In this document: piece after piece, positions 1 through 64,000 of the stretch
Layout of the letters: each line of letters opens with the position of its first letter
Numbering within the stretch: position 1 is the stretch's first letter
Origin: Erythrobacter neustonensis
Lineage (GTDB): Bacteria > Pseudomonadota > Alphaproteobacteria > Sphingomonadales > Sphingomonadaceae
Direction of reading: 5' to 3'
Assembly: GCF_001663175.1 (NCBI RefSeq)
Contig: NZ_CP016033.1
Location: forward strand, 1,798,001-1,862,000
DNA length: 64,000 nucleotides
Translations under genes and position numbers: made by a program
The notes under the pieces: generated by a model
Seen by the model: only the letters and a program-made list of their open reading frames with translations
What the model was told of the DNA's origin: nothing
Database searches by the model: none

Positions 1-577
1 ACATCCACGCGATGAGCGAGACAAAGCCGCCGATCCCGCCCGCCACCAAGGCCCCGCGCCACCCGACGCTGAGCGCGAGCGCGGGGATCACGAAAGGCAT
101 CGCGATCGTGCCTGCGCCCGCCAGCAGCGTCGCAAAGCCGAAGGCGAAGCTGCGCTTGTCGGGCGGGAACAGCGTGGCGACGGTCTTGATCGTCAGCGGA
201 GTCTGCACCGCCTCGGTCACGCCGAGGCCCATGCGCGCCGCGATCACGTGGGAGGTGGTGATCGCCCAGCCGTGCGCGATCGCGGCAAGGCTCCACGCCG
301 ACGCGCCGACCTGCATTGCGCGGTTGACCGACAGGCGGTCGACCAGCCAGCCGGTGAACAGGAAGGCAAAGGCCGCGGAAAACTGCGTCACCGCGGCCAG
401 ATCGCCGAAGTCGCTGTCGCTCCAGCCGAAATCGGCCATCATGTCGGGCTTCAGGATCGCGATGATCGGGCGGTCCATCGCGTTGAACACGCCCGCGATG
501 CACAGCACCGTGAACAGCGCCCAGCGCAGCCGCACGGGGATGGCGGTGTGATGGGGTGGAGAAATGTCAGCGGCCAT
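1..577 (-). CDS. MFS transporter, hexuronate/ACS type (3' end outside window)
   Basis: The first 192 residues of a major-facilitator carrier are visible; the gene runs off the left edge. The start is ATG at 577-575. The first helix is followed by an MDRPIIAILKP segment and a GLGVTEAVQTPLTIKTVA segment. Both resemble the ExuT/anion:cation symporter subfamily, which moves hexuronates and other acidic sugars. It lies just downstream of a TonB receptor on the same strand and faces the sulfoquinovosidase operon. I infer that it carries sulfoquinovose or its glycoside across the inner membrane, since the window has no ABC transporter for that job. The family is clear; the substrate is inference. 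Confidence 0.8.
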   Translation of the reverse strand, partial: MAADISPPHHTAIPVRLRWALFTVLCIAGVFNAMDRPIIAILKPDMMADFGWSDSDFGDLAAVTQFSAAFAFLFTGWLVDRLSVNRAMQVGASAWSLAAIAHGWAITTSHVIAARMGLGVTEAVQTPLTIKTVATLFPPDKRSFAFGFATLLAGAGTIAMPFVIPALALSVGWRGALVAGGIGGFVSLIAWM

Positions 578-637
578 CACGGGTTCCTAACGAAAGCAGC
601 AGGGAAAGCGCAAGCATGGGGCAAGCCGAGACACAAA

Positions 638-663
638 GGGCCGCCGGATCGCTCCGACGGCCC
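638..663 (-). terminator. Hairpin downstream of the TonB receptor gene
   Basis: GGGCCGCCGGA pairs with TCCGACGGCCC around a tcgc loop, with one mismatch. Read on the minus strand the stem is followed by TTTGTGT, so it fits a weak intrinsic terminator just past the receptor stop at 690. Confidence 0.5.
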
Positions 664-689
664 CTCGTGATTGCAATCCTCGGGCGCGA

Positions 690-3008
690 TCAGCGCGTCC
701 GCACGCGCAGGGACACGCCGACATAACGATCCGCATCGCGCGGGATCTGCAAGCGGCGGCCGTTCTCGATGTTAAGCAGCACGTAGCTTTCATCGGTGAT
801 GTTGCGCACGTGGAAGGTCAGCCGGTACTTGTCCTCGATATCCGACACCCCGATCGAGGCATTCCAGATGCCATAGGGATCGATCCGGGTGTTGGGCGAC
901 TGGCCAAGGTCCGAATATTGCGTGCTGGTATGGCGGTAATCGGTGTTGAGATAGAGCACCGCCGCATCGCCGAGCTCCTTGGTGTAGTCGCCGCCCAGCG
1001 TATAGACGAAGCGCGGGGCGAGCGGCAGCACGGTGCCGTTGCGCGCATCGGGCGCGCCGGTGGTGGGGTTGGGGTTGAATTCCTTGACCCGCGCATCGGC
1101 ATAGGCGGCGCTGGCGCGCAGGTTGAGGCCATCGACCGGGTTGACGATCAGATCGGCTTCGAAGCCTTCGCTCTTCACCGTGCCCGCATTGGTCAGGTTC
1201 GAGATCGTCGCGCCGTTGACGACGATGAAGTTGTTGGCCTGGAACCCGTCATATTCGACCGTGAAGGCCGCGACATTCAACTGCACGCGGTTGTCGAGGA
1301 ACTGCGTCTTTGCGCCAATTTCGAAGCTGTCGGACAATTCCTCGTCAATCGGCACCGCGTTGTTGGGGGCGGTGTGGTTGAAGAAGACGTTGAAGGCCGG
1401 GCCCTTGTAGCCGCGGGTGTAGGACCCGTAGAACATCACATCGTCGCTCGGCGTGAATTGCAGCACCGCCTTGCCCGACAGGTTGCCGTTGGTTGTTTCG
1501 CCGCGGCTGGTGTTGGTGCCGTTGCCGCCGTTGGCGATCAGGCCGCCCGCGGGGTTGAGGTTGGTGCCCGGGCCTGCCGCCGGAAGCCCGGTCGCCGCAT
1601 TCACGGCGGGCGCGCGGGTGTGCGTGAAGGACAGATCGTCCCAGGTGTAACGCAGGCCGCCCGTCAGCGAGAGCTGCTCGGTGAAGCGGTAGGTCGCCTG
1701 GCTGAAGATCGCATAGTTCTTCGATGTCACGTCGCTGCGCGAGGTTGCGGTCGGGAACAGCGTGTTGACCCGGTCATTGAGATTGCACGGCACCGCGCCG
1801 CCCGGCAGCGCGGGCAGGGTCGAGGTCGCGCAGGTCACGCCGCTGCGGGTGAAATCCTGCGAGTTGTCGGACCGCCACGCGAACGCGCCGACCTGATAGA
1901 AGAACGGCGCGCTCTGATCCGAGGCAAGCCGGATTTCGGCCGAAACCTGCTCGGTCTTGACCGTGCCGACATCGTGCAACTGGCCCGCGCCGACGATCGC
2001 CCGCGGCAGGAAATCGCCTTCGCGAAATTCGGTATTTTCCCAGTTGCGATAGCCCAGCACGACGCTGAGCGTGTGCGTGTCGCTGAGTTCGAAATCGCCG
2101 TTGCCGGTCAGGCTCCACTGCTGGTCCTCGGCGCGGGTTTCAAAGTCGTGATTGACGAAGCGCTGTCGCTCGCCAATTGCCACGCCGTTCGGCAGCGCGA
2201 GCAGCGCATCCTGCACCGCGCCGCGGCTGGCGCCGGTGACATCGGTGCAGCAATCGTCGTCGGCCTCATAGTAATCGGCGATCAGGCGGACGGTGCTGAT
2301 GTTGTCGTCATAGTCGAGAATGCCGCGCACGCCGAACCGTTCGTAGCCGTTGACCTTGTTGTTCCGGCCGCCATTGATGTTGGTGATGTTGCCATCATAG
2401 CTGCCGTAGAACCCGGTCACGCGGCCGCTGAGGTTTTCGGCGATCGGCCCGCTGATCGCGGCGCGCAGGCGGTATTCGTCGCCTTCGAACCAGTCCGCAC
2501 CGACTTCGGCTTCGAGGGTGTCGGTCCCGCCCTTGGAGACGATGTTGACCAGACCTGCCGAAGCGTTGCGGCCGAACAGGGTGCCCTGCGGCCCGCGCAG
2601 CACTTCGAGGCGCTGGATATCGACCAGATCCATGAAGGCCTGACCCGAACGGCTGAGCACGACGCCATCGACAACGGTGGACACACTGGGTTCTGCCGCG
2701 ACCGAGAAGGTGATCGTGCCGACACCGCGCATCACGATCGCGCTGTTGGCGCTGGTGGTGCCCTTGCGGAAGGTCACGGAAGGCACGACCGCGCCGATAT
2801 TCTCAAGGCTGAAGACCGCAGCCTGATCCAGCCGGTCGCCCGAAACCGCGCTGATCGCGATCGGCACGTCCTGGACGTTTTCCTCGACCTTCTGGGCGGT
2901 TACGACGATTTCTTCGACCTGTGCCAGCACCGGCGCGGCGGCGGTGAAGGCCAGTGTGCTGGCGGTCAGCGCAAGCGTGCGCAGCGCGAATCGGGTGGTG
3001 GTGGGCAT
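690..3008 (-). CDS. TonB-dependent outer-membrane receptor (SQ cluster)
   Basis: This is a 772-residue TonB-dependent receptor. A signal peptide (about residues 1-29, ending AAAPVLAQ) is followed by a TonB box EEIVVTAQK, a plug domain (about 45-160, with GVGTITFS and LRGPQGTLFGRNASAG) and a C-terminal barrel. The gene is divergent from the sulfoquinovosidase operon across 165 bp and precedes the MFS gene on the same strand. TonB receptors import large or scarce substrates, so the likely cargo is a sulfoquinovosyl glycoside such as sulfoquinovosyl glycerol. That assignment rests on neighbourhood. Receptors of this subgroup are widespread in Sphingomonadales and cannot be given a ligand from sequence alone. 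Confidence 0.9.
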   Translation of the reverse strand: MPTTTRFALRTLALTASTLAFTAAAPVLAQVEEIVVTAQKVEENVQDVPIAISAVSGDRLDQAAVFSLENIGAVVPSVTFRKGTTSANSAIVMRGVGTITFSVAAEPSVSTVVDGVVLSRSGQAFMDLVDIQRLEVLRGPQGTLFGRNASAGLVNIVSKGGTDTLEAEVGADWFEGDEYRLRAAISGPIAENLSGRVTGFYGSYDGNITNINGGRNNKVNGYERFGVRGILDYDDNISTVRLIADYYEADDDCCTDVTGASRGAVQDALLALPNGVAIGERQRFVNHDFETRAEDQQWSLTGNGDFELSDTHTLSVVLGYRNWENTEFREGDFLPRAIVGAGQLHDVGTVKTEQVSAEIRLASDQSAPFFYQVGAFAWRSDNSQDFTRSGVTCATSTLPALPGGAVPCNLNDRVNTLFPTATSRSDVTSKNYAIFSQATYRFTEQLSLTGGLRYTWDDLSFTHTRAPAVNAATGLPAAGPGTNLNPAGGLIANGGNGTNTSRGETTNGNLSGKAVLQFTPSDDVMFYGSYTRGYKGPAFNVFFNHTAPNNAVPIDEELSDSFEIGAKTQFLDNRVQLNVAAFTVEYDGFQANNFIVVNGATISNLTNAGTVKSEGFEADLIVNPVDGLNLRASAAYADARVKEFNPNPTTGAPDARNGTVLPLAPRFVYTLGGDYTKELGDAAVLYLNTDYRHTSTQYSDLGQSPNTRIDPYGIWNASIGVSDIEDKYRLTFHVRNITDESYVLLNIENGRRLQIPRDADRYVGVSLRVRTR

Positions 3009-3173
3009 TGCTGTGTTCTCCCCTCTGGACGTGATCGACTCTTACGGGCGGCAGGTTTCAGCCTCCGCTCGAACGGTCGATCTTTGCGGGTCGGGTTGCG
3101 CTTTTGGCTTGGCTATGTCAAGCGGTGTCAGACGAGACCGAGCAACCGGTCGGAGAGGGATTGCACAGCGCAG
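3009..3173. promoter_or_regulatory. Divergent promoter region of the SQ cluster
   Basis: These 165 bp separate the receptor gene from the sulfoquinovosidase operon and must hold both promoters. A GACCG-N6-CGGTC inverted repeat at 3136-3151, 22 bp before the sulfoquinovosidase start, has the size of a LacI-family half-site pair and is the best operator candidate. It is not convincing by itself. A GGAGAGGGA purine run at 3152-3160 is the likely ribosome-binding region for 3174. Confidence 0.35.
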
Positions 3174-5159
3174 ATGGTCGAAATGACACCATGCGACGGG
3201 GGATTTGCACTGCGTCTGGCAGGCCGCGACGTGCTGCGCCATGTGCCCGAAAGCCTCGCGATTTCCTTGGCTTGCGGCGCGCCGGAGGTGACGATGGTGC
3301 GCGGCAATTTTCGCCTGTTGGATGCGCCTGTTGCCGCAGGGCCACTATCGCGCGCAGAAGCGGAGGGGGCGGGGCGGATGGTGCTTTCGAGCGCCGATGA
3401 TACCGCGAGACTCGCGGTCGTGCTCGATGGGGCGCGCCTCACGCTCACCGCGCTGTCGCCGCACGACCGGATCACGGTGGATTTCGCGCTCGAAGATGGC
3501 GACGTGCTGTGGGGCGGGGGTGAGCAGATGAGCTACCTCGCGTTGAACGGCCGCAATTTCCCGATCTGGACGAGCGAGCCCGGCGTCGGGCGCGAACCCG
3601 GCACGCATCTTACAGATCAGGCGAGCGCCGATGGCAGCTTTGCCGGCGGCGATTACTGGACGACCAACTATCCCGAACCCACCGTGCTGTGTTCGGGCGG
3701 CTGGGCGATAAGCCTCGCCAATGCCGAATATGCCGAACTCGACGCGCGGCAGCCGGGCATCCTGCGGGTGCATGTCTGGTCTGGCGAGGTTATTATCGAC
3801 CTGTTCGAAGGCACTCCCGCCGAACTCACCCGGCAGTTGGGCGAGCGGTTCGGCCCGCGTCAGCCCCTGCCCGAATGGGGGATCGGCGGCGCGGTGGTCG
3901 GGCTGAAACAGGGCGATGCCAGTTTCGAACGGCTCGAACATCTGCTGGAAGCCGGAGCCGCCATCAGCGGGTTGTGGTGCGAAGACTGGGTCGGCGTGCG
4001 CGAGACCAGTTTCGGGCGCCGGCTGTTCTGGGACTGGCAGTGGAATGCGCAGCGTTATCCCGATCTGCCGCTGCGCATCGCCGCCTTGAAACAGCGCGGC
4101 ATCCGCTTTCTTGGCTATGTGAACCCCTATCTCGCGGTCGATGGCCCGCTGTATCCCGAGGCTGCGGCCAAGGGATATTTCGCCAGATGCCTCGACAGCG
4201 ATGAACCCTACGCGGTCGATTTCGGCGAATTCTATGCCGGCGTGGTCGATTTCACCAATCCCGAGGCTGCCGCGTGGTTTGCCGAAGAGGTGATCGGCAA
4301 GCGGATGCTCGATTTCGGGCTCGATGGCTGGATGGCCGATTTCGGCGAATATCTCCCCACCGACCTGCGCCTCTTCGATGGCGACCCGATGCAGGAGCAC
4401 AACCGCTGGCCGGTGCGCTGGGCCGAGGTCAATGCGCGCGCTGTCGCCTCGCGCGGGCGCACGGGCGATGTGCTGTGGTTCATGCGCGCCGGGCACACCG
4501 GCGTCTCCGTGCATTGCCCCTTGCTGTGGGCAGGCGACCAGTCGGTCGATTTCAGCCGCCATGACGGGATCGGCACGGTGATCACCGCCGCGCTGTCATC
4601 GGGGCTGGTCGGCAATGCCTTCAGCCATTCGGATGTCGGCGGCTACACCAGCCTGTTCGGCAATGTCCGCAGCGAGGAATTGATGCTGCGCTGGTATGAA
4701 CTGGGCGCCTTCAGCCCGGTGTTTCGCACCCACGAGGGCAACCGGCCCGACGACAATCTCCAGATCGACAGCAACGACACGCTGATCGCGGGCTTCGTGC
4801 GCTGGAGCCGGGTCCACGCCGCGCTCGCGCCCTATGTGCAGCACCTTGTCACCGAGGCGCAGGCAAACGGCCTGCCCGCACAGCGCGCACTGTTCCTGCA
4901 CTATCCCAAGGACGCCGAGACCTTCACCATCCAGGACCAGTTCCTGTATGGCGCGGACATGCTGGTGGCCCCCGTGATCGAGCAAGGCGCCGAGGCGCGC
5001 CGGGTCTATCTTCCGGGCGAGGGCGCGTGGCGCCACTTGTGGAGCGGGCGCGATTACGCGCCGGGCTGGCACGATGTTGAGGCCCCGATCGGCGCGCCGC
5101 CGGTGTTCTATCGCCCGGCCAGCGCCTTTGCCCACATCTTCGAAAGCTTAGCCGCATGA
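3174..5159 (+). CDS. smoI: GH31 sulfoquinovosidase
   Basis: A 661-residue glycoside hydrolase family 31 enzyme predicted to release sulfoquinovose (SQ) from SQ-glycerol and related glycosides. It follows YihQ-type sulfoquinovosidases closely: GWMADFGEYLPTD carries the nucleophile (D389), WAGDQSVD the acid/base (D455), and HSDVGGYTSLF and RTHEGNRP are present. The residues reported for sulfonate recognition in the KERWY subgroup (Agrobacterium enzyme) appear at the same positions when counted from this start: K245, E270, R283, W286, Y491. That agreement also supports ATG 3174 over the in-frame ATG 3183. There is no signal peptide, so it acts in the cytoplasm after uptake. It is the first gene of a four-gene operon and its stop overlaps the lacI start by 4 nt. 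The same frame stays open far upstream, but that part is antisense to the receptor gene. Confidence 0.9.
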   Translation: MVEMTPCDGGFALRLAGRDVLRHVPESLAISLACGAPEVTMVRGNFRLLDAPVAAGPLSRAEAEGAGRMVLSSADDTARLAVVLDGARLTLTALSPHDRITVDFALEDGDVLWGGGEQMSYLALNGRNFPIWTSEPGVGREPGTHLTDQASADGSFAGGDYWTTNYPEPTVLCSGGWAISLANAEYAELDARQPGILRVHVWSGEVIIDLFEGTPAELTRQLGERFGPRQPLPEWGIGGAVVGLKQGDASFERLEHLLEAGAAISGLWCEDWVGVRETSFGRRLFWDWQWNAQRYPDLPLRIAALKQRGIRFLGYVNPYLAVDGPLYPEAAAKGYFARCLDSDEPYAVDFGEFYAGVVDFTNPEAAAWFAEEVIGKRMLDFGLDGWMADFGEYLPTDLRLFDGDPMQEHNRWPVRWAEVNARAVASRGRTGDVLWFMRAGHTGVSVHCPLLWAGDQSVDFSRHDGIGTVITAALSSGLVGNAFSHSDVGGYTSLFGNVRSEELMLRWYELGAFSPVFRTHEGNRPDDNLQIDSNDTLIAGFVRWSRVHAALAPYVQHLVTEAQANGLPAQRALFLHYPKDAETFTIQDQFLYGADMLVAPVIEQGAEARRVYLPGEGAWRHLWSGRDYAPGWHDVEAPIGAPPVFYRPASAFAHIFESLAA

Positions 5160-6160
5160 GCCGCGCGAACATCCGCGATGTCGCCGCGCGCGCCGGGGTG
5201 GCGGTGAAGACCGTCAGCCGGGTGATGAACGGCCACCCCTATGTCAGCGCCGAACTGAAGGCGCGGGTGGAAAAGGCGATGGCGGAACTCGACTATCGCC
5301 CTTCGGTCGCGGCGCGCATCTTGTCGGGCGCAAAATCGGGGCAGGTCGCGCTGATCTACGACAATCACAGCCCCTATTACATGTTCCAGATCCAGAAGGG
5401 CTGCTGGGAGGTGTGCCACGACAACGGCATCCGCCTGCTCGCCCAGCCGGTCGATGTCGCCGATCCGGCGGTGGGCGATCAGGTGCGCGGGCTGGTGCGC
5501 GAAACCCATGTCGACGGGATCATCCTGTCCTCGCCCGTGACCGATTGCGAAAGCGTGCTGCGCGCGCTCGAAGGGATGGACGTGCCCTTCGTGCGGATTT
5601 CGCCCGGCACCAACCATGCGCTCACCTCGAGCGTGTTCATGGACGATGCGCAGGCCGCCGATGACATGACCACGCATCTGATCAATGCAGGCCACCGGCG
5701 GATCGGGTTCATCAAGGGCCACACCAACCACATGGCGTCCGACGACCGCCTGTTCGGATACCGCCGCGCGCTGGACCGCGTCGGCATCCCGTTCGAGCCG
5801 AGCCTTGTGGTCGACGGCGAGTTCGATTTCGACAGCGGGGTCGCGGGCGCGCGGATGCTGCTCGATAGCGCCGAGCGGCCCACCGCGATCTTCGCTTCGA
5901 ACGACGACATGGCCGCCGGCGTGCTCGCGGTCGCGCATGATCGCGGGATCAACGTGCCTGCCGAACTGTCGGTCGCGGGGTTCGACGATACCACGCTGGC
6001 GCGCACCGTGTGGCCGCCGCTCACCACCATTCGCCAGCCGATGGCGGACCTCGCCCGCACAGCGACCCAGATCCTGATCGCAGGCGGGGACATCACCCAC
6101 AAACGCCTGCCCCACGACCTTGTCGAGCGCGCTTCGGTCGCGCCCCCAAAGAGGAACTAA
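5156..6160 (+). CDS. LacI-family regulator of the SQ operon
   Basis: A 334-residue LacI/GalR regulator. The N-terminal helix-turn-helix (NIRDVAARAGVAVKTVSRVMN, about residues 5-25) is followed by a periplasmic-binding-protein-like sensor domain with ASNDDMAAGVLAVAHD and VAGFDDTTLARTVWPPLTTI. The ATG overlaps the sulfoquinovosidase stop as ATGA, so the two are translationally coupled. The aldo/keto reductase starts 3 nt after its stop. Agrobacterium sulfo-SMO clusters also contain a local regulator gene (smoD). I infer that this protein senses SQ or a derivative and autoregulates the divergent promoter region, but no operator is proven. Confidence 0.9.
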   Translation: MSRANIRDVAARAGVAVKTVSRVMNGHPYVSAELKARVEKAMAELDYRPSVAARILSGAKSGQVALIYDNHSPYYMFQIQKGCWEVCHDNGIRLLAQPVDVADPAVGDQVRGLVRETHVDGIILSSPVTDCESVLRALEGMDVPFVRISPGTNHALTSSVFMDDAQAADDMTTHLINAGHRRIGFIKGHTNHMASDDRLFGYRRALDRVGIPFEPSLVVDGEFDFDSGVAGARMLLDSAERPTAIFASNDDMAAGVLAVAHDRGINVPAELSVAGFDDTTLARTVWPPLTTIRQPMADLARTATQILIAGGDITHKRLPHDLVERASVAPPKRN

Positions 6161-6162
6161 GC

Positions 6163-7077
6163 ATGAGTGAACTGCCCCTGCCGCCCGCCACCCGCCGTCT
6201 TGGCAACAGCGATATCGAAGTCTCCCCGATCGCGTGGGGGATGTGGCGGCTGGCCGAGGATGGCCGCACCGCCGCTGACGCGGCCAGGCTGGTGCACGCT
6301 GCGCTCGATGCCGGGATCACCTTCCTCGACACCGCCGATATCTACGGCTTCGACGGCAAGAGCGGTTTCGGCGATGCCGAGGCGCTGCTGGGCGAGGTGC
6401 TGGCCGGCGATGCGTCGCTGCGGGACAAGATGGTGCTCGCCACCAAGGGCGGCATCCTGCCCCCGCTCCCTTACGATCAGAGCGCGGATTACCTGCGCGA
6501 GGCGATCGACAATTCGCTCAGCCGGCTGAAGGTGGACAGTGTCGATCTGTGGCAGATTCACCGTCCCGATATCCTCGCCCATCCGCAGGAAACCGCGCGC
6601 GTGCTCGACGATGCGGTGGCGAGCGGCAAGGTGAAGGCACTGGGCGTTTCCAACTTCACGATTGCACAGACCGCCGCGCTCCAACATTTCCTCGGGCACA
6701 AGCTGGCGACGACCCAGCCTGAAATCAGCCCGCTGCGCATCGACTGCTTCGAAAACGGCGAGCTTGATCAGGCGATGATGCTGGGCCTCACCCCGATGGC
6801 ATGGTCGCCGCTCGGCGGCGGTCGTCTTGCTGCGCCCGAAACCGCGCGCGACAAGGCGGTGGCCGCCGCGCTCGATGCCGTGGCCGAGGCGCAGGGCGTG
6901 TCGCGCACGGTCGCAGCCTACAGCTGGCTGATGGCGCATCCGGCGGGGATCATCCCGATCATCGGATCGCAGAACCCCGCCCGGATTGCCGAGGGCGCGC
7001 AGGCGCTTACCGTCCGCTGGACGCGCACCGAATGGTATGCGGTGCTGGTCGCGGCGCGGGGCGTGCCACTGCCCTGA
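6163..7077 (+). CDS. smoB: Aldo/keto reductase, predicted 6-dehydroglucose reductase
   Basis: A 304-residue aldo/keto reductase whose tetrad is visible: D56 and Y61 (FLDTADIYG), K95 (ATKGG) and H133 (QIHRPD). The C-terminal region has the nucleotide-binding PIIGSQNPARI segment. In the sulfo-SMO pathway SmoB uses NAD(P)H to reduce 6-oxo-glucose, the product of SQ desulfonation, to glucose. Location between the sulfoquinovosidase/lacI pair and the monooxygenase makes that the best assignment. ATG 6163 follows GAGGA at 6 nt spacing. Without the context it would only be called a general aldo/keto reductase. Confidence 0.82.
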   Translation: MSELPLPPATRRLGNSDIEVSPIAWGMWRLAEDGRTAADAARLVHAALDAGITFLDTADIYGFDGKSGFGDAEALLGEVLAGDASLRDKMVLATKGGILPPLPYDQSADYLREAIDNSLSRLKVDSVDLWQIHRPDILAHPQETARVLDDAVASGKVKALGVSNFTIAQTAALQHFLGHKLATTQPEISPLRIDCFENGELDQAMMLGLTPMAWSPLGGGRLAAPETARDKAVAAALDAVAEAQGVSRTVAAYSWLMAHPAGIIPIIGSQNPARIAEGAQALTVRWTRTEWYAVLVAARGVPLP

Positions 7078-7123
7078 CACGCGCGCCGCACCAGAACACA
7101 AGACTTGGACGAGGACGTAAGAC

Positions 7124-8224
7124 ATGACCCAGCAGGCTTCGGCACAGCAATGCGAAATCGCGTGGTTTTCCGCGCTGTGCGATGACGATTACGAGTTTCT
7201 CGGCGTTCCCGACCCCTATCTCGCGTCAAGCTGGGAGCATTGCCGCAACATCGTCCTGCGCGCCGAGGAAGGTGGGTTCGACAATATCCTGCTGCCCTCG
7301 GGTTATCAGCTTGGCGTCGACACCACCATTTTCGCCGCCGCGGTCGCGACGCAGGTCAAGCGCATCAAGCTCCTGTGGGCAACGCGCATGGGCGAGGACT
7401 GGCCGCCGCAGCTCGCGCGCCGGATCGCGACGCTTGACCGCATCCTCGGCCCCAATGCGAGCGGCACCGGCGGGCGGTTGAACGTCAACATCATCTCCTC
7501 CGACATGCCGGGCGAAAAGATCGAGAGCGGCCCGCGCTATCGCCGCGGGACCGAGATCATGAAGATCGTCCGCACGCTCCTGAATGGCGAACATCTCGAT
7601 TTTCAGGGCGAGTTTTACAATCTGAAACTCGATCCCCCGCGCATCACCACATTGAATGGCAAGTGCCCGCCGTTCTATTTCGGCGGCCTCAGCCACGAGG
7701 CGCGCGAATGCGCTGCCGAGGCGGCGGATGTTTACCTGATGTGGCCCGACACGCTTGCCAAGGTGCGTGAGAACATCGCCGATCTGAAAGCGCGCGCGGC
7801 CAATTACGGGCGCAGCCTCAAGTTCGGTTACCGCGCCCACGTGATCGTGCGCGAGACCGAGGACGAGGCGCGCGCCTATGCCGACCGGCTGCTCTCCAAG
7901 CTCGATGACGAGGCAGGCCGCGCGATCCGCGAAAAGTCGCTCGATGCGAAGAACTACGGCGTCCAGCGCCAGCAGGAACTGCGCGGCGCGGCGGACGGCG
8001 ACGGCTTCGTGGAAGAGAACCTGTGGACCGGCATCGGCCGTGCGCGTTCGGGCTGCGGGGCCGCGATCGTCGGCACGCCCGATCAGGTGCTGGCCAAGCT
8101 GCGCGCCTATCAGGCCGAGGGGATCGAAGCCTTCATCCTCTCGGGCTACCCGCATGCGCAGGAGGCCGACCTGTTCGCGCGCCATGTGCTGCCGCATATT
8201 AGCCACGGCCCGCTCGAATTTTAA
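7124..8224 (+). CDS. smoC: FMNH2-dependent sulfoquinovose monooxygenase (LLM class, SsuD-like)
   Basis: A 366-residue bacterial-luciferase-like monooxygenase of the alkanesulfonate monooxygenase type. It has the family's SSWEHCRNIVLRAEEGGFD start, the NIISSDMPGE flavin-side segment and the YFGGLSHEAREC segment. W207 (LMWPDT), R237 and H239 (GYRAH), the GRARSG arginines (306, 308) and Y342 (LSGYPH) correspond within about one position to residues I recall as lining the SQ pocket of SmoC. The predicted reaction is SQ + FMNH2 + O2 to 6-oxo-glucose + sulfite. It needs an FMN reductase, and none is encoded in this window. It is the last gene of the operon, 46 nt after the reductase, with GAGGA upstream of ATG 7124. 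Confidence 0.87.
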   Translation: MTQQASAQQCEIAWFSALCDDDYEFLGVPDPYLASSWEHCRNIVLRAEEGGFDNILLPSGYQLGVDTTIFAAAVATQVKRIKLLWATRMGEDWPPQLARRIATLDRILGPNASGTGGRLNVNIISSDMPGEKIESGPRYRRGTEIMKIVRTLLNGEHLDFQGEFYNLKLDPPRITTLNGKCPPFYFGGLSHEARECAAEAADVYLMWPDTLAKVRENIADLKARAANYGRSLKFGYRAHVIVRETEDEARAYADRLLSKLDDEAGRAIREKSLDAKNYGVQRQQELRGAADGDGFVEENLWTGIGRARSGCGAAIVGTPDQVLAKLRAYQAEGIEAFILSGYPHAQEADLFARHVLPHISHGPLEF

Positions 8225-8414
8225 GGGGCGTTTCGTGTGCGAGCCTGCCTTGTGCAGGCCCGCCCGCGGTGCGTGTCTGCTGCTGCGCGGCAGAGCGCGT
8301 GCGCTTGCTGCTCGGCCCTAGGCAGACCGGGGTTCGGGGCAGGGGCTCCAACGCCTGACATCGGCCAATTTGTAGGTCGGTTTTGCCCCCCTCGCAAAGC
8401 GACTCAAACAGCGT

Positions 8415-8466
8415 TTGGCACCGTTCAGACCCCCTCCAGACCCTCTCTAGACCCGTCCTGACCCCC
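8415..8466 (+). repeat. Phased CAGACCC repeats left of parS1
   Basis: Four variants of a (C/T)NGACCC unit begin at 8427, 8438, 8449 and 8459 (spacing 11, 11, 10 bp), preceded by TTGGCACC at 8415-8422. The last unit starts 18 bp before parS1. Comparable arrays precede the other two parS sites in the same orientation. Confidence 0.8.
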
Positions 8467-8476
8467 TTGCCTTGCG

Positions 8477-8492
8477 TGTTTCACGTGAAACA
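8477..8492. other. parS: parS1, ParB-binding centromere site
   Basis: TGTTTCACGTGAAACA is a perfect 16-bp palindrome that matches the canonical bacterial parS consensus with no mismatch. ParB nucleates here for chromosome segregation. It lies between genes. Confidence 0.95.
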
Positions 8493-8607
8493 TTCCCCTA
8501 CGGCTCCCCCACCCTCGGCAACGGCCCGACATTTTCCTCTTTTCCGCGTCCGCGCAGGGTGACAAGACGTATCGCAAATCGAAACCGATTTTTTGAGGAG
8601 AGACCCC

Positions 8608-9804
8608 ATGAACCTCGAGTTCACCCCTGAAGAGCAGGCGTTCCGCGAAGAGGTCCGCAGCTTCATCGCCGAGAACTACCCCAAGCACCTCGCTGATTTC
8701 GGCATGCGCGAAGACATGGACCGCGAAGACTTCGTCGCGTGGCACAAGATCCTTGGGGCGAAGGGCTGGTCGGTTCCCGCATGGCCGGTCGAATATGGCG
8801 GCACCGGCTGGACCCCGACCCAGCGTTACATCTGGGGCGAAGAAAACGCCCGCGTCAACGCGCTGATGCCGCTGCCCTTCGGTGTCTCGATGGTCGGCCC
8901 GGTGATCTACACCTTCGGTAACGAGGAACAGAAGGCCAAGCACCTGCCCGGCATCCGCAGCGGTGAAGTGTGGTGGTGTCAGGGTTACTCGGAACCCGGC
9001 GCGGGCTCCGACCTTGCCAGCCTCAAGACCACCGCGGTGCGCGATGGCGACCACTATGTCATCAACGGCCAGAAGACTTGGACCACGCTCGCCCAGCACG
9101 CCGACTGGGGCTTCTTCCTGTGCCGCACCGATCCCACCGCCAAGGCACAGGAGGGCATCAGCTTCATCCTGGTCGACATGAAGACGCCGGGTGTCGAGGT
9201 AAAGCCGATCAAGCTTCTGGACGGCGGCTACGAGGTCAACGAAACCTGGCTCACTGACGTGCGCGTGCCGGTCGAAAACCTCGTCGGGCAGGAGAACAAG
9301 GGCTGGACCTATGCCAAGTTCCTGCTTGCGCACGAACGCTCTGGTATCGCAGGGGTCGCCCGCTCGAAGCGCGGCGTGGAGAAGCTGCGCGAGATCGCGG
9401 CGCATGAAACGCTGGACGGCCAGCCGCTGATCAAGGATTTCGACTTCGCCAAGAAGGTCAGCCAGCTCGAAATCGATCTGGCCGCGCTCGAAATCACCGA
9501 ACTTCGCACGCTCGCGGGCGAGCAGGCGGGCAAGGGGCCGGGGCCGGAAAGCTCGATCCTCAAGATCAAGGGCACCGAAATCCAGCAGCGCCTCACGGAA
9601 CTGACGCTGGAAGCGGTCGGCACTTACAGTGCGCCCTATATGGGCGGGGTGTCGAACGACAACGGCTCGAACGAACACCCGGTCGGCCCCGACTACGCGG
9701 CTCACGCGGCGGCGACCTATTTCAACATGCGCAAGACCAGTATTTATGGCGGATCGAACGAGATCCAGCGCAACATCATCACCAAGATGATCCTCGGCCT
9801 TTAA
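8608..9804 (+). CDS. Acyl-CoA dehydrogenase, first of a pair
   Basis: A 398-residue FAD-dependent acyl-CoA dehydrogenase. An N-terminal helical domain precedes QGYSEPGAGSDLASLKT (flavin-binding middle domain, about residues 130-146) and the C-terminal SIYGGSNEIQRNIITK. In MCAD-type enzymes the catalytic glutamate precedes the GT of the YEGT motif. Here that position is glycine, so the base must come from elsewhere or from the partner. ATG 8608 has GAGGAGA upstream; an in-frame ATG at 8593 lies before that site. The second dehydrogenase follows after 22 nt, as in heteromeric dehydrogenases acting on dicarboxylyl, cyclic or steroid side-chain acyl-CoAs. The substrate is unknown. Confidence 0.88.
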   Translation: MNLEFTPEEQAFREEVRSFIAENYPKHLADFGMREDMDREDFVAWHKILGAKGWSVPAWPVEYGGTGWTPTQRYIWGEENARVNALMPLPFGVSMVGPVIYTFGNEEQKAKHLPGIRSGEVWWCQGYSEPGAGSDLASLKTTAVRDGDHYVINGQKTWTTLAQHADWGFFLCRTDPTAKAQEGISFILVDMKTPGVEVKPIKLLDGGYEVNETWLTDVRVPVENLVGQENKGWTYAKFLLAHERSGIAGVARSKRGVEKLREIAAHETLDGQPLIKDFDFAKKVSQLEIDLAALEITELRTLAGEQAGKGPGPESSILKIKGTEIQQRLTELTLEAVGTYSAPYMGGVSNDNGSNEHPVGPDYAAHAAATYFNMRKTSIYGGSNEIQRNIITKMILGL

Positions 9805-9826
9805 GCCGGACGACGGGAGAGAATTC

Positions 9827-10957
9827 GTGGATTTCAACTTCACCGAAGAACAGGGCATGGTGCGCGACGGCCTCTCGCGGCTGGTGCGTGAGCAATACGG
9901 GTTCGAGGAGCGCCGCAAGGCCATCGCGAGCAGTGAAGGCTGGCGGCCCGAGGTGTGGAGCCAGTTGGCCGAACTCGGCATCCTCGGCATGCCCTTCAGC
10001 GAAGCCGATGGCGGCTTCGGCGGCGGCGCGGTCGATGCGATGGTCATCATGGAGGAATTCGGCAAGGGTCTGGTGATCGAGCCCTTCCTTCCCACGGTGG
10101 TCTGCGCAGGTGGCTTTCTGAAGCACGCAGGCACCGCGGCGCAGAAGGAAGAGCATATCGGCGCGATCGTTTCGGGCGCTGCGGTGTTCGCCTTCGCCTA
10201 TGCTGAACCGCGCGGACGCTTCGACTATGCCGATCTTGAAACCACCGCGAAGAAGGACGGCGCGGGCTATGTGCTGAACGGGCACAAGGCGGTCGTGATC
10301 GGCGCGCCCTGGGCCAGCCACCTGATCGTCACCGCACGCACCGGCGGCGAGCGGCGCGATCGCAGCGGCGTTTCGGTGTTCCTGCTCGCCAAGGATACGC
10401 CCGGCGTCACCACCCGCGACTATGTCACGGTCGATGGCCGCCGCGCCTCGGAAGTCTATTTCGAGAACGTTGCGGTCGGCGCAGACGCGCTGATCGGCGT
10501 GGAGGGCGAGGGCCTTGCGCTGATCGAAACCGTCACCGACGAAGCGATCGCCGCGCTGTGTGCCGAAGCCTGCGGGGCGATGAAGGTCGCCCACGCGATG
10601 ACGGTCGAATACAGCCGCCAGCGCAAGCAGTTCGGCGTGCCGATCGGGAGTTTCCAGGTCCTACAGCACCGCATGGTCGACATGTACACCGCCTACGAAC
10701 AGGCGGTGTCGCTGACCTACCTCGCCACGCTGCGTCTGGGTTCGGACGAACGGACCCGCAAGCTGGCGGTTTCGGCCGCCAAGGTCGGGGTCGGCCAGGC
10801 CGCCCGCCTGATCGGTCAGGAAGCGGTCCAGATCCACGGCGGCAACGGCGTGACCGATGAATATGCGATCGGCCACTATTTCAAGCGGCTGACCATTTTC
10901 GACAGCGAATTCGGCAATGTCGACCATCACCTGAAGCGCCACGTCGCGCTCAGCTAA
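9827..10957 (+). CDS. Acyl-CoA dehydrogenase, second of a pair
   Basis: A 376-residue acyl-CoA dehydrogenase starting with GTG at 9827 behind GGGAGAG. It is shorter and more divergent than its neighbour. The middle domain has AYAEPRGRFDYADLETTA in place of the usual GSD loop. The C-terminal part retains SRQRKQFGVPIGSFQVLQH and GQEAVQIHGGNGVTDEY. The 22-nt gap to the first gene and the asymmetric pair resemble alpha/beta heterotetrameric dehydrogenases such as pimeloyl-CoA or FadE28/29-type enzymes. That is inference from gene arrangement. A strong terminator follows. Confidence 0.87.
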   Translation: MDFNFTEEQGMVRDGLSRLVREQYGFEERRKAIASSEGWRPEVWSQLAELGILGMPFSEADGGFGGGAVDAMVIMEEFGKGLVIEPFLPTVVCAGGFLKHAGTAAQKEEHIGAIVSGAAVFAFAYAEPRGRFDYADLETTAKKDGAGYVLNGHKAVVIGAPWASHLIVTARTGGERRDRSGVSVFLLAKDTPGVTTRDYVTVDGRRASEVYFENVAVGADALIGVEGEGLALIETVTDEAIAALCAEACGAMKVAHAMTVEYSRQRKQFGVPIGSFQVLQHRMVDMYTAYEQAVSLTYLATLRLGSDERTRKLAVSAAKVGVGQAARLIGQEAVQIHGGNGVTDEYAIGHYFKRLTIFDSEFGNVDHHLKRHVALS

Positions 10958-10975
10958 GTCGTTCTGCTATTAGGG

Positions 10976-11014
10976 AAAAACCCCGCCCGCGGTATGCCGC
11001 TGGCGGGGTTTTTT
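10976..11014. terminator. Bidirectional intrinsic terminator
   Basis: AACCCCGCC and GCGG on the left pair with CCGC and GGCGGGGTT on the right around a TATG loop, with one C/T mismatch. T6 follows on the plus strand, and the leading A5 gives a T5 on the minus strand. It therefore serves both the dehydrogenase pair and the convergent lacI gene ending at 11022. Confidence 0.9.
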
Positions 11015-11021
11015 GATGCGC

Positions 11022-12053
11022 TCAGGCGGTATCGCGCAGCGCCAGTTCGGGCGGCAGGACAAGGCTCTCGGTCGCCTCGCCCGCCAGCCGGCGCAGCAGC
11101 AGATCGACAAGACCATGCGCGCCCGCAGCGATATCCTGCCGCACCGTCGTCAAGGCCGGCAGCGTCTGGCGCGCGATCGGCAGATCGTCGAACCCGACCA
11201 CTTTGACATCGCCGGGCACCGCCATCTTCTGCTTGCGCAATTCGGTAAGGCAGAGCGCCGCCAGCGTATCGGTCGCGGCAAAAATCCCTTCCAGATCAGC
11301 ACCATGCGCTGCGACATGTGCGGCAATCTCGATGCTTGCGCGGTCGGGCGAAAGGTGGGTGGAGAGCGGCAGGATGGGTGCGATACCAGCCTTTCGCGCG
11401 GCATCCTCGGCCCCGGCGAAGCGCGCGGCAAATTCGATCGGGCCGGTGTCGCCCAGAAAGGCGATGCGGCTGGCCCCGGCGGCAATCAGGCGTTCGGCTG
11501 CCAGCCTGCCACCAAGGCGGTTGTCGGTGCCGACCACGCAATGCCGCTGGCCCTCGGTGTGGTTGCCCCACACCACCATCGGGCGATAGCTATCGGCAAC
11601 CTCCTCGATCCGGTCGAACTGGTCGGACTGGCCGATCACGATCACCCCGTCGATCATCCCCGAACCGATGAACCGGTCGAGCCAGTCGGGATCGGTTTCG
11701 GGCACCACCCGGCGCAGCATCAGGTCATAGCCGTTGGTGGTCAGCTCGTCGGCGAGAAAGCCGAGCAAGGTCATGAAAAAGCTGTCGGAAATCTGCTGGC
11801 GGATATCGTGACCCAAGGGAATCACGACCCCGATCACCCCGGTTTTCTGCCGCCTGAGGCCGCTGGCCATCTGGTTGGGGCGAAAGCCGTGTTCGCGCGC
11901 CAATGCCTCGATCTTCTGGCGGGTCTGGGTGTTGACGAGGCTCTTGCCCGCCAGCGCGCGGCTGACCGTGCCGGGGGAGACCCCCGCCAGCCGCGCCAGA
12001 TCGGTGATGGTGCGCACCGCGGTGCGCATAGGCTTGTCGTCGCCGCTCGGCAT
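11022..12053 (-). CDS. LacI-family regulator of the sucrose module
   Basis: A LacI-family regulator of 343 residues from ATG 12053. The helix-turn-helix (TITDLARLAGVSPGTVSRALAG) leads into a hinge (NQMASGLRRQKTGVIGVVIP) and a sugar-sensing domain with ATDTLAALCLTEL and VVGFDDLPIARQTLPALTTV. The start was chosen because AGAGGA lies just upstream and longer frames would enter the MFS gene, which ends 10 bp upstream. The two operators at 13474-13513 sit between the MFS and receptor genes it accompanies, so it probably represses both in the absence of sucrose or a breakdown product. Confidence 0.9.
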   Translation of the reverse strand: MPSGDDKPMRTAVRTITDLARLAGVSPGTVSRALAGKSLVNTQTRQKIEALAREHGFRPNQMASGLRRQKTGVIGVVIPLGHDIRQQISDSFFMTLLGFLADELTTNGYDLMLRRVVPETDPDWLDRFIGSGMIDGVIVIGQSDQFDRIEEVADSYRPMVVWGNHTEGQRHCVVGTDNRLGGRLAAERLIAAGASRIAFLGDTGPIEFAARFAGAEDAARKAGIAPILPLSTHLSPDRASIEIAAHVAAHGADLEGIFAATDTLAALCLTELRKQKMAVPGDVKVVGFDDLPIARQTLPALTTVRQDIAAGAHGLVDLLLRRLAGEATESLVLPPELALRDTA

Positions 12054-12063
12054 TGCTGTCCTC

Positions 12064-13395
12064 TTAGCCGGCAAGCAGCTCCCCCGTGTCGCGGGGGCGG
12101 CGGTGTCCGGCATCCACCAGCAGCGTAGCGAGCGCGCCCGCCAGCATCAAGACACCCCCCAGCATTAGAACATGACGCGGATCGCCGCCCAGCAGCGGAC
12201 GATAGATCAGCGGCATCGTCAGCGTCTGGATCAGCATCGGGATGACGATGAACAGGTTGAAGATGCCCATGTAGATCCCGTTGCGGTGCGGCGGGATGCA
12301 GTCGGCCAGCATGACGTAGGTGTTCCCCATCATCCCGGCCCAGCCGATTCCGATCCCGATCATCAGCACGAACAGCCCCGCAGGCGTCGAGACACCCGGG
12401 ATCAGCAGCATCGCCGCGCCCGATGCGGCAAGGCACACCGCATGTGTCGGCCGCGCGCCGAAGCGGCGCACCACGGGGATCAGCACCAGGGCGCCGATAA
12501 AGGCGATGAAGTTGTAAAGCGCGCCCGCCTGCTGTGTGGTCAGCGTCGCCGCGCGGAAGGCGGCGCTGGCAGGATCGCTGGTGTTGTAAAGCGAGCGGCC
12601 CACCGCAAAGGTGATATACTGCCAGTAAGCGAACATCGCATACCATTGGCACAGCATCGCGGCGGCGAGCTGGCGCATCGGGCGCGGCATTTCGGCGATT
12701 GCATTGCCGATCTCGGCCAAAGTCGCGCGCACCGTCAGCGGCTTTGCGTCAAGTTCCGCCTGCTCCGCGGCCGAAAGCGGCAATTCGCGCACCCGCAGCA
12801 CCGACCACAGGATCGTCGAGAGCGACAGGATCGCACCGATCACAAAGGCGATCCGCACGATCACCGGGATCCCGTTGGCATCGAGCACATCGCGCGCGAC
12901 GAATGCGGTAAGCAGACTGGGGGCAAGATAGGACAGCGTCTGCGCAAGTCCCGTAAAGGCGCTTTGCGTCAGGAACCCGATCGAACGTTGGTCGGGCGCG
13001 AGGCGGTCGGCGACATAGGCCCGGTAGGGCTCCATCGTGATGTTGTTGCCAGCATCGAGGATCCAGAGCAGCGAGGCCGCCATCCACAGCGTGGCGGAAT
13101 AGGGCATCGCGAACAGGGCGAGGGTGCAGATCACTGCGCCGATCAGGAAGTATGGCGTCCGGCGGCCCAGACGGGTGTTGGTCCGGTCGCTCATCGCGCC
13201 GACGATCGGCTGGATGATGAGCCCGGTCATCGGGCCCGCCAGCCACAATAGCGGCATCGAAGCCTCGTCCGCGCCGAGGAAGCCATAGATCGGGCCCATA
13301 TTGGCCTGTTGCAATCCGAAGCTGAATTGCAGGCCGAAGAAACCGATGTTCATCTCGATGATTCTGAGCAGCGAAAGCCGTGGCTTTTCCGACAT
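12064..13395 (-). CDS. SUT/SLC45-type MFS sugar:proton symporter
   Basis: A 443-residue, 12-helix carrier. LAGPMTGLIIQPIVGAMSDRT (about residues 52-72) followed by RLGRRTPY is the signature of the sucrose-transporter (SUT)/SLC45 branch of the MFS/GPH superfamily. It should carry sucrose or a related oligosaccharide across the inner membrane after the divergently encoded receptor delivers it to the periplasm. ATG 13395 is preferred over 13407 because GAGG lies 6 nt before it. It sits in an apparent operon with the LacI gene downstream. Confidence 0.85.
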   Translation of the reverse strand: MSEKPRLSLLRIIEMNIGFFGLQFSFGLQQANMGPIYGFLGADEASMPLLWLAGPMTGLIIQPIVGAMSDRTNTRLGRRTPYFLIGAVICTLALFAMPYSATLWMAASLLWILDAGNNITMEPYRAYVADRLAPDQRSIGFLTQSAFTGLAQTLSYLAPSLLTAFVARDVLDANGIPVIVRIAFVIGAILSLSTILWSVLRVRELPLSAAEQAELDAKPLTVRATLAEIGNAIAEMPRPMRQLAAAMLCQWYAMFAYWQYITFAVGRSLYNTSDPASAAFRAATLTTQQAGALYNFIAFIGALVLIPVVRRFGARPTHAVCLAASGAAMLLIPGVSTPAGLFVLMIGIGIGWAGMMGNTYVMLADCIPPHRNGIYMGIFNLFIVIPMLIQTLTMPLIYRPLLGGDPRHVLMLGGVLMLAGALATLLVDAGHRRPRDTGELLAG

Positions 13396-13473
13396 ATGGC
13401 GCCTCATCCCATGGTATATGCATGCACCTTATAGCCGGTGCTGTGGCCAAGAGGTGACATGTTTCGGGAACAT

Positions 13474-13513
13474 TTGCAAACGATTGCAAGATTCCTCTTG
13501 CAATCGTTTGCAA
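13474..13513. promoter_or_regulatory. Double LacI-family operator (sucrose module)
   Basis: TTGCAAACGATTGCAA (13474-13489) and its exact inverse TTGCAATCGTTTGCAA (13498-13513) are each near-palindromic with the central-CG pattern of LacI-family operators. Their centres are 24 bp apart. With flanking GA/TC they form a perfect 18-bp inverted repeat around TTCC. The site lies 60-80 bp from each divergent start, suited to joint control of the MFS-lacI and receptor-GH68-kinase transcripts. Confidence 0.85.
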
Positions 13514-13573
13514 GATTGATAGTCCATGATCCGTCAGCGCCCCAAGAAGCGCGAATTCGAGAGGAAACCAACC

Positions 13574-16033
13574 ATGAAATTGCGTTCCGCGCTTTGCGCC
13601 AGTGCTGCCCTGTCCGCTCTGCTTGCCGCTCCCGCCTTCGCGCAGGATCAGGCTGCCGGCGAAACGGTCGAGGGCGAGGAAATCATTGTCACCGCGGTTG
13701 CGCGCGGGCAGAACCGCATCGAAAGCTCGGTCTCGGTCAGCGCGATCGGCGCCGAAGCCATCGCCAACCTGGCCGCGCCATCCGCGGCTGACCTCATTCG
13801 CCAGATCCCGGGGATCCGTTCCGAAGCATCGGGCGGCGAGGGCAATGCCAACATCGCGGTGCGCGGTATTCCGGTGTCGACCGGCGGCGGGCGTTATGTC
13901 CAGCTGCAGGAAGATGGCCTGCCGATCCTCGAATTCGGCGATATCGTCTTCGGCAACGCCGACAACTTCCTGCGCGCCGATCGTTCGGTTGCCCGCGTCG
14001 AAGCGGTGCGCGGCGGTTCGGCCTCGACCTTTGCATCGAACGCCCCGGGCGCTGTCATCAACTTCATCTCCAAGACCGGCGAGACCGAGGGCGGGGCGAT
14101 TCAGGCAAGCGTCGGGCTCGATTATGAAAGTTACCGGCTCGATTTCGATTACGGCGCGCCGCTGGCCGAAGCCCTCTATTTCCACGTCGGCGGTTTCTAC
14201 CGCACCGGCGAAGGCCCGCGCGACATCGGTTACAACGGCTATGACGGCGGCCAGATCAAGGCCAACATCACCAAGGAATTCGACGGCGGCTATATCCGCT
14301 TTTCGGCGAAGTATCTCGACGACACCACCCCGACCATCCTGCCCCAGCCGGTGCGGGTGACGGGTTCGGCGGGCAACCCCGATTACAGCGGCATCGCCGG
14401 GTTCGATCCGCGCACCGATTCGCTCTACAGCCCCTTCCTCACGCCCGCGCGCACGCTGGATGGCAACAACAACCCGGCGTCCTATGATTTCCGTGACGGG
14501 CTGTCGGTCAAGTCGATGGCCTTCGGGATCGAAAGCGAGATCGACGTGGGTAGCGGCTGGACGCTGACCAACCGGTTCCGCTTTGCCGACAATTCGGGCG
14601 GTTTCATGTCGCCCTTCCCGGCAGGCGTCGACAGCGCGCAGGCGGTTGCCAATGCGATCGGCGGGGCAGGGTCGAGCATCGTCTTTGCCACCGGCCCCAA
14701 TGCCGGGCAGGTCGCCAATGCGGCCAACATCGGCGGCAACGGGCTGCTGACCAATGTCATCAACTTCAACGTCCGGCTGAACAGCCTCGACAACGTCACC
14801 AACGATTTCCGCGTGAACAAGGAATTCGACTTCGGCGGCGGCTCGGCCAACTTCACCACCGGTTTCTACCTTTCGCGCCAAACGGTCGATACCGACTGGC
14901 TGTGGACCAGCCATGTCCAGACCGTGCAGGGCGACGGGCAGGCGGTGCTGGTGGATATCCGCAATGCCGGCGGCCAGCTGGTCACCGATGGCGGCACCGT
15001 GGCCTACAGCGCCAACTTCTTCGGCAATTGCTGCCGCCGGTCGTATGATGTCGATTATTCGACCTATGCGCCGTTCGCCTCGCTGTCGGTGCAGACCGGG
15101 CAGCTGACCCTCGACGCTTCGATCCGCTATGATTTCGGCGATGCCAGCGGCACGATCGCAGGGTCGGACACCGGTTTCGGCACCGGGATCCGCAGCTTCG
15201 ACTTCGACGGCAACGGCGTCATCAACCCGGCCGAAGCCTCGACCGCGATCATCCCGGCGGCGCGTCCGGTCAATTACAACTTCGACTATTTCAGCTTCTC
15301 GCTGGGGGCGAATTATCTCGTCACCGACGATCTGGGCATCTTCGCACGCTACAGCCAAGGTGGCCGCCACACGGCCGACCGATCGCTGTTCTCGCCTGCC
15401 GTCAGCACCGTGGATGGCGGTCTGCCGGGCGGCGATACCGGTGTGATCGCGCGGGTCGACCAGCTTGAAACCGGTCTGAAATACCAGTCGGGCGGCGTGG
15501 CGCTCTATGCGACCGGGTTCTTCGCCAAGACCAACGAGAACAACATCGAACTGCCCAACCGCGTGTTCAACAACGAATACGAAGCTTACGGGGTCGAGCT
15601 TGAAGGCTCGTACCGCAGCGGCCCGTTCTCGCTGTCGGCAGGCGCGACCTGGACCGACGCCGAGATCAAGGACACCGACCCCGGCCGCGCTGCGGTAATC
15701 GGCAACACCCCGCGCCGGCAGGCCGACTTCGTCTATCAGGCGACCGCCCAATACGAAGCCGACATGTTCACGCTGGGCGCCAACGTGGTGGGCACGACCG
15801 AAAGCTTCACGCAGGACAACAACGATCTGATCCTGCCGGCCTATGCACAGGTCAACGCCTTCCTTGCCTTCCGTCCGATCGAGCGGATCGAACTGGGCCT
15901 GAATGCGACCAACCTGTTTAACGCCGAAGGCTATACCGAGGCCGAGGAAGGTTCGATCCCGGCCAATGGCCTGGTGCGCGCGCGTTCGATCGCGGGCCGC
16001 ACGGTGCTTGCCTCGGTCCGGTTCGATTTCTGA
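13574..16033 (+). CDS. TonB-dependent receptor, predicted sucrose receptor
   Basis: An 819-residue TonB-dependent receptor. The signal peptide (residues 1-23, ending APAFAQ) is followed by a TonB box EEIIVTAVARG, a plug domain beginning near NRIESSVSVSAIGAEAIANL, and a barrel ending in ASVRFDF with a terminal Phe. ATG 13574 follows AGAGGAAA; an in-frame ATG at 13526 lies close to the operators and lacks such a site. Gene order (divergent SUT-type carrier, downstream GH68 and fructokinase) points to sucrose or fructosyl oligosaccharides, as for SuxA-type receptors. That ligand is inference. Confidence 0.88.
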   Translation: MKLRSALCASAALSALLAAPAFAQDQAAGETVEGEEIIVTAVARGQNRIESSVSVSAIGAEAIANLAAPSAADLIRQIPGIRSEASGGEGNANIAVRGIPVSTGGGRYVQLQEDGLPILEFGDIVFGNADNFLRADRSVARVEAVRGGSASTFASNAPGAVINFISKTGETEGGAIQASVGLDYESYRLDFDYGAPLAEALYFHVGGFYRTGEGPRDIGYNGYDGGQIKANITKEFDGGYIRFSAKYLDDTTPTILPQPVRVTGSAGNPDYSGIAGFDPRTDSLYSPFLTPARTLDGNNNPASYDFRDGLSVKSMAFGIESEIDVGSGWTLTNRFRFADNSGGFMSPFPAGVDSAQAVANAIGGAGSSIVFATGPNAGQVANAANIGGNGLLTNVINFNVRLNSLDNVTNDFRVNKEFDFGGGSANFTTGFYLSRQTVDTDWLWTSHVQTVQGDGQAVLVDIRNAGGQLVTDGGTVAYSANFFGNCCRRSYDVDYSTYAPFASLSVQTGQLTLDASIRYDFGDASGTIAGSDTGFGTGIRSFDFDGNGVINPAEASTAIIPAARPVNYNFDYFSFSLGANYLVTDDLGIFARYSQGGRHTADRSLFSPAVSTVDGGLPGGDTGVIARVDQLETGLKYQSGGVALYATGFFAKTNENNIELPNRVFNNEYEAYGVELEGSYRSGPFSLSAGATWTDAEIKDTDPGRAAVIGNTPRRQADFVYQATAQYEADMFTLGANVVGTTESFTQDNNDLILPAYAQVNAFLAFRPIERIELGLNATNLFNAEGYTEAEEGSIPANGLVRARSIAGRTVLASVRFDF

Positions 16034-16053
16034 TCGCCGGATCGATGACCAAT

Positions 16054-16094
16054 GGGCTGGCCACCATTCTCCCCCGGTGGCCAGCCCCACTTTT
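16054..16094 (+). terminator. Strong hairpin between receptor and GH68 gene
   Basis: GGGCTGGCCACC (16054-16065) pairs perfectly with GGTGGCCAGCCC (16076-16087) around a 10-nt loop, and CACTTTTC follows. It looks like a partial terminator that would lower expression of the cytoplasmic enzymes relative to the receptor. Confidence 0.75.
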
Positions 16095-16130
16095 CAATGA
16101 CGAATGCAAAAGCGGGATGGGATCACGCGA

Positions 16131-17216
16131 ATGACCAGCGCATGGACTGAAAGGCACGTTCGCCTGCTTGACGGCCCGCGCGATCCTGCCGCGCTGATCC
16201 CGGTGGTCGGACAGGCTGATCGCTCCGCGCTCGACCCTGCGCGCCTTTACTGGGACATGTGGCCCGTGCAGGACGCAGCCGGTTTTCCCGCCACCCTCGC
16301 AGGGCGCGAGATGTGGATGGCGCTGACCGCGCCCGATCGCGGTGATCCGGCGCTGCGCCATTTCGAAGCGAAGATCCACTGGCTCGAACGCAAGGATGGC
16401 AGGTGGCACGATTGCGGCCCCGTGCTGCCCGAGGGTCAGGGGGTGGCTTACGAACGCGAGTGGGCAGGCTGCGCGCTGCTCGATGAAGCAGGCATGCTGA
16501 CGCTGTTCTTCACCGCCGCTGGCACCGCATCGCGGGCGGGGGGATATCAGCAGGAATTGTGGGAAGCGCACGCCCGGCTCGGGCCCGATGGCTGGCCTGC
16601 GGATTGGTCCGCGCCGCGCCCGATCGTCACCGGATATGCCCCCCATTACATGCCCGCCGACGCTCACGAGGGCGAGGCGGGCAAGATCAAGGCGTTCCGC
16701 GATCCGGCCTATTTCCGCGATCCGGCGGACGGGGCGGAATATATCGCCTTCACCGCATCGCTTGCCGGATCGGACAGCGCCTTCAATGGCGCGCTTGGGC
16801 TGGCACGGCGGACGGCTGCGGGGTGGGAACTGATCGCCCCCTGCATCCACGCCGAAGCGGTCAACAACGAGCTTGAACGCGCGCATCTGGTGTTTCACGC
16901 CGGGCGCTATTACGCTTTCTGGTCGACGCAGACGGTGACTTTCGCCGAACACCTGCGCCATTCGCCGGGGGGGCTTTACGGGATGGTTGCAGACAGTCTT
17001 GAAGGCCCGTGGCAGCCGCTCAACGGCAGCGGGCTGGTGCTCGCCAACCCCGATGATGCCCCGCTGCAAACCTATAGCTGGTTCGTCGATGCCAGCCTTC
17101 AGGTGTGCAGTTTTGTCGATGTTCTGCCGGGCGGCGAATTTGGCGGAGTGCCTGCGCCATTGATGGATCTGACGCTTGACGGGGCGCGCGCGGCAGCGGC
17201 GCAGGGCGCTGCCTGA
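16131..17216 (+). CDS. GH68 fructosyl hydrolase/transferase (intracellular sucrase)
   Basis: A 361-residue glycoside hydrolase family 68 protein. The three catalytic elements are visible: the nucleophile in WDMWPVQ (D42), the stabiliser in AFRDP (D191) and the acid/base in NNELERAH (E249). GH68 includes levansucrases and beta-fructofuranosidases. No signal peptide is present, and a fructokinase overlaps its stop by 1 nt (TGATG). Cleavage of imported sucrose in the cytoplasm to glucose and fructose is therefore more likely than extracellular levan synthesis. ATG 16131 is preferred over the in-frame ATG 16104 because GGGATGGGAT precedes it. Confidence 0.85.
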   Translation: MTSAWTERHVRLLDGPRDPAALIPVVGQADRSALDPARLYWDMWPVQDAAGFPATLAGREMWMALTAPDRGDPALRHFEAKIHWLERKDGRWHDCGPVLPEGQGVAYEREWAGCALLDEAGMLTLFFTAAGTASRAGGYQQELWEAHARLGPDGWPADWSAPRPIVTGYAPHYMPADAHEGEAGKIKAFRDPAYFRDPADGAEYIAFTASLAGSDSAFNGALGLARRTAAGWELIAPCIHAEAVNNELERAHLVFHAGRYYAFWSTQTVTFAEHLRHSPGGLYGMVADSLEGPWQPLNGSGLVLANPDDAPLQTYSWFVDASLQVCSFVDVLPGGEFGGVPAPLMDLTLDGARAAAAQGAA

Positions 17217-18094
17217 TGCCCGGACACCTGCTGGGCGGGATCGAGGCGGGCGGCACCAAGTTCGTGCTCGCGGTCGGCCCGGCGCCCGACTGCATCACCG
17301 CCCGCCATACCATTCCCACCCGCACGCCTGAAGCAACGCTTGCCGAGGCGGCGGCATGGTTTGCCGCCCAGGGCGGGGTGGCAGCGCTGGGGATCGGCAG
17401 TTTCGGCCCGGTGGAGCTTGACCGGGCGAGCCCGCAGTGGGGCTTCATCACTGCCACACCCAAGGCTGGGTGGTCGCACTGCGACCTTGCGGGGGCGCTG
17501 GGGCGGGCGCTGGGCGGGGTGCCGGTGGGCTTCGATACCGATGTCAACGCCGCCGCGCTGGCCGAATATGCGCAGAGCGACGCGCGCGGCGGGAGCCTTG
17601 CCTATCTCACGATCGGAACCGGGATCGGCGGCGGGCTGGTGCTGGATGGCAGGCCCGTCCACGGGATCGCGCACCCCGAGATCGGCCATATCTATCCGCG
17701 CCGCCATCCGGACGATGCAGGCTTTGCCGGCAATTGCCCGGTGCATGGCGATTGCCTTGAAGGGCTGGCCAGCGGCCCTGCGATCATCGCGCGCTGGGGC
17801 GCTTCGCTGTCCGAACTGCTGCAGGATCACGCCGCCCATGCGATCATCGCCGATTATATCGCGCAATGCTGCCACACGCTGTTCGCCAGTGTGGCGGTGG
17901 GCGAGGTGGTAATCGGCGGCGGGGTCGCGCAGACCCCGGGGCTGATCGCGCGCGTGGCGCAGCGCGCCGCCGAACTCGACGCAGGCTACCTGCCCGGCGG
18001 CACGCGGCACACCATTCGCGCGCCGCGGCTTGGCCTCGACAGCGGGATCACCGGGGCATTGATGCTTGCCGCCGAGGCAGCGGCAGGGGCTTGA
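17216..18094 (+). CDS. ROK-family fructokinase
   Basis: A 292-residue ROK-type sugar kinase. GGIEAGGTKF (residues 7-16) is the phosphate-binding loop, FDTDVNAAALAE carries the catalytic Asp, and TIGTGIGGGLV is the second ATP motif. The His/Cys set HPEIGH...NCPVHGDCLEG is the structural zinc site of fructokinase-type ROK proteins. It phosphorylates the fructose half of sucrose released by the preceding GH68 enzyme. Translational coupling to that gene supports fructose over glucose or N-acetylhexosamine. Confidence 0.9.
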   Translation: MPGHLLGGIEAGGTKFVLAVGPAPDCITARHTIPTRTPEATLAEAAAWFAAQGGVAALGIGSFGPVELDRASPQWGFITATPKAGWSHCDLAGALGRALGGVPVGFDTDVNAAALAEYAQSDARGGSLAYLTIGTGIGGGLVLDGRPVHGIAHPEIGHIYPRRHPDDAGFAGNCPVHGDCLEGLASGPAIIARWGASLSELLQDHAAHAIIADYIAQCCHTLFASVAVGEVVIGGGVAQTPGLIARVAQRAAELDAGYLPGGTRHTIRAPRLGLDSGITGALMLAAEAAAGA

Positions 18095-18132
18095 GGCAGC
18101 GCGCCTTTCCCGCGATAGACCGCAGGGAAGGG

Positions 18133-19056
18133 ATGGGTGCTTTGCCGATGGTTCGCCTGCTTGCCATTTTGCTCACGCTGCTGGGGCTTGCCGCGCCGCT
18201 TAACGCGCAGGAGAGTGGACGCCGCATCGAATATGATCGCATCGCCGCAGCCGGCCTCCCCGACCAGCGGCTGACGATCTGGCTGCCCCCCGGCTACGAC
18301 GCGGGCGAGCATCGCTATCCGGTCGTATACATGCACGACGGGCACAACCTGTTCGATGTGAAGAACAGCAATTTCAACAAGATCTGGGCGGCGGACGGCG
18401 CGATGCTGGCGGCGGTTCGCACTGGCAAGGTCGAACCGCATATCATTATCGGCATCTGGGCACCGGGCAAGGACCGTTACCGCCAGTATCTCCCCCGCAG
18501 CGCCTATGACCTCGCGCCGCCTGCCTTGCGTGCGCAGATGGATGCGGCCGCAGGCGGCGAAGTGGTGTCGGACCGCTATCTGGCGTGGATCGCCGGGCCG
18601 CTGAAGGATTGGGTCGATGCCAGCTTCCGCACCCGTCCGGGGCGCGATGATACCGCGATTATCGGATCGAGCATGGGCGGATTGATGAGCTGCTATGCCA
18701 TCCTCGAACGCCCCGAGGTGTTCGGGCGCGCGGGCTGTGTGTCATCGCACTGGCCCGCGGTCGACCCGCGCGCGGTGGCGGGGGAAGACAGCGGGGTCAG
18801 GCAGATGTGGGACGCGTGGTTTGCCGCAAGGCTCGGTGCAGCTGACGGGCGGCGGGTGTGGATGGACCACGGCACCGCCACGCTCGACCAGTATTATGCG
18901 CCCTATCAGCAGGCGATCGACGCGCAATTTGCCGCAGCCGGCTGGCAGAAGGGACGCGATTTCGAAAGCCGCGTCTATGAAGGCGCGGAGCACGAGGAAA
19001 ACGCCTGGGCGGCGCGCCTGCCCGAGATTTTCGGCTGGCTGCTGGCGGCGGATTAA
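18133..19056 (+). CDS. Secreted alpha/beta-hydrolase, putative esterase (PF00756 type)
   Basis: A serine esterase of about 307 residues in the esterase-D/enterochelin-esterase fold. An N-terminal signal peptide ends near APLNAQ. YPVVYMHDGHNLFD forms the oxyanion region, IIGSSMGGLMSC carries the nucleophilic serine, and EGAEHEENAW holds the catalytic His. The hydrophobic N-terminus implies a periplasmic or external enzyme, perhaps trimming acyl groups from plant sugars or polysaccharides. The link to the sucrose operon is by position only. ATG 18148 is an alternative start that gives a tighter signal peptide. Its stop overlaps the convergent eda stop by 4 bp. Confidence 0.75.
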   Translation: MGALPMVRLLAILLTLLGLAAPLNAQESGRRIEYDRIAAAGLPDQRLTIWLPPGYDAGEHRYPVVYMHDGHNLFDVKNSNFNKIWAADGAMLAAVRTGKVEPHIIIGIWAPGKDRYRQYLPRSAYDLAPPALRAQMDAAAGGEVVSDRYLAWIAGPLKDWVDASFRTRPGRDDTAIIGSSMGGLMSCYAILERPEVFGRAGCVSSHWPAVDPRAVAGEDSGVRQMWDAWFAARLGAADGRRVWMDHGTATLDQYYAPYQQAIDAQFAAAGWQKGRDFESRVYEGAEHEENAWAARLPEIFGWLLAAD

Positions 19057-19661
19057 CGCAGAGCGCAGGCCTCGCGCGCCAGGCGTTCGACCACCGGTTT
19101 GTCGGGCGCGCCCTTGGGCGACACCCAGCTTCCGCCGACGCACAGCACGGGATCGAAGGCGAGCCATTCGGCCGCGTTCTCAAGGCTGATCCCACCCGTG
19201 GGGCAGAACCGGACGTTGCCGAACGGCGCGGCGAGCGCCTTAAGCGCAGGCAGGCCGCCCGCTGCCATCGCGGGGAAGAACTTGAACCGGTCGAGCCCCA
19301 AATCGAGCCCGCGCATGATATCGCCTGCATTGGCGATACCGGGCAGGAACGGCACGCCCGCCGCGATCGCGGCCTTGCCCAGTGGTTCGGTGAGGCCGGG
19401 GGAGACGATGAATTCGCTCCCTGCGTTGAGCGCGGCGTCGAGATCGCGGGGGTTGGTAACGGTGCCAGCACCAACGATCGCGCCGGGCACCTGCTTCATC
19501 GCGCGGATCGCGCCGAGCGCCGCAGGGGTGCGCAGCGTGACTTCGAGCACGCGCAGGCCGCCGGCGACCAGCGCTTCGGCCAGCGACACGGCGTGAGCCT
19601 CTTCCTCGATCACGATCACCGGGATCACGGGCGCCGTGCGCATGATGGCGTCAATATTCAT
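19053..19661 (-). CDS. eda: 2-keto-3-deoxy-6-phosphogluconate aldolase
   Basis: A 202-residue KDPG aldolase, the last step of the ED pathway, giving pyruvate and glyceraldehyde-3-phosphate. The active-site residues are E40 and R44 (LEVTLRT) and the Schiff-base K127 (RFKFFPA), with GAGTVTN and FCPTGGI binding phosphate. GGGAGGA precedes ATG 19661. The start overlaps the edd stop by 1 nt (TGATG), which completes a zwf-edd-eda unit. Confidence 0.96.
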   Translation of the reverse strand: MNIDAIMRTAPVIPVIVIEEEAHAVSLAEALVAGGLRVLEVTLRTPAALGAIRAMKQVPGAIVGAGTVTNPRDLDAALNAGSEFIVSPGLTEPLGKAAIAAGVPFLPGIANAGDIMRGLDLGLDRFKFFPAMAAGGLPALKALAAPFGNVRFCPTGGISLENAAEWLAFDPVLCVGGSWVSPKGAPDKPVVERLAREACALR

Positions 19662-21475
19662 CACATTCCTCCCGACGCGAGCATCGCGCTTGCGCCTTGT
19701 TCCGCGCCATCGGCCAGGTGGCGCATCATGCCGAACAATTCGCGTCCCGTGCCGCTTTCGGGTGCGGGATCGGGTGCAGGCTCGCGGTCCGACAGATCGG
19801 CGCTGGTCGAGAGCGTGCCGGTGGCCGCGCAGACGCGCACGATATCGCCATCGCGCAAGCGCGACAGCGGCCCCCCTCCCAGCGCCTCGGGGGTGCAATG
19901 GATCGCGGCGGGCACCTTGCCGCTTGCGCCCGACATCCGGCCATCGGTGACCAGCGCGACCTTGAAACCCCGGTCCTGCAACACGCCCAATGCTGGGGTG
20001 AGCTTGTGGAGTTCGGGCATCCCGTTGGCGCGCGGGCCCTGAAAGCGCACGACGACCACGACATCGCGGTCAAGCTCGCCCGCAGCAAAGGCGGCGGCGA
20101 CCGAGGACTGGTCCTGAAACACGCGGCATGGCGCCTCGATGGTCCAGCGGGCTTCGTCCACCGCCGAGGTCTTGAAGCAGGCACGGCCGAGATTGCCTTC
20201 GATCAGGCGCATCCCGCCATCATGCTTGAACGGATTGGCGACGGGCCGCAGCATCGTGTCGTCGCCCGCAGCGCCGACCGGGCGCCAGACGAGGTCTTCG
20301 CCCTCGAACCCGGGCTCCTTGGCATAATCGGCAAAGCCGCCGCGGGCCACGGTGAGGATATCGCCATGCGCCAGCCCTTCGGCCAACAATTCGCCCACGA
20401 CGAAGCCCATCCCGCCCGCATTGTGGAAATGGTTCACATCGCCCGACCCGTTGGGATAGACCTGCGCGATCAGCGGGACCGCGCCCGACAGATCGGAAAG
20501 ATCGTTCCAGTCGAAGATGATCCCCGCGGCGCGCGCCATCGCTGGCAGGTGGATCGCGTGATTGGTCGATCCGCCCGTCGCAAGCAGGCCGACCGCGGCG
20601 TTGATGATCGCCTTTTCATCGACCACGTGGCCGAGTGGGCGGTAATCCTCGCCCTTGCGGGTCAATTGCGTGACGCGGTGCACCGCCTCGCGGTCCAATG
20701 CCTGACGCAGCTTGGTGCCGGGATTGATGAAGGCCGAATTGGGGACGTGCAGCCCCATCATCTCCATCATCATCTGGTTCGAATTGGCCGTGCCGAAGAA
20801 GGTGCAGGTGCCGGGCGAGTGGTAGGAGCCCATCTCGCTTGCGAGCAGTTCTGCGCGGGTCGCCTTGCCCTCGGCATAAAGCTGGCGGACGCGCTGTTTT
20901 TCCTTGTTGGGGATGCCGCTGGGCATCGGGCCGCCGGGCACGAAGATCATCGGCAGGTGGCCGAACCGCAATGCGCCCATGAGCAGGCCCGGCACGATCT
21001 TGTCGCATACGCCGAGCAGGAGCGCGGCGTCGTACATCCTGTGCGACAGCGCCACCGCGGTCGACAACGCGATCACGTCGCGGCTGAACAGCGACAGCTC
21101 CATCCCCGTCTCGCCCTGCGTCACGCCGTCGCACATCGCCGGGGTGGCGCCCGCGACCTGCGCGGTGGCGCCCGCTTCGCGCGCGTAGATCTTCAGCCGC
21201 TCGGGATAGCGGCCATAGGGCTGATGCGCCGAGAGCATGTCGTTGTAGCTGGTGACGATCCCGATATTCGCGCCGCGCCCGGATACCAGCGTCGCCTGAT
21301 CCTCCTCGGCCGCGGCATAGGCGTGCGCGAGGTTCGAGCACGACACCGCGCTGCGTTCGCCCATGGAGTCGCCCTCGCGGGTGATCAGGTCGAGATAGGC
21401 CTGCCGCGTTTCGCGCGAACGTTCGATCACGCGGCTCGTCACGCGGTGCAGCGTATCGTTCAAGGGCTTACTCAT
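19661..21475 (-). CDS. edd: 6-phosphogluconate dehydratase
   Basis: A 604-residue IlvD/Edd-family dehydratase converting 6-phosphogluconate to KDPG. The length suits Edd, and cysteines in [13 protein letters not shown] and [11 protein letters not shown] are [4Fe-4S] ligands. [12 protein letters not shown] and [19 protein letters not shown] are classic Edd motifs. It overlaps zwf by 8 nt and eda by 1 nt, so the three are coupled. Confidence 0.97.
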
Positions 21476-22907
21476 GCCATGTCACCCCGTTGCGTTCGGC
21501 TAGCGCGATTGCGGCCGACGGGCCCCAGCTTCCCGCGGTGTAGGTCTTGGGGGCAAGCCCCTCCGCCTCCCACCCGGCGCGCACCGCATCGACCCATTCC
21601 CACTGCGCTTCCACCTCGTCGCGGCGGACGAACAAGGTCTGGTCGCCTTCGATCAGGTCGAGCAGCAGGCGTTCATAGGCGATCCGCCGCACCGCGCCGG
21701 TAAAGGCATCGGGCATCGCGATGTTGAGCGGGACCGAGCGCAGCCGGATGCCTTCGCGGTCGAGACCGGGCACCTTGGCCATCAGCGACAGCGTGATGTT
21801 TTCTTCGGGCTGGATACCGATGACGAGCCGGTTGGGCTGCATCGTCGCGCCTTTCCCGGCAAAGATCGAATGCGGCACGCAGGCGAACTGGATCACGATC
21901 TCGGTGACGCGCTTGGGCATCCGCTTGCCGGTGCGCAGGTAGAAGGGCACGCCCTTCCAGCGCCAGTTGTCGACATGCGCCTTGATCGCGACGAAGGTTT
22001 CGGTGTCCGACGCCTTGCCCAGCTCCTCGTCGTAACCGGGCACCGCCTGCCCCTGGATCGCGCCCGCGCGGTATTGGCCGGTCACGGTCTCGCCCTTGGT
22101 CACGGGCCGCATCGCGCGCAGCACCTTGACCTTCTCGTCGCGCACGGCGGTCGCATCGAAGTGCGCGGGCGGCTCCATCGCGACCAGCGCGAGCAATTGC
22201 AGCATGTGGTTCTGCACCATGTCGCGCAGCGCGCCGGCATCGTCGTAGAACGCGACGCGCCCTTCGAGCCCGACGGTTTCGGCAACGGTGATCTGGACAT
22301 GATCGATGTGCGCCGCATTCCAGAGCGGCTCGAACATGATGTTGGCAAAGCGCAGCGCGAGCAGGTTCTGCACCGTCTCCTTGCCGAGATAGTGGTCGAT
22401 CCGGAAGATCCGGTCTTCGGGGAAGGCTTCGGCCACCGCGTCGTTAATTTCGCGGCTGGTGCCAAGGTCGGTGCCGAGCGGCTTTTCGAGACACATGCGG
22501 ACATTGTCGCCCGTCAGCCCGGCCGATTGCAGCCCCTTGATCGTCGGTTCGAACAGGCTGGGCGCGGTCGAGAGGAAAATCGCGAGGCCGCGCTTGGGCT
22601 TGCCGACCTTCTTGGCGAGATCGTCATAGCCTTCGAGCGTGGTCGCATCGAGCGGCTGATAGGTCAGACGGTTGAGGAAGCCCGCCATGCTGCCCCGGCG
22701 TTCGGCGGGGAGGTATTTCTCGAGCGCGGCGCGTGCGAAATTGCGGTATTCGCCGTCCGACATGTCGCTGCGCGCGGTGCCGATGATCTTGAGTTCGGGG
22801 GCGAGCAAGCCGTCGGCGTCAAGCGCGAACAGGCTGGGCAGCAGCATCCGCTGCGCCAGATCGCCGGTGGCTCCGAACAACAGCAGGCGGTCGGCGGTGA
22901 AGCTCAT
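21468..22907 (-). CDS. zwf: Glucose-6-phosphate 1-dehydrogenase
   Basis: A 479-residue G6PDH that oxidises glucose-6-phosphate to 6-phosphogluconolactone. The N-terminal [17 protein letters not shown] is the NADP-binding loop and [13 protein letters not shown] is the substrate/catalytic motif. It is first in the zwf-edd-eda unit, and no pgl (lactonase) is visible between zwf and edd. A perfect 14-bp hairpin and the TGAATAAGTATGC motif lie in the 69 bp before the start. Confidence 0.97.
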
Positions 22908-22920
22908 GCAATTGGCCCTT

Positions 22921-22955
22921 ATCCCTCGTGCGCCCTACCTAGGCGCACGAGGGAT
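22921..22955 (-). terminator. 14-bp hairpin between hexose carrier and zwf
   Basis: ATCCCTCGTGCGCC (22921-22934) pairs perfectly with GGCGCACGAGGGAT (22942-22955) around 7 nt. No T-run follows on either strand, so it may be a processing or attenuation stem rather than a full terminator. It begins 14 bp upstream of the zwf start. Confidence 0.55.
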
Positions 22956-22970
22956 TATCCGCCAGTGCGC

Positions 22971-22983
22971 GCATACTTATTCA
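22971..22983 (-). promoter_or_regulatory. TGAATAAGTATGC motif upstream of zwf
   Basis: These 13 bases recur exactly upstream of glk (29615-29627). Both copies are on the coding strand of an ED gene, about 65-85 bp before the start codon. This one overlaps the stop of the preceding carrier gene. A shared promoter element is possible, but two copies are weak evidence. Confidence 0.35.
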
Positions 22984-24440
22984 AATGCGGTGGCAACCTC
23001 CGGCTCGGCCTTGGCAGGCCGGCGCGCGTAGAAACCGAAGCAGGCGATGATCGCATAGCACGCGATCGGCAGCAGCATCGCGGTGCCGAGGCTCCCGCTG
23101 GCATCGGCGATCATCCCGGTCAGAAGCGGGATCACCGCGCCGCCGAAGATCGCGATGTTGATAATCCCCGATCCATCCGCCGCCTTTGCACCCAGCTTCT
23201 CGCAGGCGAGGCTGAAGATCGTCGGGAACATGATCGAATTCATCAGGCCGACCGCAAGCAGGCTGTAACCCGCGGTGGTGCCGGTCGCATTGGTCGAGAA
23301 GGCGACCAAGGCAATCGCGCCCACCGCAACACCGGCGAGCACGAGGCCCGGGCTGACGAAGCGCAGCACCGCCGAACCGATGATCCGCCCGACCAGCGCG
23401 CCGCCCCAGTAAAGGAAGATGAGGTCGCCCGCCGCGCGTTCGGACAGGCCCATGACGCTGGATTCCATCAGGTAGTTGACGATCAGCGAACCAATCGCAA
23501 CCTCCGCGCCGACATAGAGGAAAATGCACGCCGCCCCGAACGAGAACCGCGTGCGCGAGAGCAGCGGGTTGCCCCACAGCCAGATCGCCGGGCCTGCCAT
23601 CAGCAGCGCGATACCGGGAAGCTCGATCCCCTGGATCACCAGCCAGCCGCCGATCAGGATCGGCAACAGCCCGGCCAGATAACGCACCGGCGTGGTCAGC
23701 GCGGCATCGCGCGCCGCGCCCGCATCATGCGGCAGCTTGTTGCGATAGACCCACACCATCGCCGCGATCACCGCGAGCGCGACGGCAAGGCCGATATAGG
23801 TCGACACGATCGCCGCGCTTTCGGCGGTGCGATAGGCGTCAAGCTCCGCGCCGCTCAATTCGGCCGCCGACACACCGGCAAGCCCGCCGAGGATCAGGCC
23901 CGATCCCACCCGCGGAAACACTGTGGTGCCAAGGCTGTTGAAGGCCTGCGCAAAGGTCAGCCGGCTGTGCACCGTCTTTTGCGGGCCCAGCAGGCTGATC
24001 AGCGGGTTGGTGACGACCTGCACCACCACGACCCCGCTGGCGAGAATGAACAGCGCGCCAAGGAACAGGCCGTAAGTCGCGGTCTGGCTGGCGGGAATGA
24101 ACAGGAGGCAGCCTGCCATCATGGTCAGCAAGCCCGCCACCGCGCCGCGCATGTAGCCCACGCGCTTGACCAGTTCGGCGCCGGGAATCCCGATCAGCAG
24201 ATATGCGGTGAAGAAGCAGAACTGCACCAGCATCGCCTCGGTGTAGCTCAGCGTGAACAGCTCTTTCAGCTTGGGCAGGATGACATCGTTCAGCGAGGTG
24301 ATCCCGCCGATGATGAAGAACAGCGCAAAGACGAAATAATTGAGGCCGGGCGCATGGACCTGGCGTTCGTCGCCCGCATCATCGCCCACGGCCGTAGCCG
24401 CACTCACCCCGGGTGCCCCAAGGCCCGCTCCCATTGCCAT
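22977..24440 (-). CDS. FucP/GluP-like glucose/galactose MFS transporter
   Basis: A 487-residue, 12-helix carrier of the fucose-galactose-glucose:H+ symporter family. GGITSLNDVILPKLKELF in helix 1, QVVTNPLISLLGP and TFAQAFNSLGTTVFP are typical of FHS members. It should bring free glucose (or galactose) into the cell for Glk and Zwf. ATG 24440 was chosen because GGGAGAGAG lies just upstream. It is first in a carrier-zwf-edd-eda series and divergent from a LacI gene, with an operator-like palindrome 31 bp before its start. Confidence 0.88.
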   Translation of the reverse strand: MAMGAGLGAPGVSAATAVGDDAGDERQVHAPGLNYFVFALFFIIGGITSLNDVILPKLKELFTLSYTEAMLVQFCFFTAYLLIGIPGAELVKRVGYMRGAVAGLLTMMAGCLLFIPASQTATYGLFLGALFILASGVVVVQVVTNPLISLLGPQKTVHSRLTFAQAFNSLGTTVFPRVGSGLILGGLAGVSAAELSGAELDAYRTAESAAIVSTYIGLAVALAVIAAMVWVYRNKLPHDAGAARDAALTTPVRYLAGLLPILIGGWLVIQGIELPGIALLMAGPAIWLWGNPLLSRTRFSFGAACIFLYVGAEVAIGSLIVNYLMESSVMGLSERAAGDLIFLYWGGALVGRIIGSAVLRFVSPGLVLAGVAVGAIALVAFSTNATGTTAGYSLLAVGLMNSIMFPTIFSLACEKLGAKAADGSGIINIAIFGGAVIPLLTGMIADASGSLGTAMLLPIACYAIIACFGFYARRPAKAEPEVATAFE

Positions 24441-24470
24441 TGTCGCTCTCTCCCATAGCGCGCTGTCTTT

Positions 24471-24486
24471 TTGGTAACGTTCACAA
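24471..24486. promoter_or_regulatory. LacI-type operator candidate
   Basis: TTGGTAACGTTCACAA is an imperfect palindrome (TTG..AAC / GTT..CAA) centred on ACGT, the usual LacI-family architecture. It lies between the divergent hexose carrier and lacI genes. Confidence 0.5.
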
Positions 24487-24608
24487 TCCGCGCGCTGCCT
24501 CACAATTGCAAGACCCCGGCGTACAAATCCAGTGACAATCGCTCGCGCGGCATAGCAATTCACGCGTCACGCTTGCGCGCAGGCGCCCATCGCCCCTAGA
24601 GAGGGGGC

Positions 24609-25646
24609 ATGAATGGGGGTTCGCGCAGACGGCCGACATCCTTCGATGTGGCGGAGCGGGCAGGCGTCAGCCAGCCGACGGTCAGCCGCGCCCTGTCGGG
24701 CAGCCCCGCGATCGCCGAGGCGACCCGCCGCAAGGTGATCGAAGCGGCCGAAGCGCTGGGCTATTTCGTCGACGAACGCGCCGCGCGCCTGCGCCGGGGT
24801 TCGACCGGCACGCTCGCGGTGGTGGTGATCTGCCGCGAAGGCGACAGCGCCTCCTCGATCAATCCCTTCGCCTATGCGCTGCTTGGCAGCGTGTGCGTGG
24901 CGGCGTCCGAAAAGGGGTTCGAGACGCTGGTCAGCTTTCAGGCGCGCGGGCAGGATTTCTTCGGCCATTACCAGGAACAGGGCCGCGCCGATGGCCTGAT
25001 CGTGATCGGCACCACCACCAACGCGCCCGCGTGGGAGCATTTCCGCGGGATCGGCGGAGACACGCGCCGTGTCGCCTATTGGGGATCGCCCTTCGACGAG
25101 CTTGACTGGGTGCGATCGGACAATGTCGCCGCAGGCAAGCTCGCGGCCGAGCACCTGCTGGCCGCAGGCTACCGGCGCCCGTGCTTCCTTGGCGCGCTGA
25201 ATACCCCGCAGGTGCAGTTCACCGAACGCTACGAAGGCTATGCGCAAGGCATGCGCGATGCCGGGCTCGAACCCTGCCTTGCCCCCACGGTCAAGGCCGC
25301 CACCCGCGAGGAGGAGGGTTTTCGCGCCGCGCGCGGGCTGATCGAACGCGGGTTGACCGGGCCGGGCGGCTTCGATGCGATCTTCGCTGCCTGCGATGCG
25401 ATGGCGCTCGGCGCGATCGAGGCGTTTGCCGCTGCCGATATCCAGGTGCCGGGCGAGGTCGGGGTAATGGGGTTCGACGATCTGGTCGCCGGCCGTTTCA
25501 GCCGCCCGCCGCTGACCACGCTCACTCCCGACCCTGCCGAGGCCGGCGCCGCACTGGTCGAAGCGGTCCTGGAAGGCGAGCGCGCCGAGGCCCGCCGCCG
25601 GGTGCCCGTCAGCCTGATCGCGCGGGGCAGCACAGCGCGGTGCTGA
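24609..25646 (+). CDS. LacI-family regulator of the hexose carrier/ED genes
   Basis: A 345-residue LacI-type regulator. The helix-turn-helix is SFDVAERAGVSQPTVSRALSG (about residues 11-31) and the hinge is YFVDERAARLRRG. The sensor domain has AACDAMALGAIEAF and VMGFDDLVAGRFSRPPLTTL. Its divergent position next to the carrier and the palindrome at 24471 suggest control of glucose uptake and, by read-through, of zwf-edd-eda. The effector is unknown. Its 3' end is followed directly by the parS2 element. Confidence 0.9.
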   Translation: MNGGSRRRPTSFDVAERAGVSQPTVSRALSGSPAIAEATRRKVIEAAEALGYFVDERAARLRRGSTGTLAVVVICREGDSASSINPFAYALLGSVCVAASEKGFETLVSFQARGQDFFGHYQEQGRADGLIVIGTTTNAPAWEHFRGIGGDTRRVAYWGSPFDELDWVRSDNVAAGKLAAEHLLAAGYRRPCFLGALNTPQVQFTERYEGYAQGMRDAGLEPCLAPTVKAATREEEGFRAARGLIERGLTGPGGFDAIFAACDAMALGAIEAFAAADIQVPGEVGVMGFDDLVAGRFSRPPLTTLTPDPAEAGAALVEAVLEGERAEARRRVPVSLIARGSTARC

Positions 25647-25664
25647 TACCCGCCAAACCGCTGC

Positions 25665-25715
25665 TTGGCACCTTCAGACCCTCTCCAGACCCCCGCCAGC
25701 CTGCATTCAGCAACC
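25665..25715 (+). repeat. Phased CAGACC repeats left of parS2
   Basis: After TTGGCACC (25665-25672), CAG-type units begin at 25676, 25687, 25698 and 25709, exactly 11 bp apart. The first two are full CAGACC; the last two have decayed to CAGCCT and CAGCAA. The last unit begins 18 bp before parS2. Confidence 0.75.
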
Positions 25716-25726
25716 GTTTGCAGCCG

Positions 25727-25742
25727 TGTTTCACGTGAAACA
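25727..25742. other. parS: parS2, ParB-binding centromere site
   Basis: Perfect copy of TGTTTCACGTGAAACA in the convergent gap between lacI and the PEP-carboxylase homologue. Confidence 0.95.
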
Positions 25743-25759
25743 CGCAAGCCTTGCCGCGA

Positions 25760-28528
25760 TCAGCCGTGCGCGCCGAATTCGTTCGCGATCGCGGTGCTGA
25801 TCCTGAGCCCCAGTTCGTGCGCGCGGGCGATCGGGGTCATGAAATCACGCTCGTAAGCGCCGTATCCCTCCTCGCCGCCGTCGGGGTAATCGCTGGGTTC
25901 ATCCAGCGGGAAATCGCGCGGTCCCGGCACGCGCACGGGGAAGGCGCGGCGCAATTGCGCCAGCGCCTCGTCGACGCGCAAGGTCAGCACCATCTCGACC
26001 ACGTCGCGCCGGCTGATGTCGTTCGCGCGGCTGAAGGCAGGCACCGCGACGGCTTTCAGGAACATGTGCTGGAGCAGCGCCAGCCGCAGCGCCTGCAGCA
26101 CCCCGATCCGGCGGCGGACATGTTCGCGCGCCTCGCTGTCCTCGTCGGGTGCGGGCAGCAGGTCGAGCAGGCGGTGGAATTTCAGCGCATCGATGCGCAG
26201 CCGCGAGGCCAGCCGGCGGAACACGCCCGTGCGGTCATCCCCGACCAGATATTCGGCCAGCGCCGCGCACGGCCCCGCCAGATGATCCTCGGTCCCGCGA
26301 TAGGTGCGGCTCGCCCAATAGGCCGAATTGAACAGCTCGCCGTAAGCCGCGACGGTCTTGATGCTGGCCAGCGCATTGGCGCGGTGCACCAGCCGCAGGA
26401 TCTGCTGCCCGCGCGCCGAATCGGCGAGCAGCGCGGCGACCTCCTCGCGGTTGGCATCCGCCGCGCTGCCGATCCCGGCGATCACGTTGACGGGGTAGCC
26501 CAGCTGCTGGAGGATCGCGTTGTGCGGGATCGCGCGGATCTGCCGCAGGCTCATTTCGCGGTCGGCGTTGATGTCGCTCTGCCGGCGCGAAACGCGGCTG
26601 CCGGTGGGGTTCAATAGCCCGAGGCCGAAGGCGGTCACCGCGCGGGCATAGGTGCGGCTGGCGAGGTGATCGCCCTGATGCTCCTTCACCGCGCGGTAGA
26701 AATCGAGGCTGACATCGGTGCGGTGATAGAACGGATCGGCCGGCGCGCCCGTGTCGGCGTCGGCGGGGCGCAGTTCGGCAATCCGGGTCAGCGTCGCCAG
26801 CGCCAGTTCGGGGGTCGCAAAGAACAGATAACCGTCGCCCCCCTGAAAGCTGACCTCGGGTTCCAGACGGATGCCCGCGCGCGCGAAACGGCGCTTGGCC
26901 CAGGGCGACAATGGCCATTCGAGCCGGTCGGCAAGGCTCGCGGGATGCGCGCCGCGGCCCATGCTTTCGCCGTGGGTGTTGAAGACGAGCGCGGCGATAT
27001 CGCCCAGTCCGTTGGCGGCCATCGCTTCGGCCAGCCGCCCCTGCAACCGCTCGATCGCGAGCGCGGCGGGCACCTGTCCGACAAAGCGGCCCGCATCCGA
27101 AAAGCCGGTCTGCACCGCCACCCGCCCCCGGGCCCGCGCATAGGCGCGGTAGGCCGGCTCTGCGAGCAGCGCATCGAGGAAGCGCCCGCCGTGTTCCAGC
27201 GCGGTCTCGGTCTCGAACAGGGGCGAGACATCGACCTTGCCCTCTACCCCGAACAGCTTGGCGAAATAGAGCGCGGCGAGCACCGTGGCGGGCTGTTCGC
27301 ATTCGGCCACCAGCATCCGGATCGGCGCATCGGCATCGATGTGCTTCAGGATCTGCGCCATCGCGAGGAATTGCCGGATCGCGGTCGAGCTTTCGGTGGC
27401 GAGCGCGGCGAAATTGGTGCGCAAGGGCTGCGCTTCGTCGACCATGCGGCGCAGCGTCACGATCGCGCCCTTGCTGGCGAGATCGATCGCCTGAGCATCG
27501 CCAAGGCGGCGGCGCACCGCGTTGTGCAGTTGCTTGGCGTTCACGCGGAAATGGATCCAGCCCATGCCAAGCCCATCGGCGCGCATCGCTGCCGCCAGCG
27601 TCAGCAGCGCGACCGCGCGGTCGGACGCGGCATCGCGCGCCTCGGCTTCCAGTGCGGCGATCAGCGGGGTGAGGGTGAGGAGATTGTCATCGCTCGGCTG
27701 GGTCAGCCGGTTGGCAGCAGCGGCCAGTGCCTCTGCGTCCCCCAGATCGCCCGCAAAATCGCCCGCGCGCGCCGCGGCGAAATCGGCCGCGCGGGTGAGC
27801 GGGCCGAGCAGCGGATGGCCTGCGTCGATCGCGGCAAGCGATTGCGTGTAGCGCGCCAGCCGCGCGGCCTTTTCCTGCAGGCGGAAGGCGATCGAGGTAT
27901 GCCAGCCGATATCGGTGCGCCCGTCCATGTCGTATCCGACCCAGCTGGCAAAGCGGAAGGGCAGGGGGCGCAAGGACCGCCACTGACCGGGCCAGCGTGC
28001 CTCGGCCTCGGTCAGGAGCCGCGCGGTGATCGCATCGCGCGCATCCTGCGCGCGGGCCATCGCGGCCATTGCCTCGCGGTGTTCATGCTCCAGTGTGACT
28101 GGCCTGCGCGGCGGGGGCTCGCTGCTGCAGCTTGCCGGATCGACCGGGTCGCTGCCGGCCGCAGCAGCGGCGACGATGCGGCTCTGGTCGGGGGTCAGAA
28201 GGAAGGTCGGGTGCGCGGTGAAGACCGCGTGCAGCTGCGGGCGTTCCCAGCGTTCGCGGAAGGTGTCGAAATCCTCGTCCAGCCCGGCAAGCGGCGCGGG
28301 TGCGGCGGGCGGGGCAAGCAGGGTGCGCAGCTTGCGCGCGCGCGCCTCCAGCCCGTCGCATTCGAGCTGCGCGACAAGTTCGGCAAGGTAATCGAGGCTG
28401 ATCTCGCCCGCCTCGAGGCTGCGCGACACGTCGAGCGACAGCTGGAACACCGGATTGAACAGCGGGGTTTCGCGCGTGCGTTGATGCAGATCGCCCAGCC
28501 GCGCTTCGAGCGCCGCGACGGTCTTCAT
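25760..28528 (-). CDS. ppc: Divergent phosphoenolpyruvate carboxylase-family protein
   Basis: A 922-residue protein with overall PEP-carboxylase layout and length. The catalytic-His segment is intact (VFTAHPTF, H106), and GFSDAG, SMGRG and NPTGSR occur in the right order. Several residues that are invariant in classical enzymes are changed. The FHGRGG loop reads FNTHGES. The lysine of GYSDSNK is replaced by Arg (GFSDAGR). The IPWIFAWTQ segment reads IPHNAILQQ. It may be a lineage-specific active form that makes oxaloacetate, or a paralogue with another role. It overlaps glk by 4 nt (ATGA), which ties it to central carbon flow. Confidence 0.75.
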   Translation of the reverse strand: MKTVAALEARLGDLHQRTRETPLFNPVFQLSLDVSRSLEAGEISLDYLAELVAQLECDGLEARARKLRTLLAPPAAPAPLAGLDEDFDTFRERWERPQLHAVFTAHPTFLLTPDQSRIVAAAAAGSDPVDPASCSSEPPPRRPVTLEHEHREAMAAMARAQDARDAITARLLTEAEARWPGQWRSLRPLPFRFASWVGYDMDGRTDIGWHTSIAFRLQEKAARLARYTQSLAAIDAGHPLLGPLTRAADFAAARAGDFAGDLGDAEALAAAANRLTQPSDDNLLTLTPLIAALEAEARDAASDRAVALLTLAAAMRADGLGMGWIHFRVNAKQLHNAVRRRLGDAQAIDLASKGAIVTLRRMVDEAQPLRTNFAALATESSTAIRQFLAMAQILKHIDADAPIRMLVAECEQPATVLAALYFAKLFGVEGKVDVSPLFETETALEHGGRFLDALLAEPAYRAYARARGRVAVQTGFSDAGRFVGQVPAALAIERLQGRLAEAMAANGLGDIAALVFNTHGESMGRGAHPASLADRLEWPLSPWAKRRFARAGIRLEPEVSFQGGDGYLFFATPELALATLTRIAELRPADADTGAPADPFYHRTDVSLDFYRAVKEHQGDHLASRTYARAVTAFGLGLLNPTGSRVSRRQSDINADREMSLRQIRAIPHNAILQQLGYPVNVIAGIGSAADANREEVAALLADSARGQQILRLVHRANALASIKTVAAYGELFNSAYWASRTYRGTEDHLAGPCAALAEYLVGDDRTGVFRRLASRLRIDALKFHRLLDLLPAPDEDSEAREHVRRRIGVLQALRLALLQHMFLKAVAVPAFSRANDISRRDVVEMVLTLRVDEALAQLRRAFPVRVPGPRDFPLDEPSDYPDGGEEGYGAYERDFMTPIARAHELGLRISTAIANEFGAHG

Positions 28529-29544
28529 TCCGCTTCACCGGCTGGCGTCTGATGTTCCGAGACGAAGGCGGCCGCTGCGCCGAACAGGCCGGGCTGCGGG
28601 TGAACGATCAGCTTGACCGGGATGTTCGCCATCAGGCTTTCGAACCGCCCCTTGGCCTTGAACCGCGAACCGAAGCCCGAGGCCAGCAGCGTGTCGCGGA
28701 TGCGGTAGCCGAGCCCGCCGGCGATCACCACGCCCGCAAAGCCCCCCTGCGCCAGCGCCAGATCGCCCGCGACCGAACCCAGCGAGAGGCAGAACCGGTC
28801 GACCGCGGCGGCGGCCAGGCTGTCGTCGCCCGCAGTGCCGAGGTTCCAGATCTCGATTGCGTCGCGTTCGGGAACGGTCCGGCCTTCGAGCGCGGCAAGC
28901 GCCTGATAGATGTCGACGATCCCGGGGCCGGCGACCACGCGCTCGACCGAGACGCGCAGGTGCCGCTGGCGCAACCGCGCAAGGATCGCATCCTCGATGC
29001 TGTCGAGCGGGGCATAGTCGATATGCCCGCCCTCGGTCGCCTGCACGCGGTAGTGGCTGCCCGAACGATAGAGGTGCGCCACGCCCAGCCCGGTGCCCGG
29101 GCCGATCACGCTGACCGTGCCTTCGCGGCCCAGCGGTTGGTCGGGGCCGGCAAGATGCAGGAACTGGCTGTCGTCGGCACGCGCCACCGCGTGCGCCACG
29201 GCGGCAAAATCGTTGACGATGGTATACCGGGTCGCACCCAGCTTTTCCTCGATCAGCGCGGGGCGAATGATCCAGGGATTGTTGGTGAAGCGGATCACCG
29301 GATTGGGCTTGCCCGGACTGCCCACCGGCCCGGCAATCGCGATGCTGACCGCCGGCGGCAGCGTGCCGCCCTTGCGCTGGCGGTAGGCCTCCCATGCGGT
29401 CTGGAAGCTGGCATGATCGGCGGTGTGGAGCGTCTCGGGCTCGTCGAGCGTGATCGACCCGTCGGCGCCAAGGCTGGCGATGGCAAAGCGCGCGTGGGTT
29501 CCGCCGATATCGACGACGACTAACTCCGGCACCATCTCGCGCAT
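28525..29544 (-). CDS. glk: Glucokinase
   Basis: A 339-residue glucokinase of the proteobacterial Glk family. VVDIGGTHARFAIA is the phosphate loop, NPWIIRP and TIVNDFAAVAHAV contain the catalytic Asp, and VIGPGTGLGVAHL and EGGHIDYAP complete the active site. It makes glucose-6-phosphate for Zwf from glucose arriving via the hexose carrier, sucrose cleavage or SQ desulfonation. ATG 29544 lies just after GACGAGG; ATG 29535 is an alternative. Its stop overlaps the ppc-family start. Confidence 0.94.
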   Translation of the reverse strand: MREMVPELVVVDIGGTHARFAIASLGADGSITLDEPETLHTADHASFQTAWEAYRQRKGGTLPPAVSIAIAGPVGSPGKPNPVIRFTNNPWIIRPALIEEKLGATRYTIVNDFAAVAHAVARADDSQFLHLAGPDQPLGREGTVSVIGPGTGLGVAHLYRSGSHYRVQATEGGHIDYAPLDSIEDAILARLRQRHLRVSVERVVAGPGIVDIYQALAALEGRTVPERDAIEIWNLGTAGDDSLAAAAVDRFCLSLGSVAGDLALAQGGFAGVVIAGGLGYRIRDTLLASGFGSRFKAKGRFESLMANIPVKLIVHPQPGLFGAAAAFVSEHQTPAGEAE

Positions 29545-29614
29545 ATCCTCGTCCCTGTCGGTTGGCCTTGATCGGCAGGGGTGTAGCAGGCGGCGCGCGG
29601 GAATCCCACGCGCC

Positions 29615-29627
29615 GCATACTTATTCA
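29615..29627 (-). promoter_or_regulatory. TGAATAAGTATGC motif upstream of glk
   Basis: Second exact copy of the 13-base motif found before zwf, here 71-83 bp upstream of the glk start and 15 bp past the S46 peptidase stop. See the zwf copy at 22971. Confidence 0.35.
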
Positions 29628-29641
29628 GATCGGGGAGCCGC

Positions 29642-31780
29642 TTACTGCGCGGCAACGCCCATTTCGGTCAGCAGACGGTCTGCGCCGTCGATCTTTTCCA
29701 TCGTCCACAGCATAAAGCGGCTGTCGACGTGGATCGTGCGGTTGATCGCCGGATCATACATCCAGTCGCTGACCACGCCTTCGATCGTGCCGTCGAAGGC
29801 CAGGCCCACGAACTCGCCGCGCGCATTGAGCGTCGAGGAGCCCGAGTTGCCGTTGGTGATGTCGACCGTCGACATGAAGTCGACCGGCAGCGTGCCCAGT
29901 TCAGGCGCGACATAGCGGCCGTAATCCTTGGCCTTGATCAACTCGATCATCTTGTCGGGCGCGTCGAATTCGCCGCGGCCGGTGTGCTTGGCAACGATGC
30001 CTTCGGCGGTGGTGAAGGGCGTCCATTCCTGTCCGTCGACCTTCTTGCCCGTCACCTTGCCATAGGTGAAGCGCAGCGAGCCGTTGGCGTCGGGGTACAT
30101 CGTCTTGCCCTGCGATGCGGCATAGGCAAGACGTGCTTCCATGACCTTGGAACGGGCCTTCTGCATTGCGCCCGAACGCGCCTTGTCGGCCGCTTCGCCT
30201 GCCATCGCCTCGTCATAGGTGGCGACCGCCAGCTGGATGAAGGGGTCGTTCGAGGCGCGGAAATCGGCCGGGGTCTTGCCCATCCATTCCATCCGCTTGG
30301 CCGAGGTGCCAAGTTCGCTGGTGGCGTAGAGCGAGGCGATATCGCGGCCTTCGATGAAGGCATCGAAGCTCTTGATCCGGCTTTCGGCGGGAAGCTGGCG
30401 GTATTCGGCGATCGCATCGGCGAACAATTGCTGGTCGATCGCTTCGACATAACGCCGGTCGATGATCGCCATGCGCTGCGTCATGAAGGCCTTGTCGCGG
30501 TCCTGGAAACCGGGTTCGCGGTCCTTGTTGGGCTTGGTCTGCTCGTTCGACCAGCGATAGAGCGTGCGCGCCGCGCTGTAGAGCTGCCCGCGCGAGAGCA
30601 TGCCCTTGCGCTGATCGGCGAGCGCTGCGGCGTTGGTTTCGGCGATCAGGCGGTCAAGTTCGACGAGCGCCGCGCCATACTGCGCCTCGCGCTTGGGGTC
30701 GGCCTTGATCCAGGCGCGGAAAGCGTCCTCGTCGGCCTGCTTCTTGGCGACCAGCGAAATCGCGTCGGCCCCGGCAAGCTGGCCGGCGATCTTCTTTTCG
30801 TAGTTCTCGGTGCCCTGCAGCGTCGCGGCATAGGCGATCGTCGCGGCTTGGTTGCCCGCGGTCAGCTCGTCGATCCGGTCGCCGTATTCGGCCAGCATGC
30901 GCTGCTGATAGGGGTAGAGTTCCTCGTAATAGAAGCGCGCCTCATCCGCGGTGCGCAGGCGTTCGGTGGTGCCGGGGAAGCCGGCGACCATCACGAAATC
31001 GCCCGCCTTCACGCCGTCCTTGGCGATCGGCAGGAACGCCTTGGGCTTGAAGGGCACGTTCTCCTTGGCAAACGGGGCCGAAGCGCCGTTGGGGGCCACG
31101 TAAGCGCGGTAGAACGAGAAGTCGCCGGTGTGGCGCGGCCACATCCAGTTGTCCTTCTCGCCGCCGAAATTGCCCACGCCCGCCGCCGGGGCATAGACGA
31201 GGCGCACGTCCTGGATTTCGAGCTGCTGCTGGAGCCAGTATTGCGCGCCGCCGAAATAGGCGCGCACGTCGCAGCGGCGGTTGGCCTGCTTTTCGCATGC
31301 CTCGATCAATGCGGCACGGTTGGCCTGCAACCGGTCGAACCGCGCGCGGCCTTCAAGCTTGTCGGCGCCTTTCAGCATCGCCTTCGACACATCGCGCAGG
31401 TCCTCGATCACATAGATCCGGCTGCCGGGCGCGGCGGGCAGTTCATCGCCCAGCGTCTTGGCGAGGAAACCGTCGGTCAAGTAATCGTTCTCGGGCGAGG
31501 AATTGTATTGCAGCGAGCCGACCACGCAGTGGTGGTTGGTCGCGACCAGACCTTCGGGCGACAGGAACGCCGCCGAGCAGCCACCCAGCGATGCGATCGC
31601 GGTCAGCGGCGGGCGTTGCAGGTCGCCCAGCGTCTTGGCATCGAGTTCGAGCCCGGCAGCCTTCATCTCATCGGCGATGGCGGCGGTCTGGCTCGGCAGC
31701 CACATGCCTTCGTCGGCTTGCACGGCAGCAGGAACAGCCACGATCAGGGCGCTGGCCCCGGCGAGCAGGAACTTCTTCAT
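29642..31780 (-). CDS. S46 family dipeptidyl-peptidase (DPP7-like)
   Basis: A 712-residue S46 serine exopeptidase with a signal peptide ending near AAVQAD. The catalytic His lies in LVATNHHC (about residue 84) and the Ser in TNGNSGSSTLN near the C-terminus. In this family the residue 18 after the Ser sets P1 preference: Arg in DPP11 (acidic P1), Gly in DPP7 (hydrophobic P1). Here it is Gly (GLAFDG), so DPP7-like specificity is predicted. It releases dipeptides from periplasmic oligopeptides. No relation to the neighbouring glk is evident. Confidence 0.92.
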   Translation of the reverse strand: MKKFLLAGASALIVAVPAAVQADEGMWLPSQTAAIADEMKAAGLELDAKTLGDLQRPPLTAIASLGGCSAAFLSPEGLVATNHHCVVGSLQYNSSPENDYLTDGFLAKTLGDELPAAPGSRIYVIEDLRDVSKAMLKGADKLEGRARFDRLQANRAALIEACEKQANRRCDVRAYFGGAQYWLQQQLEIQDVRLVYAPAAGVGNFGGEKDNWMWPRHTGDFSFYRAYVAPNGASAPFAKENVPFKPKAFLPIAKDGVKAGDFVMVAGFPGTTERLRTADEARFYYEELYPYQQRMLAEYGDRIDELTAGNQAATIAYAATLQGTENYEKKIAGQLAGADAISLVAKKQADEDAFRAWIKADPKREAQYGAALVELDRLIAETNAAALADQRKGMLSRGQLYSAARTLYRWSNEQTKPNKDREPGFQDRDKAFMTQRMAIIDRRYVEAIDQQLFADAIAEYRQLPAESRIKSFDAFIEGRDIASLYATSELGTSAKRMEWMGKTPADFRASNDPFIQLAVATYDEAMAGEAADKARSGAMQKARSKVMEARLAYAASQGKTMYPDANGSLRFTYGKVTGKKVDGQEWTPFTTAEGIVAKHTGRGEFDAPDKMIELIKAKDYGRYVAPELGTLPVDFMSTVDITNGNSGSSTLNARGEFVGLAFDGTIEGVVSDWMYDPAINRTIHVDSRFMLWTMEKIDGADRLLTEMGVAAQ

Positions 31781-31864
31781 CGAGCACTTACCTCATGCGA
31801 AAGGGGGGCGCTGCGGGTGCAGCGCACCGAAGTTGGTCGCACCTGGCGGCGCGTGGGCCCGCTG

Positions 31865-32518
31865 TTAGGCCAGATCAGATTGCGGCGGAAGGGGCGATTG
31901 CGCGCTATCGACGAACGGGCGACTGACGGGGTTGAGCACCAGCAGCAGCCGCACCGCCCCCGTGTCGGCAATCGGCGGAGAGCGGTGGATGGCGGGCCTG
32001 TCGGTCGCAAGCCTGCCCTTGAACAGCCCGACATCGAAGGCCGCAAGACGATTGATCCGCTCGGGCGGCATGCCCGCGGCCACGCGCAGCGCATCGGCTT
32101 CGTCCAGCCAGTCGGTGCCCTCGCCGGCATAGGTCGTGATCAGCCGCGCGGTGACATAGTCGGCATGGAACTTGCGGCACGAATCGGTGCGCACCACTTC
32201 CAGCCGCAGTTCGAACCGGGCAAGGTCCATCGCCGCGCAATACAGCCGGGCAAGCGCGGCGATATCCTCGGCCAGAACATCGTGGAGCGCGGGCGGCCCG
32301 CCGAAGCCGCCGCTGCGCAATCCGGCAAGCACCGCGCCGCGCACTGCGGCCTCGTCGCTGACAAAACGCAGGTCTTGCGGATCGCTTTCGAGCAGCGGGG
32401 CGAAATCGGCAAAGGACGGCCGCTGCCAGATCGCAAGATTGCAATCCGCATCCGCGATAGCGGACAGCACGGCAGGGCCGGGGGCGATACGGGACATGCG
32501 GGTCAAGACGTCGGACAT
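31865..32518 (-). CDS. DUF1826-family protein, predicted Zur-regulated
   Basis: A 217-residue cytosolic protein with the DUF1826 signature: RTDSCRKFHADYVTARLITTY followed by GEGTDWL. DUF1826 genes often travel with COG0523 (CobW-type) zinc metallochaperones and Zur, but the biochemical role is unknown. The HxD arrangement is reminiscent of metal-binding oxygenase folds, which is speculation. GAGGA precedes ATG 32518. A Zur-like palindrome lies 23 bp upstream, supporting zinc-limitation control. No CobW partner gene lies in this window. Confidence 0.82.
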   Translation of the reverse strand: MSDVLTRMSRIAPGPAVLSAIADADCNLAIWQRPSFADFAPLLESDPQDLRFVSDEAAVRGAVLAGLRSGGFGGPPALHDVLAEDIAALARLYCAAMDLARFELRLEVVRTDSCRKFHADYVTARLITTYAGEGTDWLDEADALRVAAGMPPERINRLAAFDVGLFKGRLATDRPAIHRSPPIADTGAVRLLLVLNPVSRPFVDSAQSPLPPQSDLA

Positions 32519-32540
32519 GGGATGATCCTCAAAATCTTTG

Positions 32541-32560
32541 AGTGATGTTGTATCATCACT
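32541..32560. promoter_or_regulatory. Zur-box-like palindrome
   Basis: AGTGATGTTGTATCATCACT has perfect 7-bp arms around TTGTAT and resembles the ATGTTATA-type zinc-uptake-regulator box of alphaproteobacteria. It lies between divergent DUF1826 and lipoprotein genes. A related partial site, AGTGATTATCATC, follows at 32614-32626. Confidence 0.65.
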
Positions 32561-32669
32561 AGCGGCAGAGACCGGTATCCGCAACCACCCGTCGTTGCGC
32601 AAAGGCTCTTGCGAGTGATTATCATCTGGGCCAAGAGGCACCTCCCGAACACGCGAAGGATATGCCCCC

Positions 32670-33530
32670 ATGAACAGCACGCTCAAACTCTGGACCCAGC
32701 TTGGCCTCGGCACCGCGCTTGCCGGCGGGTTGCTGGCCGCGTGCAGCGGCGAGGCGGGCACGGGCGAGGCCGGCGCGGGTGAGGCGGGCATCGCGCCCGA
32801 CACCGCCGCCACCGCGGGCGAGGGCGAAGGCGGCGCAGGCGAGGGCGAAGGCAGCGCGGCTGCCGGCGGCGAAGGCGAAGGCGGCGTCGCAACCGCCGAT
32901 GCCGCGACCGATCCGGTTGCCTATGGCATCGCGCTCGCCGTGGCCGAAGCGCATGTCGTGGCCGCGCGCGATGCCTATGCGGCGGGCAAGAAGGACGCGG
33001 CGGCCGAAATGTTCGCGCACCCGGTCAGCGAAGTGCTGCTCGACATGGACCCCGCCTTTGCCAAGCTGGGCGTTGCCGACATGAAGCCATTGTTCAGCGC
33101 CGCATCCGAAGCCGCGCTGGCAGGCAAGAGCACCGCCGAGGTCGGCAAGGCCTATGACGCCATCATCGCGGCGCTGCGCGGTGCGGCGACCAAGGCGCCC
33201 AAGACCGACGCCAGCAGCGCCAAGGTCGCCACCGGGGTGATCGCCGACATGATCGAACGCGCCAGCGCGATGTATCGCCAATTGCCCACCAACGATGCTT
33301 ACGAGCCCTATCTCGACGGCTATGGCTTTGCCCGCGTCGCGCAGACCGCCTTTGCCGCCAATGGCGCGGCCATCAAGGCCGAGAACGCAGCCGCGCACAC
33401 GCGCATCACCGAAGCGCTCGCACTGCTCGGCAAGGCCTATCCCGGGGCCGCGCGCCCCGCGACGCTGCCCGAACAGCCCGGCGCATTGTCGGGGGCGTCG
33501 GCCAAGGTGATGCTCGCCGCAGGCAACTGA
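32670..33530 (+). CDS. Lipoprotein with Gly/Glu/Ala-rich linker, function unknown
   Basis: A 286-residue predicted lipoprotein: signal peptide with lipobox LLAACS (C25), then a low-complexity Gly/Glu/Ala segment (about residues 26-80, GEG, GEA and GGE units), then a largely helical domain (about 84-285) with EAHVVAARDAYAAGKKDAAAE. I do not recognise the family. The acidic linker could tether the domain away from the membrane or weakly bind cations. It is divergent from the DUF1826 gene with a Zur-like palindrome between, so a metal-related role is plausible but unproven. Confidence 0.7.
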   Translation: MNSTLKLWTQLGLGTALAGGLLAACSGEAGTGEAGAGEAGIAPDTAATAGEGEGGAGEGEGSAAAGGEGEGGVATADAATDPVAYGIALAVAEAHVVAARDAYAAGKKDAAAEMFAHPVSEVLLDMDPAFAKLGVADMKPLFSAASEAALAGKSTAEVGKAYDAIIAALRGAATKAPKTDASSAKVATGVIADMIERASAMYRQLPTNDAYEPYLDGYGFARVAQTAFAANGAAIKAENAAAHTRITEALALLGKAYPGAARPATLPEQPGALSGASAKVMLAAGN

Positions 33531-33599
33531 CGGCGCGCGCCGAACCGGGCTGATGCTGCGGCGAATTGCCCCTGCATCATCAAGCTGCTAGGCTGCGGC

Positions 33600-34529
33600 A
33601 TGGCCCAGCAGGACACGCACAGCTCACCCGGATCATCGCGCATCGGCTGGGGGTTGCTCGCGGGCGCGCTGATGCTTGCCGCAGGCGCGGCGGCGTTTCA
33701 TCTGACCCGCGGGCCGGGCGACCCGCCGCCCTTTGCCGATGCGGGCGCCGGTGCGGACGCGGGCGGGGCGGCGTCGATCGAGCAGCTGCGCACCCGCGCC
33801 GAAGCATCGCCGACCGACCCGGCGCCGTGGCGCGAACTGGCGATGGCCCAGTTCGGGCAGCGCCAGTATGCCGATGCCGCGGCGGCCTATCGCCGCGCGA
33901 TCGAAATCATGCCGGGCGATGCCTCGCTGTGGTCCGCGCTGGGCGAAACGCTGGTGCTGTCGAGCGCGTCCGATCCCTTGCCCGCCGATGCGCTTGCCGC
34001 GTTCCGGCAGGCGGTGTCGATTGACCCCAAGGACCCGCGCGCGCGCTATTTCCTCGCGGCGCGGCGCGATCTCGACAAGGATCACGAAGGCGCGGTGGCC
34101 GATTGGCTGGCGCTGCTTGCCGACAGCCCTGCGGGCGCGCCGTGGGAAGCGGATCTGGTGCGCACGATCGAACAGGTCGGGCAGATGCACGCGATCCCGG
34201 TCGCCCCGCGCATTGCCGCAGCACAGGCCGCACGGCCCGCCGCGATGATCGCGGGCGGACAGGCAGGGCCGGGTGCGGCCGATGTTGCGGCGGCAAGCAA
34301 CATGACCGCCGCCCAGCAGCGCGCGATGATCGATGGCATGGTTGCCCAGCTTGAACAGAAGCTCAGGCAAAACCCGCAGGACCCGGCCGGCTGGAGCATG
34401 CTGGTGCGCAGCCGGATGATGCTCGGCGACGCGGCTGGCGCGCGCGCCGCGCTCGACGCAGGGATCGCCGCCAATCCGCAAGCCGCCGCGCAATTGCGCA
34501 GCGATGCCGCGACGCTCGGCCTGCGCTAG
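33600..34529 (+). CDS. TPR protein, CcmI/CycH-like cytochrome c maturation factor
   Basis: A 309-residue protein with one N-terminal transmembrane helix (about residues 15-36), then tetratricopeptide repeats: PAPWRELAMAQFGQRQYADAAAAYRRAIEIMP, DALAAFRQAVSIDPKDPRARYFLA and a C-terminal PAGWSMLVRSRMMLGDAAGARAALDAGI unit. This layout matches the periplasmic half of CcmI/CycH, which hands apocytochrome c to the haem lyase. The nearby cbb3 oxidase needs such maturation, but no other ccm gene is in the window, so a generic TPR protein remains possible. Confidence 0.7.
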   Translation: MAQQDTHSSPGSSRIGWGLLAGALMLAAGAAAFHLTRGPGDPPPFADAGAGADAGGAASIEQLRTRAEASPTDPAPWRELAMAQFGQRQYADAAAAYRRAIEIMPGDASLWSALGETLVLSSASDPLPADALAAFRQAVSIDPKDPRARYFLAARRDLDKDHEGAVADWLALLADSPAGAPWEADLVRTIEQVGQMHAIPVAPRIAAAQAARPAAMIAGGQAGPGAADVAAASNMTAAQQRAMIDGMVAQLEQKLRQNPQDPAGWSMLVRSRMMLGDAAGARAALDAGIAANPQAAAQLRSDAATLGLR

Positions 34530-34565
34530 CACGCAGCCCGTCGCTCGCCCGCGCGGGCCGGTGTT

Positions 34566-35876
34566 TCAGATCGCCGAGCTGAACGTGCGCGGGGCCGCCG
34601 CGCGGTAGGCATCGAACTGGGCCGCGATGCCGCGGGCATAGGGCAGCCCGCCCTCTAGGATGGCGAGCCGGTTGCCGCTGAGGCTGGCGACCCCAGCGTC
34701 GAAGAAGGGCGCCAGCCGCGGTGCGGCGTCGGCCAGAAAATCATCGGGCAGGATCGCCGCGCCGCGGCACAGCAAGGCTTCGATCACCGCGCCGCGGCGC
34801 TGGTCTTCAAGGCTGCGGGCGATCCCGTGCGACGCGGTCAGCCGCGCTTCGGCGCAAAGCTGGCGGTAGGTCGCGGTGTGTTTCTGGTTCTGCGCCAACA
34901 GGCCCGGAAACCCGCTGATCGCGCTTGCGCCAAGCCCGATCAGGATATCGGCGGGATCATCGGTAAAGCCCTGGAAATTGCGCCGCAGGGTGCCGGCGCG
35001 CACCGCGCGCGCCATCGGATCGTGGGGCAGGGCGAAATGGTCGAACCCGACCGCGTCATAGCCGTATCCGGTCAGCATCCGATGCGCCTCGCCTGCCATC
35101 GCGAAACGTTCGCGCGCGCCGGGCAGATCGGCCTCGCGGATCATCGTCTGGCGCGGTACCAGATGCGGCACGTGGGCATAGCCGAACACCGCGACCCGGT
35201 CCGCGCCGAGCTTGCGCGTATATTCGAGGCTGTCGGCAAGATCGGCCTCGCTTTGGTGCGGCAGGCCGTACATCAGATCGAAATTGAGCGAGGTGACCCC
35301 GCCCGACCGCAGCCAGTCGGTGCTGCGGCAGATCATCCCGAGCGACTGTTCGCGCCCGATCGCCTTCTGGCAGTGCGCGGCAAAGGTCTGCACCCCCATG
35401 CTGGCGCGGGTGATCCCGACCTCTGCGATAACCCCGCTCCATTCGGCGGTGAGGCTGCGCGGGTCGAGCTCGATCGACCATTCGGGCGCGGCCAGCGGCA
35501 GGTGCGCATGGAGCGCGCCGACCAGCGCAAGCAGTTCGGGCGCGGCGATCGCATTGGGGCTGCCTCCGCCGAACGCGATCCGCCGCACGCGCACCCCGGC
35601 GGGCAAGAGGCCGCCGAGCGTGGCGATTTCCTGGTGCAGCGCGGCGAGATAGGCATCGACCCGCGCGCGCTTGCCGGACACCGCGGTGTTGCAGCCGCAG
35701 TAAAAGCAGATCGCCTCGCAGAAAGGGATGTGGAGATAGAGCGAGATGTCGCCCGCCGCGCCTGCGACCGCGCGTTCGAGCGCGCCCTCCTCCAGCGCGC
35801 CGAAATCGGCGGCGGTGGGATAGCTGGTGTAACGCGGCACGGCGGTTGCCAGCAGTTCGGGGTGATAGGTCCACAT
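34566..35876 (-). CDS. hemN: Oxygen-independent coproporphyrinogen III oxidase
   Basis: A 436-residue radical-SAM enzyme making protoporphyrinogen without O2. C53, C57 and C60 (FCEAICFYC, with C62 after) bind the [4Fe-4S] cluster. SLYLHIPFC and AFGGGSPNAI are HemN motifs, and the N-terminal PRYTSYPTAADF arm is typical of true HemN rather than HemW. It is the last gene of the left-facing cco locus, consistent with haem supply for the cbb3 oxidase at low oxygen. Confidence 0.93.
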   Translation of the reverse strand: MWTYHPELLATAVPRYTSYPTAADFGALEEGALERAVAGAAGDISLYLHIPFCEAICFYCGCNTAVSGKRARVDAYLAALHQEIATLGGLLPAGVRVRRIAFGGGSPNAIAAPELLALVGALHAHLPLAAPEWSIELDPRSLTAEWSGVIAEVGITRASMGVQTFAAHCQKAIGREQSLGMICRSTDWLRSGGVTSLNFDLMYGLPHQSEADLADSLEYTRKLGADRVAVFGYAHVPHLVPRQTMIREADLPGARERFAMAGEAHRMLTGYGYDAVGFDHFALPHDPMARAVRAGTLRRNFQGFTDDPADILIGLGASAISGFPGLLAQNQKHTATYRQLCAEARLTASHGIARSLEDQRRGAVIEALLCRGAAILPDDFLADAAPRLAPFFDAGVASLSGNRLAILEGGLPYARGIAAQFDAYRAAAPRTFSSAI

Positions 35877-35919
35877 GGTTGTCGGGCGCTCCTTGTGGAG
35901 TGCGCGATAGCGGGCCCGG

Positions 35920-36153
35920 TCAGGCGGCGTCTTTGCGCGAGATCAATTTGCCGTTCCGCTCCTCGCGGCAGGCCCCGGCGTGGCAGCCCTTGGGGTGGCA
36001 ACCGCGATCTTCGGCGGGCACCTTGCCGCCCAGCGGAATGGTGATCGTGCCGCCATTGCACAGGTGCATCGTCAGCACGGGGCCGGTCGGCGCGGGCAGC
36101 GGGCCGATCATCACCGGCATCAGCGCGGCAAGCGCAAGCGGGAGCATGTTCAC
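35920..36153 (-). CDS. Small Cys/His-rich protein in the cco operon
   Basis: A 77-residue protein of unknown family. It starts with GTG overlapping the ccoS stop (GTGA), with GAGGAGG 7 nt before it; ATG 36147 is possible but is 13 nt from that site. A short hydrophobic N-terminus (MLPLALAALMPVMIGPLPAP) is followed by MHLCNGG and a tail with CHPKGCHAGACREER. The Cys/His spacing could hold copper or haem iron, or make disulfides. Position between ccoS and hemN suggests a part in oxidase assembly. It might be secreted. Confidence 0.65.
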   Translation of the reverse strand: MNMLPLALAALMPVMIGPLPAPTGPVLTMHLCNGGTITIPLGGKVPAEDRGCHPKGCHAGACREERNGKLISRKDAA

Positions 36154-36299
36154 GCGCCGTCCTCCTCGTCGATCAGGATGCGTGCGGCAGCGCCCTCCAT
36201 GTCCTCGTATTGGCCTTCGCGCATCGACCACAGGAAGGCGAGCAGCCCCATCAATCCCATGCCGAGCGCGATGGGGATGAGGATGGCAAGTCCGGTCAT
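36150..36299 (-). CDS. ccoS: cbb3 oxidase maturation protein CcoS
   Basis: A 49-residue single-span membrane protein: MTGLAILIPIALGMGLMGLL forms the membrane helix, followed by WSMREGQYEDMEGAA, the conserved CcoS tail. It is needed for haem and copper insertion into the cbb3 oxidase. The start overlaps the ccoI stop (ATGA) and its stop overlaps the next GTG. Confidence 0.93.
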   Translation of the reverse strand: MTGLAILIPIALGMGLMGLLAFLWSMREGQYEDMEGAAARILIDEEDGA

Positions 36300-38431
36300 C
36301 GCGCAGCTCCCGTATCTGCGGCAGCGCCCGCGAGCCGCAGCGAATTGGCGATCACCACCAGCGAGGAGACCGACATGGCGATCGCGGCGACCAGCGGGGT
36401 GACATGTCCCGTCAGTGCGAGCGGCACGGCGAGCGCGTTATAGGCGATCGAGAAGCCGAAATTCTGCCGCACCACGCGCATGGCGGCGCGCGCGGTGCGC
36501 ACGGAAAGCGCGACGGGCATCAACCCCTCGCCGATGAACACCGCATCGGCGACCTGCTGGCTCGCATCGGACGCGCTGCCCGGCGCGATCGAAGCGTGGG
36601 CGGCGGCAAGCGCGGGGCCATCGTTGAGCCCGTCGCCTACCATCAGCGGGCGGCGGCCCTTAGCCTTCAGCGCTTCGAGCACGGCGAGCTTGCCCTGCGG
36701 GCTTGCCTCTGCGGTCGCGGGCAGGCCGAGCGCGCGGGCGAGCGCTTCTACCGGCGCGGCGCGGTCGCCCGACAGGATGCTTGCCGGCAACCCTTGCGCC
36801 GCCAGCGCGGCGAGCGCCGCGCGCACGTCGGGGCGCAGCGGATCGGCAAAGGCGATGGTCCGGCGCGCGTCGCCGATGCGCAAGCTGACGGCGAGCGTTT
36901 CTGCCGCCGCATGCGGCCGCTCCAGCGCCACCGGAATGCCGTTCCACAGACCGGAAACGCCCTGTCCGCCGACCTCGGCGATGTCGCTGACAGCCGCCGG
37001 CACGGTGCCCGCACGCAAGGTGGCAGCGGCAAGCCCGCGGCTGAGCGGATGGCGGCTGGCCTGCGCCAGCGCGAGCGCGATGCTGCGCGCGGTATCGTCG
37101 AGGCCGCCGATATCCGCGCGCGGTTCGCCCAGCGTCAGTGTGCCGGTCTTGTCGAGCAGCACGGTGTCGCATTCGGCCAGCCGTTCGAGCGCGCTGCCAT
37201 CCTTTACCAGCAGCCCGCGCCGCATTAACGCCCCGCTCGCCACCACCTGTGCGGCAGGCACGGCAAGCCCCATCGCGCACGGACAGGTGATAATCAGCAC
37301 CGCAATCGCGATCGTCAGCGCTGCGTGCCACCCCGCGCCCGCGATCATCCACCCGGCAAAGGCCAGCGCGGCCAGCGTGTGGACCACCGGCGCATAAAGC
37401 CGGCTGGCGCGGTCGGCGATGCGGACATAGTGGCTGCGCGATTGCCCCGCCTCGTCCATGATGCGGGCGATTTCGGCCAGCACCGTGTCCTCTGCCACAT
37501 GGGTCAGCCGGACGCGCAAGGGCGCGCCCAGATTGATCGCGCCGGCATGCACCACCGCGCCCGGGCCCACGGGCTGGGGCGCGCTTTCGCCGGTCAGCAT
37601 CGCATTGTCGAGCGCGCTTTGCCCGCAGGTCACCTCGCCATCGGCGGCCAGCGCCTCGCCAGCGGCGACCAGCACCAGCATTCCGGGTGCAAGATCGCGC
37701 GCAGGCACGCGCCGCGTGGTGCCATCGGGCGCGATGACGCTGGCGCTTTGCCCCATCCGGCCGAGCAGCGCACCGATCCCCGCGCGCGTGCGGTCGCGCA
37801 TCATCGCATCCAGCGCGCGTCCGGCGAGGAGGAAGAAGAGTAGCATAACGGCAGAATCGAAGAAGGCGTGCTCGCCCCCCGTCACCGTTTCGTACAGGCT
37901 CATCGCGGTCGCCAGAATGACGCCGATGCTGATCGGCACATCCATGTTGGTGCGCCGGTGTTTCAGCGCCATCCACGCGCTGGCAAAGAACGGGCGGCCC
38001 GCATAGGCGACCACCGGCAGCGCGATCAGCGCCGACAGCCAGTGGAACAGCCCGCGCGTCGCCCCGTCCGCGCCCGACCAGACGCTGACCGACAACAGCA
38101 TGATGTTCATCATCCCGAAGCCCGCCACGCCCAGCGCGCGGACCAGCCGCCCGCGTTCGGCATCGTCGGCGCCAAGCGGGTTGTCGGCGATAGGCTGGGC
38201 TTCGAACCCCAATGCCTGTACGGCAGCGACCAGCGCGGCATCCTCGATTGCAGGATCGTGCCGGATCGCGACCTTCTTTGCCGACAGGTTGGCGCGCGCG
38301 GACGCGATGCCGGGCACGCGGGCAAGTTCGCGTTCGATCTTGCCGATGCAGCCGGCGCATTTCATCCCCGGCACGGTCAGCCGGGTGGTGGCAAGCGGGC
38401 GCTCGGTGTCGAAGAGGGCAGGGGCGTTCAC
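36296..38431 (-). CDS. ccoI: Copper-exporting P-type ATPase for cbb3 oxidase assembly
   Basis: A 711-residue P1B ATPase (FixI/CcoI). An N-terminal heavy-metal domain has MKCAGC (C25, C28). Membrane helices follow, with the CPC metal-transport motif in IITCPCAMGLAVP, phosphorylation motif DKTGTLT and hinge GDGLNDGPAL. It moves Cu+ to the periplasm for the oxidase. The GTG start overlaps the ccoH stop by 3 nt; extending the frame further upstream would enter ccoH. Confidence 0.95.
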   Translation of the reverse strand: MNAPALFDTERPLATTRLTVPGMKCAGCIGKIERELARVPGIASARANLSAKKVAIRHDPAIEDAALVAAVQALGFEAQPIADNPLGADDAERGRLVRALGVAGFGMMNIMLLSVSVWSGADGATRGLFHWLSALIALPVVAYAGRPFFASAWMALKHRRTNMDVPISIGVILATAMSLYETVTGGEHAFFDSAVMLLFFLLAGRALDAMMRDRTRAGIGALLGRMGQSASVIAPDGTTRRVPARDLAPGMLVLVAAGEALAADGEVTCGQSALDNAMLTGESAPQPVGPGAVVHAGAINLGAPLRVRLTHVAEDTVLAEIARIMDEAGQSRSHYVRIADRASRLYAPVVHTLAALAFAGWMIAGAGWHAALTIAIAVLIITCPCAMGLAVPAAQVVASGALMRRGLLVKDGSALERLAECDTVLLDKTGTLTLGEPRADIGGLDDTARSIALALAQASRHPLSRGLAAATLRAGTVPAAVSDIAEVGGQGVSGLWNGIPVALERPHAAAETLAVSLRIGDARRTIAFADPLRPDVRAALAALAAQGLPASILSGDRAAPVEALARALGLPATAEASPQGKLAVLEALKAKGRRPLMVGDGLNDGPALAAAHASIAPGSASDASQQVADAVFIGEGLMPVALSVRTARAAMRVVRQNFGFSIAYNALAVPLALTGHVTPLVAAIAMSVSSLVVIANSLRLAGAAADTGAAR

Positions 38432-38883
38432 CGGATTTCGGCCTCCCCCGCCCAGGCTTGATCGCCCGCGCGGATCGCCATGCGCAGCTGCCAGCGGCCC
38501 GGTGCGACCGCCTCGCGCGAAACCCAGCGGCCCTGCGCCCCGGCGACGAAGGACAGCGGCGTTTCCTCGCGCACGCCGAGCGGCCGGCTGGCGGTCGCGG
38601 TGATCTGCGCCGCCGCGGGAACGTGCAGCGTCTCGATCACGATGCGGCCATCCTCGCGCCGGTGGGGCACCGCCTGCCAGCCCAGCGCCTCGGACGCGGC
38701 CGCTTGGCGCAGCCAACCGTTGTAATTCTGGCTGGCGACATAGGAATTGTCGACCACGGTGCCGTGGAAACTGCCCACCGCGATGCTCGCCATGAGCAGG
38801 TTGACCGCGATCACCACGGCAAATCCGCCGACCAGCACGACCGCCATGCGCGGGCCGGTGAAAGGACTTCTGGTGCGGGCCAT
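38428..38883 (-). CDS. ccoH: cbb3 oxidase assembly protein CcoH/FixH
   Basis: A 151-residue FixH-type protein: one transmembrane helix (about residues 15-37, VVLVGGFAVVIAVNLLMA) and a periplasmic domain with VVDNSYVASQNYN, a recognisable FixH signature. It stabilises the oxidase during assembly. The start overlaps the ccoG stop by 1 nt (TGATG). Confidence 0.93.
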   Translation of the reverse strand: MARTRSPFTGPRMAVVLVGGFAVVIAVNLLMASIAVGSFHGTVVDNSYVASQNYNGWLRQAAASEALGWQAVPHRREDGRIVIETLHVPAAAQITATASRPLGVREETPLSFVAGAQGRWVSREAVAPGRWQLRMAIRAGDQAWAGEAEIR

Positions 38884-40445
38884 CACTTGTTCTCCGCCAT
38901 ATCCGATTGGGGATGGGCAAATGTCGTCGGGGCAAGGTCGCTTTCGCGCTGCTCGTCGAGCGCGGTCAGGCGGAAGGCAAAATCGCCTGCCACAGTGCCT
39001 TGGGGCAACAGCACATAGGCGCGCAGCACGCGGGTGGCGTTGGCATCGACCGTGACCCGCTGGACGGGGGCGGCGTTGTCCATGCTGACCGCCTCGGTCC
39101 ACATCACCGCGCCTTGGGGTAGGCCTTGCATCGCGACCTCCATCTCGCGCGGGCGCGCCTCCATGTTGCGCAGCCGCAGCGTGAAGGCATTGCGCACCGA
39201 TCCATCCTTCAACAGCATGAAGGGCGGGTTGCGATCGGGCGCCACCGTCAGGTCGGTGTGGCTGCGGGTGCCCAGCGCAAACAGCAGGCCCGCGCCGATC
39301 GCGGCCCAGACCCCGAAATAGACGAACAGGCGGGGCCGCAGCAGCGCCTTCCATGCGGGCGTTGCCGGCGCGCCCGCGGCCTCGGCCTTGCACTGGTCCA
39401 ATGTCGCGTAATCGATCAGCCCGCGCGGGCGGCCGACATCCTGCATCACCCGGTCGCAGGCATCGATGCACAATCCGCAGGTGATGCAGCCGATCTGCTG
39501 GCCTGCGCGGATGTCGACGCCCGTGGGGCAGACCGCGACGCACAGGTTGCAATCGATGCAGTCGCCATATTCATCCGGGTTCTTGGCCGCCTTTTTGACG
39601 CTGCCGCGCTTTTCACCGCGCCAGTCCTTGTAGGTTACGATCAGCGATTTTTCGTCGAGCATCGCGGTCTGGATGCGCGGCCAGGGGCACATGTAAACGC
39701 ACACCTGTTCGCGCATGAACCCGCCAAGCCAGAAGGTCGTGCCGGTCAGCACCGCGACGGTGGCATAGGCGACCGGGGCCGCCTCGCCCCGCCAGAACGC
39801 GTAGGTGAGGGTTGGCGCATCGGCGAAATACATGATCCACGCGCCGCCGGTCCAGAAGGCGATGGCAAGATAGACCGCCCACTTGGCCATCCGCCGCGCG
39901 ATCTTCGATGCGGTCCACGGTGCCTTGTCAAGGCGCATCCGCGCATTGCGATCGCCGTCGAAGAAGCGGTCGACATGCTGGAACAGGTCGGTCCACACGG
40001 TCTGCGGGCAGGCATAGCCGCACCATGCGCGGCCCACCGCGCTGGTGACGAGGAACAACCCGATCCCCGCCATGATGAGCAGGCCCGCGACGAAAAAGAA
40101 TTCGTGCGGCCAGATCTCGATATCGAACATGTAAAAGCGGCGGTTGGCGAGATCGACCAGCACCGCCTGATCGGGGGCGAAGGGACCGCGGTCCCAGCGG
40201 ATCCACGGGGTCGCGTAATAGATCCCCAGCGTCACCAGCATCATCAGCCACTTGAAACGCCGAAACGGCCCGTCGATCCGCTTGTTGTGGACCGTCCTGC
40301 CCTTTTCATAGAGCGCTGCGCCCATGAAGCCGGAAGGCGCGGGCTGCGGTGCAGGAGCGCCGAGCGCGCCCGCCCAGTCGCGCGCAGGCGGTGGAGCGGG
40401 CGGGGCGGGCGGGGCGGGGCGGGCGAGTTCGTCGGCCTGGGCCAT
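38883..40445 (-). CDS. ccoG: Cytochrome oxidase accessory protein CcoG/FixG
   Basis: A 520-residue polytopic iron-sulfur protein linked to Cu reduction for cbb3 assembly. WCGYACPQTVW and YMCPWPRIQ are CcoG hallmarks. Two [4Fe-4S] motifs, CIDCNLCVAVCPTG and CITCGLCIDACD, follow, then an Ig-like periplasmic C-terminal domain (LRLRNMEARPREMEV). The N-terminus has an unusual Pro/Ala-rich stretch (about residues 8-38). ATG 40445 is used because the frame upstream runs into ccoP. Confidence 0.95.
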   Translation of the reverse strand: MAQADELARPAPPAPPAPPPARDWAGALGAPAPQPAPSGFMGAALYEKGRTVHNKRIDGPFRRFKWLMMLVTLGIYYATPWIRWDRGPFAPDQAVLVDLANRRFYMFDIEIWPHEFFFVAGLLIMAGIGLFLVTSAVGRAWCGYACPQTVWTDLFQHVDRFFDGDRNARMRLDKAPWTASKIARRMAKWAVYLAIAFWTGGAWIMYFADAPTLTYAFWRGEAAPVAYATVAVLTGTTFWLGGFMREQVCVYMCPWPRIQTAMLDEKSLIVTYKDWRGEKRGSVKKAAKNPDEYGDCIDCNLCVAVCPTGVDIRAGQQIGCITCGLCIDACDRVMQDVGRPRGLIDYATLDQCKAEAAGAPATPAWKALLRPRLFVYFGVWAAIGAGLLFALGTRSHTDLTVAPDRNPPFMLLKDGSVRNAFTLRLRNMEARPREMEVAMQGLPQGAVMWTEAVSMDNAAPVQRVTVDANATRVLRAYVLLPQGTVAGDFAFRLTALDEQRESDLAPTTFAHPQSDMAENK

Positions 40446-40455
40446 GGGACGTGAC

Positions 40456-41409
40456 CTACTTGCTGGCGACCTTGGTCGCTGCGGGAGCCGCAGGAGCGGC
40501 GGCGGGGGCATCGGGGGTGGCAGGGGCGGCATCCTGCCCGCCGCCGCGCGAGTGGACATAGGCGGCGAGCATCTTGATCGTGACCGGATCGAGCCGCCCT
40601 TTCCATGCGGGCATCACCCCGTGGCGCGGTGCCTCGATCTGGCGGGCGATGTCCGCTTCGGTGCCGCCCAGAAGCCAGATCGCATCGTTCAATGCAGGCG
40701 CGCCCATCGCCGGGCTGCCTTCGCCGCCGGTGCCGTGGCAGGCGGCGCAATTGTCGGCGAAAAGCTGCGCGCCGGCAGGGCTGGACTTGTGCTTGCCCGA
40801 CAGCGAGAGGACATGGCCGGTAAGCGCGGCGGTCTGGCTCTTGTCGAACATCCCGGCAAAGGCGGGCATGAAATTGGTGCGCGTCTCGTCCGAGCCTTCC
40901 CATCGGATCCCGTGGGTGAGCGTGTATTCGATCTCGCTCAGCGTGCCGCCCCAGATCCAGTCATCGTCGTTGAGGTTGGGATAGCCCGCCGATCCTGCCG
41001 CGCCTGCGCCGTGGCACTGGACGCAATTGACCTTGAAGGCGGCAGCCCCGCCGGCCACCGCGGCCTGCATCAGCTGCGGATCGGCGGCCAGCTTTTCGAT
41101 GTCGGTCACCGCGATCCGCTCGGTCACGCTCTGGCGCGCCGCATCGGCTGCGCCCATTTCGCGCACCAGATCGCCCCGGCTCGACCAGCCCAGCGTGCCC
41201 GCGGTCGCGCGCTCGACCATCGGCCAGGCGGGGTAAAACACGACATAGACCGCGGCGAACACGATCGTCGCATAGAAGGTGTAGAGCCACCAGCGCGGCA
41301 GCGGGGTGTTGAGCTCCTCGATGCCGTCCCATTCGTGGCCGACGGTTTCGGTGCCGGTGGGCGCGTCGATGCGTTTGCCGGCGCGGGCCGGGCTGTCAAA
41401 GGTGGTCAT
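40456..41409 (-). CDS. ccoP: cbb3 oxidase diheme subunit CcoP
   Basis: A 317-residue cytochrome c subunit. N-terminal HEWDGIEELNTPLPRWWLYTFY is the CcoP signature ahead of the membrane helix. Two haem c sites follow: CVQCH (C129, C132, H133) and CAACH. The C-terminal tail (about the last 30 residues) is Ala/Pro-rich. It shuttles electrons to CcoN/O. The start lies inside ccoQ (14-nt overlap). Confidence 0.96.
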   Translation of the reverse strand: MTTFDSPARAGKRIDAPTGTETVGHEWDGIEELNTPLPRWWLYTFYATIVFAAVYVVFYPAWPMVERATAGTLGWSSRGDLVREMGAADAARQSVTERIAVTDIEKLAADPQLMQAAVAGGAAAFKVNCVQCHGAGAAGSAGYPNLNDDDWIWGGTLSEIEYTLTHGIRWEGSDETRTNFMPAFAGMFDKSQTAALTGHVLSLSGKHKSSPAGAQLFADNCAACHGTGGEGSPAMGAPALNDAIWLLGGTEADIARQIEAPRHGVMPAWKGRLDPVTIKMLAAYVHSRGGGQDAAPATPDAPAAAPAAPAATKVASK

Positions 41410-41563
41410 TGGTGTCATCCTTGAAGATGAGGTGCTTGGCAGCATCGCGGTGCGCCCGCGCGCCGGGGCGAAAGTGCCACAGGCACAAGGTCAGATAGAG
41501 GCCGACGATCATCGCCAGCGCATAGCTGTCGGCAAAGTGGCGCAAGGCGGTGTAGAGGGTCAT
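41396..41563 (-). CDS. ccoQ: cbb3 oxidase small subunit CcoQ
   Basis: A 55-residue single-helix protein: [18 protein letters not shown] spans the membrane, then [20 protein letters not shown], the usual CcoQ tail. It stabilises the core complex. It overlaps ccoO by 4 nt and ccoP by 14 nt, confirming the ccoNOQP order. Confidence 0.93.
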
Positions 41564-42342
41564 CGCCCCTGCGCTCCCTTGCTGAGTTCCTCCTGCGCGG
41601 CGGCGCTGTTCACATCGACCAGCGTGCCCAGCATCTGGAGATAGGCGACCAGCGCATCCATTTCGGTCACGCGGCCCGGATCGCCGTCGAAGTCGCGGAT
41701 CTGCGCCTTGGGATAGCGCGCGGCCAGATCGCCGGCGTCGGCTTCGGGGTTGGCCTGGGCTTCGAGGTCGTTTGCGGCGGCCGCCAGATCGGCATCCGAA
41801 TAGGGCACGCCCACTGCGCGCAGCGCGGCAAGGCTGGCGGCGGGATCGGGCACCTTCAGCGCGGTTTGCGACAGGAAGCTGTAATTGGGCATGATGCTTT
41901 CGGGCACCACCGATCGCGGGGATTTCAGATGCTGGACATGCCAGGCATCCGAATAGCGCCCGCCGACGCGCGCCAGATCGGGCCCGGTGCGCTTCGATCC
42001 CCACTGGAAGGGGTGATCGTAGATCGATTCCGCGGCAAGGCTGTAGTGGCCATAGCGTTCGACCTCGTCGCGGAAGGGCCGGATCATCTGGCTGTGGCAG
42101 GTATAGCACCCCTCGCGCACATAGATGTCGCGGCCCGCCTGTTCGAGCGGGGTGTAGGGGCGCATCCCCTCGACCTTCTCGATCGTGTTGTCGACCCAGA
42201 ACAATGGGGCGATTTCCACGATCCCGCCGATCGCCACCACGCCAAGGGTCAGCGCGGCAAGCAGGGTGACGTTGCGTTCGAGCTTCTTGTGCCCGTCGAA
42301 GGCGCCGCCCGAAGCGTTGGGGGTGTTTGCAGTGTTGCTCAT
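41560..42342 (-). CDS. ccoO: cbb3 oxidase monoheme subunit CcoO
   Basis: A 260-residue membrane-anchored cytochrome c. The helix (about residues 27-48) is followed by [21 protein letters not shown] with haem site C79-C82-H83. [22 protein letters not shown] and the axial Met in SIMPNYSFL are typical of CcoO. Separated from ccoN by 24 nt. Confidence 0.97.
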
Positions 42343-42366
42343 GGTGTCAGGTTCCCGTTGGCGCGG

Positions 42367-44046
42367 TCATTCGGCCGGCTGTGCGGCAAAGGACGGGGCG
42401 GGGGATTGCGGCAGGGGGTGATCGGCGGACGTGTCGGCGGACACGTCGCCCATCGGGGCCTCGGCGCGCCGCTTTCCGGCGATGGTCATGGCGATATTGA
42501 AGGCCATGATGATCGCACCGCTGAGGTACATGAGGCCCCCCACGGCGCGCAGGATATACATCGGGTGGAGCGCCGCGACCGTGTCGACGAAGCTGTTCAC
42601 CAGGTATCCATCCGCGCCATATTCACGCCACATCAGCCCTTGCGTGATCCCGGCGACCCACATCGAGGCGGCGTAGAAAACGATCCCCAGCGTCGCGAGC
42701 CAGAAGTGCCAGTTGATCATCCGCAAGCTGTAGAGCCGCTCCCGGTTCCAGAGGCGCGGGGTGAGGTAGTAGACGCAGGCGAAGGTGATCATCCCGTTCC
42801 ACCCCAGCGCGCCGGAGTGCACGTGGCCGATCGTCCAGTCGGTGTAGTGCGACAGGCTGTTCACCGCCTTGATCGACAGCATCGGCCCTTCGAAGGTGCT
42901 CATCCCGTAAAACGCGAGCGCAAGCACCATCATGCGGATGATCGGATCGGTGCGGACCTTGTCCCATGCGCCGTTCAGCGTCATCAGCCCGTTGATCATC
43001 CCGCCCCAGCTCGGCATCCACAGCATCACCGAGAACACCATGCCCAGCGTCTGCGCCCAGTCGGGGAGCGCGGTGTAGTGGAGGTGGTGCGGGCCGGCCC
43101 AGATGTAGAGGAAGATCAGCGACCAGAAGTGGATGATCGACAGGCGGTAGGAGTACACCGGCCGCCCGGCCTGCTTGGGCACGAAGTAATACATCATCGC
43201 AAGGAAGCCCGCAGTGAGGAAGAAACCCACCGCGTTGTGGCCATACCACCACTGGGTCAGCGCATCCTGCACGCCGGCAAAGGCGCTGTAGCTTTTCGCG
43301 CCCAGCAGGCTGACGGGCATCGCCAGGTTGTTGACCACGTGCAGCATCGCGATCGTGATGATGAAGGCAAGGTAGAACCAGTTGGCGACATAGATGTGCG
43401 GTTCGCGCCGGTTCAGCAGCGTGCCGACAAACACCGCGGCATAGGCGAGCCAGACGATCGTCAGCCACAGATCGACATACCATTCGGGCTCGGCATATTC
43501 CTTGCCCTGGCCGATCCCGAGGATGTAGCCGGTCGCGGCGAGCACGATGAACAGCTGGTATCCCCAGAACACGAAGCGCGCGGTGCCCGGCAGCGCCAGC
43601 GTGGTGCGGCAGGTGCGCTGCACCACGTAGAAACTGGTCGCGAGCAGCGCATTGCCGCCGAAGGCGAAAATCACCGCCGAGGTGTGCAGCGGGCGCACCC
43701 GTCCGAAATTGAGATAGGGTTCGAGATTGAGCTGGGGGAAGGCAAGCTGCGCGGCGATGAACACGCCCACCAGCAAACCGACCACGCCCCAGAACATCGT
43801 CGCGATCACGCCCCAGCGGATCACGTCGTCATCATACCGGCTTGGCCCGGGGGGCATCCTGAACAGGCTTTGCGCCCGCGCGACCGGATCATAGGTGCCC
43901 AGCGTCGCCACGATCAGCACGACCGCGACAAGCCCGACGATCCCCATGTGGATCGCAAACCCCGCATCGGGGGTCAGCGCAATGGCAGCGATGCTGGCGA
44001 GCAGGACAAGCGCCCATACCCCCAGCCGCCCAACGACTGATTCCAT
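42367..44046 (-). CDS. ccoN: cbb3 oxidase catalytic subunit CcoN
   Basis: A 559-residue haem-copper oxidase subunit I of the C type. It has the expected helices and histidine segments: [61 protein letters not shown] and [12 protein letters not shown]. It reduces O2 with high affinity under microaerobic conditions. The C-terminal 40 residues are a variable Ala/Pro-rich tail. ATG 44046 was chosen at MESVVGRL; longer frames add only non-homologous sequence. An FNR-type box lies 58 bp upstream. Confidence 0.97.
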
Positions 44047-44103
44047 TTCGATTAATCCCTTGTTTCGCAGGCCGACCCCTAATCCGCGGCGGGGTCCCTT
44101 GTG

Positions 44104-44117
44104 TTTGAGCCAGATCA
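44104..44117. promoter_or_regulatory. FNR/FixK box upstream of ccoN
   Basis: TTGAGCCAGATCAA matches the TTGAT-N4-ATCAA consensus with one mismatch (G for T). It lies between the convergently placed 3' end of the crp/fnr gene and ccoN, at a distance suited to activate ccoN. Confidence 0.8.
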
Positions 44118-44158
44118 AATCGGCGGCGGAATTTGATGAAAGCGGTGTTTGCGGTGGT

Positions 44159-44905
44159 TCAGGCGCTGGCGCGGTGCGCGATCCGGGCCAGCGCCGCGAC
44201 ATCGCGCAGCGCGACCCCCGAACGGCCCTCGGTCGCGACCAGCCCGGCCTCGCGCAGTTCGGTGAGCTGGCGGCTGACGGTCTCGATCGTGAGGCCGAGG
44301 CTGTCGCCGATATCGCGGCGGCTCATCGGCAGCACGAACCGGCACGCGCCCGCGCGGCAATCGGCCAGCCGTTCGGCCATCGACACCAGGAAATCGGCGA
44401 CCCGTGCGGATGCGGACTTGTGCCCCATCTGCATCATCCGCGTGCGGCTGCGGTGCAGTGCCTGAAGCGACCGGGTCAGCACCGCGCGCAGCACCGCGGG
44501 ATCGGCCTGCGCGGTGTCGAGAAAGGCATCGGAGGGAAAGACCAGCAGGTTGCTGTTCTCCAGCGCCATCAGCCGGAAATCACCGCCGGATGCTGCGCTG
44601 CTCTGCCGCAGCACAGACACCAGATCGCCCGCGAAATGGAACGCCAGCACCTGCCCGCCGGGCGCGCCGCTGGGGTGACGCGCGACCAGCTTGGCAGCGC
44701 CGCTGGCGATCCAGACCAGCCTGTCGCGTTCGGGATCGGGCGCGAGTTCGGCGCCGCGGGCGAGCACCGCAGCCATGCCCAGCGTGCACAGCCGGGCAGC
44801 GGTATCGCCATCGCCGCAGCCTTGCGGCAAGGCGGCGCGGAACGCGGCGGTGGCACGCAGGCGCACGGCGCAGGGAGAAGGGCTGAGGCTTGCCATGATG
44901 CGCAT
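44159..44905 (-). CDS. Crp/Fnr-family regulator (FixK-like)
   Basis: A regulator of about 248 residues: cyclic-nucleotide-like domain (about 40-150), dimer helix, and a C-terminal winged helix with [23 protein letters not shown]. The E-xx-SR recognition residues are those that read TTGAT half-sites. The Fe-S cysteine pattern of FNR/FnrL is missing: N-terminal Cys are at 12, 30 and 40 without the CxxC pair, and no central Cys is seen. It is therefore probably FixK-like rather than a direct O2 sensor. Starts at GTG 44917 or ATG 44896 are alternatives. A perfect FNR box lies upstream, suggesting autoregulation. Confidence 0.85.
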
Positions 44906-44934
44906 GGCAATGCGCACAGCGAGCGCAAAGGTCT

Positions 44935-44948
44935 TTGATCCCGATCAA
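44935..44948. promoter_or_regulatory. Perfect FNR/FixK box between regulator and ompW
   Basis: TTGATCCCGATCAA is an exact TTGAT-N4-ATCAA palindrome in the divergent gap, 30 bp from the regulator start and about 100 bp from ompW. It could serve both. Confidence 0.88.
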
Positions 44949-45045
44949 TGAGGAAGGGGGGCGGGCGGGGCTATCGGCGCCCCCACAGGCAGCAACTTTC
45001 CTGGGCCGCATGGGCGCGGCCACTGCTGCCGACAAGGATGGGAAC

Positions 45046-45756
45046 ATGACAAGACTTGCAACGCCGCGCAGCATCGTTCTGGCCGGAACCGTTCTGGGAA
45101 CCGCGGCGCTGATGCTGGGGGCGGCCCCGGCAATGGCGCAAGGTGCGCTTGCGCGCGCCGGGCATATCCAGGCCAAGGTGCTGGGCACCTACGTCGCGCC
45201 CGACGGCAAGATCACCGACATCAACGTCAATCTGCCGGGGCTGCCGGCGACCACGCAGACCAAGGCCAACGACAATGTCACACCGACTGTCGCGGTCGAA
45301 TATTTCGTGACCGACAATGTCTCGATCGAAACCATCGCCGGGATCACCCAGCACGATGTCGATGCGACCGCGGGCCTGCCCGCCGGCGCGGAACTGGTCA
45401 GCAATGCCAAGCTGGTGCCTGCGACTGTCACGGCCAAGCTGCACTTCGATCTGGGCGGGGTGAAACCCTATGTCGGCGCGGGCCCGGCCTATTTCCTGTG
45501 GGTCGGCGACAAGCCGGGCGCCGCAGCGCTGCCGCTGGGCGTGACGCGCACCGATCTGTCGGACGAATTCGGGCTTGCGTTGCAGACCGGGGTCGACGTG
45601 CCGCTCAACGATACGGGGCTGGCCCTGTCGGTCGATGTGAAACGCTATTTCATCGACACCACCGCGCGCTGGTATGTCGGCAACACGCTGGCAATCGAGA
45701 CCGTGCACAAGCTTGACCCGTGGGTGATCAGCGCCGGGTTTGCCTTCCGGTTCTGA
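45046..45756 (+). CDS. ompW: OmpW-family outer-membrane protein
   Basis: A 236-residue eight-strand barrel protein. The signal peptide ends at APAMAQG (about residue 31). VAVEYFVTDNVSIETIAGITQHDV, VKPYVGAGPAYFLW and the final WVISAGFAFRF are OmpW features. OmpW proteins pass small hydrophobic molecules and are often induced under low oxygen, which fits the FNR box. GGATGGGAA precedes ATG 45046; earlier in-frame starts would overlap the FNR box. Confidence 0.9.
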   Translation: MTRLATPRSIVLAGTVLGTAALMLGAAPAMAQGALARAGHIQAKVLGTYVAPDGKITDINVNLPGLPATTQTKANDNVTPTVAVEYFVTDNVSIETIAGITQHDVDATAGLPAGAELVSNAKLVPATVTAKLHFDLGGVKPYVGAGPAYFLWVGDKPGAAALPLGVTRTDLSDEFGLALQTGVDVPLNDTGLALSVDVKRYFIDTTARWYVGNTLAIETVHKLDPWVISAGFAFRF

Positions 45757-45778
45757 CCGCGCCGCTTGCCAGGATAAT

Positions 45779-45821
45779 GCGAAAAGGCCCTGCCGGCGTC
45801 TGCCCGGCAGGGCCTTTTCGC
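45779..45821. terminator. Strong bidirectional terminator after ompW
   Basis: An 18-bp perfect stem (45779-45796 with 45804-45821) contains AAAAGGCCCTGCCGG and its complement around a 7-nt loop. The T4 inside the right arm, and A4 in the left, make it usable in both directions. Confidence 0.9.
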
Positions 45822-45850
45822 TGGCGTGTCGGCCGGTTTCGAGGCCCGTC

Positions 45851-45900
45851 TGACCCCATCCAGACCCCCTCCAGCCCCGTTTCGACCCCCTCCAGACCCT
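45851..45900 (+). repeat. Phased CAGACCC repeats left of parS3
   Basis: Five units, (C/T)(T/A)GACCC-like, start at 45851, 45862, 45873, 45883 and 45894 (spacing 11, 11, 10, 11 bp). The last begins 19 bp before parS3. Same strand and side as the arrays at parS1 and parS2. Confidence 0.8.
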
Positions 45901-45912
45901 GTCGGGGAGAGG

Positions 45913-45928
45913 TGTTTCACGTGAAACA
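45913..45928. other. parS: parS3, ParB-binding centromere site
   Basis: Third perfect TGTTTCACGTGAAACA, between ompW and the convergent porin gene. Confidence 0.95.
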
Positions 45929-45956
45929 TCCGCCTCCGCGCATGCCCAAGGCCGTT

Positions 45957-47396
45957 TCAGAAGCTGTACTGGGTCGACAATTGTACCCGCTGCAGATTGC
46001 CGCTCCGGCCATCTTCCAGCGTGCGGCTGGCATACATCACCTCGACCCCGACATTGAGCGGGGGGATGGGAGTCCAGATCAGGTTGGCAAAGGCGTTCCA
46101 GCTTTCATCGGTCACTTGCCGGGTGGTCAGCGCGACCGGGTTGTCGGCCTTGAACCACGACCCGGCAATGTTGGAGCGCAGCCTCGGCGTCCATACATGC
46201 CGGTAGGCGGCAAAGCCCGACCAGGTGAAGATCGGGTCGAGCGTCCCGTCGGGCCGGATCGCGGCATCGTTGACGATATTGAGCCCGATATAGCGACCCA
46301 ACCCGTCCCCGGCGGTGGCCATGAAGCGGAAATCGTCCTGCTCGCCCACCTTGAGCTTGCCCGACAGGCTGATGCCATAACCCCACGCCGCATCGTCCAC
46401 GCCCAAGAGATCGTCAGCCGAAACATGCAGTTGCCGCACGATCCCGGCCGCGGTGAAGCTGCCCCAGTCACCGCTCCAGTTGTAGCGTCCGATGATGTCG
46501 GGAACCTGATCGTCGCCCGGCGTCACCATCGACCCGTTCTGCGCGGTGACGACGGTTTCGGGTTGTTCTACAGCCACTTGCAGCCCGCCCTTGGTGTAGC
46601 GGACCAACGGCTGACGGTCGAACACCGTGCCCGGCGTCACCCCGATGAAGTCGAGCGAATCGGGCAGCGCGGCAACGTTTTGGAAGGTCGACCACCCCTG
46701 TCCGAAGGTCCAGTTGTCGTAATTGATCAAGGCATGCCGGATCCGCGGCGTGAAGCTGTTGGTCACCCGTTCGTTGCCGCCATCGGTGACGTTGAAATCG
46801 AGCTCGATCAGGCCCGACAGCTTGTGATCGGTGCCGACATCGGTCTCGGTCTTGAACAGGAACCGGGTCTGGCGGGCGGAGAAATCGGTGTCGAACCCGC
46901 TCGCCTGCCCGCCGACCGGGATCGAGGAGGGGAACAGGAAATCGCGCAAGATCGAATTGCCGCCCAGTTGCCCGCCACTGGTGCGCTGGCTGATCGCGTC
47001 GAGTTTGACATAGCCGCCATAGGTGACCCGCGTCTTGCCGACCTTGAAACCCTCGCCCGCAGGAATGGCGAATTCGATCAGCTTGTCGGACATTTCCGCC
47101 TGCCGTACCGCCAGCGACCGCGCGGTTTCTTCGGTCGCGGCGGTCTGCGCGCGGATCGCTTCCTGCTCGGCGCGGATGGCGCCGGTCTCGGTGCGGATCG
47201 CCGCGAGAGCGTTCGCCTGCTGCGCCTGTGCATTCGCATCGGCATCGAGCCGCGCGACAAGCCCTTCGACCAGTCGTTCGAGCCGGTCGAGCCGCGCGTC
47301 CACGCTCTGCTGTTCCGCCAGCGCCGGCGCCGAGGACAGAATGCTCGCTGCCAGCAGCACGCCGCGCAGGCTGCACACGATCCGCTTGTGACCCAT
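45957..47396 (-). CDS. DcaP-like trimeric outer-membrane porin
   Basis: A 479-residue porin. The signal peptide (ending APALAEQ) is followed by a coiled-coil segment (about 30-95, RLDRLERLVEGLVARLDA and repeated AIRTE/AIRAE heptads) and a 16-strand-type barrel with YGGYVKLDAI, TPRIRHALINYDNWTFGQGWSTFQ and a final QLSTQYSF. This is the DcaP architecture, in which the coiled coil trimerises the pore. DcaP porins favour negatively charged small molecules. Divergence from acs suggests uptake of organic acids. GGGAGGGG precedes ATG 47396. Confidence 0.87.
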   Translation of the reverse strand: MGHKRIVCSLRGVLLAASILSSAPALAEQQSVDARLDRLERLVEGLVARLDADANAQAQQANALAAIRTETGAIRAEQEAIRAQTAATEETARSLAVRQAEMSDKLIEFAIPAGEGFKVGKTRVTYGGYVKLDAISQRTSGGQLGGNSILRDFLFPSSIPVGGQASGFDTDFSARQTRFLFKTETDVGTDHKLSGLIELDFNVTDGGNERVTNSFTPRIRHALINYDNWTFGQGWSTFQNVAALPDSLDFIGVTPGTVFDRQPLVRYTKGGLQVAVEQPETVVTAQNGSMVTPGDDQVPDIIGRYNWSGDWGSFTAAGIVRQLHVSADDLLGVDDAAWGYGISLSGKLKVGEQDDFRFMATAGDGLGRYIGLNIVNDAAIRPDGTLDPIFTWSGFAAYRHVWTPRLRSNIAGSWFKADNPVALTTRQVTDESWNAFANLIWTPIPPLNVGVEVMYASRTLEDGRSGNLQRVQLSTQYSF

Positions 47397-47541
47397 CAAC
47401 CCCTCCCATTTCTTCTTATGCCGCCAAGACTGCGCCCGACCGGGCAAGGCGGACAGTTGGAGGATGGTCGTAAGACCTTTGTCTGAGGGCGCGGGACTGA
47501 TAGCCTGATGTAAAGACAGGCCGAGATTAGGGAGAGTCGAG

Positions 47542-49466
<1,925 letters not shown>

Positions 49467-49467
<1 letters not shown>

Positions 49468-50105
49468 TGCAGCCCCGTATCGTCATTGCCGACGATCATC
49501 CGCTGTTCCGCGGCGCGCTCGCCCATGCGGTCGCGCGGGTCTGGCCGGGTGCGGCGGTGTTCGAGGCGAGTTCGGCGGCCGAGGCGCGGGCCGCCTTGCA
49601 GGCGGGCGGGGCCGAATGCCTGCTGCTCGACCTGCACATGGCCGATTCCTCGGGCCTCAGCGTGCTGATGGACTTGCGGCAGGATTATCCTGCGCTGCCG
49701 ATCGTGATCGTCTCCGCCTCGGAAGAGCCGCGCGTTGCGGCAGCGGCGGCACAACTGGGCGCGGCGGGCTTCATCCCGAAATCGGCCAGTCTCGATGCGA
49801 TCCGCGAAGGTTTGGCGGCGGTGCAGGGCGGCGATGCCTGGTTTGCGGAAGGCCACGCAGGCGAGGACGACGATCTGGCCCGCATCGCCAGCCTTACCCC
49901 GGCCCAGCGGCGCATCCTTGCCGGGATCCGGCAGGGGCTGCTCAACAAGCAGATCGCCTATGAACTTTCGATCAGCGAGGCGACGGTCAAGGCGCACATC
50001 ACCGCGATCCTGCGCAAGCTGGGGGTGGGCAGCCGCACCCAGGCGGTGCTGGTCGCCGCCAAGCTCGATGTCGATCAGCCGGTGGCAGAGCCCGCCCAAG
50101 CCTGA
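49467..50105 (+). CDS. crbR: LuxR-type response regulator, CrbR-like
   Basis: A 212-residue NarL/LuxR-family regulator. The receiver domain has D9-D10 and phospho-acceptor D55 (LLLDLHMAD), plus K in FIPKSAS. The output helix-turn-helix (about 140-205) has LTPAQRRILAGIRQGLLNKQIAYELSISEATVKAHI. It is coupled to acs and convergent with an SSS-domain hybrid kinase, the arrangement of the CrbS/CrbR acetate-switch system of Vibrio and Pseudomonas, which activates acs. Its last 31 bp overlap the kinase 3' end. Confidence 0.88.
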
Positions 50106-53100
50106 TCGTTCGCGGCCGCGCGGCCTTCTGCCAGCGCGGTCGCGATGAGCGCCCGCAGCGCGGCCGGCGCGGCGGGTTTCAAGAGGCGATTGGCGAGCAT
50201 CCGGGCTGCCGCAGCCTCAGTTTCGTCCGAGGCTTCCGCTGTCAGCAGGATCGCCGGACAGCGCGCGCCCCATTCCTCGCACAGCGCGGCAAACACCGCA
50301 TCGCCGCGCTCCGGATCGTCGAGCCGGTAGTCCATGATCGCGATATCGGGGGGCGCGGGCATGGCCGTGCGCGCTTCGGCAAGGCTGGCAGCACCGGTGA
50401 CGGACAGGCCCCAGCGGGCCAGCAGCGCGGCGGTGGCAGCCAGCGCGGCGGGATCGTTGTCGACCACCAGCACGCGGGCATGACCGAGGCCCCCTGCGCG
50501 CTGTGCGGGAAGCGGCGCGGGGGCGACCACGCTTTCGCGGCGCAGCACCGGCAGGCAGAGCGCAAAGCGGCTGCCCCGGCCCGGTATCGAGGTGGTTTCA
50601 ACCTCGGCATCCAAGAGTGCCGCGGCACGCCTGACGATCGCCAGGCCCAGACCCAGCCCTTCGCGATCGGTCGAAGTCCCGCGTTCGAATTCGCCGAAGA
50701 TCCGTTCGATGTTCTCCGGCGCAATCCCGCGCCCCGTGTCGTGGATGCAGATCACCGCCTGCGCCCCGCGCCGCCGCACCCCGATCAGGATTCTCCCGGT
50801 GGCCGTATAGCGCACAGCGTTGGCGAGGAGATTGCGCAGCACCGCGGTCAGCAACGCGCGGTCGGCCATCACCCAGACGCTGGTGGGCACGCGGGTCAGG
50901 CGCAGCCCCTTGGCCCGTGCCTGCAGCGTGAAATCGCGTGCGACATCCGCGAACAATTGGTCGAGCGCGATCGGTTCGGGCGCGGGCACGATCGCGCCGC
51001 TGTCCAGCCGCGAGATTTCCAGCAGCACCCGGATCAGCCGGTCCGCGGCAACGATCGACCCGTCGAGGTCGGCTACCAACCGCTCCAGCGCCGGCTGGCC
51101 GCTGATTTCTTCGCCAAGGGCCGAGGCAAACAGGCGCGCGGCGTTCAGCGGCTGGATCAGATCGTGGCTGGCTGCGGCAAGGAAGCGGGTCTTGGACTGG
51201 GTCGCCTGCGCGAGCAGGGCGTTGGCTTCTGAGAGCTGGCGGGTGCGCTGCGCGACCTTTTCTTCCAGCGCCTGTTCGGCCAGCCGGTCAGCCGTGATGT
51301 CGGTATAGGACGTCGTGTAACCGCCGCCGGGAGTCGGCGCGCCGACGATGCGCAGCACGCGGCCATCATGCTGGATGCGTTCGATCCGGTGTTCGGTTCC
51401 CGCGCGCATATAGGCGAGGCGGCGTTCGACCTGTTCGGTGATCTCGGCGCCGGACAGCTGCCCGCGGGCAAGGTTGAACCGGATCAGATCGGCAATCGGG
51501 GTGCCGACGCTCACCAGGCGGTCGGGCAGATCGAACAATTGCTGATAGCGGCTATTCCACGCCACCAGTCGCATCTCCCCGTCGACCAGCGCCACCCCCT
51601 GATCGATGCTTTCGATCGCGGTCTGGAGGAGGTCGGCGGAAAAGCCGAGCCGGCGGCTGGTCTCGTCGAACATCGCGACGACCTCGGGCAGGGGGATCGG
51701 ATCGCCGCCGGCCCATGATCCCAGCAGCATCCGCGCCGAGGAGGTGCCAATGACGCCCGAAATCATGCGCTCGGCCAGTTCGAGGACGGCCGCTTCGGCA
51801 GGATCGGCATTACGCAGATCGAGCGAGGCGAGCGCCGCATCGGCGCGCTCGCGCCCGACGAACTGGGCCAGCAGCGCGCGCACATCGCCCACCCGCTTGG
51901 CAGTGCCGCGGCGCGGCATTGTGCCGGGGGGCTTGGTGCCGACAAAGGCGGCCGCCTGCGCCTGGTCGAGCAGCGACGGGCGCACGATCGCCGAGACCAG
52001 CCAGTACAGCGCGATATTGACCGCGAGACTGACGACCACGCCCGAAACCAGCGGATCGGGGTGGATGGCAAAGGGCGCTCTCGCTCCGGTGGCGGCGGGG
52101 ACGATCAGCAGCACGAGCCACAGCGCAAATCCGGTGGCAAGCCCTGCGAGCATCCCGGCGCGGTTGCCGTGCTGGCTGACCATGCCCAGCACCAGCCCGG
52201 GCGCGAACTGCGCGGCAGCGGCAAAGGCCAGCGTGCCGAGCCCTGCCAGATCGGTGATCCCGGCAAACCCGCGATAGAAGGCATAGGCCGCTCCCAGCAG
52301 CACCCCGATCACCACGCGCCGGATCAGCAGCAGCCGGCGCGCGATGCGGCTGCGGTCGCCGCCCCCCGCCAGCGCCCGGCGCAGCAGCAGCGGCGCGACC
52401 AGATCGTTGGTGATCATGATCGACAGCGCCACACAGGCGACCACGATCATCCCGGTCGCCGCCGAAAGCCCGCCGATGAAGACCAGAATGGCCAGCATCG
52501 GCGCGCCGCTGGCGATGGGCAGGGCCAGCACGATGGTATCGGGATCGCTGCCTGCCGGAAGCACCACCTGTCCTGCCAGCACGATCGGCACGATCACCAG
52601 CGCGGTCAGAGCGAGATAGGCGGGGAGCACCCAGCGCATCTCTGGCGAGGCGCGTTCGCCCGGGGCTTCGATGAAAGTCATGTGGAACTGGCGTGGCAGG
52701 CACAGGATCGCTGCGGCCGCGATCAGCGTGAGAACAGCGAACCGCGCGTCGAACTGGCCCGGGGCAAGCAGCGCGGTCGTCGCAGCGGGCAGCGGTGCCT
52801 TGCCCGACATGAGCCAGCCCAGCGCCAGCGCGCCCACCGCCAGCAGCGCGGCAAGTTTCACCACCGCTTCGGCCGCGATGGTCAGCACAAGCCCCGCATT
52901 GGCGCCCGGCCGGTCGGCACGGCGCGCGCCGAACAGGACCGCGAACAGCCCCATCAGCATCGCGACGATCAGCACCAGTTCGTCAGCGGCCACCTGCGCG
53001 CGCAGCGACGGGTCGAGCAGCAGCAATGTGGTGCCGACCGATTCCAGCTGGAGCGCCATGTAAGGCAGCGTGCCCGCGGTGGCGATCACCGTGACCAGTG

Positions 53101-53461
53101 CGGCAAGGCTCGCGCTCTTGCCGTAACGGGCGGACAGGAAATCGGCGATCGATGTCGAATGCTGCGCCTTGGCTTGCACCAGAATGCGGCGCACCAGGCC
53201 GAAACCCAGTGTGAACACGAGGATCGGCCCCAGATAGATCGCGAGGTAATCGAGCCCGGCATTGGCCGCCGTGCCCACGCCGCCGAAAAACGTCCAGCTT
53301 GAACAATAGACCGCAAGGCTTAGGCCGTAGATGGTGCCCGCCCGGCGCGCGAGCCAGCCTTCGGCCTGCCCGCCGCGCGCCACCTTGTCGCGCCATGCGG
53401 CCAGCCAGAACAATCCGCCCAGATAAAGCGATGCAGCAGCCAGCGCCGCGCCCAGCATCAT
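50075..53461 (-). CDS. crbS: Hybrid sensor kinase with sodium/solute-symporter domain, CrbS-like
   Basis: A 1128-residue membrane sensor. About 13 helices of a sodium:solute symporter-like (PutP/SSS) domain occupy residues 1-480 (GLSLAVYCSSWTFFGGVG). A linker and PAS domain (about 590-720, AIESIDQGVALVDGEMRLVAWN) follow. Next come the HisKA His in SHDLIQPLNAARLF (H766), the HATPase (HDTGRGIAPENIERIFGEFERG, GLGLGLAIVRR) and a C-terminal receiver domain (DIAIMDYRLDD, Asp about 1044). This is the CrbS/CbrA architecture. It probably senses acetate or transport flux and signals to the adjacent LuxR-type regulator. Confidence 0.9.
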   Translation of the reverse strand: MMLGAALAAASLYLGGLFWLAAWRDKVARGGQAEGWLARRAGTIYGLSLAVYCSSWTFFGGVGTAANAGLDYLAIYLGPILVFTLGFGLVRRILVQAKAQHSTSIADFLSARYGKSASLAALVTVIATAGTLPYMALQLESVGTTLLLLDPSLRAQVAADELVLIVAMLMGLFAVLFGARRADRPGANAGLVLTIAAEAVVKLAALLAVGALALGWLMSGKAPLPAATTALLAPGQFDARFAVLTLIAAAAILCLPRQFHMTFIEAPGERASPEMRWVLPAYLALTALVIVPIVLAGQVVLPAGSDPDTIVLALPIASGAPMLAILVFIGGLSAATGMIVVACVALSIMITNDLVAPLLLRRALAGGGDRSRIARRLLLIRRVVIGVLLGAAYAFYRGFAGITDLAGLGTLAFAAAAQFAPGLVLGMVSQHGNRAGMLAGLATGFALWLVLLIVPAATGARAPFAIHPDPLVSGVVVSLAVNIALYWLVSAIVRPSLLDQAQAAAFVGTKPPGTMPRRGTAKRVGDVRALLAQFVGRERADAALASLDLRNADPAEAAVLELAERMISGVIGTSSARMLLGSWAGGDPIPLPEVVAMFDETSRRLGFSADLLQTAIESIDQGVALVDGEMRLVAWNSRYQQLFDLPDRLVSVGTPIADLIRFNLARGQLSGAEITEQVERRLAYMRAGTEHRIERIQHDGRVLRIVGAPTPGGGYTTSYTDITADRLAEQALEEKVAQRTRQLSEANALLAQATQSKTRFLAAASHDLIQPLNAARLFASALGEEISGQPALERLVADLDGSIVAADRLIRVLLEISRLDSGAIVPAPEPIALDQLFADVARDFTLQARAKGLRLTRVPTSVWVMADRALLTAVLRNLLANAVRYTATGRILIGVRRRGAQAVICIHDTGRGIAPENIERIFGEFERGTSTDREGLGLGLAIVRRAAALLDAEVETTSIPGRGSRFALCLPVLRRESVVAPAPLPAQRAGGLGHARVLVVDNDPAALAATAALLARWGLSVTGAASLAEARTAMPAPPDIAIMDYRLDDPERGDAVFAALCEEWGARCPAILLTAEASDETEAAAARMLANRLLKPAAPAALRALIATALAEGRAAANDQAWAGSATG

Positions 53462-53513
53462 GATCCCGACCTCTCCCTCCTTCGCAAAGCTACTGCAAGC
53501 TCCTGCACAAGCA

Positions 53514-53546
53514 AAGGGGCGGCACCCTTTCCGGATACCGCCCCTT
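53514..53546 (-). terminator. Hairpin after the MHS transporter gene
   Basis: AAGGGGCGG (53514-53522) pairs with CCGCCCCTT (53538-53546). On the minus strand the stem is followed only by TTTG in part of the arm, so termination is probably moderate. Confidence 0.5.
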
Positions 53547-53570
53547 CCTTGCGACCCTTTGCGGGCACGG

Positions 53571-55241
53571 TTATTCGTCGATGTTGCGGCGGAACGTCTC
53601 GGGCAGGAACAACAGCCCCACCACCACAGTCAGCGCGCAGACGATGATCGGATACCACAGGCCATAGTAGATATCGCCGGTTGCTGCGACCATCGCGAAG
53701 GCGGTGGTGGGCAGGAACCCGCCGAACCAGCCGTTGCCGATGTGATAGGGCAGGCTCATCGCGGTATAGCGGATGCGGGTGGGGAACAGCTCCACCAGCA
53801 GCGCGGCGATCGGGCCGTAAACCATCGTCACCAGCAGCACGAGCCAGGTCAGCACGGCGATCACCAGCGGCATGTTGATCGCATCGGGATCGGCCTTGGC
53901 CGGGTATCCGGCTGCGGTGAGCGCAGCTTTCACCTCGTCCTGAAACGCCGTGATTGCCGCGTTGCGTTCCTCTCCCATTACTTTGGCCGGATCGGGCGCG
54001 GTGAAGGTCTGTGCGCCGATCCGGACCTGGGCGATGCTGCCTTCGGCCGCCTCCACTTTGGAGTAACTGACGGCGCCCTTGGCGAGGAAGGATTTGGCGA
54101 TATCGCAGCTTTTGGCGTCGAACTTGTTCTTGCCGATCGGATCGAACTGGACCGAGCAATCGGCATCGTTGACGATCACGGTCACCGGCGCCGTGGCCTG
54201 TGCCTGTGCCAGCGCCGGATTGGCGGCCTTGGTAAGCAGGTGGAAGGCGGGGAAATAAGTCACCGCCGCCAGCGCGCAGCCGGTGAGGATGATCTTCTTG
54301 CGCCCGATCTTGTCCGACAGCCAGCCGAAGAAGATGAAGAACGGCGTGCCGATGGCAAGCGCGGTGGCGATAAGGATATTGGTGGTCGCGCCATCGACCA
54401 TCAGGATCTTCTCAAGGAAGAACAGGGCGTAGAACTGGCCGGTGTACCACACCACCGCTTGCCCTGCGACCGCGCCAAGTAGTGCGATCAGCGCCCAGCG
54501 GCCGTTCTTCCAGTTGCCGAAAGCTTCGGAAATCGGCGCCTTCGAGTTGGTGCCTTCTTCCTTCATCTTCTGGAACACCGGGCTTTCCTGCAGCTGCATC
54601 CGGATCCACATCGACACGCCAAGAAGGATTGCCGAGATGAGGAACGGAAGGCGCCAGCCCCATTCCTTGAAGGCTTCCTCGCCGATCATCGTGCGGGTGC
54701 CGATCACTACCAGCAATGCTGCAAACAGGCCAAGAGTTGCGGTGGTCTGGATGAAGCTGGTGTAAAGCCCGCGCTTGTTGTTGGGGGCGTGTTCAGCGAC
54801 ATAAGTGGCAGCGCCGCCGTATTCGCCGCCCAGCGCGAGCCCCTGCACCAGACGCAGCACCAGCAGCAAGATCGGCGCGGCAACGCCGATGCTCGCATAG
54901 GAGGGCAGCACGCCGACCGTGAAGGTCGCCGCCCCCATCAGGCCCATCGTGACGAGGAAGGTGTATTTGCGCCCGACCAGATCGCCCAGCCGCCCGAACA
55001 CCAGCGCGCCGAAGGGGCGCACCGCAAAGCCTGCCGCAAAAGCGGCGAGGGCAAAGATGAACCCGGTGGTCTCGTTCACTCCGGAAAAGAACTGTGCCGA
55101 GATGATCGTGGCCAACAGGCCGTAGAGGTAGAAGTCGTACCACTCGAACACCGTGCCCAGCGACGAGGCCAGAATGACGCGTTTTTCCGTCGCGCTGGCC
55201 TCGTGATGCTTGGGCATGGCGCCATCATATGCCGTTGCCAT
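53571..55241 (-). CDS. MHS-family MFS transporter with periplasmic insert
   Basis: A 556-residue carrier of the metabolite:H+ symporter family (ProP/KgtP type). FEWYDFYLYGLLA (helix 1), RPFGALVFGRLGDLVGRKYTF and LALGGEYGGAATYVAEHAP are MHS signatures. Between helices 9 and 10 there is an insert of about 115 residues (about 341-456) with two cysteines (C362, C379) that should face the periplasm. Usual MHS proteins have about 430-500 residues. The substrate is probably a carboxylate; proximity to acs and its regulators hints at acetate or a related acid. GGGAGAGA precedes ATG 55241. Confidence 0.87.
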   Translation of the reverse strand: MATAYDGAMPKHHEASATEKRVILASSLGTVFEWYDFYLYGLLATIISAQFFSGVNETTGFIFALAAFAAGFAVRPFGALVFGRLGDLVGRKYTFLVTMGLMGAATFTVGVLPSYASIGVAAPILLLVLRLVQGLALGGEYGGAATYVAEHAPNNKRGLYTSFIQTTATLGLFAALLVVIGTRTMIGEEAFKEWGWRLPFLISAILLGVSMWIRMQLQESPVFQKMKEEGTNSKAPISEAFGNWKNGRWALIALLGAVAGQAVVWYTGQFYALFFLEKILMVDGATTNILIATALAIGTPFFIFFGWLSDKIGRKKIILTGCALAAVTYFPAFHLLTKAANPALAQAQATAPVTVIVNDADCSVQFDPIGKNKFDAKSCDIAKSFLAKGAVSYSKVEAAEGSIAQVRIGAQTFTAPDPAKVMGEERNAAITAFQDEVKAALTAAGYPAKADPDAINMPLVIAVLTWLVLLVTMVYGPIAALLVELFPTRIRYTAMSLPYHIGNGWFGGFLPTTAFAMVAATGDIYYGLWYPIIVCALTVVVGLLFLPETFRRNIDE

Positions 55242-55368
55242 TGTCTCTCTCCCGCTTGTGCGCTCGATCCCGTGACCGTCCCTTGAGGCGGTCTTCCCAT
55301 TCGAGGATTGCACAATCGCGCTTCAGGCAGCGCGGCGAAAGCTAGACAATGGTCGGACGGAGCGCGGA

Positions 55369-55803
55369 CTATCGGTTCTGCGGCGCGAAGGAGAACCGCA
55401 AGTCCGGGGTCTCGATCACCAGTTGGCGCCCGTCGAGCGTGGTCGAATAACGCTCTGCCTCCGCTATGCGGGCAAGCTGGTTGCCGAAGCTGGGTTCGGG
55501 GCACATCGCGCGGGTACTGGCGACCGGGCCGATGTCAATATTGCCCGCGCCGCTGGACGGTTTGCCAGCGGTCCATGTCGACCGTCCGCGATTGCAATCG
55601 AGCCCGAGTTCGAGTGCGCCGCCTTCGGCAAAGGTGAGCGTATGGCGTTCCTGCAATGCAGGCGTCAAAGTGGTGGTGCTGCCGGCGGTATCGATCGCGG
55701 TCAGCTGCCAGCGGGTGCCGGTGAGCGGGTGATCGTCGGACACGGTGGCACAGCCTGCGATGGCGAAAGTGGCGGCAAGCAGCGCGGCGGCGGGCAGTTT
55801 CAT
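55369..55803 (-). CDS. META-domain lipoprotein (HslJ-like)
   Basis: A 144-residue predicted lipoprotein: signal peptide with lipobox IAGC (C about 17), then a META domain with TGTRWQLTAID, LGLDCNRGRSTW and STRAMCPEP. META proteins such as HslJ contribute to stress or antibiotic tolerance, with unclear mechanism. AAGGGGAC lies upstream of ATG 55803; an in-frame ATG at 55836 would add residues before the signal peptide and is less likely. Confidence 0.85.
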   Translation of the reverse strand: MKLPAAALLAATFAIAGCATVSDDHPLTGTRWQLTAIDTAGSTTTLTPALQERHTLTFAEGGALELGLDCNRGRSTWTAGKPSSGAGNIDIGPVASTRAMCPEPSFGNQLARIAEAERYSTTLDGRQLVIETPDLRFSFAPQNR

Positions 55804-55889
55804 GGGTGTTGTCCCCTTTTTGGTGAGCACGCGCATCTTTTACCCGGGGGTGATGAACGCTGCCAGTCTGGCGCGCACGGCAGGCGCAA

Positions 55890-55925
55890 AAAAGCCGCCG
55901 GGGCGCGGGCGCTCCGACGGCTTTT
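55890..55925 (-). terminator. Terminator after the 99-residue gene
   Basis: AAAAGCCGCCGG...GCGC pairs with GCGC...CCGACGGCTTTT. On the minus strand a T6 follows the stem, a good intrinsic terminator for the gene ending at 55956. Confidence 0.8.
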
Positions 55926-55955
55926 CGCAAAGTCTTAGCTGGGCCGCGCGGGCGA

Positions 55956-56255
55956 TCAGCCTTCGCGGGTGCCCGACAGCGGCATCGCGCCGAACGCGCC
56001 GGCATTGACCGAACCGGTCAGGTTGTCGCCGTCGATGGTCGCTTCGCAATCGAGCGTCATCGGCATCGGCACGACCATGTTCATCTTCCACTTGATCGTG
56101 TTGCCTTCGATGGTGCCACCGGTGATGTCCATCGAACCCAGGCTGCCGATCAGCGAGCCCGAGAAGGTGTCGCCCTCGGGAACGACGGTCAGCGTGCCGG
56201 TCTGGTCGCCCATCGGGCTCTTGACGGTGGTCTTGTAGGTGCCTGCAACGGACAT
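55956..56255 (-). CDS. Small beta-rich conserved protein, function unknown
   Basis: A 99-residue cytosolic-looking protein without signal peptide or helix. It alternates short strands and turns (GTYKTTVKSPMGDQTGTLTVV, GDTFSGSLIGSLGSMDITGG, NTIKWKMNMVVPMPMTL), suggesting a small lipocalin-like barrel. I do not recognise a functional family. AGGGAG precedes ATG 56255, and the gene has its own terminator, so it is probably monocistronic. Confidence 0.75.
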   Translation of the reverse strand: MSVAGTYKTTVKSPMGDQTGTLTVVPEGDTFSGSLIGSLGSMDITGGTIEGNTIKWKMNMVVPMPMTLDCEATIDGDNLTGSVNAGAFGAMPLSGTREG

Positions 56256-56372
56256 GTTCGAACTCCCTTGGGTTATGTTGCCCGCCCTTGATCGGGACCG
56301 GCATTGGAAAGATGCGCTATTTACACGAGTGTCAGCGCGCTTCAACTCCATTCGGGCCGAAGCGCGCCGCCG

Positions 56373-59252
56373 TCACAGCTTGCCCGCTTCGATATATTCG
56401 ACCGGCATCCTGAGCCCTGCGATCTGGTCGTCGATCTGCTTGCGGTCGCCGACCACCACGATCACCAGATTATCGCTGCCCAGATATTGCTGCGCGGCGG
56501 CGTTGATCCGGCCCGCATCGAGCCCGCGGTAGATCTGCGGCAGCTTGGTCTGGTAATCCGCCGGACGGCCCAGCACCTGATTGCCAAGGATCGCGCCGAG
56601 AACCTGCCCGTTGGTCTGGAACCGGTTGGGCAGACCGCGGACGTTGCCTTCGGTCACGCGCTGCAGTTCGGTCTCATCGATGCCCTTGCTCGCCGGGAAG
56701 GCGGAAAGGTTGGCAAGGATCGCCTTGATCGAATCCGCGGTTCGGTCGGACTGCACCGGCGTGAAGACGGTGAAGGCACGCGGACCGACACCGGCGTTCA
56801 GCCCGCTGCGGATGCCGTAGGTCCAGCCCTTTTCCTCGCGCAGATCCATGTTGAGGCGCGACAGGAAACCATCGCCGATCACTTCATTGGCCAGTTCGAG
56901 CGCCTCCAGCCCGGTGGTCGTGCCGCGCACCGGCAGCACGCGGCCGAGCAGCAGCACGCTTTGCGGGCTGTTTGGGCGGTCGATCACCACCACGCGCGGA
57001 CGCGCGGCAGGGACGCCGGCATCGAGGTTCTTGACCGGCCTGGCCGTGGCCGGCGCACGCCAGTCGCCGAAGCTCTGTTCGAGCGCGGCGACCAGTTCGG
57101 GCATGGTCACGTCGCCGACAACGGTGATCCGCGCATTGTCGGGCCTCAGCCAGCGCGCGTGTTCGGACTTGAGCGCGGCGGGATCGAGCGCTTCGACCAC
57201 CTCGGGAAGGCCGCGTGCGCCAACCCCGCCATAGGGGTGATCCGCGCCGAACAGGATCGGGCCGATCGCGCGCTGGGCAAGCCCGACCGGATTGGCCCGG
57301 TCCTGCGCGATCGCGGCAAGCTGCTGGGTCTTGGCGCGCGCGACATCGTCGGCCTTGAAGGCGGGGTTGCGCACGATATCGGCCACCAGCGCGAGCGAGG
57401 GCACCAGATTGGCGGTCAGCGCGGTCATCTGCACCGTGTTGGTGTCGGTGCCCGTGCCGGTCGAAATCGACGCGCCCAGCCGCTCCTGCGCCACCGCGAT
57501 CTGTTCGGCGGTAAGGGTGAGCGTGCCTTCGTCGAGCAGACCCATCATCAGCGACTGCGTGCCCGCGCGCGCCGCACCATCGGCGGCGCTGCCCGCATCG
57601 AAACTGATCGCCATGCTGATCTTGGGGATCGCACTGCGCCGCGCAAGCGCGACCTCGATTCCGTTCGAAAGCCGCGCGGTTTCCACCGCCGGGAAGGTCA
57701 GCGCGCCCACGGGCGCGACCGCCGGTGCCTCGCGCGGGGGCGCGGTGCGGGTGACGGGGATAGGGGTCTTGGGATCGGGGGAGATCGCACCGGCCGTCGC
57801 CTCGTCGCCCCAACCGCCCATCGTCGCCCCGTCGAGCGTGCGTTCGCCGGGCTCGATCGTCAGCGTATAGCTCGGCCGGCCCATCCAGCGCTGCATCGCG
57901 GCCTGCACCTGTGCCGGTGTGACGCGTGCCACCGCTTCAAGCTCGGCGCGGTAATGGCCCGCATCGCCGGTGTAGAGCAGCCCTTCGGCCAGCGTCGAAC
58001 CCTTGCCGCCGAAGCCGCCCACCTGTTCGAGCGCGCTGATCTGGCCCGACACGATCTGCGTCGCGGCACGGGCCAACTCGTCGGGCGTGGGGCCGCGCGC
58101 GATCAGCTCGTCGATGATCGCGTTGAATTTCGCCTCGGCAACCGCCGGGTCGACTCCCGGCTTCACATCCATCTGCGCCTGCAGGAAGCTCAGTTGTTCA
58201 TGCTGCTGCGCGCTTGCGGTGACCGAGACCGCCAGCTCGTCCCCGCGCACCAGCGCATTGTCGAGCCGCGAGGAAGCAAGCCCGCCCAGCACGGTCAGAC
58301 CCGCAGCCAGCGGCACCGCGTCGGGGTGGGTGATCGCAGGGCCGGTCCAGCTGCGCAGGATCCGCGTGACCGGCACCTGATCGGTCATGGTCTCGCGCTT
58401 GTCCGCGGCCAGCGTCACCGGCTCGGCCGCTTTGCGCACCACCTCGGGACCGCGCGGGATCGCACCGAACCAGCGTTCGACCATCGGGCGCGCGGTCTTG
58501 GCGTCGATATCGCCCGCCAGCACCAGCACGACGTTGTTGGGCGCGTAATTGTCGGTGAACCACTTGCGCACATCGGTCAGGCTGGCAGCATCGAGATCGG
58601 CCATCGAGCCGATCGTCGAGTGGCGATAGGGGTGGCCGACCGGCAGCAGCCCCTCGGCGACCTTGTATTCGACGAGGCCGTAGGGATCATTGTCGCCCTG
58701 CCGCTTCTCGTTCTGGACAACGCCGCGCTGCTTGTCGAGCTTGTCCTGGCTGACCGCGCCGAGCAGATAGCCCATCCGGTCGCTTTCCATGAACAGCGCC
58801 AGATCGAGCGCGCCGGTCGGAACGGTTTCGACGTAGTTGGTGCGGTCATACCAGGTCGACCCGTTGGTGGAGGTGGAACCGGCCGCTTCCAGGGGAATGT
58901 CGAAATTCTCGACGTTTTCCGACCCGCCGAACATCAGGTGTTCGAACAGGTGGGCAAAGCCCGTGCGCCCGCGCGGCTCGCTCTTGCTGCCGACGCGGTA
59001 ATAGGTGGTGACGCCGACCACGGGGCTCTTGCGGTCTTCGTGGACAAGCACGGTAAGACCATTCTCCAGCTCGAACTTTTCGTAAGGAATGTTCACCTTC
59101 TCAACCAGCGTCGGCAGCGCGGCCGGCGCTGGCTGGGCGGGGCTAACGGCGACAGGGGCCGAAGCCTGCGGGCCGGCAAGCGTGGGCGCACAGCCCGATG
59201 CCAGCACAGCGGCGAGCGCCGTAAGGCTGGCGGCAGCAAAACGATAGGTCAT
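56373..59252 (-). CDS. M16-family zinc metallopeptidase, fused two-domain lipoprotein
   Basis: A 959-residue M16 (pitrilysin/insulinase) peptidase. A lipobox ASGC at residues 19-21 predicts a lipid anchor. The N-half has the inverted zinc motif H101-LFE-H105 in TGFAHLFEHLMFGG, with the third ligand expected near residue 180. The C-half (about 510-950) is the inactive partner domain with GLGARG-type and RPNSPQSVLLLGR segments. It degrades short peptides or signal-peptide remnants in the periplasm. The active and inactive halves are fused in one chain. Confidence 0.92.
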   Translation of the reverse strand: MTYRFAAASLTALAAVLASGCAPTLAGPQASAPVAVSPAQPAPAALPTLVEKVNIPYEKFELENGLTVLVHEDRKSPVVGVTTYYRVGSKSEPRGRTGFAHLFEHLMFGGSENVENFDIPLEAAGSTSTNGSTWYDRTNYVETVPTGALDLALFMESDRMGYLLGAVSQDKLDKQRGVVQNEKRQGDNDPYGLVEYKVAEGLLPVGHPYRHSTIGSMADLDAASLTDVRKWFTDNYAPNNVVLVLAGDIDAKTARPMVERWFGAIPRGPEVVRKAAEPVTLAADKRETMTDQVPVTRILRSWTGPAITHPDAVPLAAGLTVLGGLASSRLDNALVRGDELAVSVTASAQQHEQLSFLQAQMDVKPGVDPAVAEAKFNAIIDELIARGPTPDELARAATQIVSGQISALEQVGGFGGKGSTLAEGLLYTGDAGHYRAELEAVARVTPAQVQAAMQRWMGRPSYTLTIEPGERTLDGATMGGWGDEATAGAISPDPKTPIPVTRTAPPREAPAVAPVGALTFPAVETARLSNGIEVALARRSAIPKISMAISFDAGSAADGAARAGTQSLMMGLLDEGTLTLTAEQIAVAQERLGASISTGTGTDTNTVQMTALTANLVPSLALVADIVRNPAFKADDVARAKTQQLAAIAQDRANPVGLAQRAIGPILFGADHPYGGVGARGLPEVVEALDPAALKSEHARWLRPDNARITVVGDVTMPELVAALEQSFGDWRAPATARPVKNLDAGVPAARPRVVVIDRPNSPQSVLLLGRVLPVRGTTTGLEALELANEVIGDGFLSRLNMDLREEKGWTYGIRSGLNAGVGPRAFTVFTPVQSDRTADSIKAILANLSAFPASKGIDETELQRVTEGNVRGLPNRFQTNGQVLGAILGNQVLGRPADYQTKLPQIYRGLDAGRINAAAQQYLGSDNLVIVVVGDRKQIDDQIAGLRMPVEYIEAGKL

Positions 59253-59304
59253 GGGACGAATGCTCCGGAGATAAAGACGGAAGTTCGGGACAGAGTATGG
59301 CGAA

Positions 59305-61518
59305 TTAGCGGGCGTTGGTCACGGTCTTGCTTTTGCGGCGTGAGCTGGCCTGTGCCAGCAGGTCATCGCGCCAGAAATGCACCGGCTTCAGCTTGTGATC
59401 GACAAACAGGCGCATCTGGTCGGTGTAATGCGGGCTGGCGGGCCGGGTGGAGGCCGCGCCGAAAGGCTGGACCGACCGCGAGGATACCCGCGCGCCGGGC
59501 GCCCATTCGATCCACATGATGAAGCTGTCACCATGCTTGAGGCTGAGGCGACCGTCATCGTCAACATCCCACGTGGTCGCCGCGCGCAAGGTGTCCGAAC
59601 CGCCATCGACCGGCAGATCGACATTGCCCTGCCGCAGCCGCACCAGATCGCCCTGCGGCGGGTCGAGCCTGCCGAAATGGGTCATAAGATGGTCAGCGGC
59701 CGCGTTCAGCTTCTGGGCGACATCGGGGAAGGGCTTGTTGTTGTAATCGGCGGCCATGAAATCGCGCAGCATCAGCATCGCGATTGCATCGGCTGCGCCC
59801 TTGCCATCGGCGGTGAAATCCCATGACAGCAGCAGATCGCGTGCCTTGGTTGTCTGCCCCTCGGCCTTCAGGCCCTCCAGCGCATCGAACAGCCGCGCGA
59901 CATAACCTTCGCGCGCGTAGGCAGTGTCGTATTTGATCGCTTCCAATGCCGCGCGGTCGATCACGCCCGCCTCGGACAGGAGCTTGTATGCGCGGCGCGA
60001 GCGGTTGGTCTGTTTCAGCTCGATCCCCAGCGTGGGAGAAAACGCGGCAGGAACAAGATCGCTGCCTGCGCCCGCCGCGGTGAAGGGGGTGTTGTTCGAA
60101 TTGTAGAGCCATCCGCTAGCCGGGTTCACGACCCGCGGCAGCGCGGTGTAATCGACCGAACCCTGCCAGATCAGATCGCTGCGATTACCCGGCAGGATGC
60201 TGCGCCAGTCGGCCTTGATGCCCTCGGGCCGCGCAGGGATCGCGGCGTTGTAGACATAGGCGATCGTCCCGGTCTTGTCGGCATAGATGAAATTGGTCGA
60301 AGGAATCGCGAGCCGCGACAGCTGGCCTTCCCATTCGGCAAAGGTCTTCGCCTTGTTCAGGCGGTAATAGGCATCGAGCTGCTGCAACTGCCCGATCCCG
60401 CCATAACGGATTGCAAACGCGCCCTTGGCATTGCGGATCACGGGGCCGTGCACCGAACGCAGGATTTCGCGGCGGATCGGCAGCACCACGGGTCCTAGCT
60501 TGACCGGCAGCGTCACCATCCGGCTTTCCAGATCGCGCCACTGCCCGTCGAGCCGGTAACGCGTGCCGCTATCGTCGAGCTCGAGCTGGTAGACGTCGAT
60601 CATGTCGGGGGTGTTGACCGTGTTGGTCCAGCCCAGATGTTCGTTATGGCCGAGGAAGGGGAAGGGCGATCCCGGGAAATTCGCGCCGGCAAAGTGCCAG
60701 CCTTCGCCGCTTTCCACGACCAGTTCATACCACGCCACGCCGCCGCGCAGTGGCTGGTGCGAATTGGAGACGAGCGTGGTGATGCCGCCGCCCTTCCGCG
60801 GCGCGATGGCAAAGGCGTTCGAGCCCAGGTGTTCGGCATCCTCCCCCAGCGGGAGGACCAGCGTGCGGGCCTGCTGCGGAGCAGGGGCGGCAGGTTCCTG
60901 TGCGCCGGGCAGGGGGGCGCGCGGGAAACCTGGAATATCGGGGCCATGTTCGCGGCGCAGATCCTCGCCTGCGACAAGTGGCCCGATCACCGCGTCGAGC
61001 CCGAAGAAGAACGGCTGGCGCAATGCAAAGCCTGCGGCCACATCCATGCCGTTCACCGGGAACAGATTGGCCAGCTTCACCTCGCCCGGGTGCTCGCTGG
61101 CATATTGGTTGAGGCCCGCGGCATAAGCTTCGAAGAGCGCGCGGGTATCGGCGGGAAGCCTAGGATATTCGCGCTCCGCCGTGCCACGCGCATCGATCAG
61201 GTGATAGGCAAAATCAATCTTCGCGCCTTCCTCGCCTGCGATTGCGCCGTATCGCCCGCGGCTCATCGCAACGACATCCTGCAGCGTGAAGAAATCATCC
61301 TCGGCATGCGCGATTGCCACACCATAAGCAGTATCAGCGTCGGTTTTTCCGGTGATGCGCGGCACGCCCCATTCGTCGCGGATGATCTCGGCGGAATAGG
61401 TGCGCTGAGATTGCGGGGCGGCAGCCTCGGCCATGAACGGTTCCCACGTGGCAAGCCCTGCAACGCCAAGCACTGCCACCGCCAGCAGCGCAAAGCTGCC
61501 GCGTTTTACCCATTTCAT
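59305..61518 (-). CDS. S45 penicillin/acyl-homoserine-lactone acylase family
   Basis: A 737-residue Ntn-hydrolase precursor. The signal anchor (about residues 8-24) is followed by the alpha chain (IIRDEWGVPRITGKTDADTAYGVAIAHAEDDFF) and the autocleavage site G232/S233 in HLGSNAFAIAP. Ser233 becomes the N-terminal nucleophile of the beta chain, with SNSHQPL, GAFAIRYGG and NPASGWLYNSNNTP following. Relatives include PvdQ/QuiP-type AHL acylases and beta-lactam acylases. The substrate cannot be told here. Start ATG 61518 follows GGGAGAGA. Confidence 0.9.
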   Translation of the reverse strand: MKWVKRGSFALLAVAVLGVAGLATWEPFMAEAAAPQSQRTYSAEIIRDEWGVPRITGKTDADTAYGVAIAHAEDDFFTLQDVVAMSRGRYGAIAGEEGAKIDFAYHLIDARGTAEREYPRLPADTRALFEAYAAGLNQYASEHPGEVKLANLFPVNGMDVAAGFALRQPFFFGLDAVIGPLVAGEDLRREHGPDIPGFPRAPLPGAQEPAAPAPQQARTLVLPLGEDAEHLGSNAFAIAPRKGGGITTLVSNSHQPLRGGVAWYELVVESGEGWHFAGANFPGSPFPFLGHNEHLGWTNTVNTPDMIDVYQLELDDSGTRYRLDGQWRDLESRMVTLPVKLGPVVLPIRREILRSVHGPVIRNAKGAFAIRYGGIGQLQQLDAYYRLNKAKTFAEWEGQLSRLAIPSTNFIYADKTGTIAYVYNAAIPARPEGIKADWRSILPGNRSDLIWQGSVDYTALPRVVNPASGWLYNSNNTPFTAAGAGSDLVPAAFSPTLGIELKQTNRSRRAYKLLSEAGVIDRAALEAIKYDTAYAREGYVARLFDALEGLKAEGQTTKARDLLLSWDFTADGKGAADAIAMLMLRDFMAADYNNKPFPDVAQKLNAAADHLMTHFGRLDPPQGDLVRLRQGNVDLPVDGGSDTLRAATTWDVDDDGRLSLKHGDSFIMWIEWAPGARVSSRSVQPFGAASTRPASPHYTDQMRLFVDHKLKPVHFWRDDLLAQASSRRKSKTVTNAR

Positions 61519-61663
61519 GACCGATTTCTCTCCCAAATCGTGTGGTAACTCCATCGCTTGAGGCGCGGCCAAGGTCAAGGCGCGCACCTGCTCTTGCCGA
61601 TCATGCTTGGCGAACCCACCTATCCGGGTAATACACCTGATTGCAGAAAATTCACCGCCGGCT

Positions 61664-61691
61664 CTTGTGTTGCCATTGTGCAACACCATCT
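61664..61691 (+). promoter_or_regulatory. Sigma-32-like heat-shock promoter of clpB
   Basis: CTTGTG (61664-61669), 14 bp, then CACCATCT (61684-61691) fits the CTTGAA-N13-15-CCCCATNT heat-shock consensus. It ends 33 bp before the clpB start. Confidence 0.6.
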
Positions 61692-61724
61692 GCGGGTGGA
61701 CCACTTTGGAGGGGTAAGCTCACC

Positions 61725-64000
61725 ATGAATCTCGAAAAGTTCACCGACCGCGCCAAGGGCTTCCTGCAAGCCGCACAGACCGTCGCGATCCGGCTCAATC
61801 ACCAGCGCATCACACCGCTGCATATCGCCAAGGCGCTGCTCGAAGACAGCGAAGGCATGGCCGCCGGGCTGATCCAGCGTGCGGGCGGGCAGGCCCCGCT
61901 GGCGGCGACCGCGGTGGACGCGGGCCTGTCGAAGATTCCGGCAGTGACCGGCGGCGGCGCGCAGGCGACCCCTGGGCTCGACAATGATGCGGTGCGCCTG
62001 CTCGACCAGGCCGAACAGCTCGCCGACAAGGCGGGCGACAGCTATGTCACGGTCGAGCGGATGCTGACCGCGCTGGTGCTTGCACCGGGCGCGGCGGGCG
62101 AGGCCTTGAAGGCCGCAGGGATCACGCCGCAATCGCTCAACACCGCGATCGAGCAATTGCGCGGCGGCAAGCGCGCAGACAGCGCGGGCGCCGAAAGCAC
62201 CTATGACGCGATGGAGAAGTTCGCCCGCGACCTCACCAAGGCCGCGCGCGACGGCAAGCTTGATCCCGTCATCGGCCGCGACGAGGAAATTCGCCGCACG
62301 ATCCAGATCCTTGCGCGCCGCACCAAGAACAACCCCGCGCTGATCGGCGAGCCCGGCACCGGCAAGACCGCGATTGCCGAAGGCCTCGCGCTGCGCATTG
62401 CCAATGGTGACGTGCCCGACAGCCTCAAGGGGCGGACGCTCATGAGCCTCGACATGGGCGCGCTGATCGCAGGCGCGAAGTATCGCGGCGAGTTCGAGGA
62501 ACGGCTGAAGTCCGTGCTCGACGAGGTCAAGCATGCCGAAGGCCAGATCATCCTGTTCATCGACGAGATGCACACGCTGATCGGGGCGGGCGCGTCAGAA
62601 GGCTCGATGGATGCCTCGAACCTGTTGAAGCCCGCATTGTCGCGCGGTGAGCTGCACTGCATCGGCGCGACGACGCTCGACGAATATCAGAAGTATGTCG
62701 AGAAGGATCCCGCGCTCCAGCGGCGGTTCCAGCCGGTGTTCATCGCCGAACCGACCGTGGAAGACACGATCTCGATCCTGCGCGGGATCAAGGACAAATA
62801 CGAGCTGCACCACGGCGTGCGGATCACCGACGGCGCGATTGTCGCTGCGGCGAAGCTGTCCGATCGCTACATCCAGAACCGCTTCCTCCCCGACAAGGCG
62901 ATCGACCTGATGGACGAGGCGGCGAGCCGCATCCGCATGGAGGTGGAGAGCAAGCCCGAGGAGATCGAAGGGCTCGACCGGCGGATCATCCAGTTGAAGA
63001 TCGAGGAACAGGCGCTCCAGAAAGAAAGCGACCAGAACTCGAAAGACCGGCTTGTCGCCTTGCGCGAGGAGCTGGCCAATTTCGAGCAGCAATCGGCCGA
63101 GCTCACCACCCGCTGGCAGAACGAGCGCGACAAGATCGAGGCCGAAGGCAGGATCAAGGAAGCGCTCGACACCGCGCGTCTCGAACTCGAACAGGCGCAG
63201 CGCGAAGGCGATCTGGCGAAGGCGGGCGAGCTGTCCTACGGGCGCATCCCCGAACTGGAAAAGCAGCTTGCCGAAGCACAGGGGCAGGCCGCCAACGCCA
63301 TGCTGCGCGAGGAAGTGACCGAGGAAGACATCGCCGGCGTCGTCAGCCGCTGGACGGGCGTTCCGGTCGACAAGATGATGGCGGGCGAGCGCGAAAAGCT
63401 GCTCGACATGGAGAACATCCTCGGCAAGCGCGTGATCGGGCAGAGCCAGGCGATCCAGGCCGTATCGAAGGCGGTGCGCCGCGCGCGTGCAGGCTTGCAG
63501 GATCCGGGTCGACCCTTGGGATCGTTCCTGTTCCTCGGCCCCACGGGCGTCGGCAAGACCGAACTGACCAAGGCTTTGGCCGGCTTCCTGTTCGACGATG
63601 ACAGCGCGATGGTGCGGATCGACATGAGCGAGTTCATGGAGAAACACGCCGTCGCCCGCCTGATCGGCGCGCCTCCGGGCTATGTCGGTTATGAAGAGGG
63701 CGGGGTGCTGACCGAAGCCGTGCGCCGCCGCCCCTATCAGGTGGTGTTGTTCGACGAGGTCGAGAAGGCGCACTCCGATGTCTTCAACGTGCTGTTGCAA
63801 GTGCTCGACGACGGGCGCCTGACCGACGGGCAGGGGCGCGTGGTCGATTTCAGCAACACGCTGATCATCCTCACCAGCAACCTCGGCAGCCAGTATCTTG
63901 CCAACCTGCCCGACGGGGCGGACACCGCAAGCGTCGAAAAGGACGTGATGGACGTGGTGCGCGGGCATTTCCGGCCCGAGTTCCTGAACCGTCTCGACGA
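61725..64000 (+). CDS. clpB: ATP-dependent disaggregase ClpB (3' end outside window)
   Basis: The first 758 residues of ClpB. The N-terminal repeat domain (1-145) precedes AAA-1 with Walker A GEPGTGKT (208-215) and [11 protein letters not shown] long coiled-coil middle domain (about 400-525, [16 protein letters not shown] and [17 protein letters not shown]) separates it from AAA-2 with [14 protein letters not shown] and [12 protein letters not shown]. The coiled coil distinguishes it from ClpA. It resolubilises aggregated proteins with DnaK. GGAGGGG lies 12 nt before ATG 61725. Confidence 0.97.

Follow-up and report, generated by a model that had tools for sequence, protein, structure and literature searches.

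One-sided, once-per-turn repeat arrays at chromosome-wide parS sites point to an undescribed chromosome-organising element in Erythrobacter neustonensis

Introduction

In the stretch of DNA analysed here (64 kb, hereafter the window), three copies of the palindrome parS are each accompanied on one side by short, regularly spaced repeats, which raises the question of what these repeats are and how far the combination extends. Known parS sites are described as lying almost exclusively near the origin, with a highly restricted placement in Caulobacter, where extra parS elsewhere are reported to disturb segregation (PMC5815017). The open-licence literature searched yielded no report of parS dispersal in this group, nor of phased arrays next to parS; the first-pass annotation of the window likewise stated that it knew of no such element.

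Results

Three elements in the window

The window contains three parS matches at up to three mismatches, where 0.06 are expected, and all three are exact. Together with their arrays they read as follows.

8426..8464, plus strand: array 1, four units CAGACCC/CAGACCC/TAGACCC/CTGACCC at 8426, 8437, 8448 and 8458; array-bearing orthologous site in other genomes (S1806477)
8477..8492, no strand: parS 1, exact TGTTTCACGTGAAACA
25675..25714, plus strand: array 2, good units at 25675 and 25686, degenerate units at 25697 and 25708; orthologous site in AAP60 (S1823727)
25727..25742, no strand: parS 2, exact TGTTTCACGTGAAACA
45850..45899, plus strand: array 3, units at 45850, 45861, 45872 and 45893, degenerate unit at 45882; orthologous site in G168, G230 and G241 (S1843913)
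45913..45928, no strand: parS 3, exact TGTTTCACGTGAAACA

The CAGACCC arrays noted earlier at these sites are real, each of the three exact parS having units to its left; the units themselves could be recovered, while their true starts lie one base lower than had been given. Runs of three or more units spaced by one or two helical turns are found at two places in the window, each next to parS, and in 0 of 50 shuffles. The middle parS (25727), which has only two good units, fails this test. Counterparts of all three window parS exist in other genomes, and a search of the window against Rfam returned 0 matches at gathering score.

Number and placement of parS

The chromosome holding the window, one contig of 3,090,363 bases (3.09 Mb), was searched with up to two mismatches allowed and carries 63 parS, 52 exact and 11 with one mismatch, which is the 16-bp palindrome TGTTTCACGTGAAACA or close variant known from chromosomal parS. 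Eight of them form an origin-type cluster at 950135–954949, around gidA, gidB, parA and parB, and among the rows listed no extra gene was seen in this origin region. The remaining 55 are dispersed chromosome-wide, so that the confinement to the origin region typical of chromosomal parS does not hold here. Dispersed and origin parS share the same sequence, and the genome encodes one ParB at E<=1e-20.

We take the origin to lie where synteny with Caulobacter hemE places it, and the terminus was inferred as the position opposite, GC skew being uninformative for its placement. Counted per fifth by distance from this inferred origin, the dispersed parS number 13, 10, 11, 11 and 10, without a drop toward the terminus. 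One-mismatch parS are enriched in the farthest fifth (6/10 vs 4/45, Fisher p 0.001, a post hoc comparison). Regular spacing of the sites was considered and is not supported (CV 0.83 vs 0.97 for random placement, P 0.11).

Polarity and helical register of the arrays

Units of the pattern [CT][AT]G[AC]CCC were counted within 130 bp of all parS with at most one mismatch. More units are found on one side than on the other at 48 of the 63 sites, with at least two units on that side in 45 cases and at least three in 33, and the units point toward parS. These one-sided, once-per-turn repeats at 48/63 sites point to an undescribed chromosome-organising element. The expectation that arrays stand beside every parS did not hold, as 15 of the 63 are array-free, namely all 8 of the origin cluster and 7 of the 55 dispersed sites.

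On the array side, 146 units contrast with 14 on the opposite strand, and unit density there reaches 23 per kb against a background of 0.7. The 146 array-side units are locked to parS with a vector strength of 0.92 at 10.75 bp, and the mean phase per array is equally concentrated (R 0.92 over 48 arrays, Rayleigh p ~3e-18, spread 0.7 bp). Preferred distances from parS are 19/20, 30, 41, 52, 63, 73, 84 and 94/95 bp; the distance between array and parS is consequently not fixed, as had been supposed, since units begin ~9 to 95 bp from parS, though in register. The proposal that the arrays lend the symmetric parS a direction is borne out by this polar, one-sided and register-bound arrangement, and the once-per-turn spacing fits, as was also suggested from the three window sites, a protein lying on one DNA face.

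In the aligned profile of the 48 sites, positions −35 to −58 are the strongest, base preferences span the whole helical turn, the spacers contain hardly any A, and beyond array and parS the profile carries little information. Without recourse to a motif, self-identity peaks at lag 11 in this genome and in 4 of 5 other genomes or groups, lag 12 being higher in G227. The double unit AGACCCN5AGACCC has 31 matches in the genome vs 0 for a reversed control. While 26 of these adjoin parS, 5 do not, two of the latter adjoining a parS split by an insert and three having no parS-like site nearby. One of the observations that the first-pass annotation had named as telling against its reading, parS lacking arrays, does occur (15/63). 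An orientation that follows the replichore, the check proposed there, could be dismissed: 24 of 48 arrays point to the inferred terminus.

Conserved positions and changing units

Seventy-four of 114 dispersed sites in ten other genomes are orthologous in position to a site here, where 4 of the 74 assignments are based on under 100 aligned bases, three of the ten site sets were fetched because they bear arrays, and G241 is represented by 5 of its 7 non-origin exact parS. The array unit itself varies by species, being CAGACCC, TAGACCCC, TTTGCCG, TTTTGCGC or GTTGCC. At site 1424892 the unit is CAGACCC here and in G168 and GTTGCC in G245, G230 and G241; such a difference at one and the same site fits sites that track a trans-acting protein. 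Among species with CAGACCC/TAGACCC units, all pairs compared (29 of 29) have the array on the same side of parS; for species with other units, 13 pairs agree, 4 disagree and in 28 the side could not be assigned.

The register to parS is the same across 8 genomes, with best periods of 10.5–11.05 bp and vector strengths of 0.86–0.96; six of these genomes were fetched by a pattern that demands a pair of units spaced by one turn close to parS, which selects in part for the period but leaves the phase relative to parS free. Every one of the 27 TGTTCC-type sites read in G168 (at most one mismatch) carries an array, with a vector strength of 0.90, most of the stretches with these sites having been fetched through the array pattern. 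The TTG units of G227 and G180 are phase-locked as well (p <0.0005 and 0.0005), at ~3 bp off the register seen here. The unit phase is marginal in the group of G245, G230 and G241 (p 0.06), and in G184 no significant phase is seen (p 0.85).

Distribution among relatives

All others in the family sample (149 genomes) carry 0–4 exact parS. In the genus sample (100 genomes), searched with at most one mismatch, 43 genomes have 9–86 sites and 57 have 0–4; counting G168, one of these 57, with its 60 TGTTCCACGTGGAACA matches, genomes with dispersed parS make up 44 of the 100. Hidden dispersal of the TGTTCC type in the rest of this sample could be excluded, with counts of 0–22 outside G168 (60), and of 0–7 in genomes classed as non-dispersed. 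At least six matches to AGACCCN5AGACCC are found in 22 genomes, all among the 44 dispersed ones, and 0–2 in the other 78.

A ParB tree was drawn up for part of both sets (dispersed, 38 of 44; non-dispersed, 16 of 56). All 38 dispersed rows fall into a single clade (support 100/98), with the non-dispersed G182 as its neighbour. ParB of these dispersed rows differs in common from the 16 other rows, including positions 21–23, 107, 111, 177, 179 and 195. As a similar case we considered G475, another alphaproteobacterium, with 79 parS-like matches, and rejected it: in 400 kb its 23 sites are clustered, are variant palindromes and show no 11-bp period.

ParB and a candidate reader of the array

In G168, parS is altered to TGTTCCACGTGGAACA at 60 places, the origin included, where 3 of 3 parS in the origin stretch have this form, and the ParB helix is altered as well (...TQVEIAKLVDKSRSHIANMHRL). 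One of these helix changes is shared by G237, which yet keeps TGTTTC sites. Read from sequence, this suggests that parS and ParB changed together in this one species.

Head-to-tail 11-bp direct repeats (7+4 bp), polar and one per turn, are known from OmpR/PhoB-family proteins and from ParR, and the arrays share the 11-bp head-to-tail layout of OmpR/PhoB-type sites. Among the PF00486 proteins and ParB, the search found no array-binding protein. A PF00486 protein specific to the dispersed genome analysed here was rejected as a candidate, since all six in the present genome have relatives at 72–96% identity in the one sister genome compared, the non-dispersed G182, the CtrA-like protein being aligned over 77 residues only; in this respect the arrays differ from OmpR/PhoB sites, which they resemble in their polar, once-per-turn repeats.

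Discussion

We lean towards a model in which parS and array together constitute a composite, polar, putative ParB-loading element, consisting of parS and a helically phased platform for a candidate oligomeric DNA-binding protein. In this model, parS would be read by the ordinary chromosomal ParB, while the stack of 11-bp direct repeats would be read by an oligomeric sequence-specific protein, one subunit per turn and head to tail. All subunits would then lie on one DNA face with their rotational register to ParB fixed, so that the two proteins could touch, and the symmetric parS would become one-sided. We infer such a head-to-tail, sequence-specific protein contacting ParB from the polarity, the register, the base preferences over the whole turn and the concerted change of the units, each of which is observed directly. 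The stack could retain ParB clamps, stop them from sliding past on its side or pass them to a partner, and the approximately 55 elements would spread ParB over the nucleoid, besides the array-free origin cluster. The cellular role might be one of occlusion, SMC loading or anchoring, and the accessory segregation factor, spreading barrier and SMC-loading cue named in the first-pass annotation are likewise candidate roles of the array; most likely, the elements would serve as a nucleoid-wide ParB platform as with Noc and SlmA, possibly via MipZ, or in SMC loading.

Further observations on the side of this model are the single ParB clade of the dispersed genomes, the lack of common sequence outside array and parS and the lack of excess curvature. 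On the other side stand the search among PF00486 proteins and ParB that gave no reader of the array, the array-free 7 of 55 dispersed sites, the existence of arrays without parS, the shifted or weak phase in some species, the mixed agreement of array side outside the CAGACCC/TAGACCC species, a change of parS and ParB that was seen in one species, with G237 as a counterexample for one helix change, and a site density that, unlike that of Noc and SlmA sites, seems to stay flat toward the inferred terminus.

Other explanations have to be weighed against it. The dispersed parS could be bound by ParB with the array acting only as a one-sided roadblock or anchor that limits ParB sliding, without a role in division or SMC loading. 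The array is indeed one-sided and occupies the interval that separates parS from the closest gene on its flank, and the origin cluster, where wide spreading is needed, has no arrays; a mere roadblock, however, would need no fixed rotational register with parS, and the orientation is independent of the replichore, which leads us to consider this account unlikely. Still less probable in our view is an array that owes its effect to the bend or flexibility of the DNA itself, say as a gyrase wrapping arm or an SMC bend, rather than being a specific protein site. The period is close to the helical repeat and stays near 11 while the units differ between species, but bending would account neither for the strict strand polarity (146 vs 14) nor for whole-turn base preferences with spacers nearly devoid of A, and the curvature estimated from roll/twist values lies below that of shuffles (mean z −0.32, 0/48 above 2).

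The C-rich, A- and G-poor strand would also be compatible with a signal at the 3' ends of genes, of the Rho-utilisation or terminator-like kind, that stands beside parS by chance. Flanking genes come from a hexamer scorer of our own making and the counts are therefore approximate: in 35 of 48 cases the gene flanking the array is directed towards it (p 0.002), and 22 of the 48 elements lie between convergent genes. With the same caller, the gene on the parS side is likewise directed inwards at 30 of 48 sites, and both the register with parS and the G-containing, not C-rich units of other species speak against such a feature, which we regard as highly improbable. We give equally scant credence to the idea that parS is the cargo of a selfish or MITE-like repeat. 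Many intergenic copies exist and their number varies widely by species, from 9 to 86, but in the 48-site profile the copies have neither common flanks nor a common length and lack the shared sequence of MITE or REP elements, and their positions are orthologous across species.

With chromosomal ParABS systems, the elements share the identical 16-bp palindrome, an eight-site cluster beside parAB and the change of parS and ParB in one species; they differ in being chromosome-wide and array-bearing. Their nucleoid-wide placement resembles that of Noc and SlmA sites, the former consisting of palindromes, dozens in number and scattered, that a ParB-family protein binds. Noc is, however, a separate ParB paralogue, whereas a single ParB (at E<=1e-20) and true parS are found here without a dedicated paralogue. 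Toward the inferred terminus, where Noc sites are depleted, density here appears flat, and one-mismatch sites are concentrated there. To our knowledge, no arrays stand beside Noc or SlmA sites. An accessory protein beside a ParB site is known from the parS of plasmid P1, with IHF and box repeats; this is a single plasmid site without an 11-bp polar array or chromosome-wide dispersal. For B. subtilis, ~70 Noc sites are reported, and MipZ is described as stimulated by ParB in Caulobacter (PMC4726725). ParB of P. aeruginosa is reported to bind hundreds of scattered 7-bp half-sites (PMC10419367), which likewise places ParB at scattered sites, whereas here full palindromes, arrays and conserved positions are found.

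As a more far-reaching version, which we put forward tentatively, the clade may have turned ParB-parS into a chromosome-wide system of dozens of full parS, each in helical register with a polar array read by a fast-evolving oligomeric protein that drags the unit sequence of all sites along. This would be a bacterial analogue of the co-evolution of centromeres and centromere proteins, and the system would organise or guard the nucleoid. Independent of this, a natural clade with full parS everywhere, whereas parS has been regarded as functional near the origin alone, opens to direct test the way in which nucleoid-wide ParB is accommodated by segregation, SMC loading and division. The array, in giving parS a direction, points to a candidate partner of ParB, and related species, with their different units at shared sites, constitute a natural experiment on a protein and dozens of sites changing together. 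Both the chromosome-wide scatter of parS and the species-specific array units had escaped the first-pass annotation.

In G475, an unrelated alphaproteobacterium compared for parS-like sites, 79 parS-like matches were found. Within the 400 kb of this genome that were read (stretches L371-L390), 23 parS-like sites are clustered and intermixed with variant palindromes, including TGTTTCACGAGAAACA and TGTTTCTCGTGAAACA, and 11-bp arrays were absent at these 23 sites.

Examples of the G475 parS-like clusters
L377, 10966-11211
L385, 8305-8437

At array-poor dispersed parS of several species we observed the motif ATGTTC, the TGTTC of which lies one helical turn (~11 bp) ahead of parS (L314, L324, L325, L326, L327 and L332, among others); such sites perhaps constitute a second site class. 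Phased arrays additionally occur without a neighbouring parS, both in G168, a genus-sample genome with dispersed parS of altered TGTTCC type, and in E. neustonensis itself.

Phased arrays without nearby parS
L077-L079, L344, L345, L355: G168
L337, L339, L340: E. neustonensis

Two further E. neustonensis arrays adjoin a parS whose halves are split by an insert of ~20 bases, the two inserts being almost identical to each other.

Arrays with split parS, E. neustonensis
L336, L338: near 899840 and 1791847

Around the inferred terminus of this genome (2.40-2.86 Mb), we observed 7 of its 11 one-mismatch parS.
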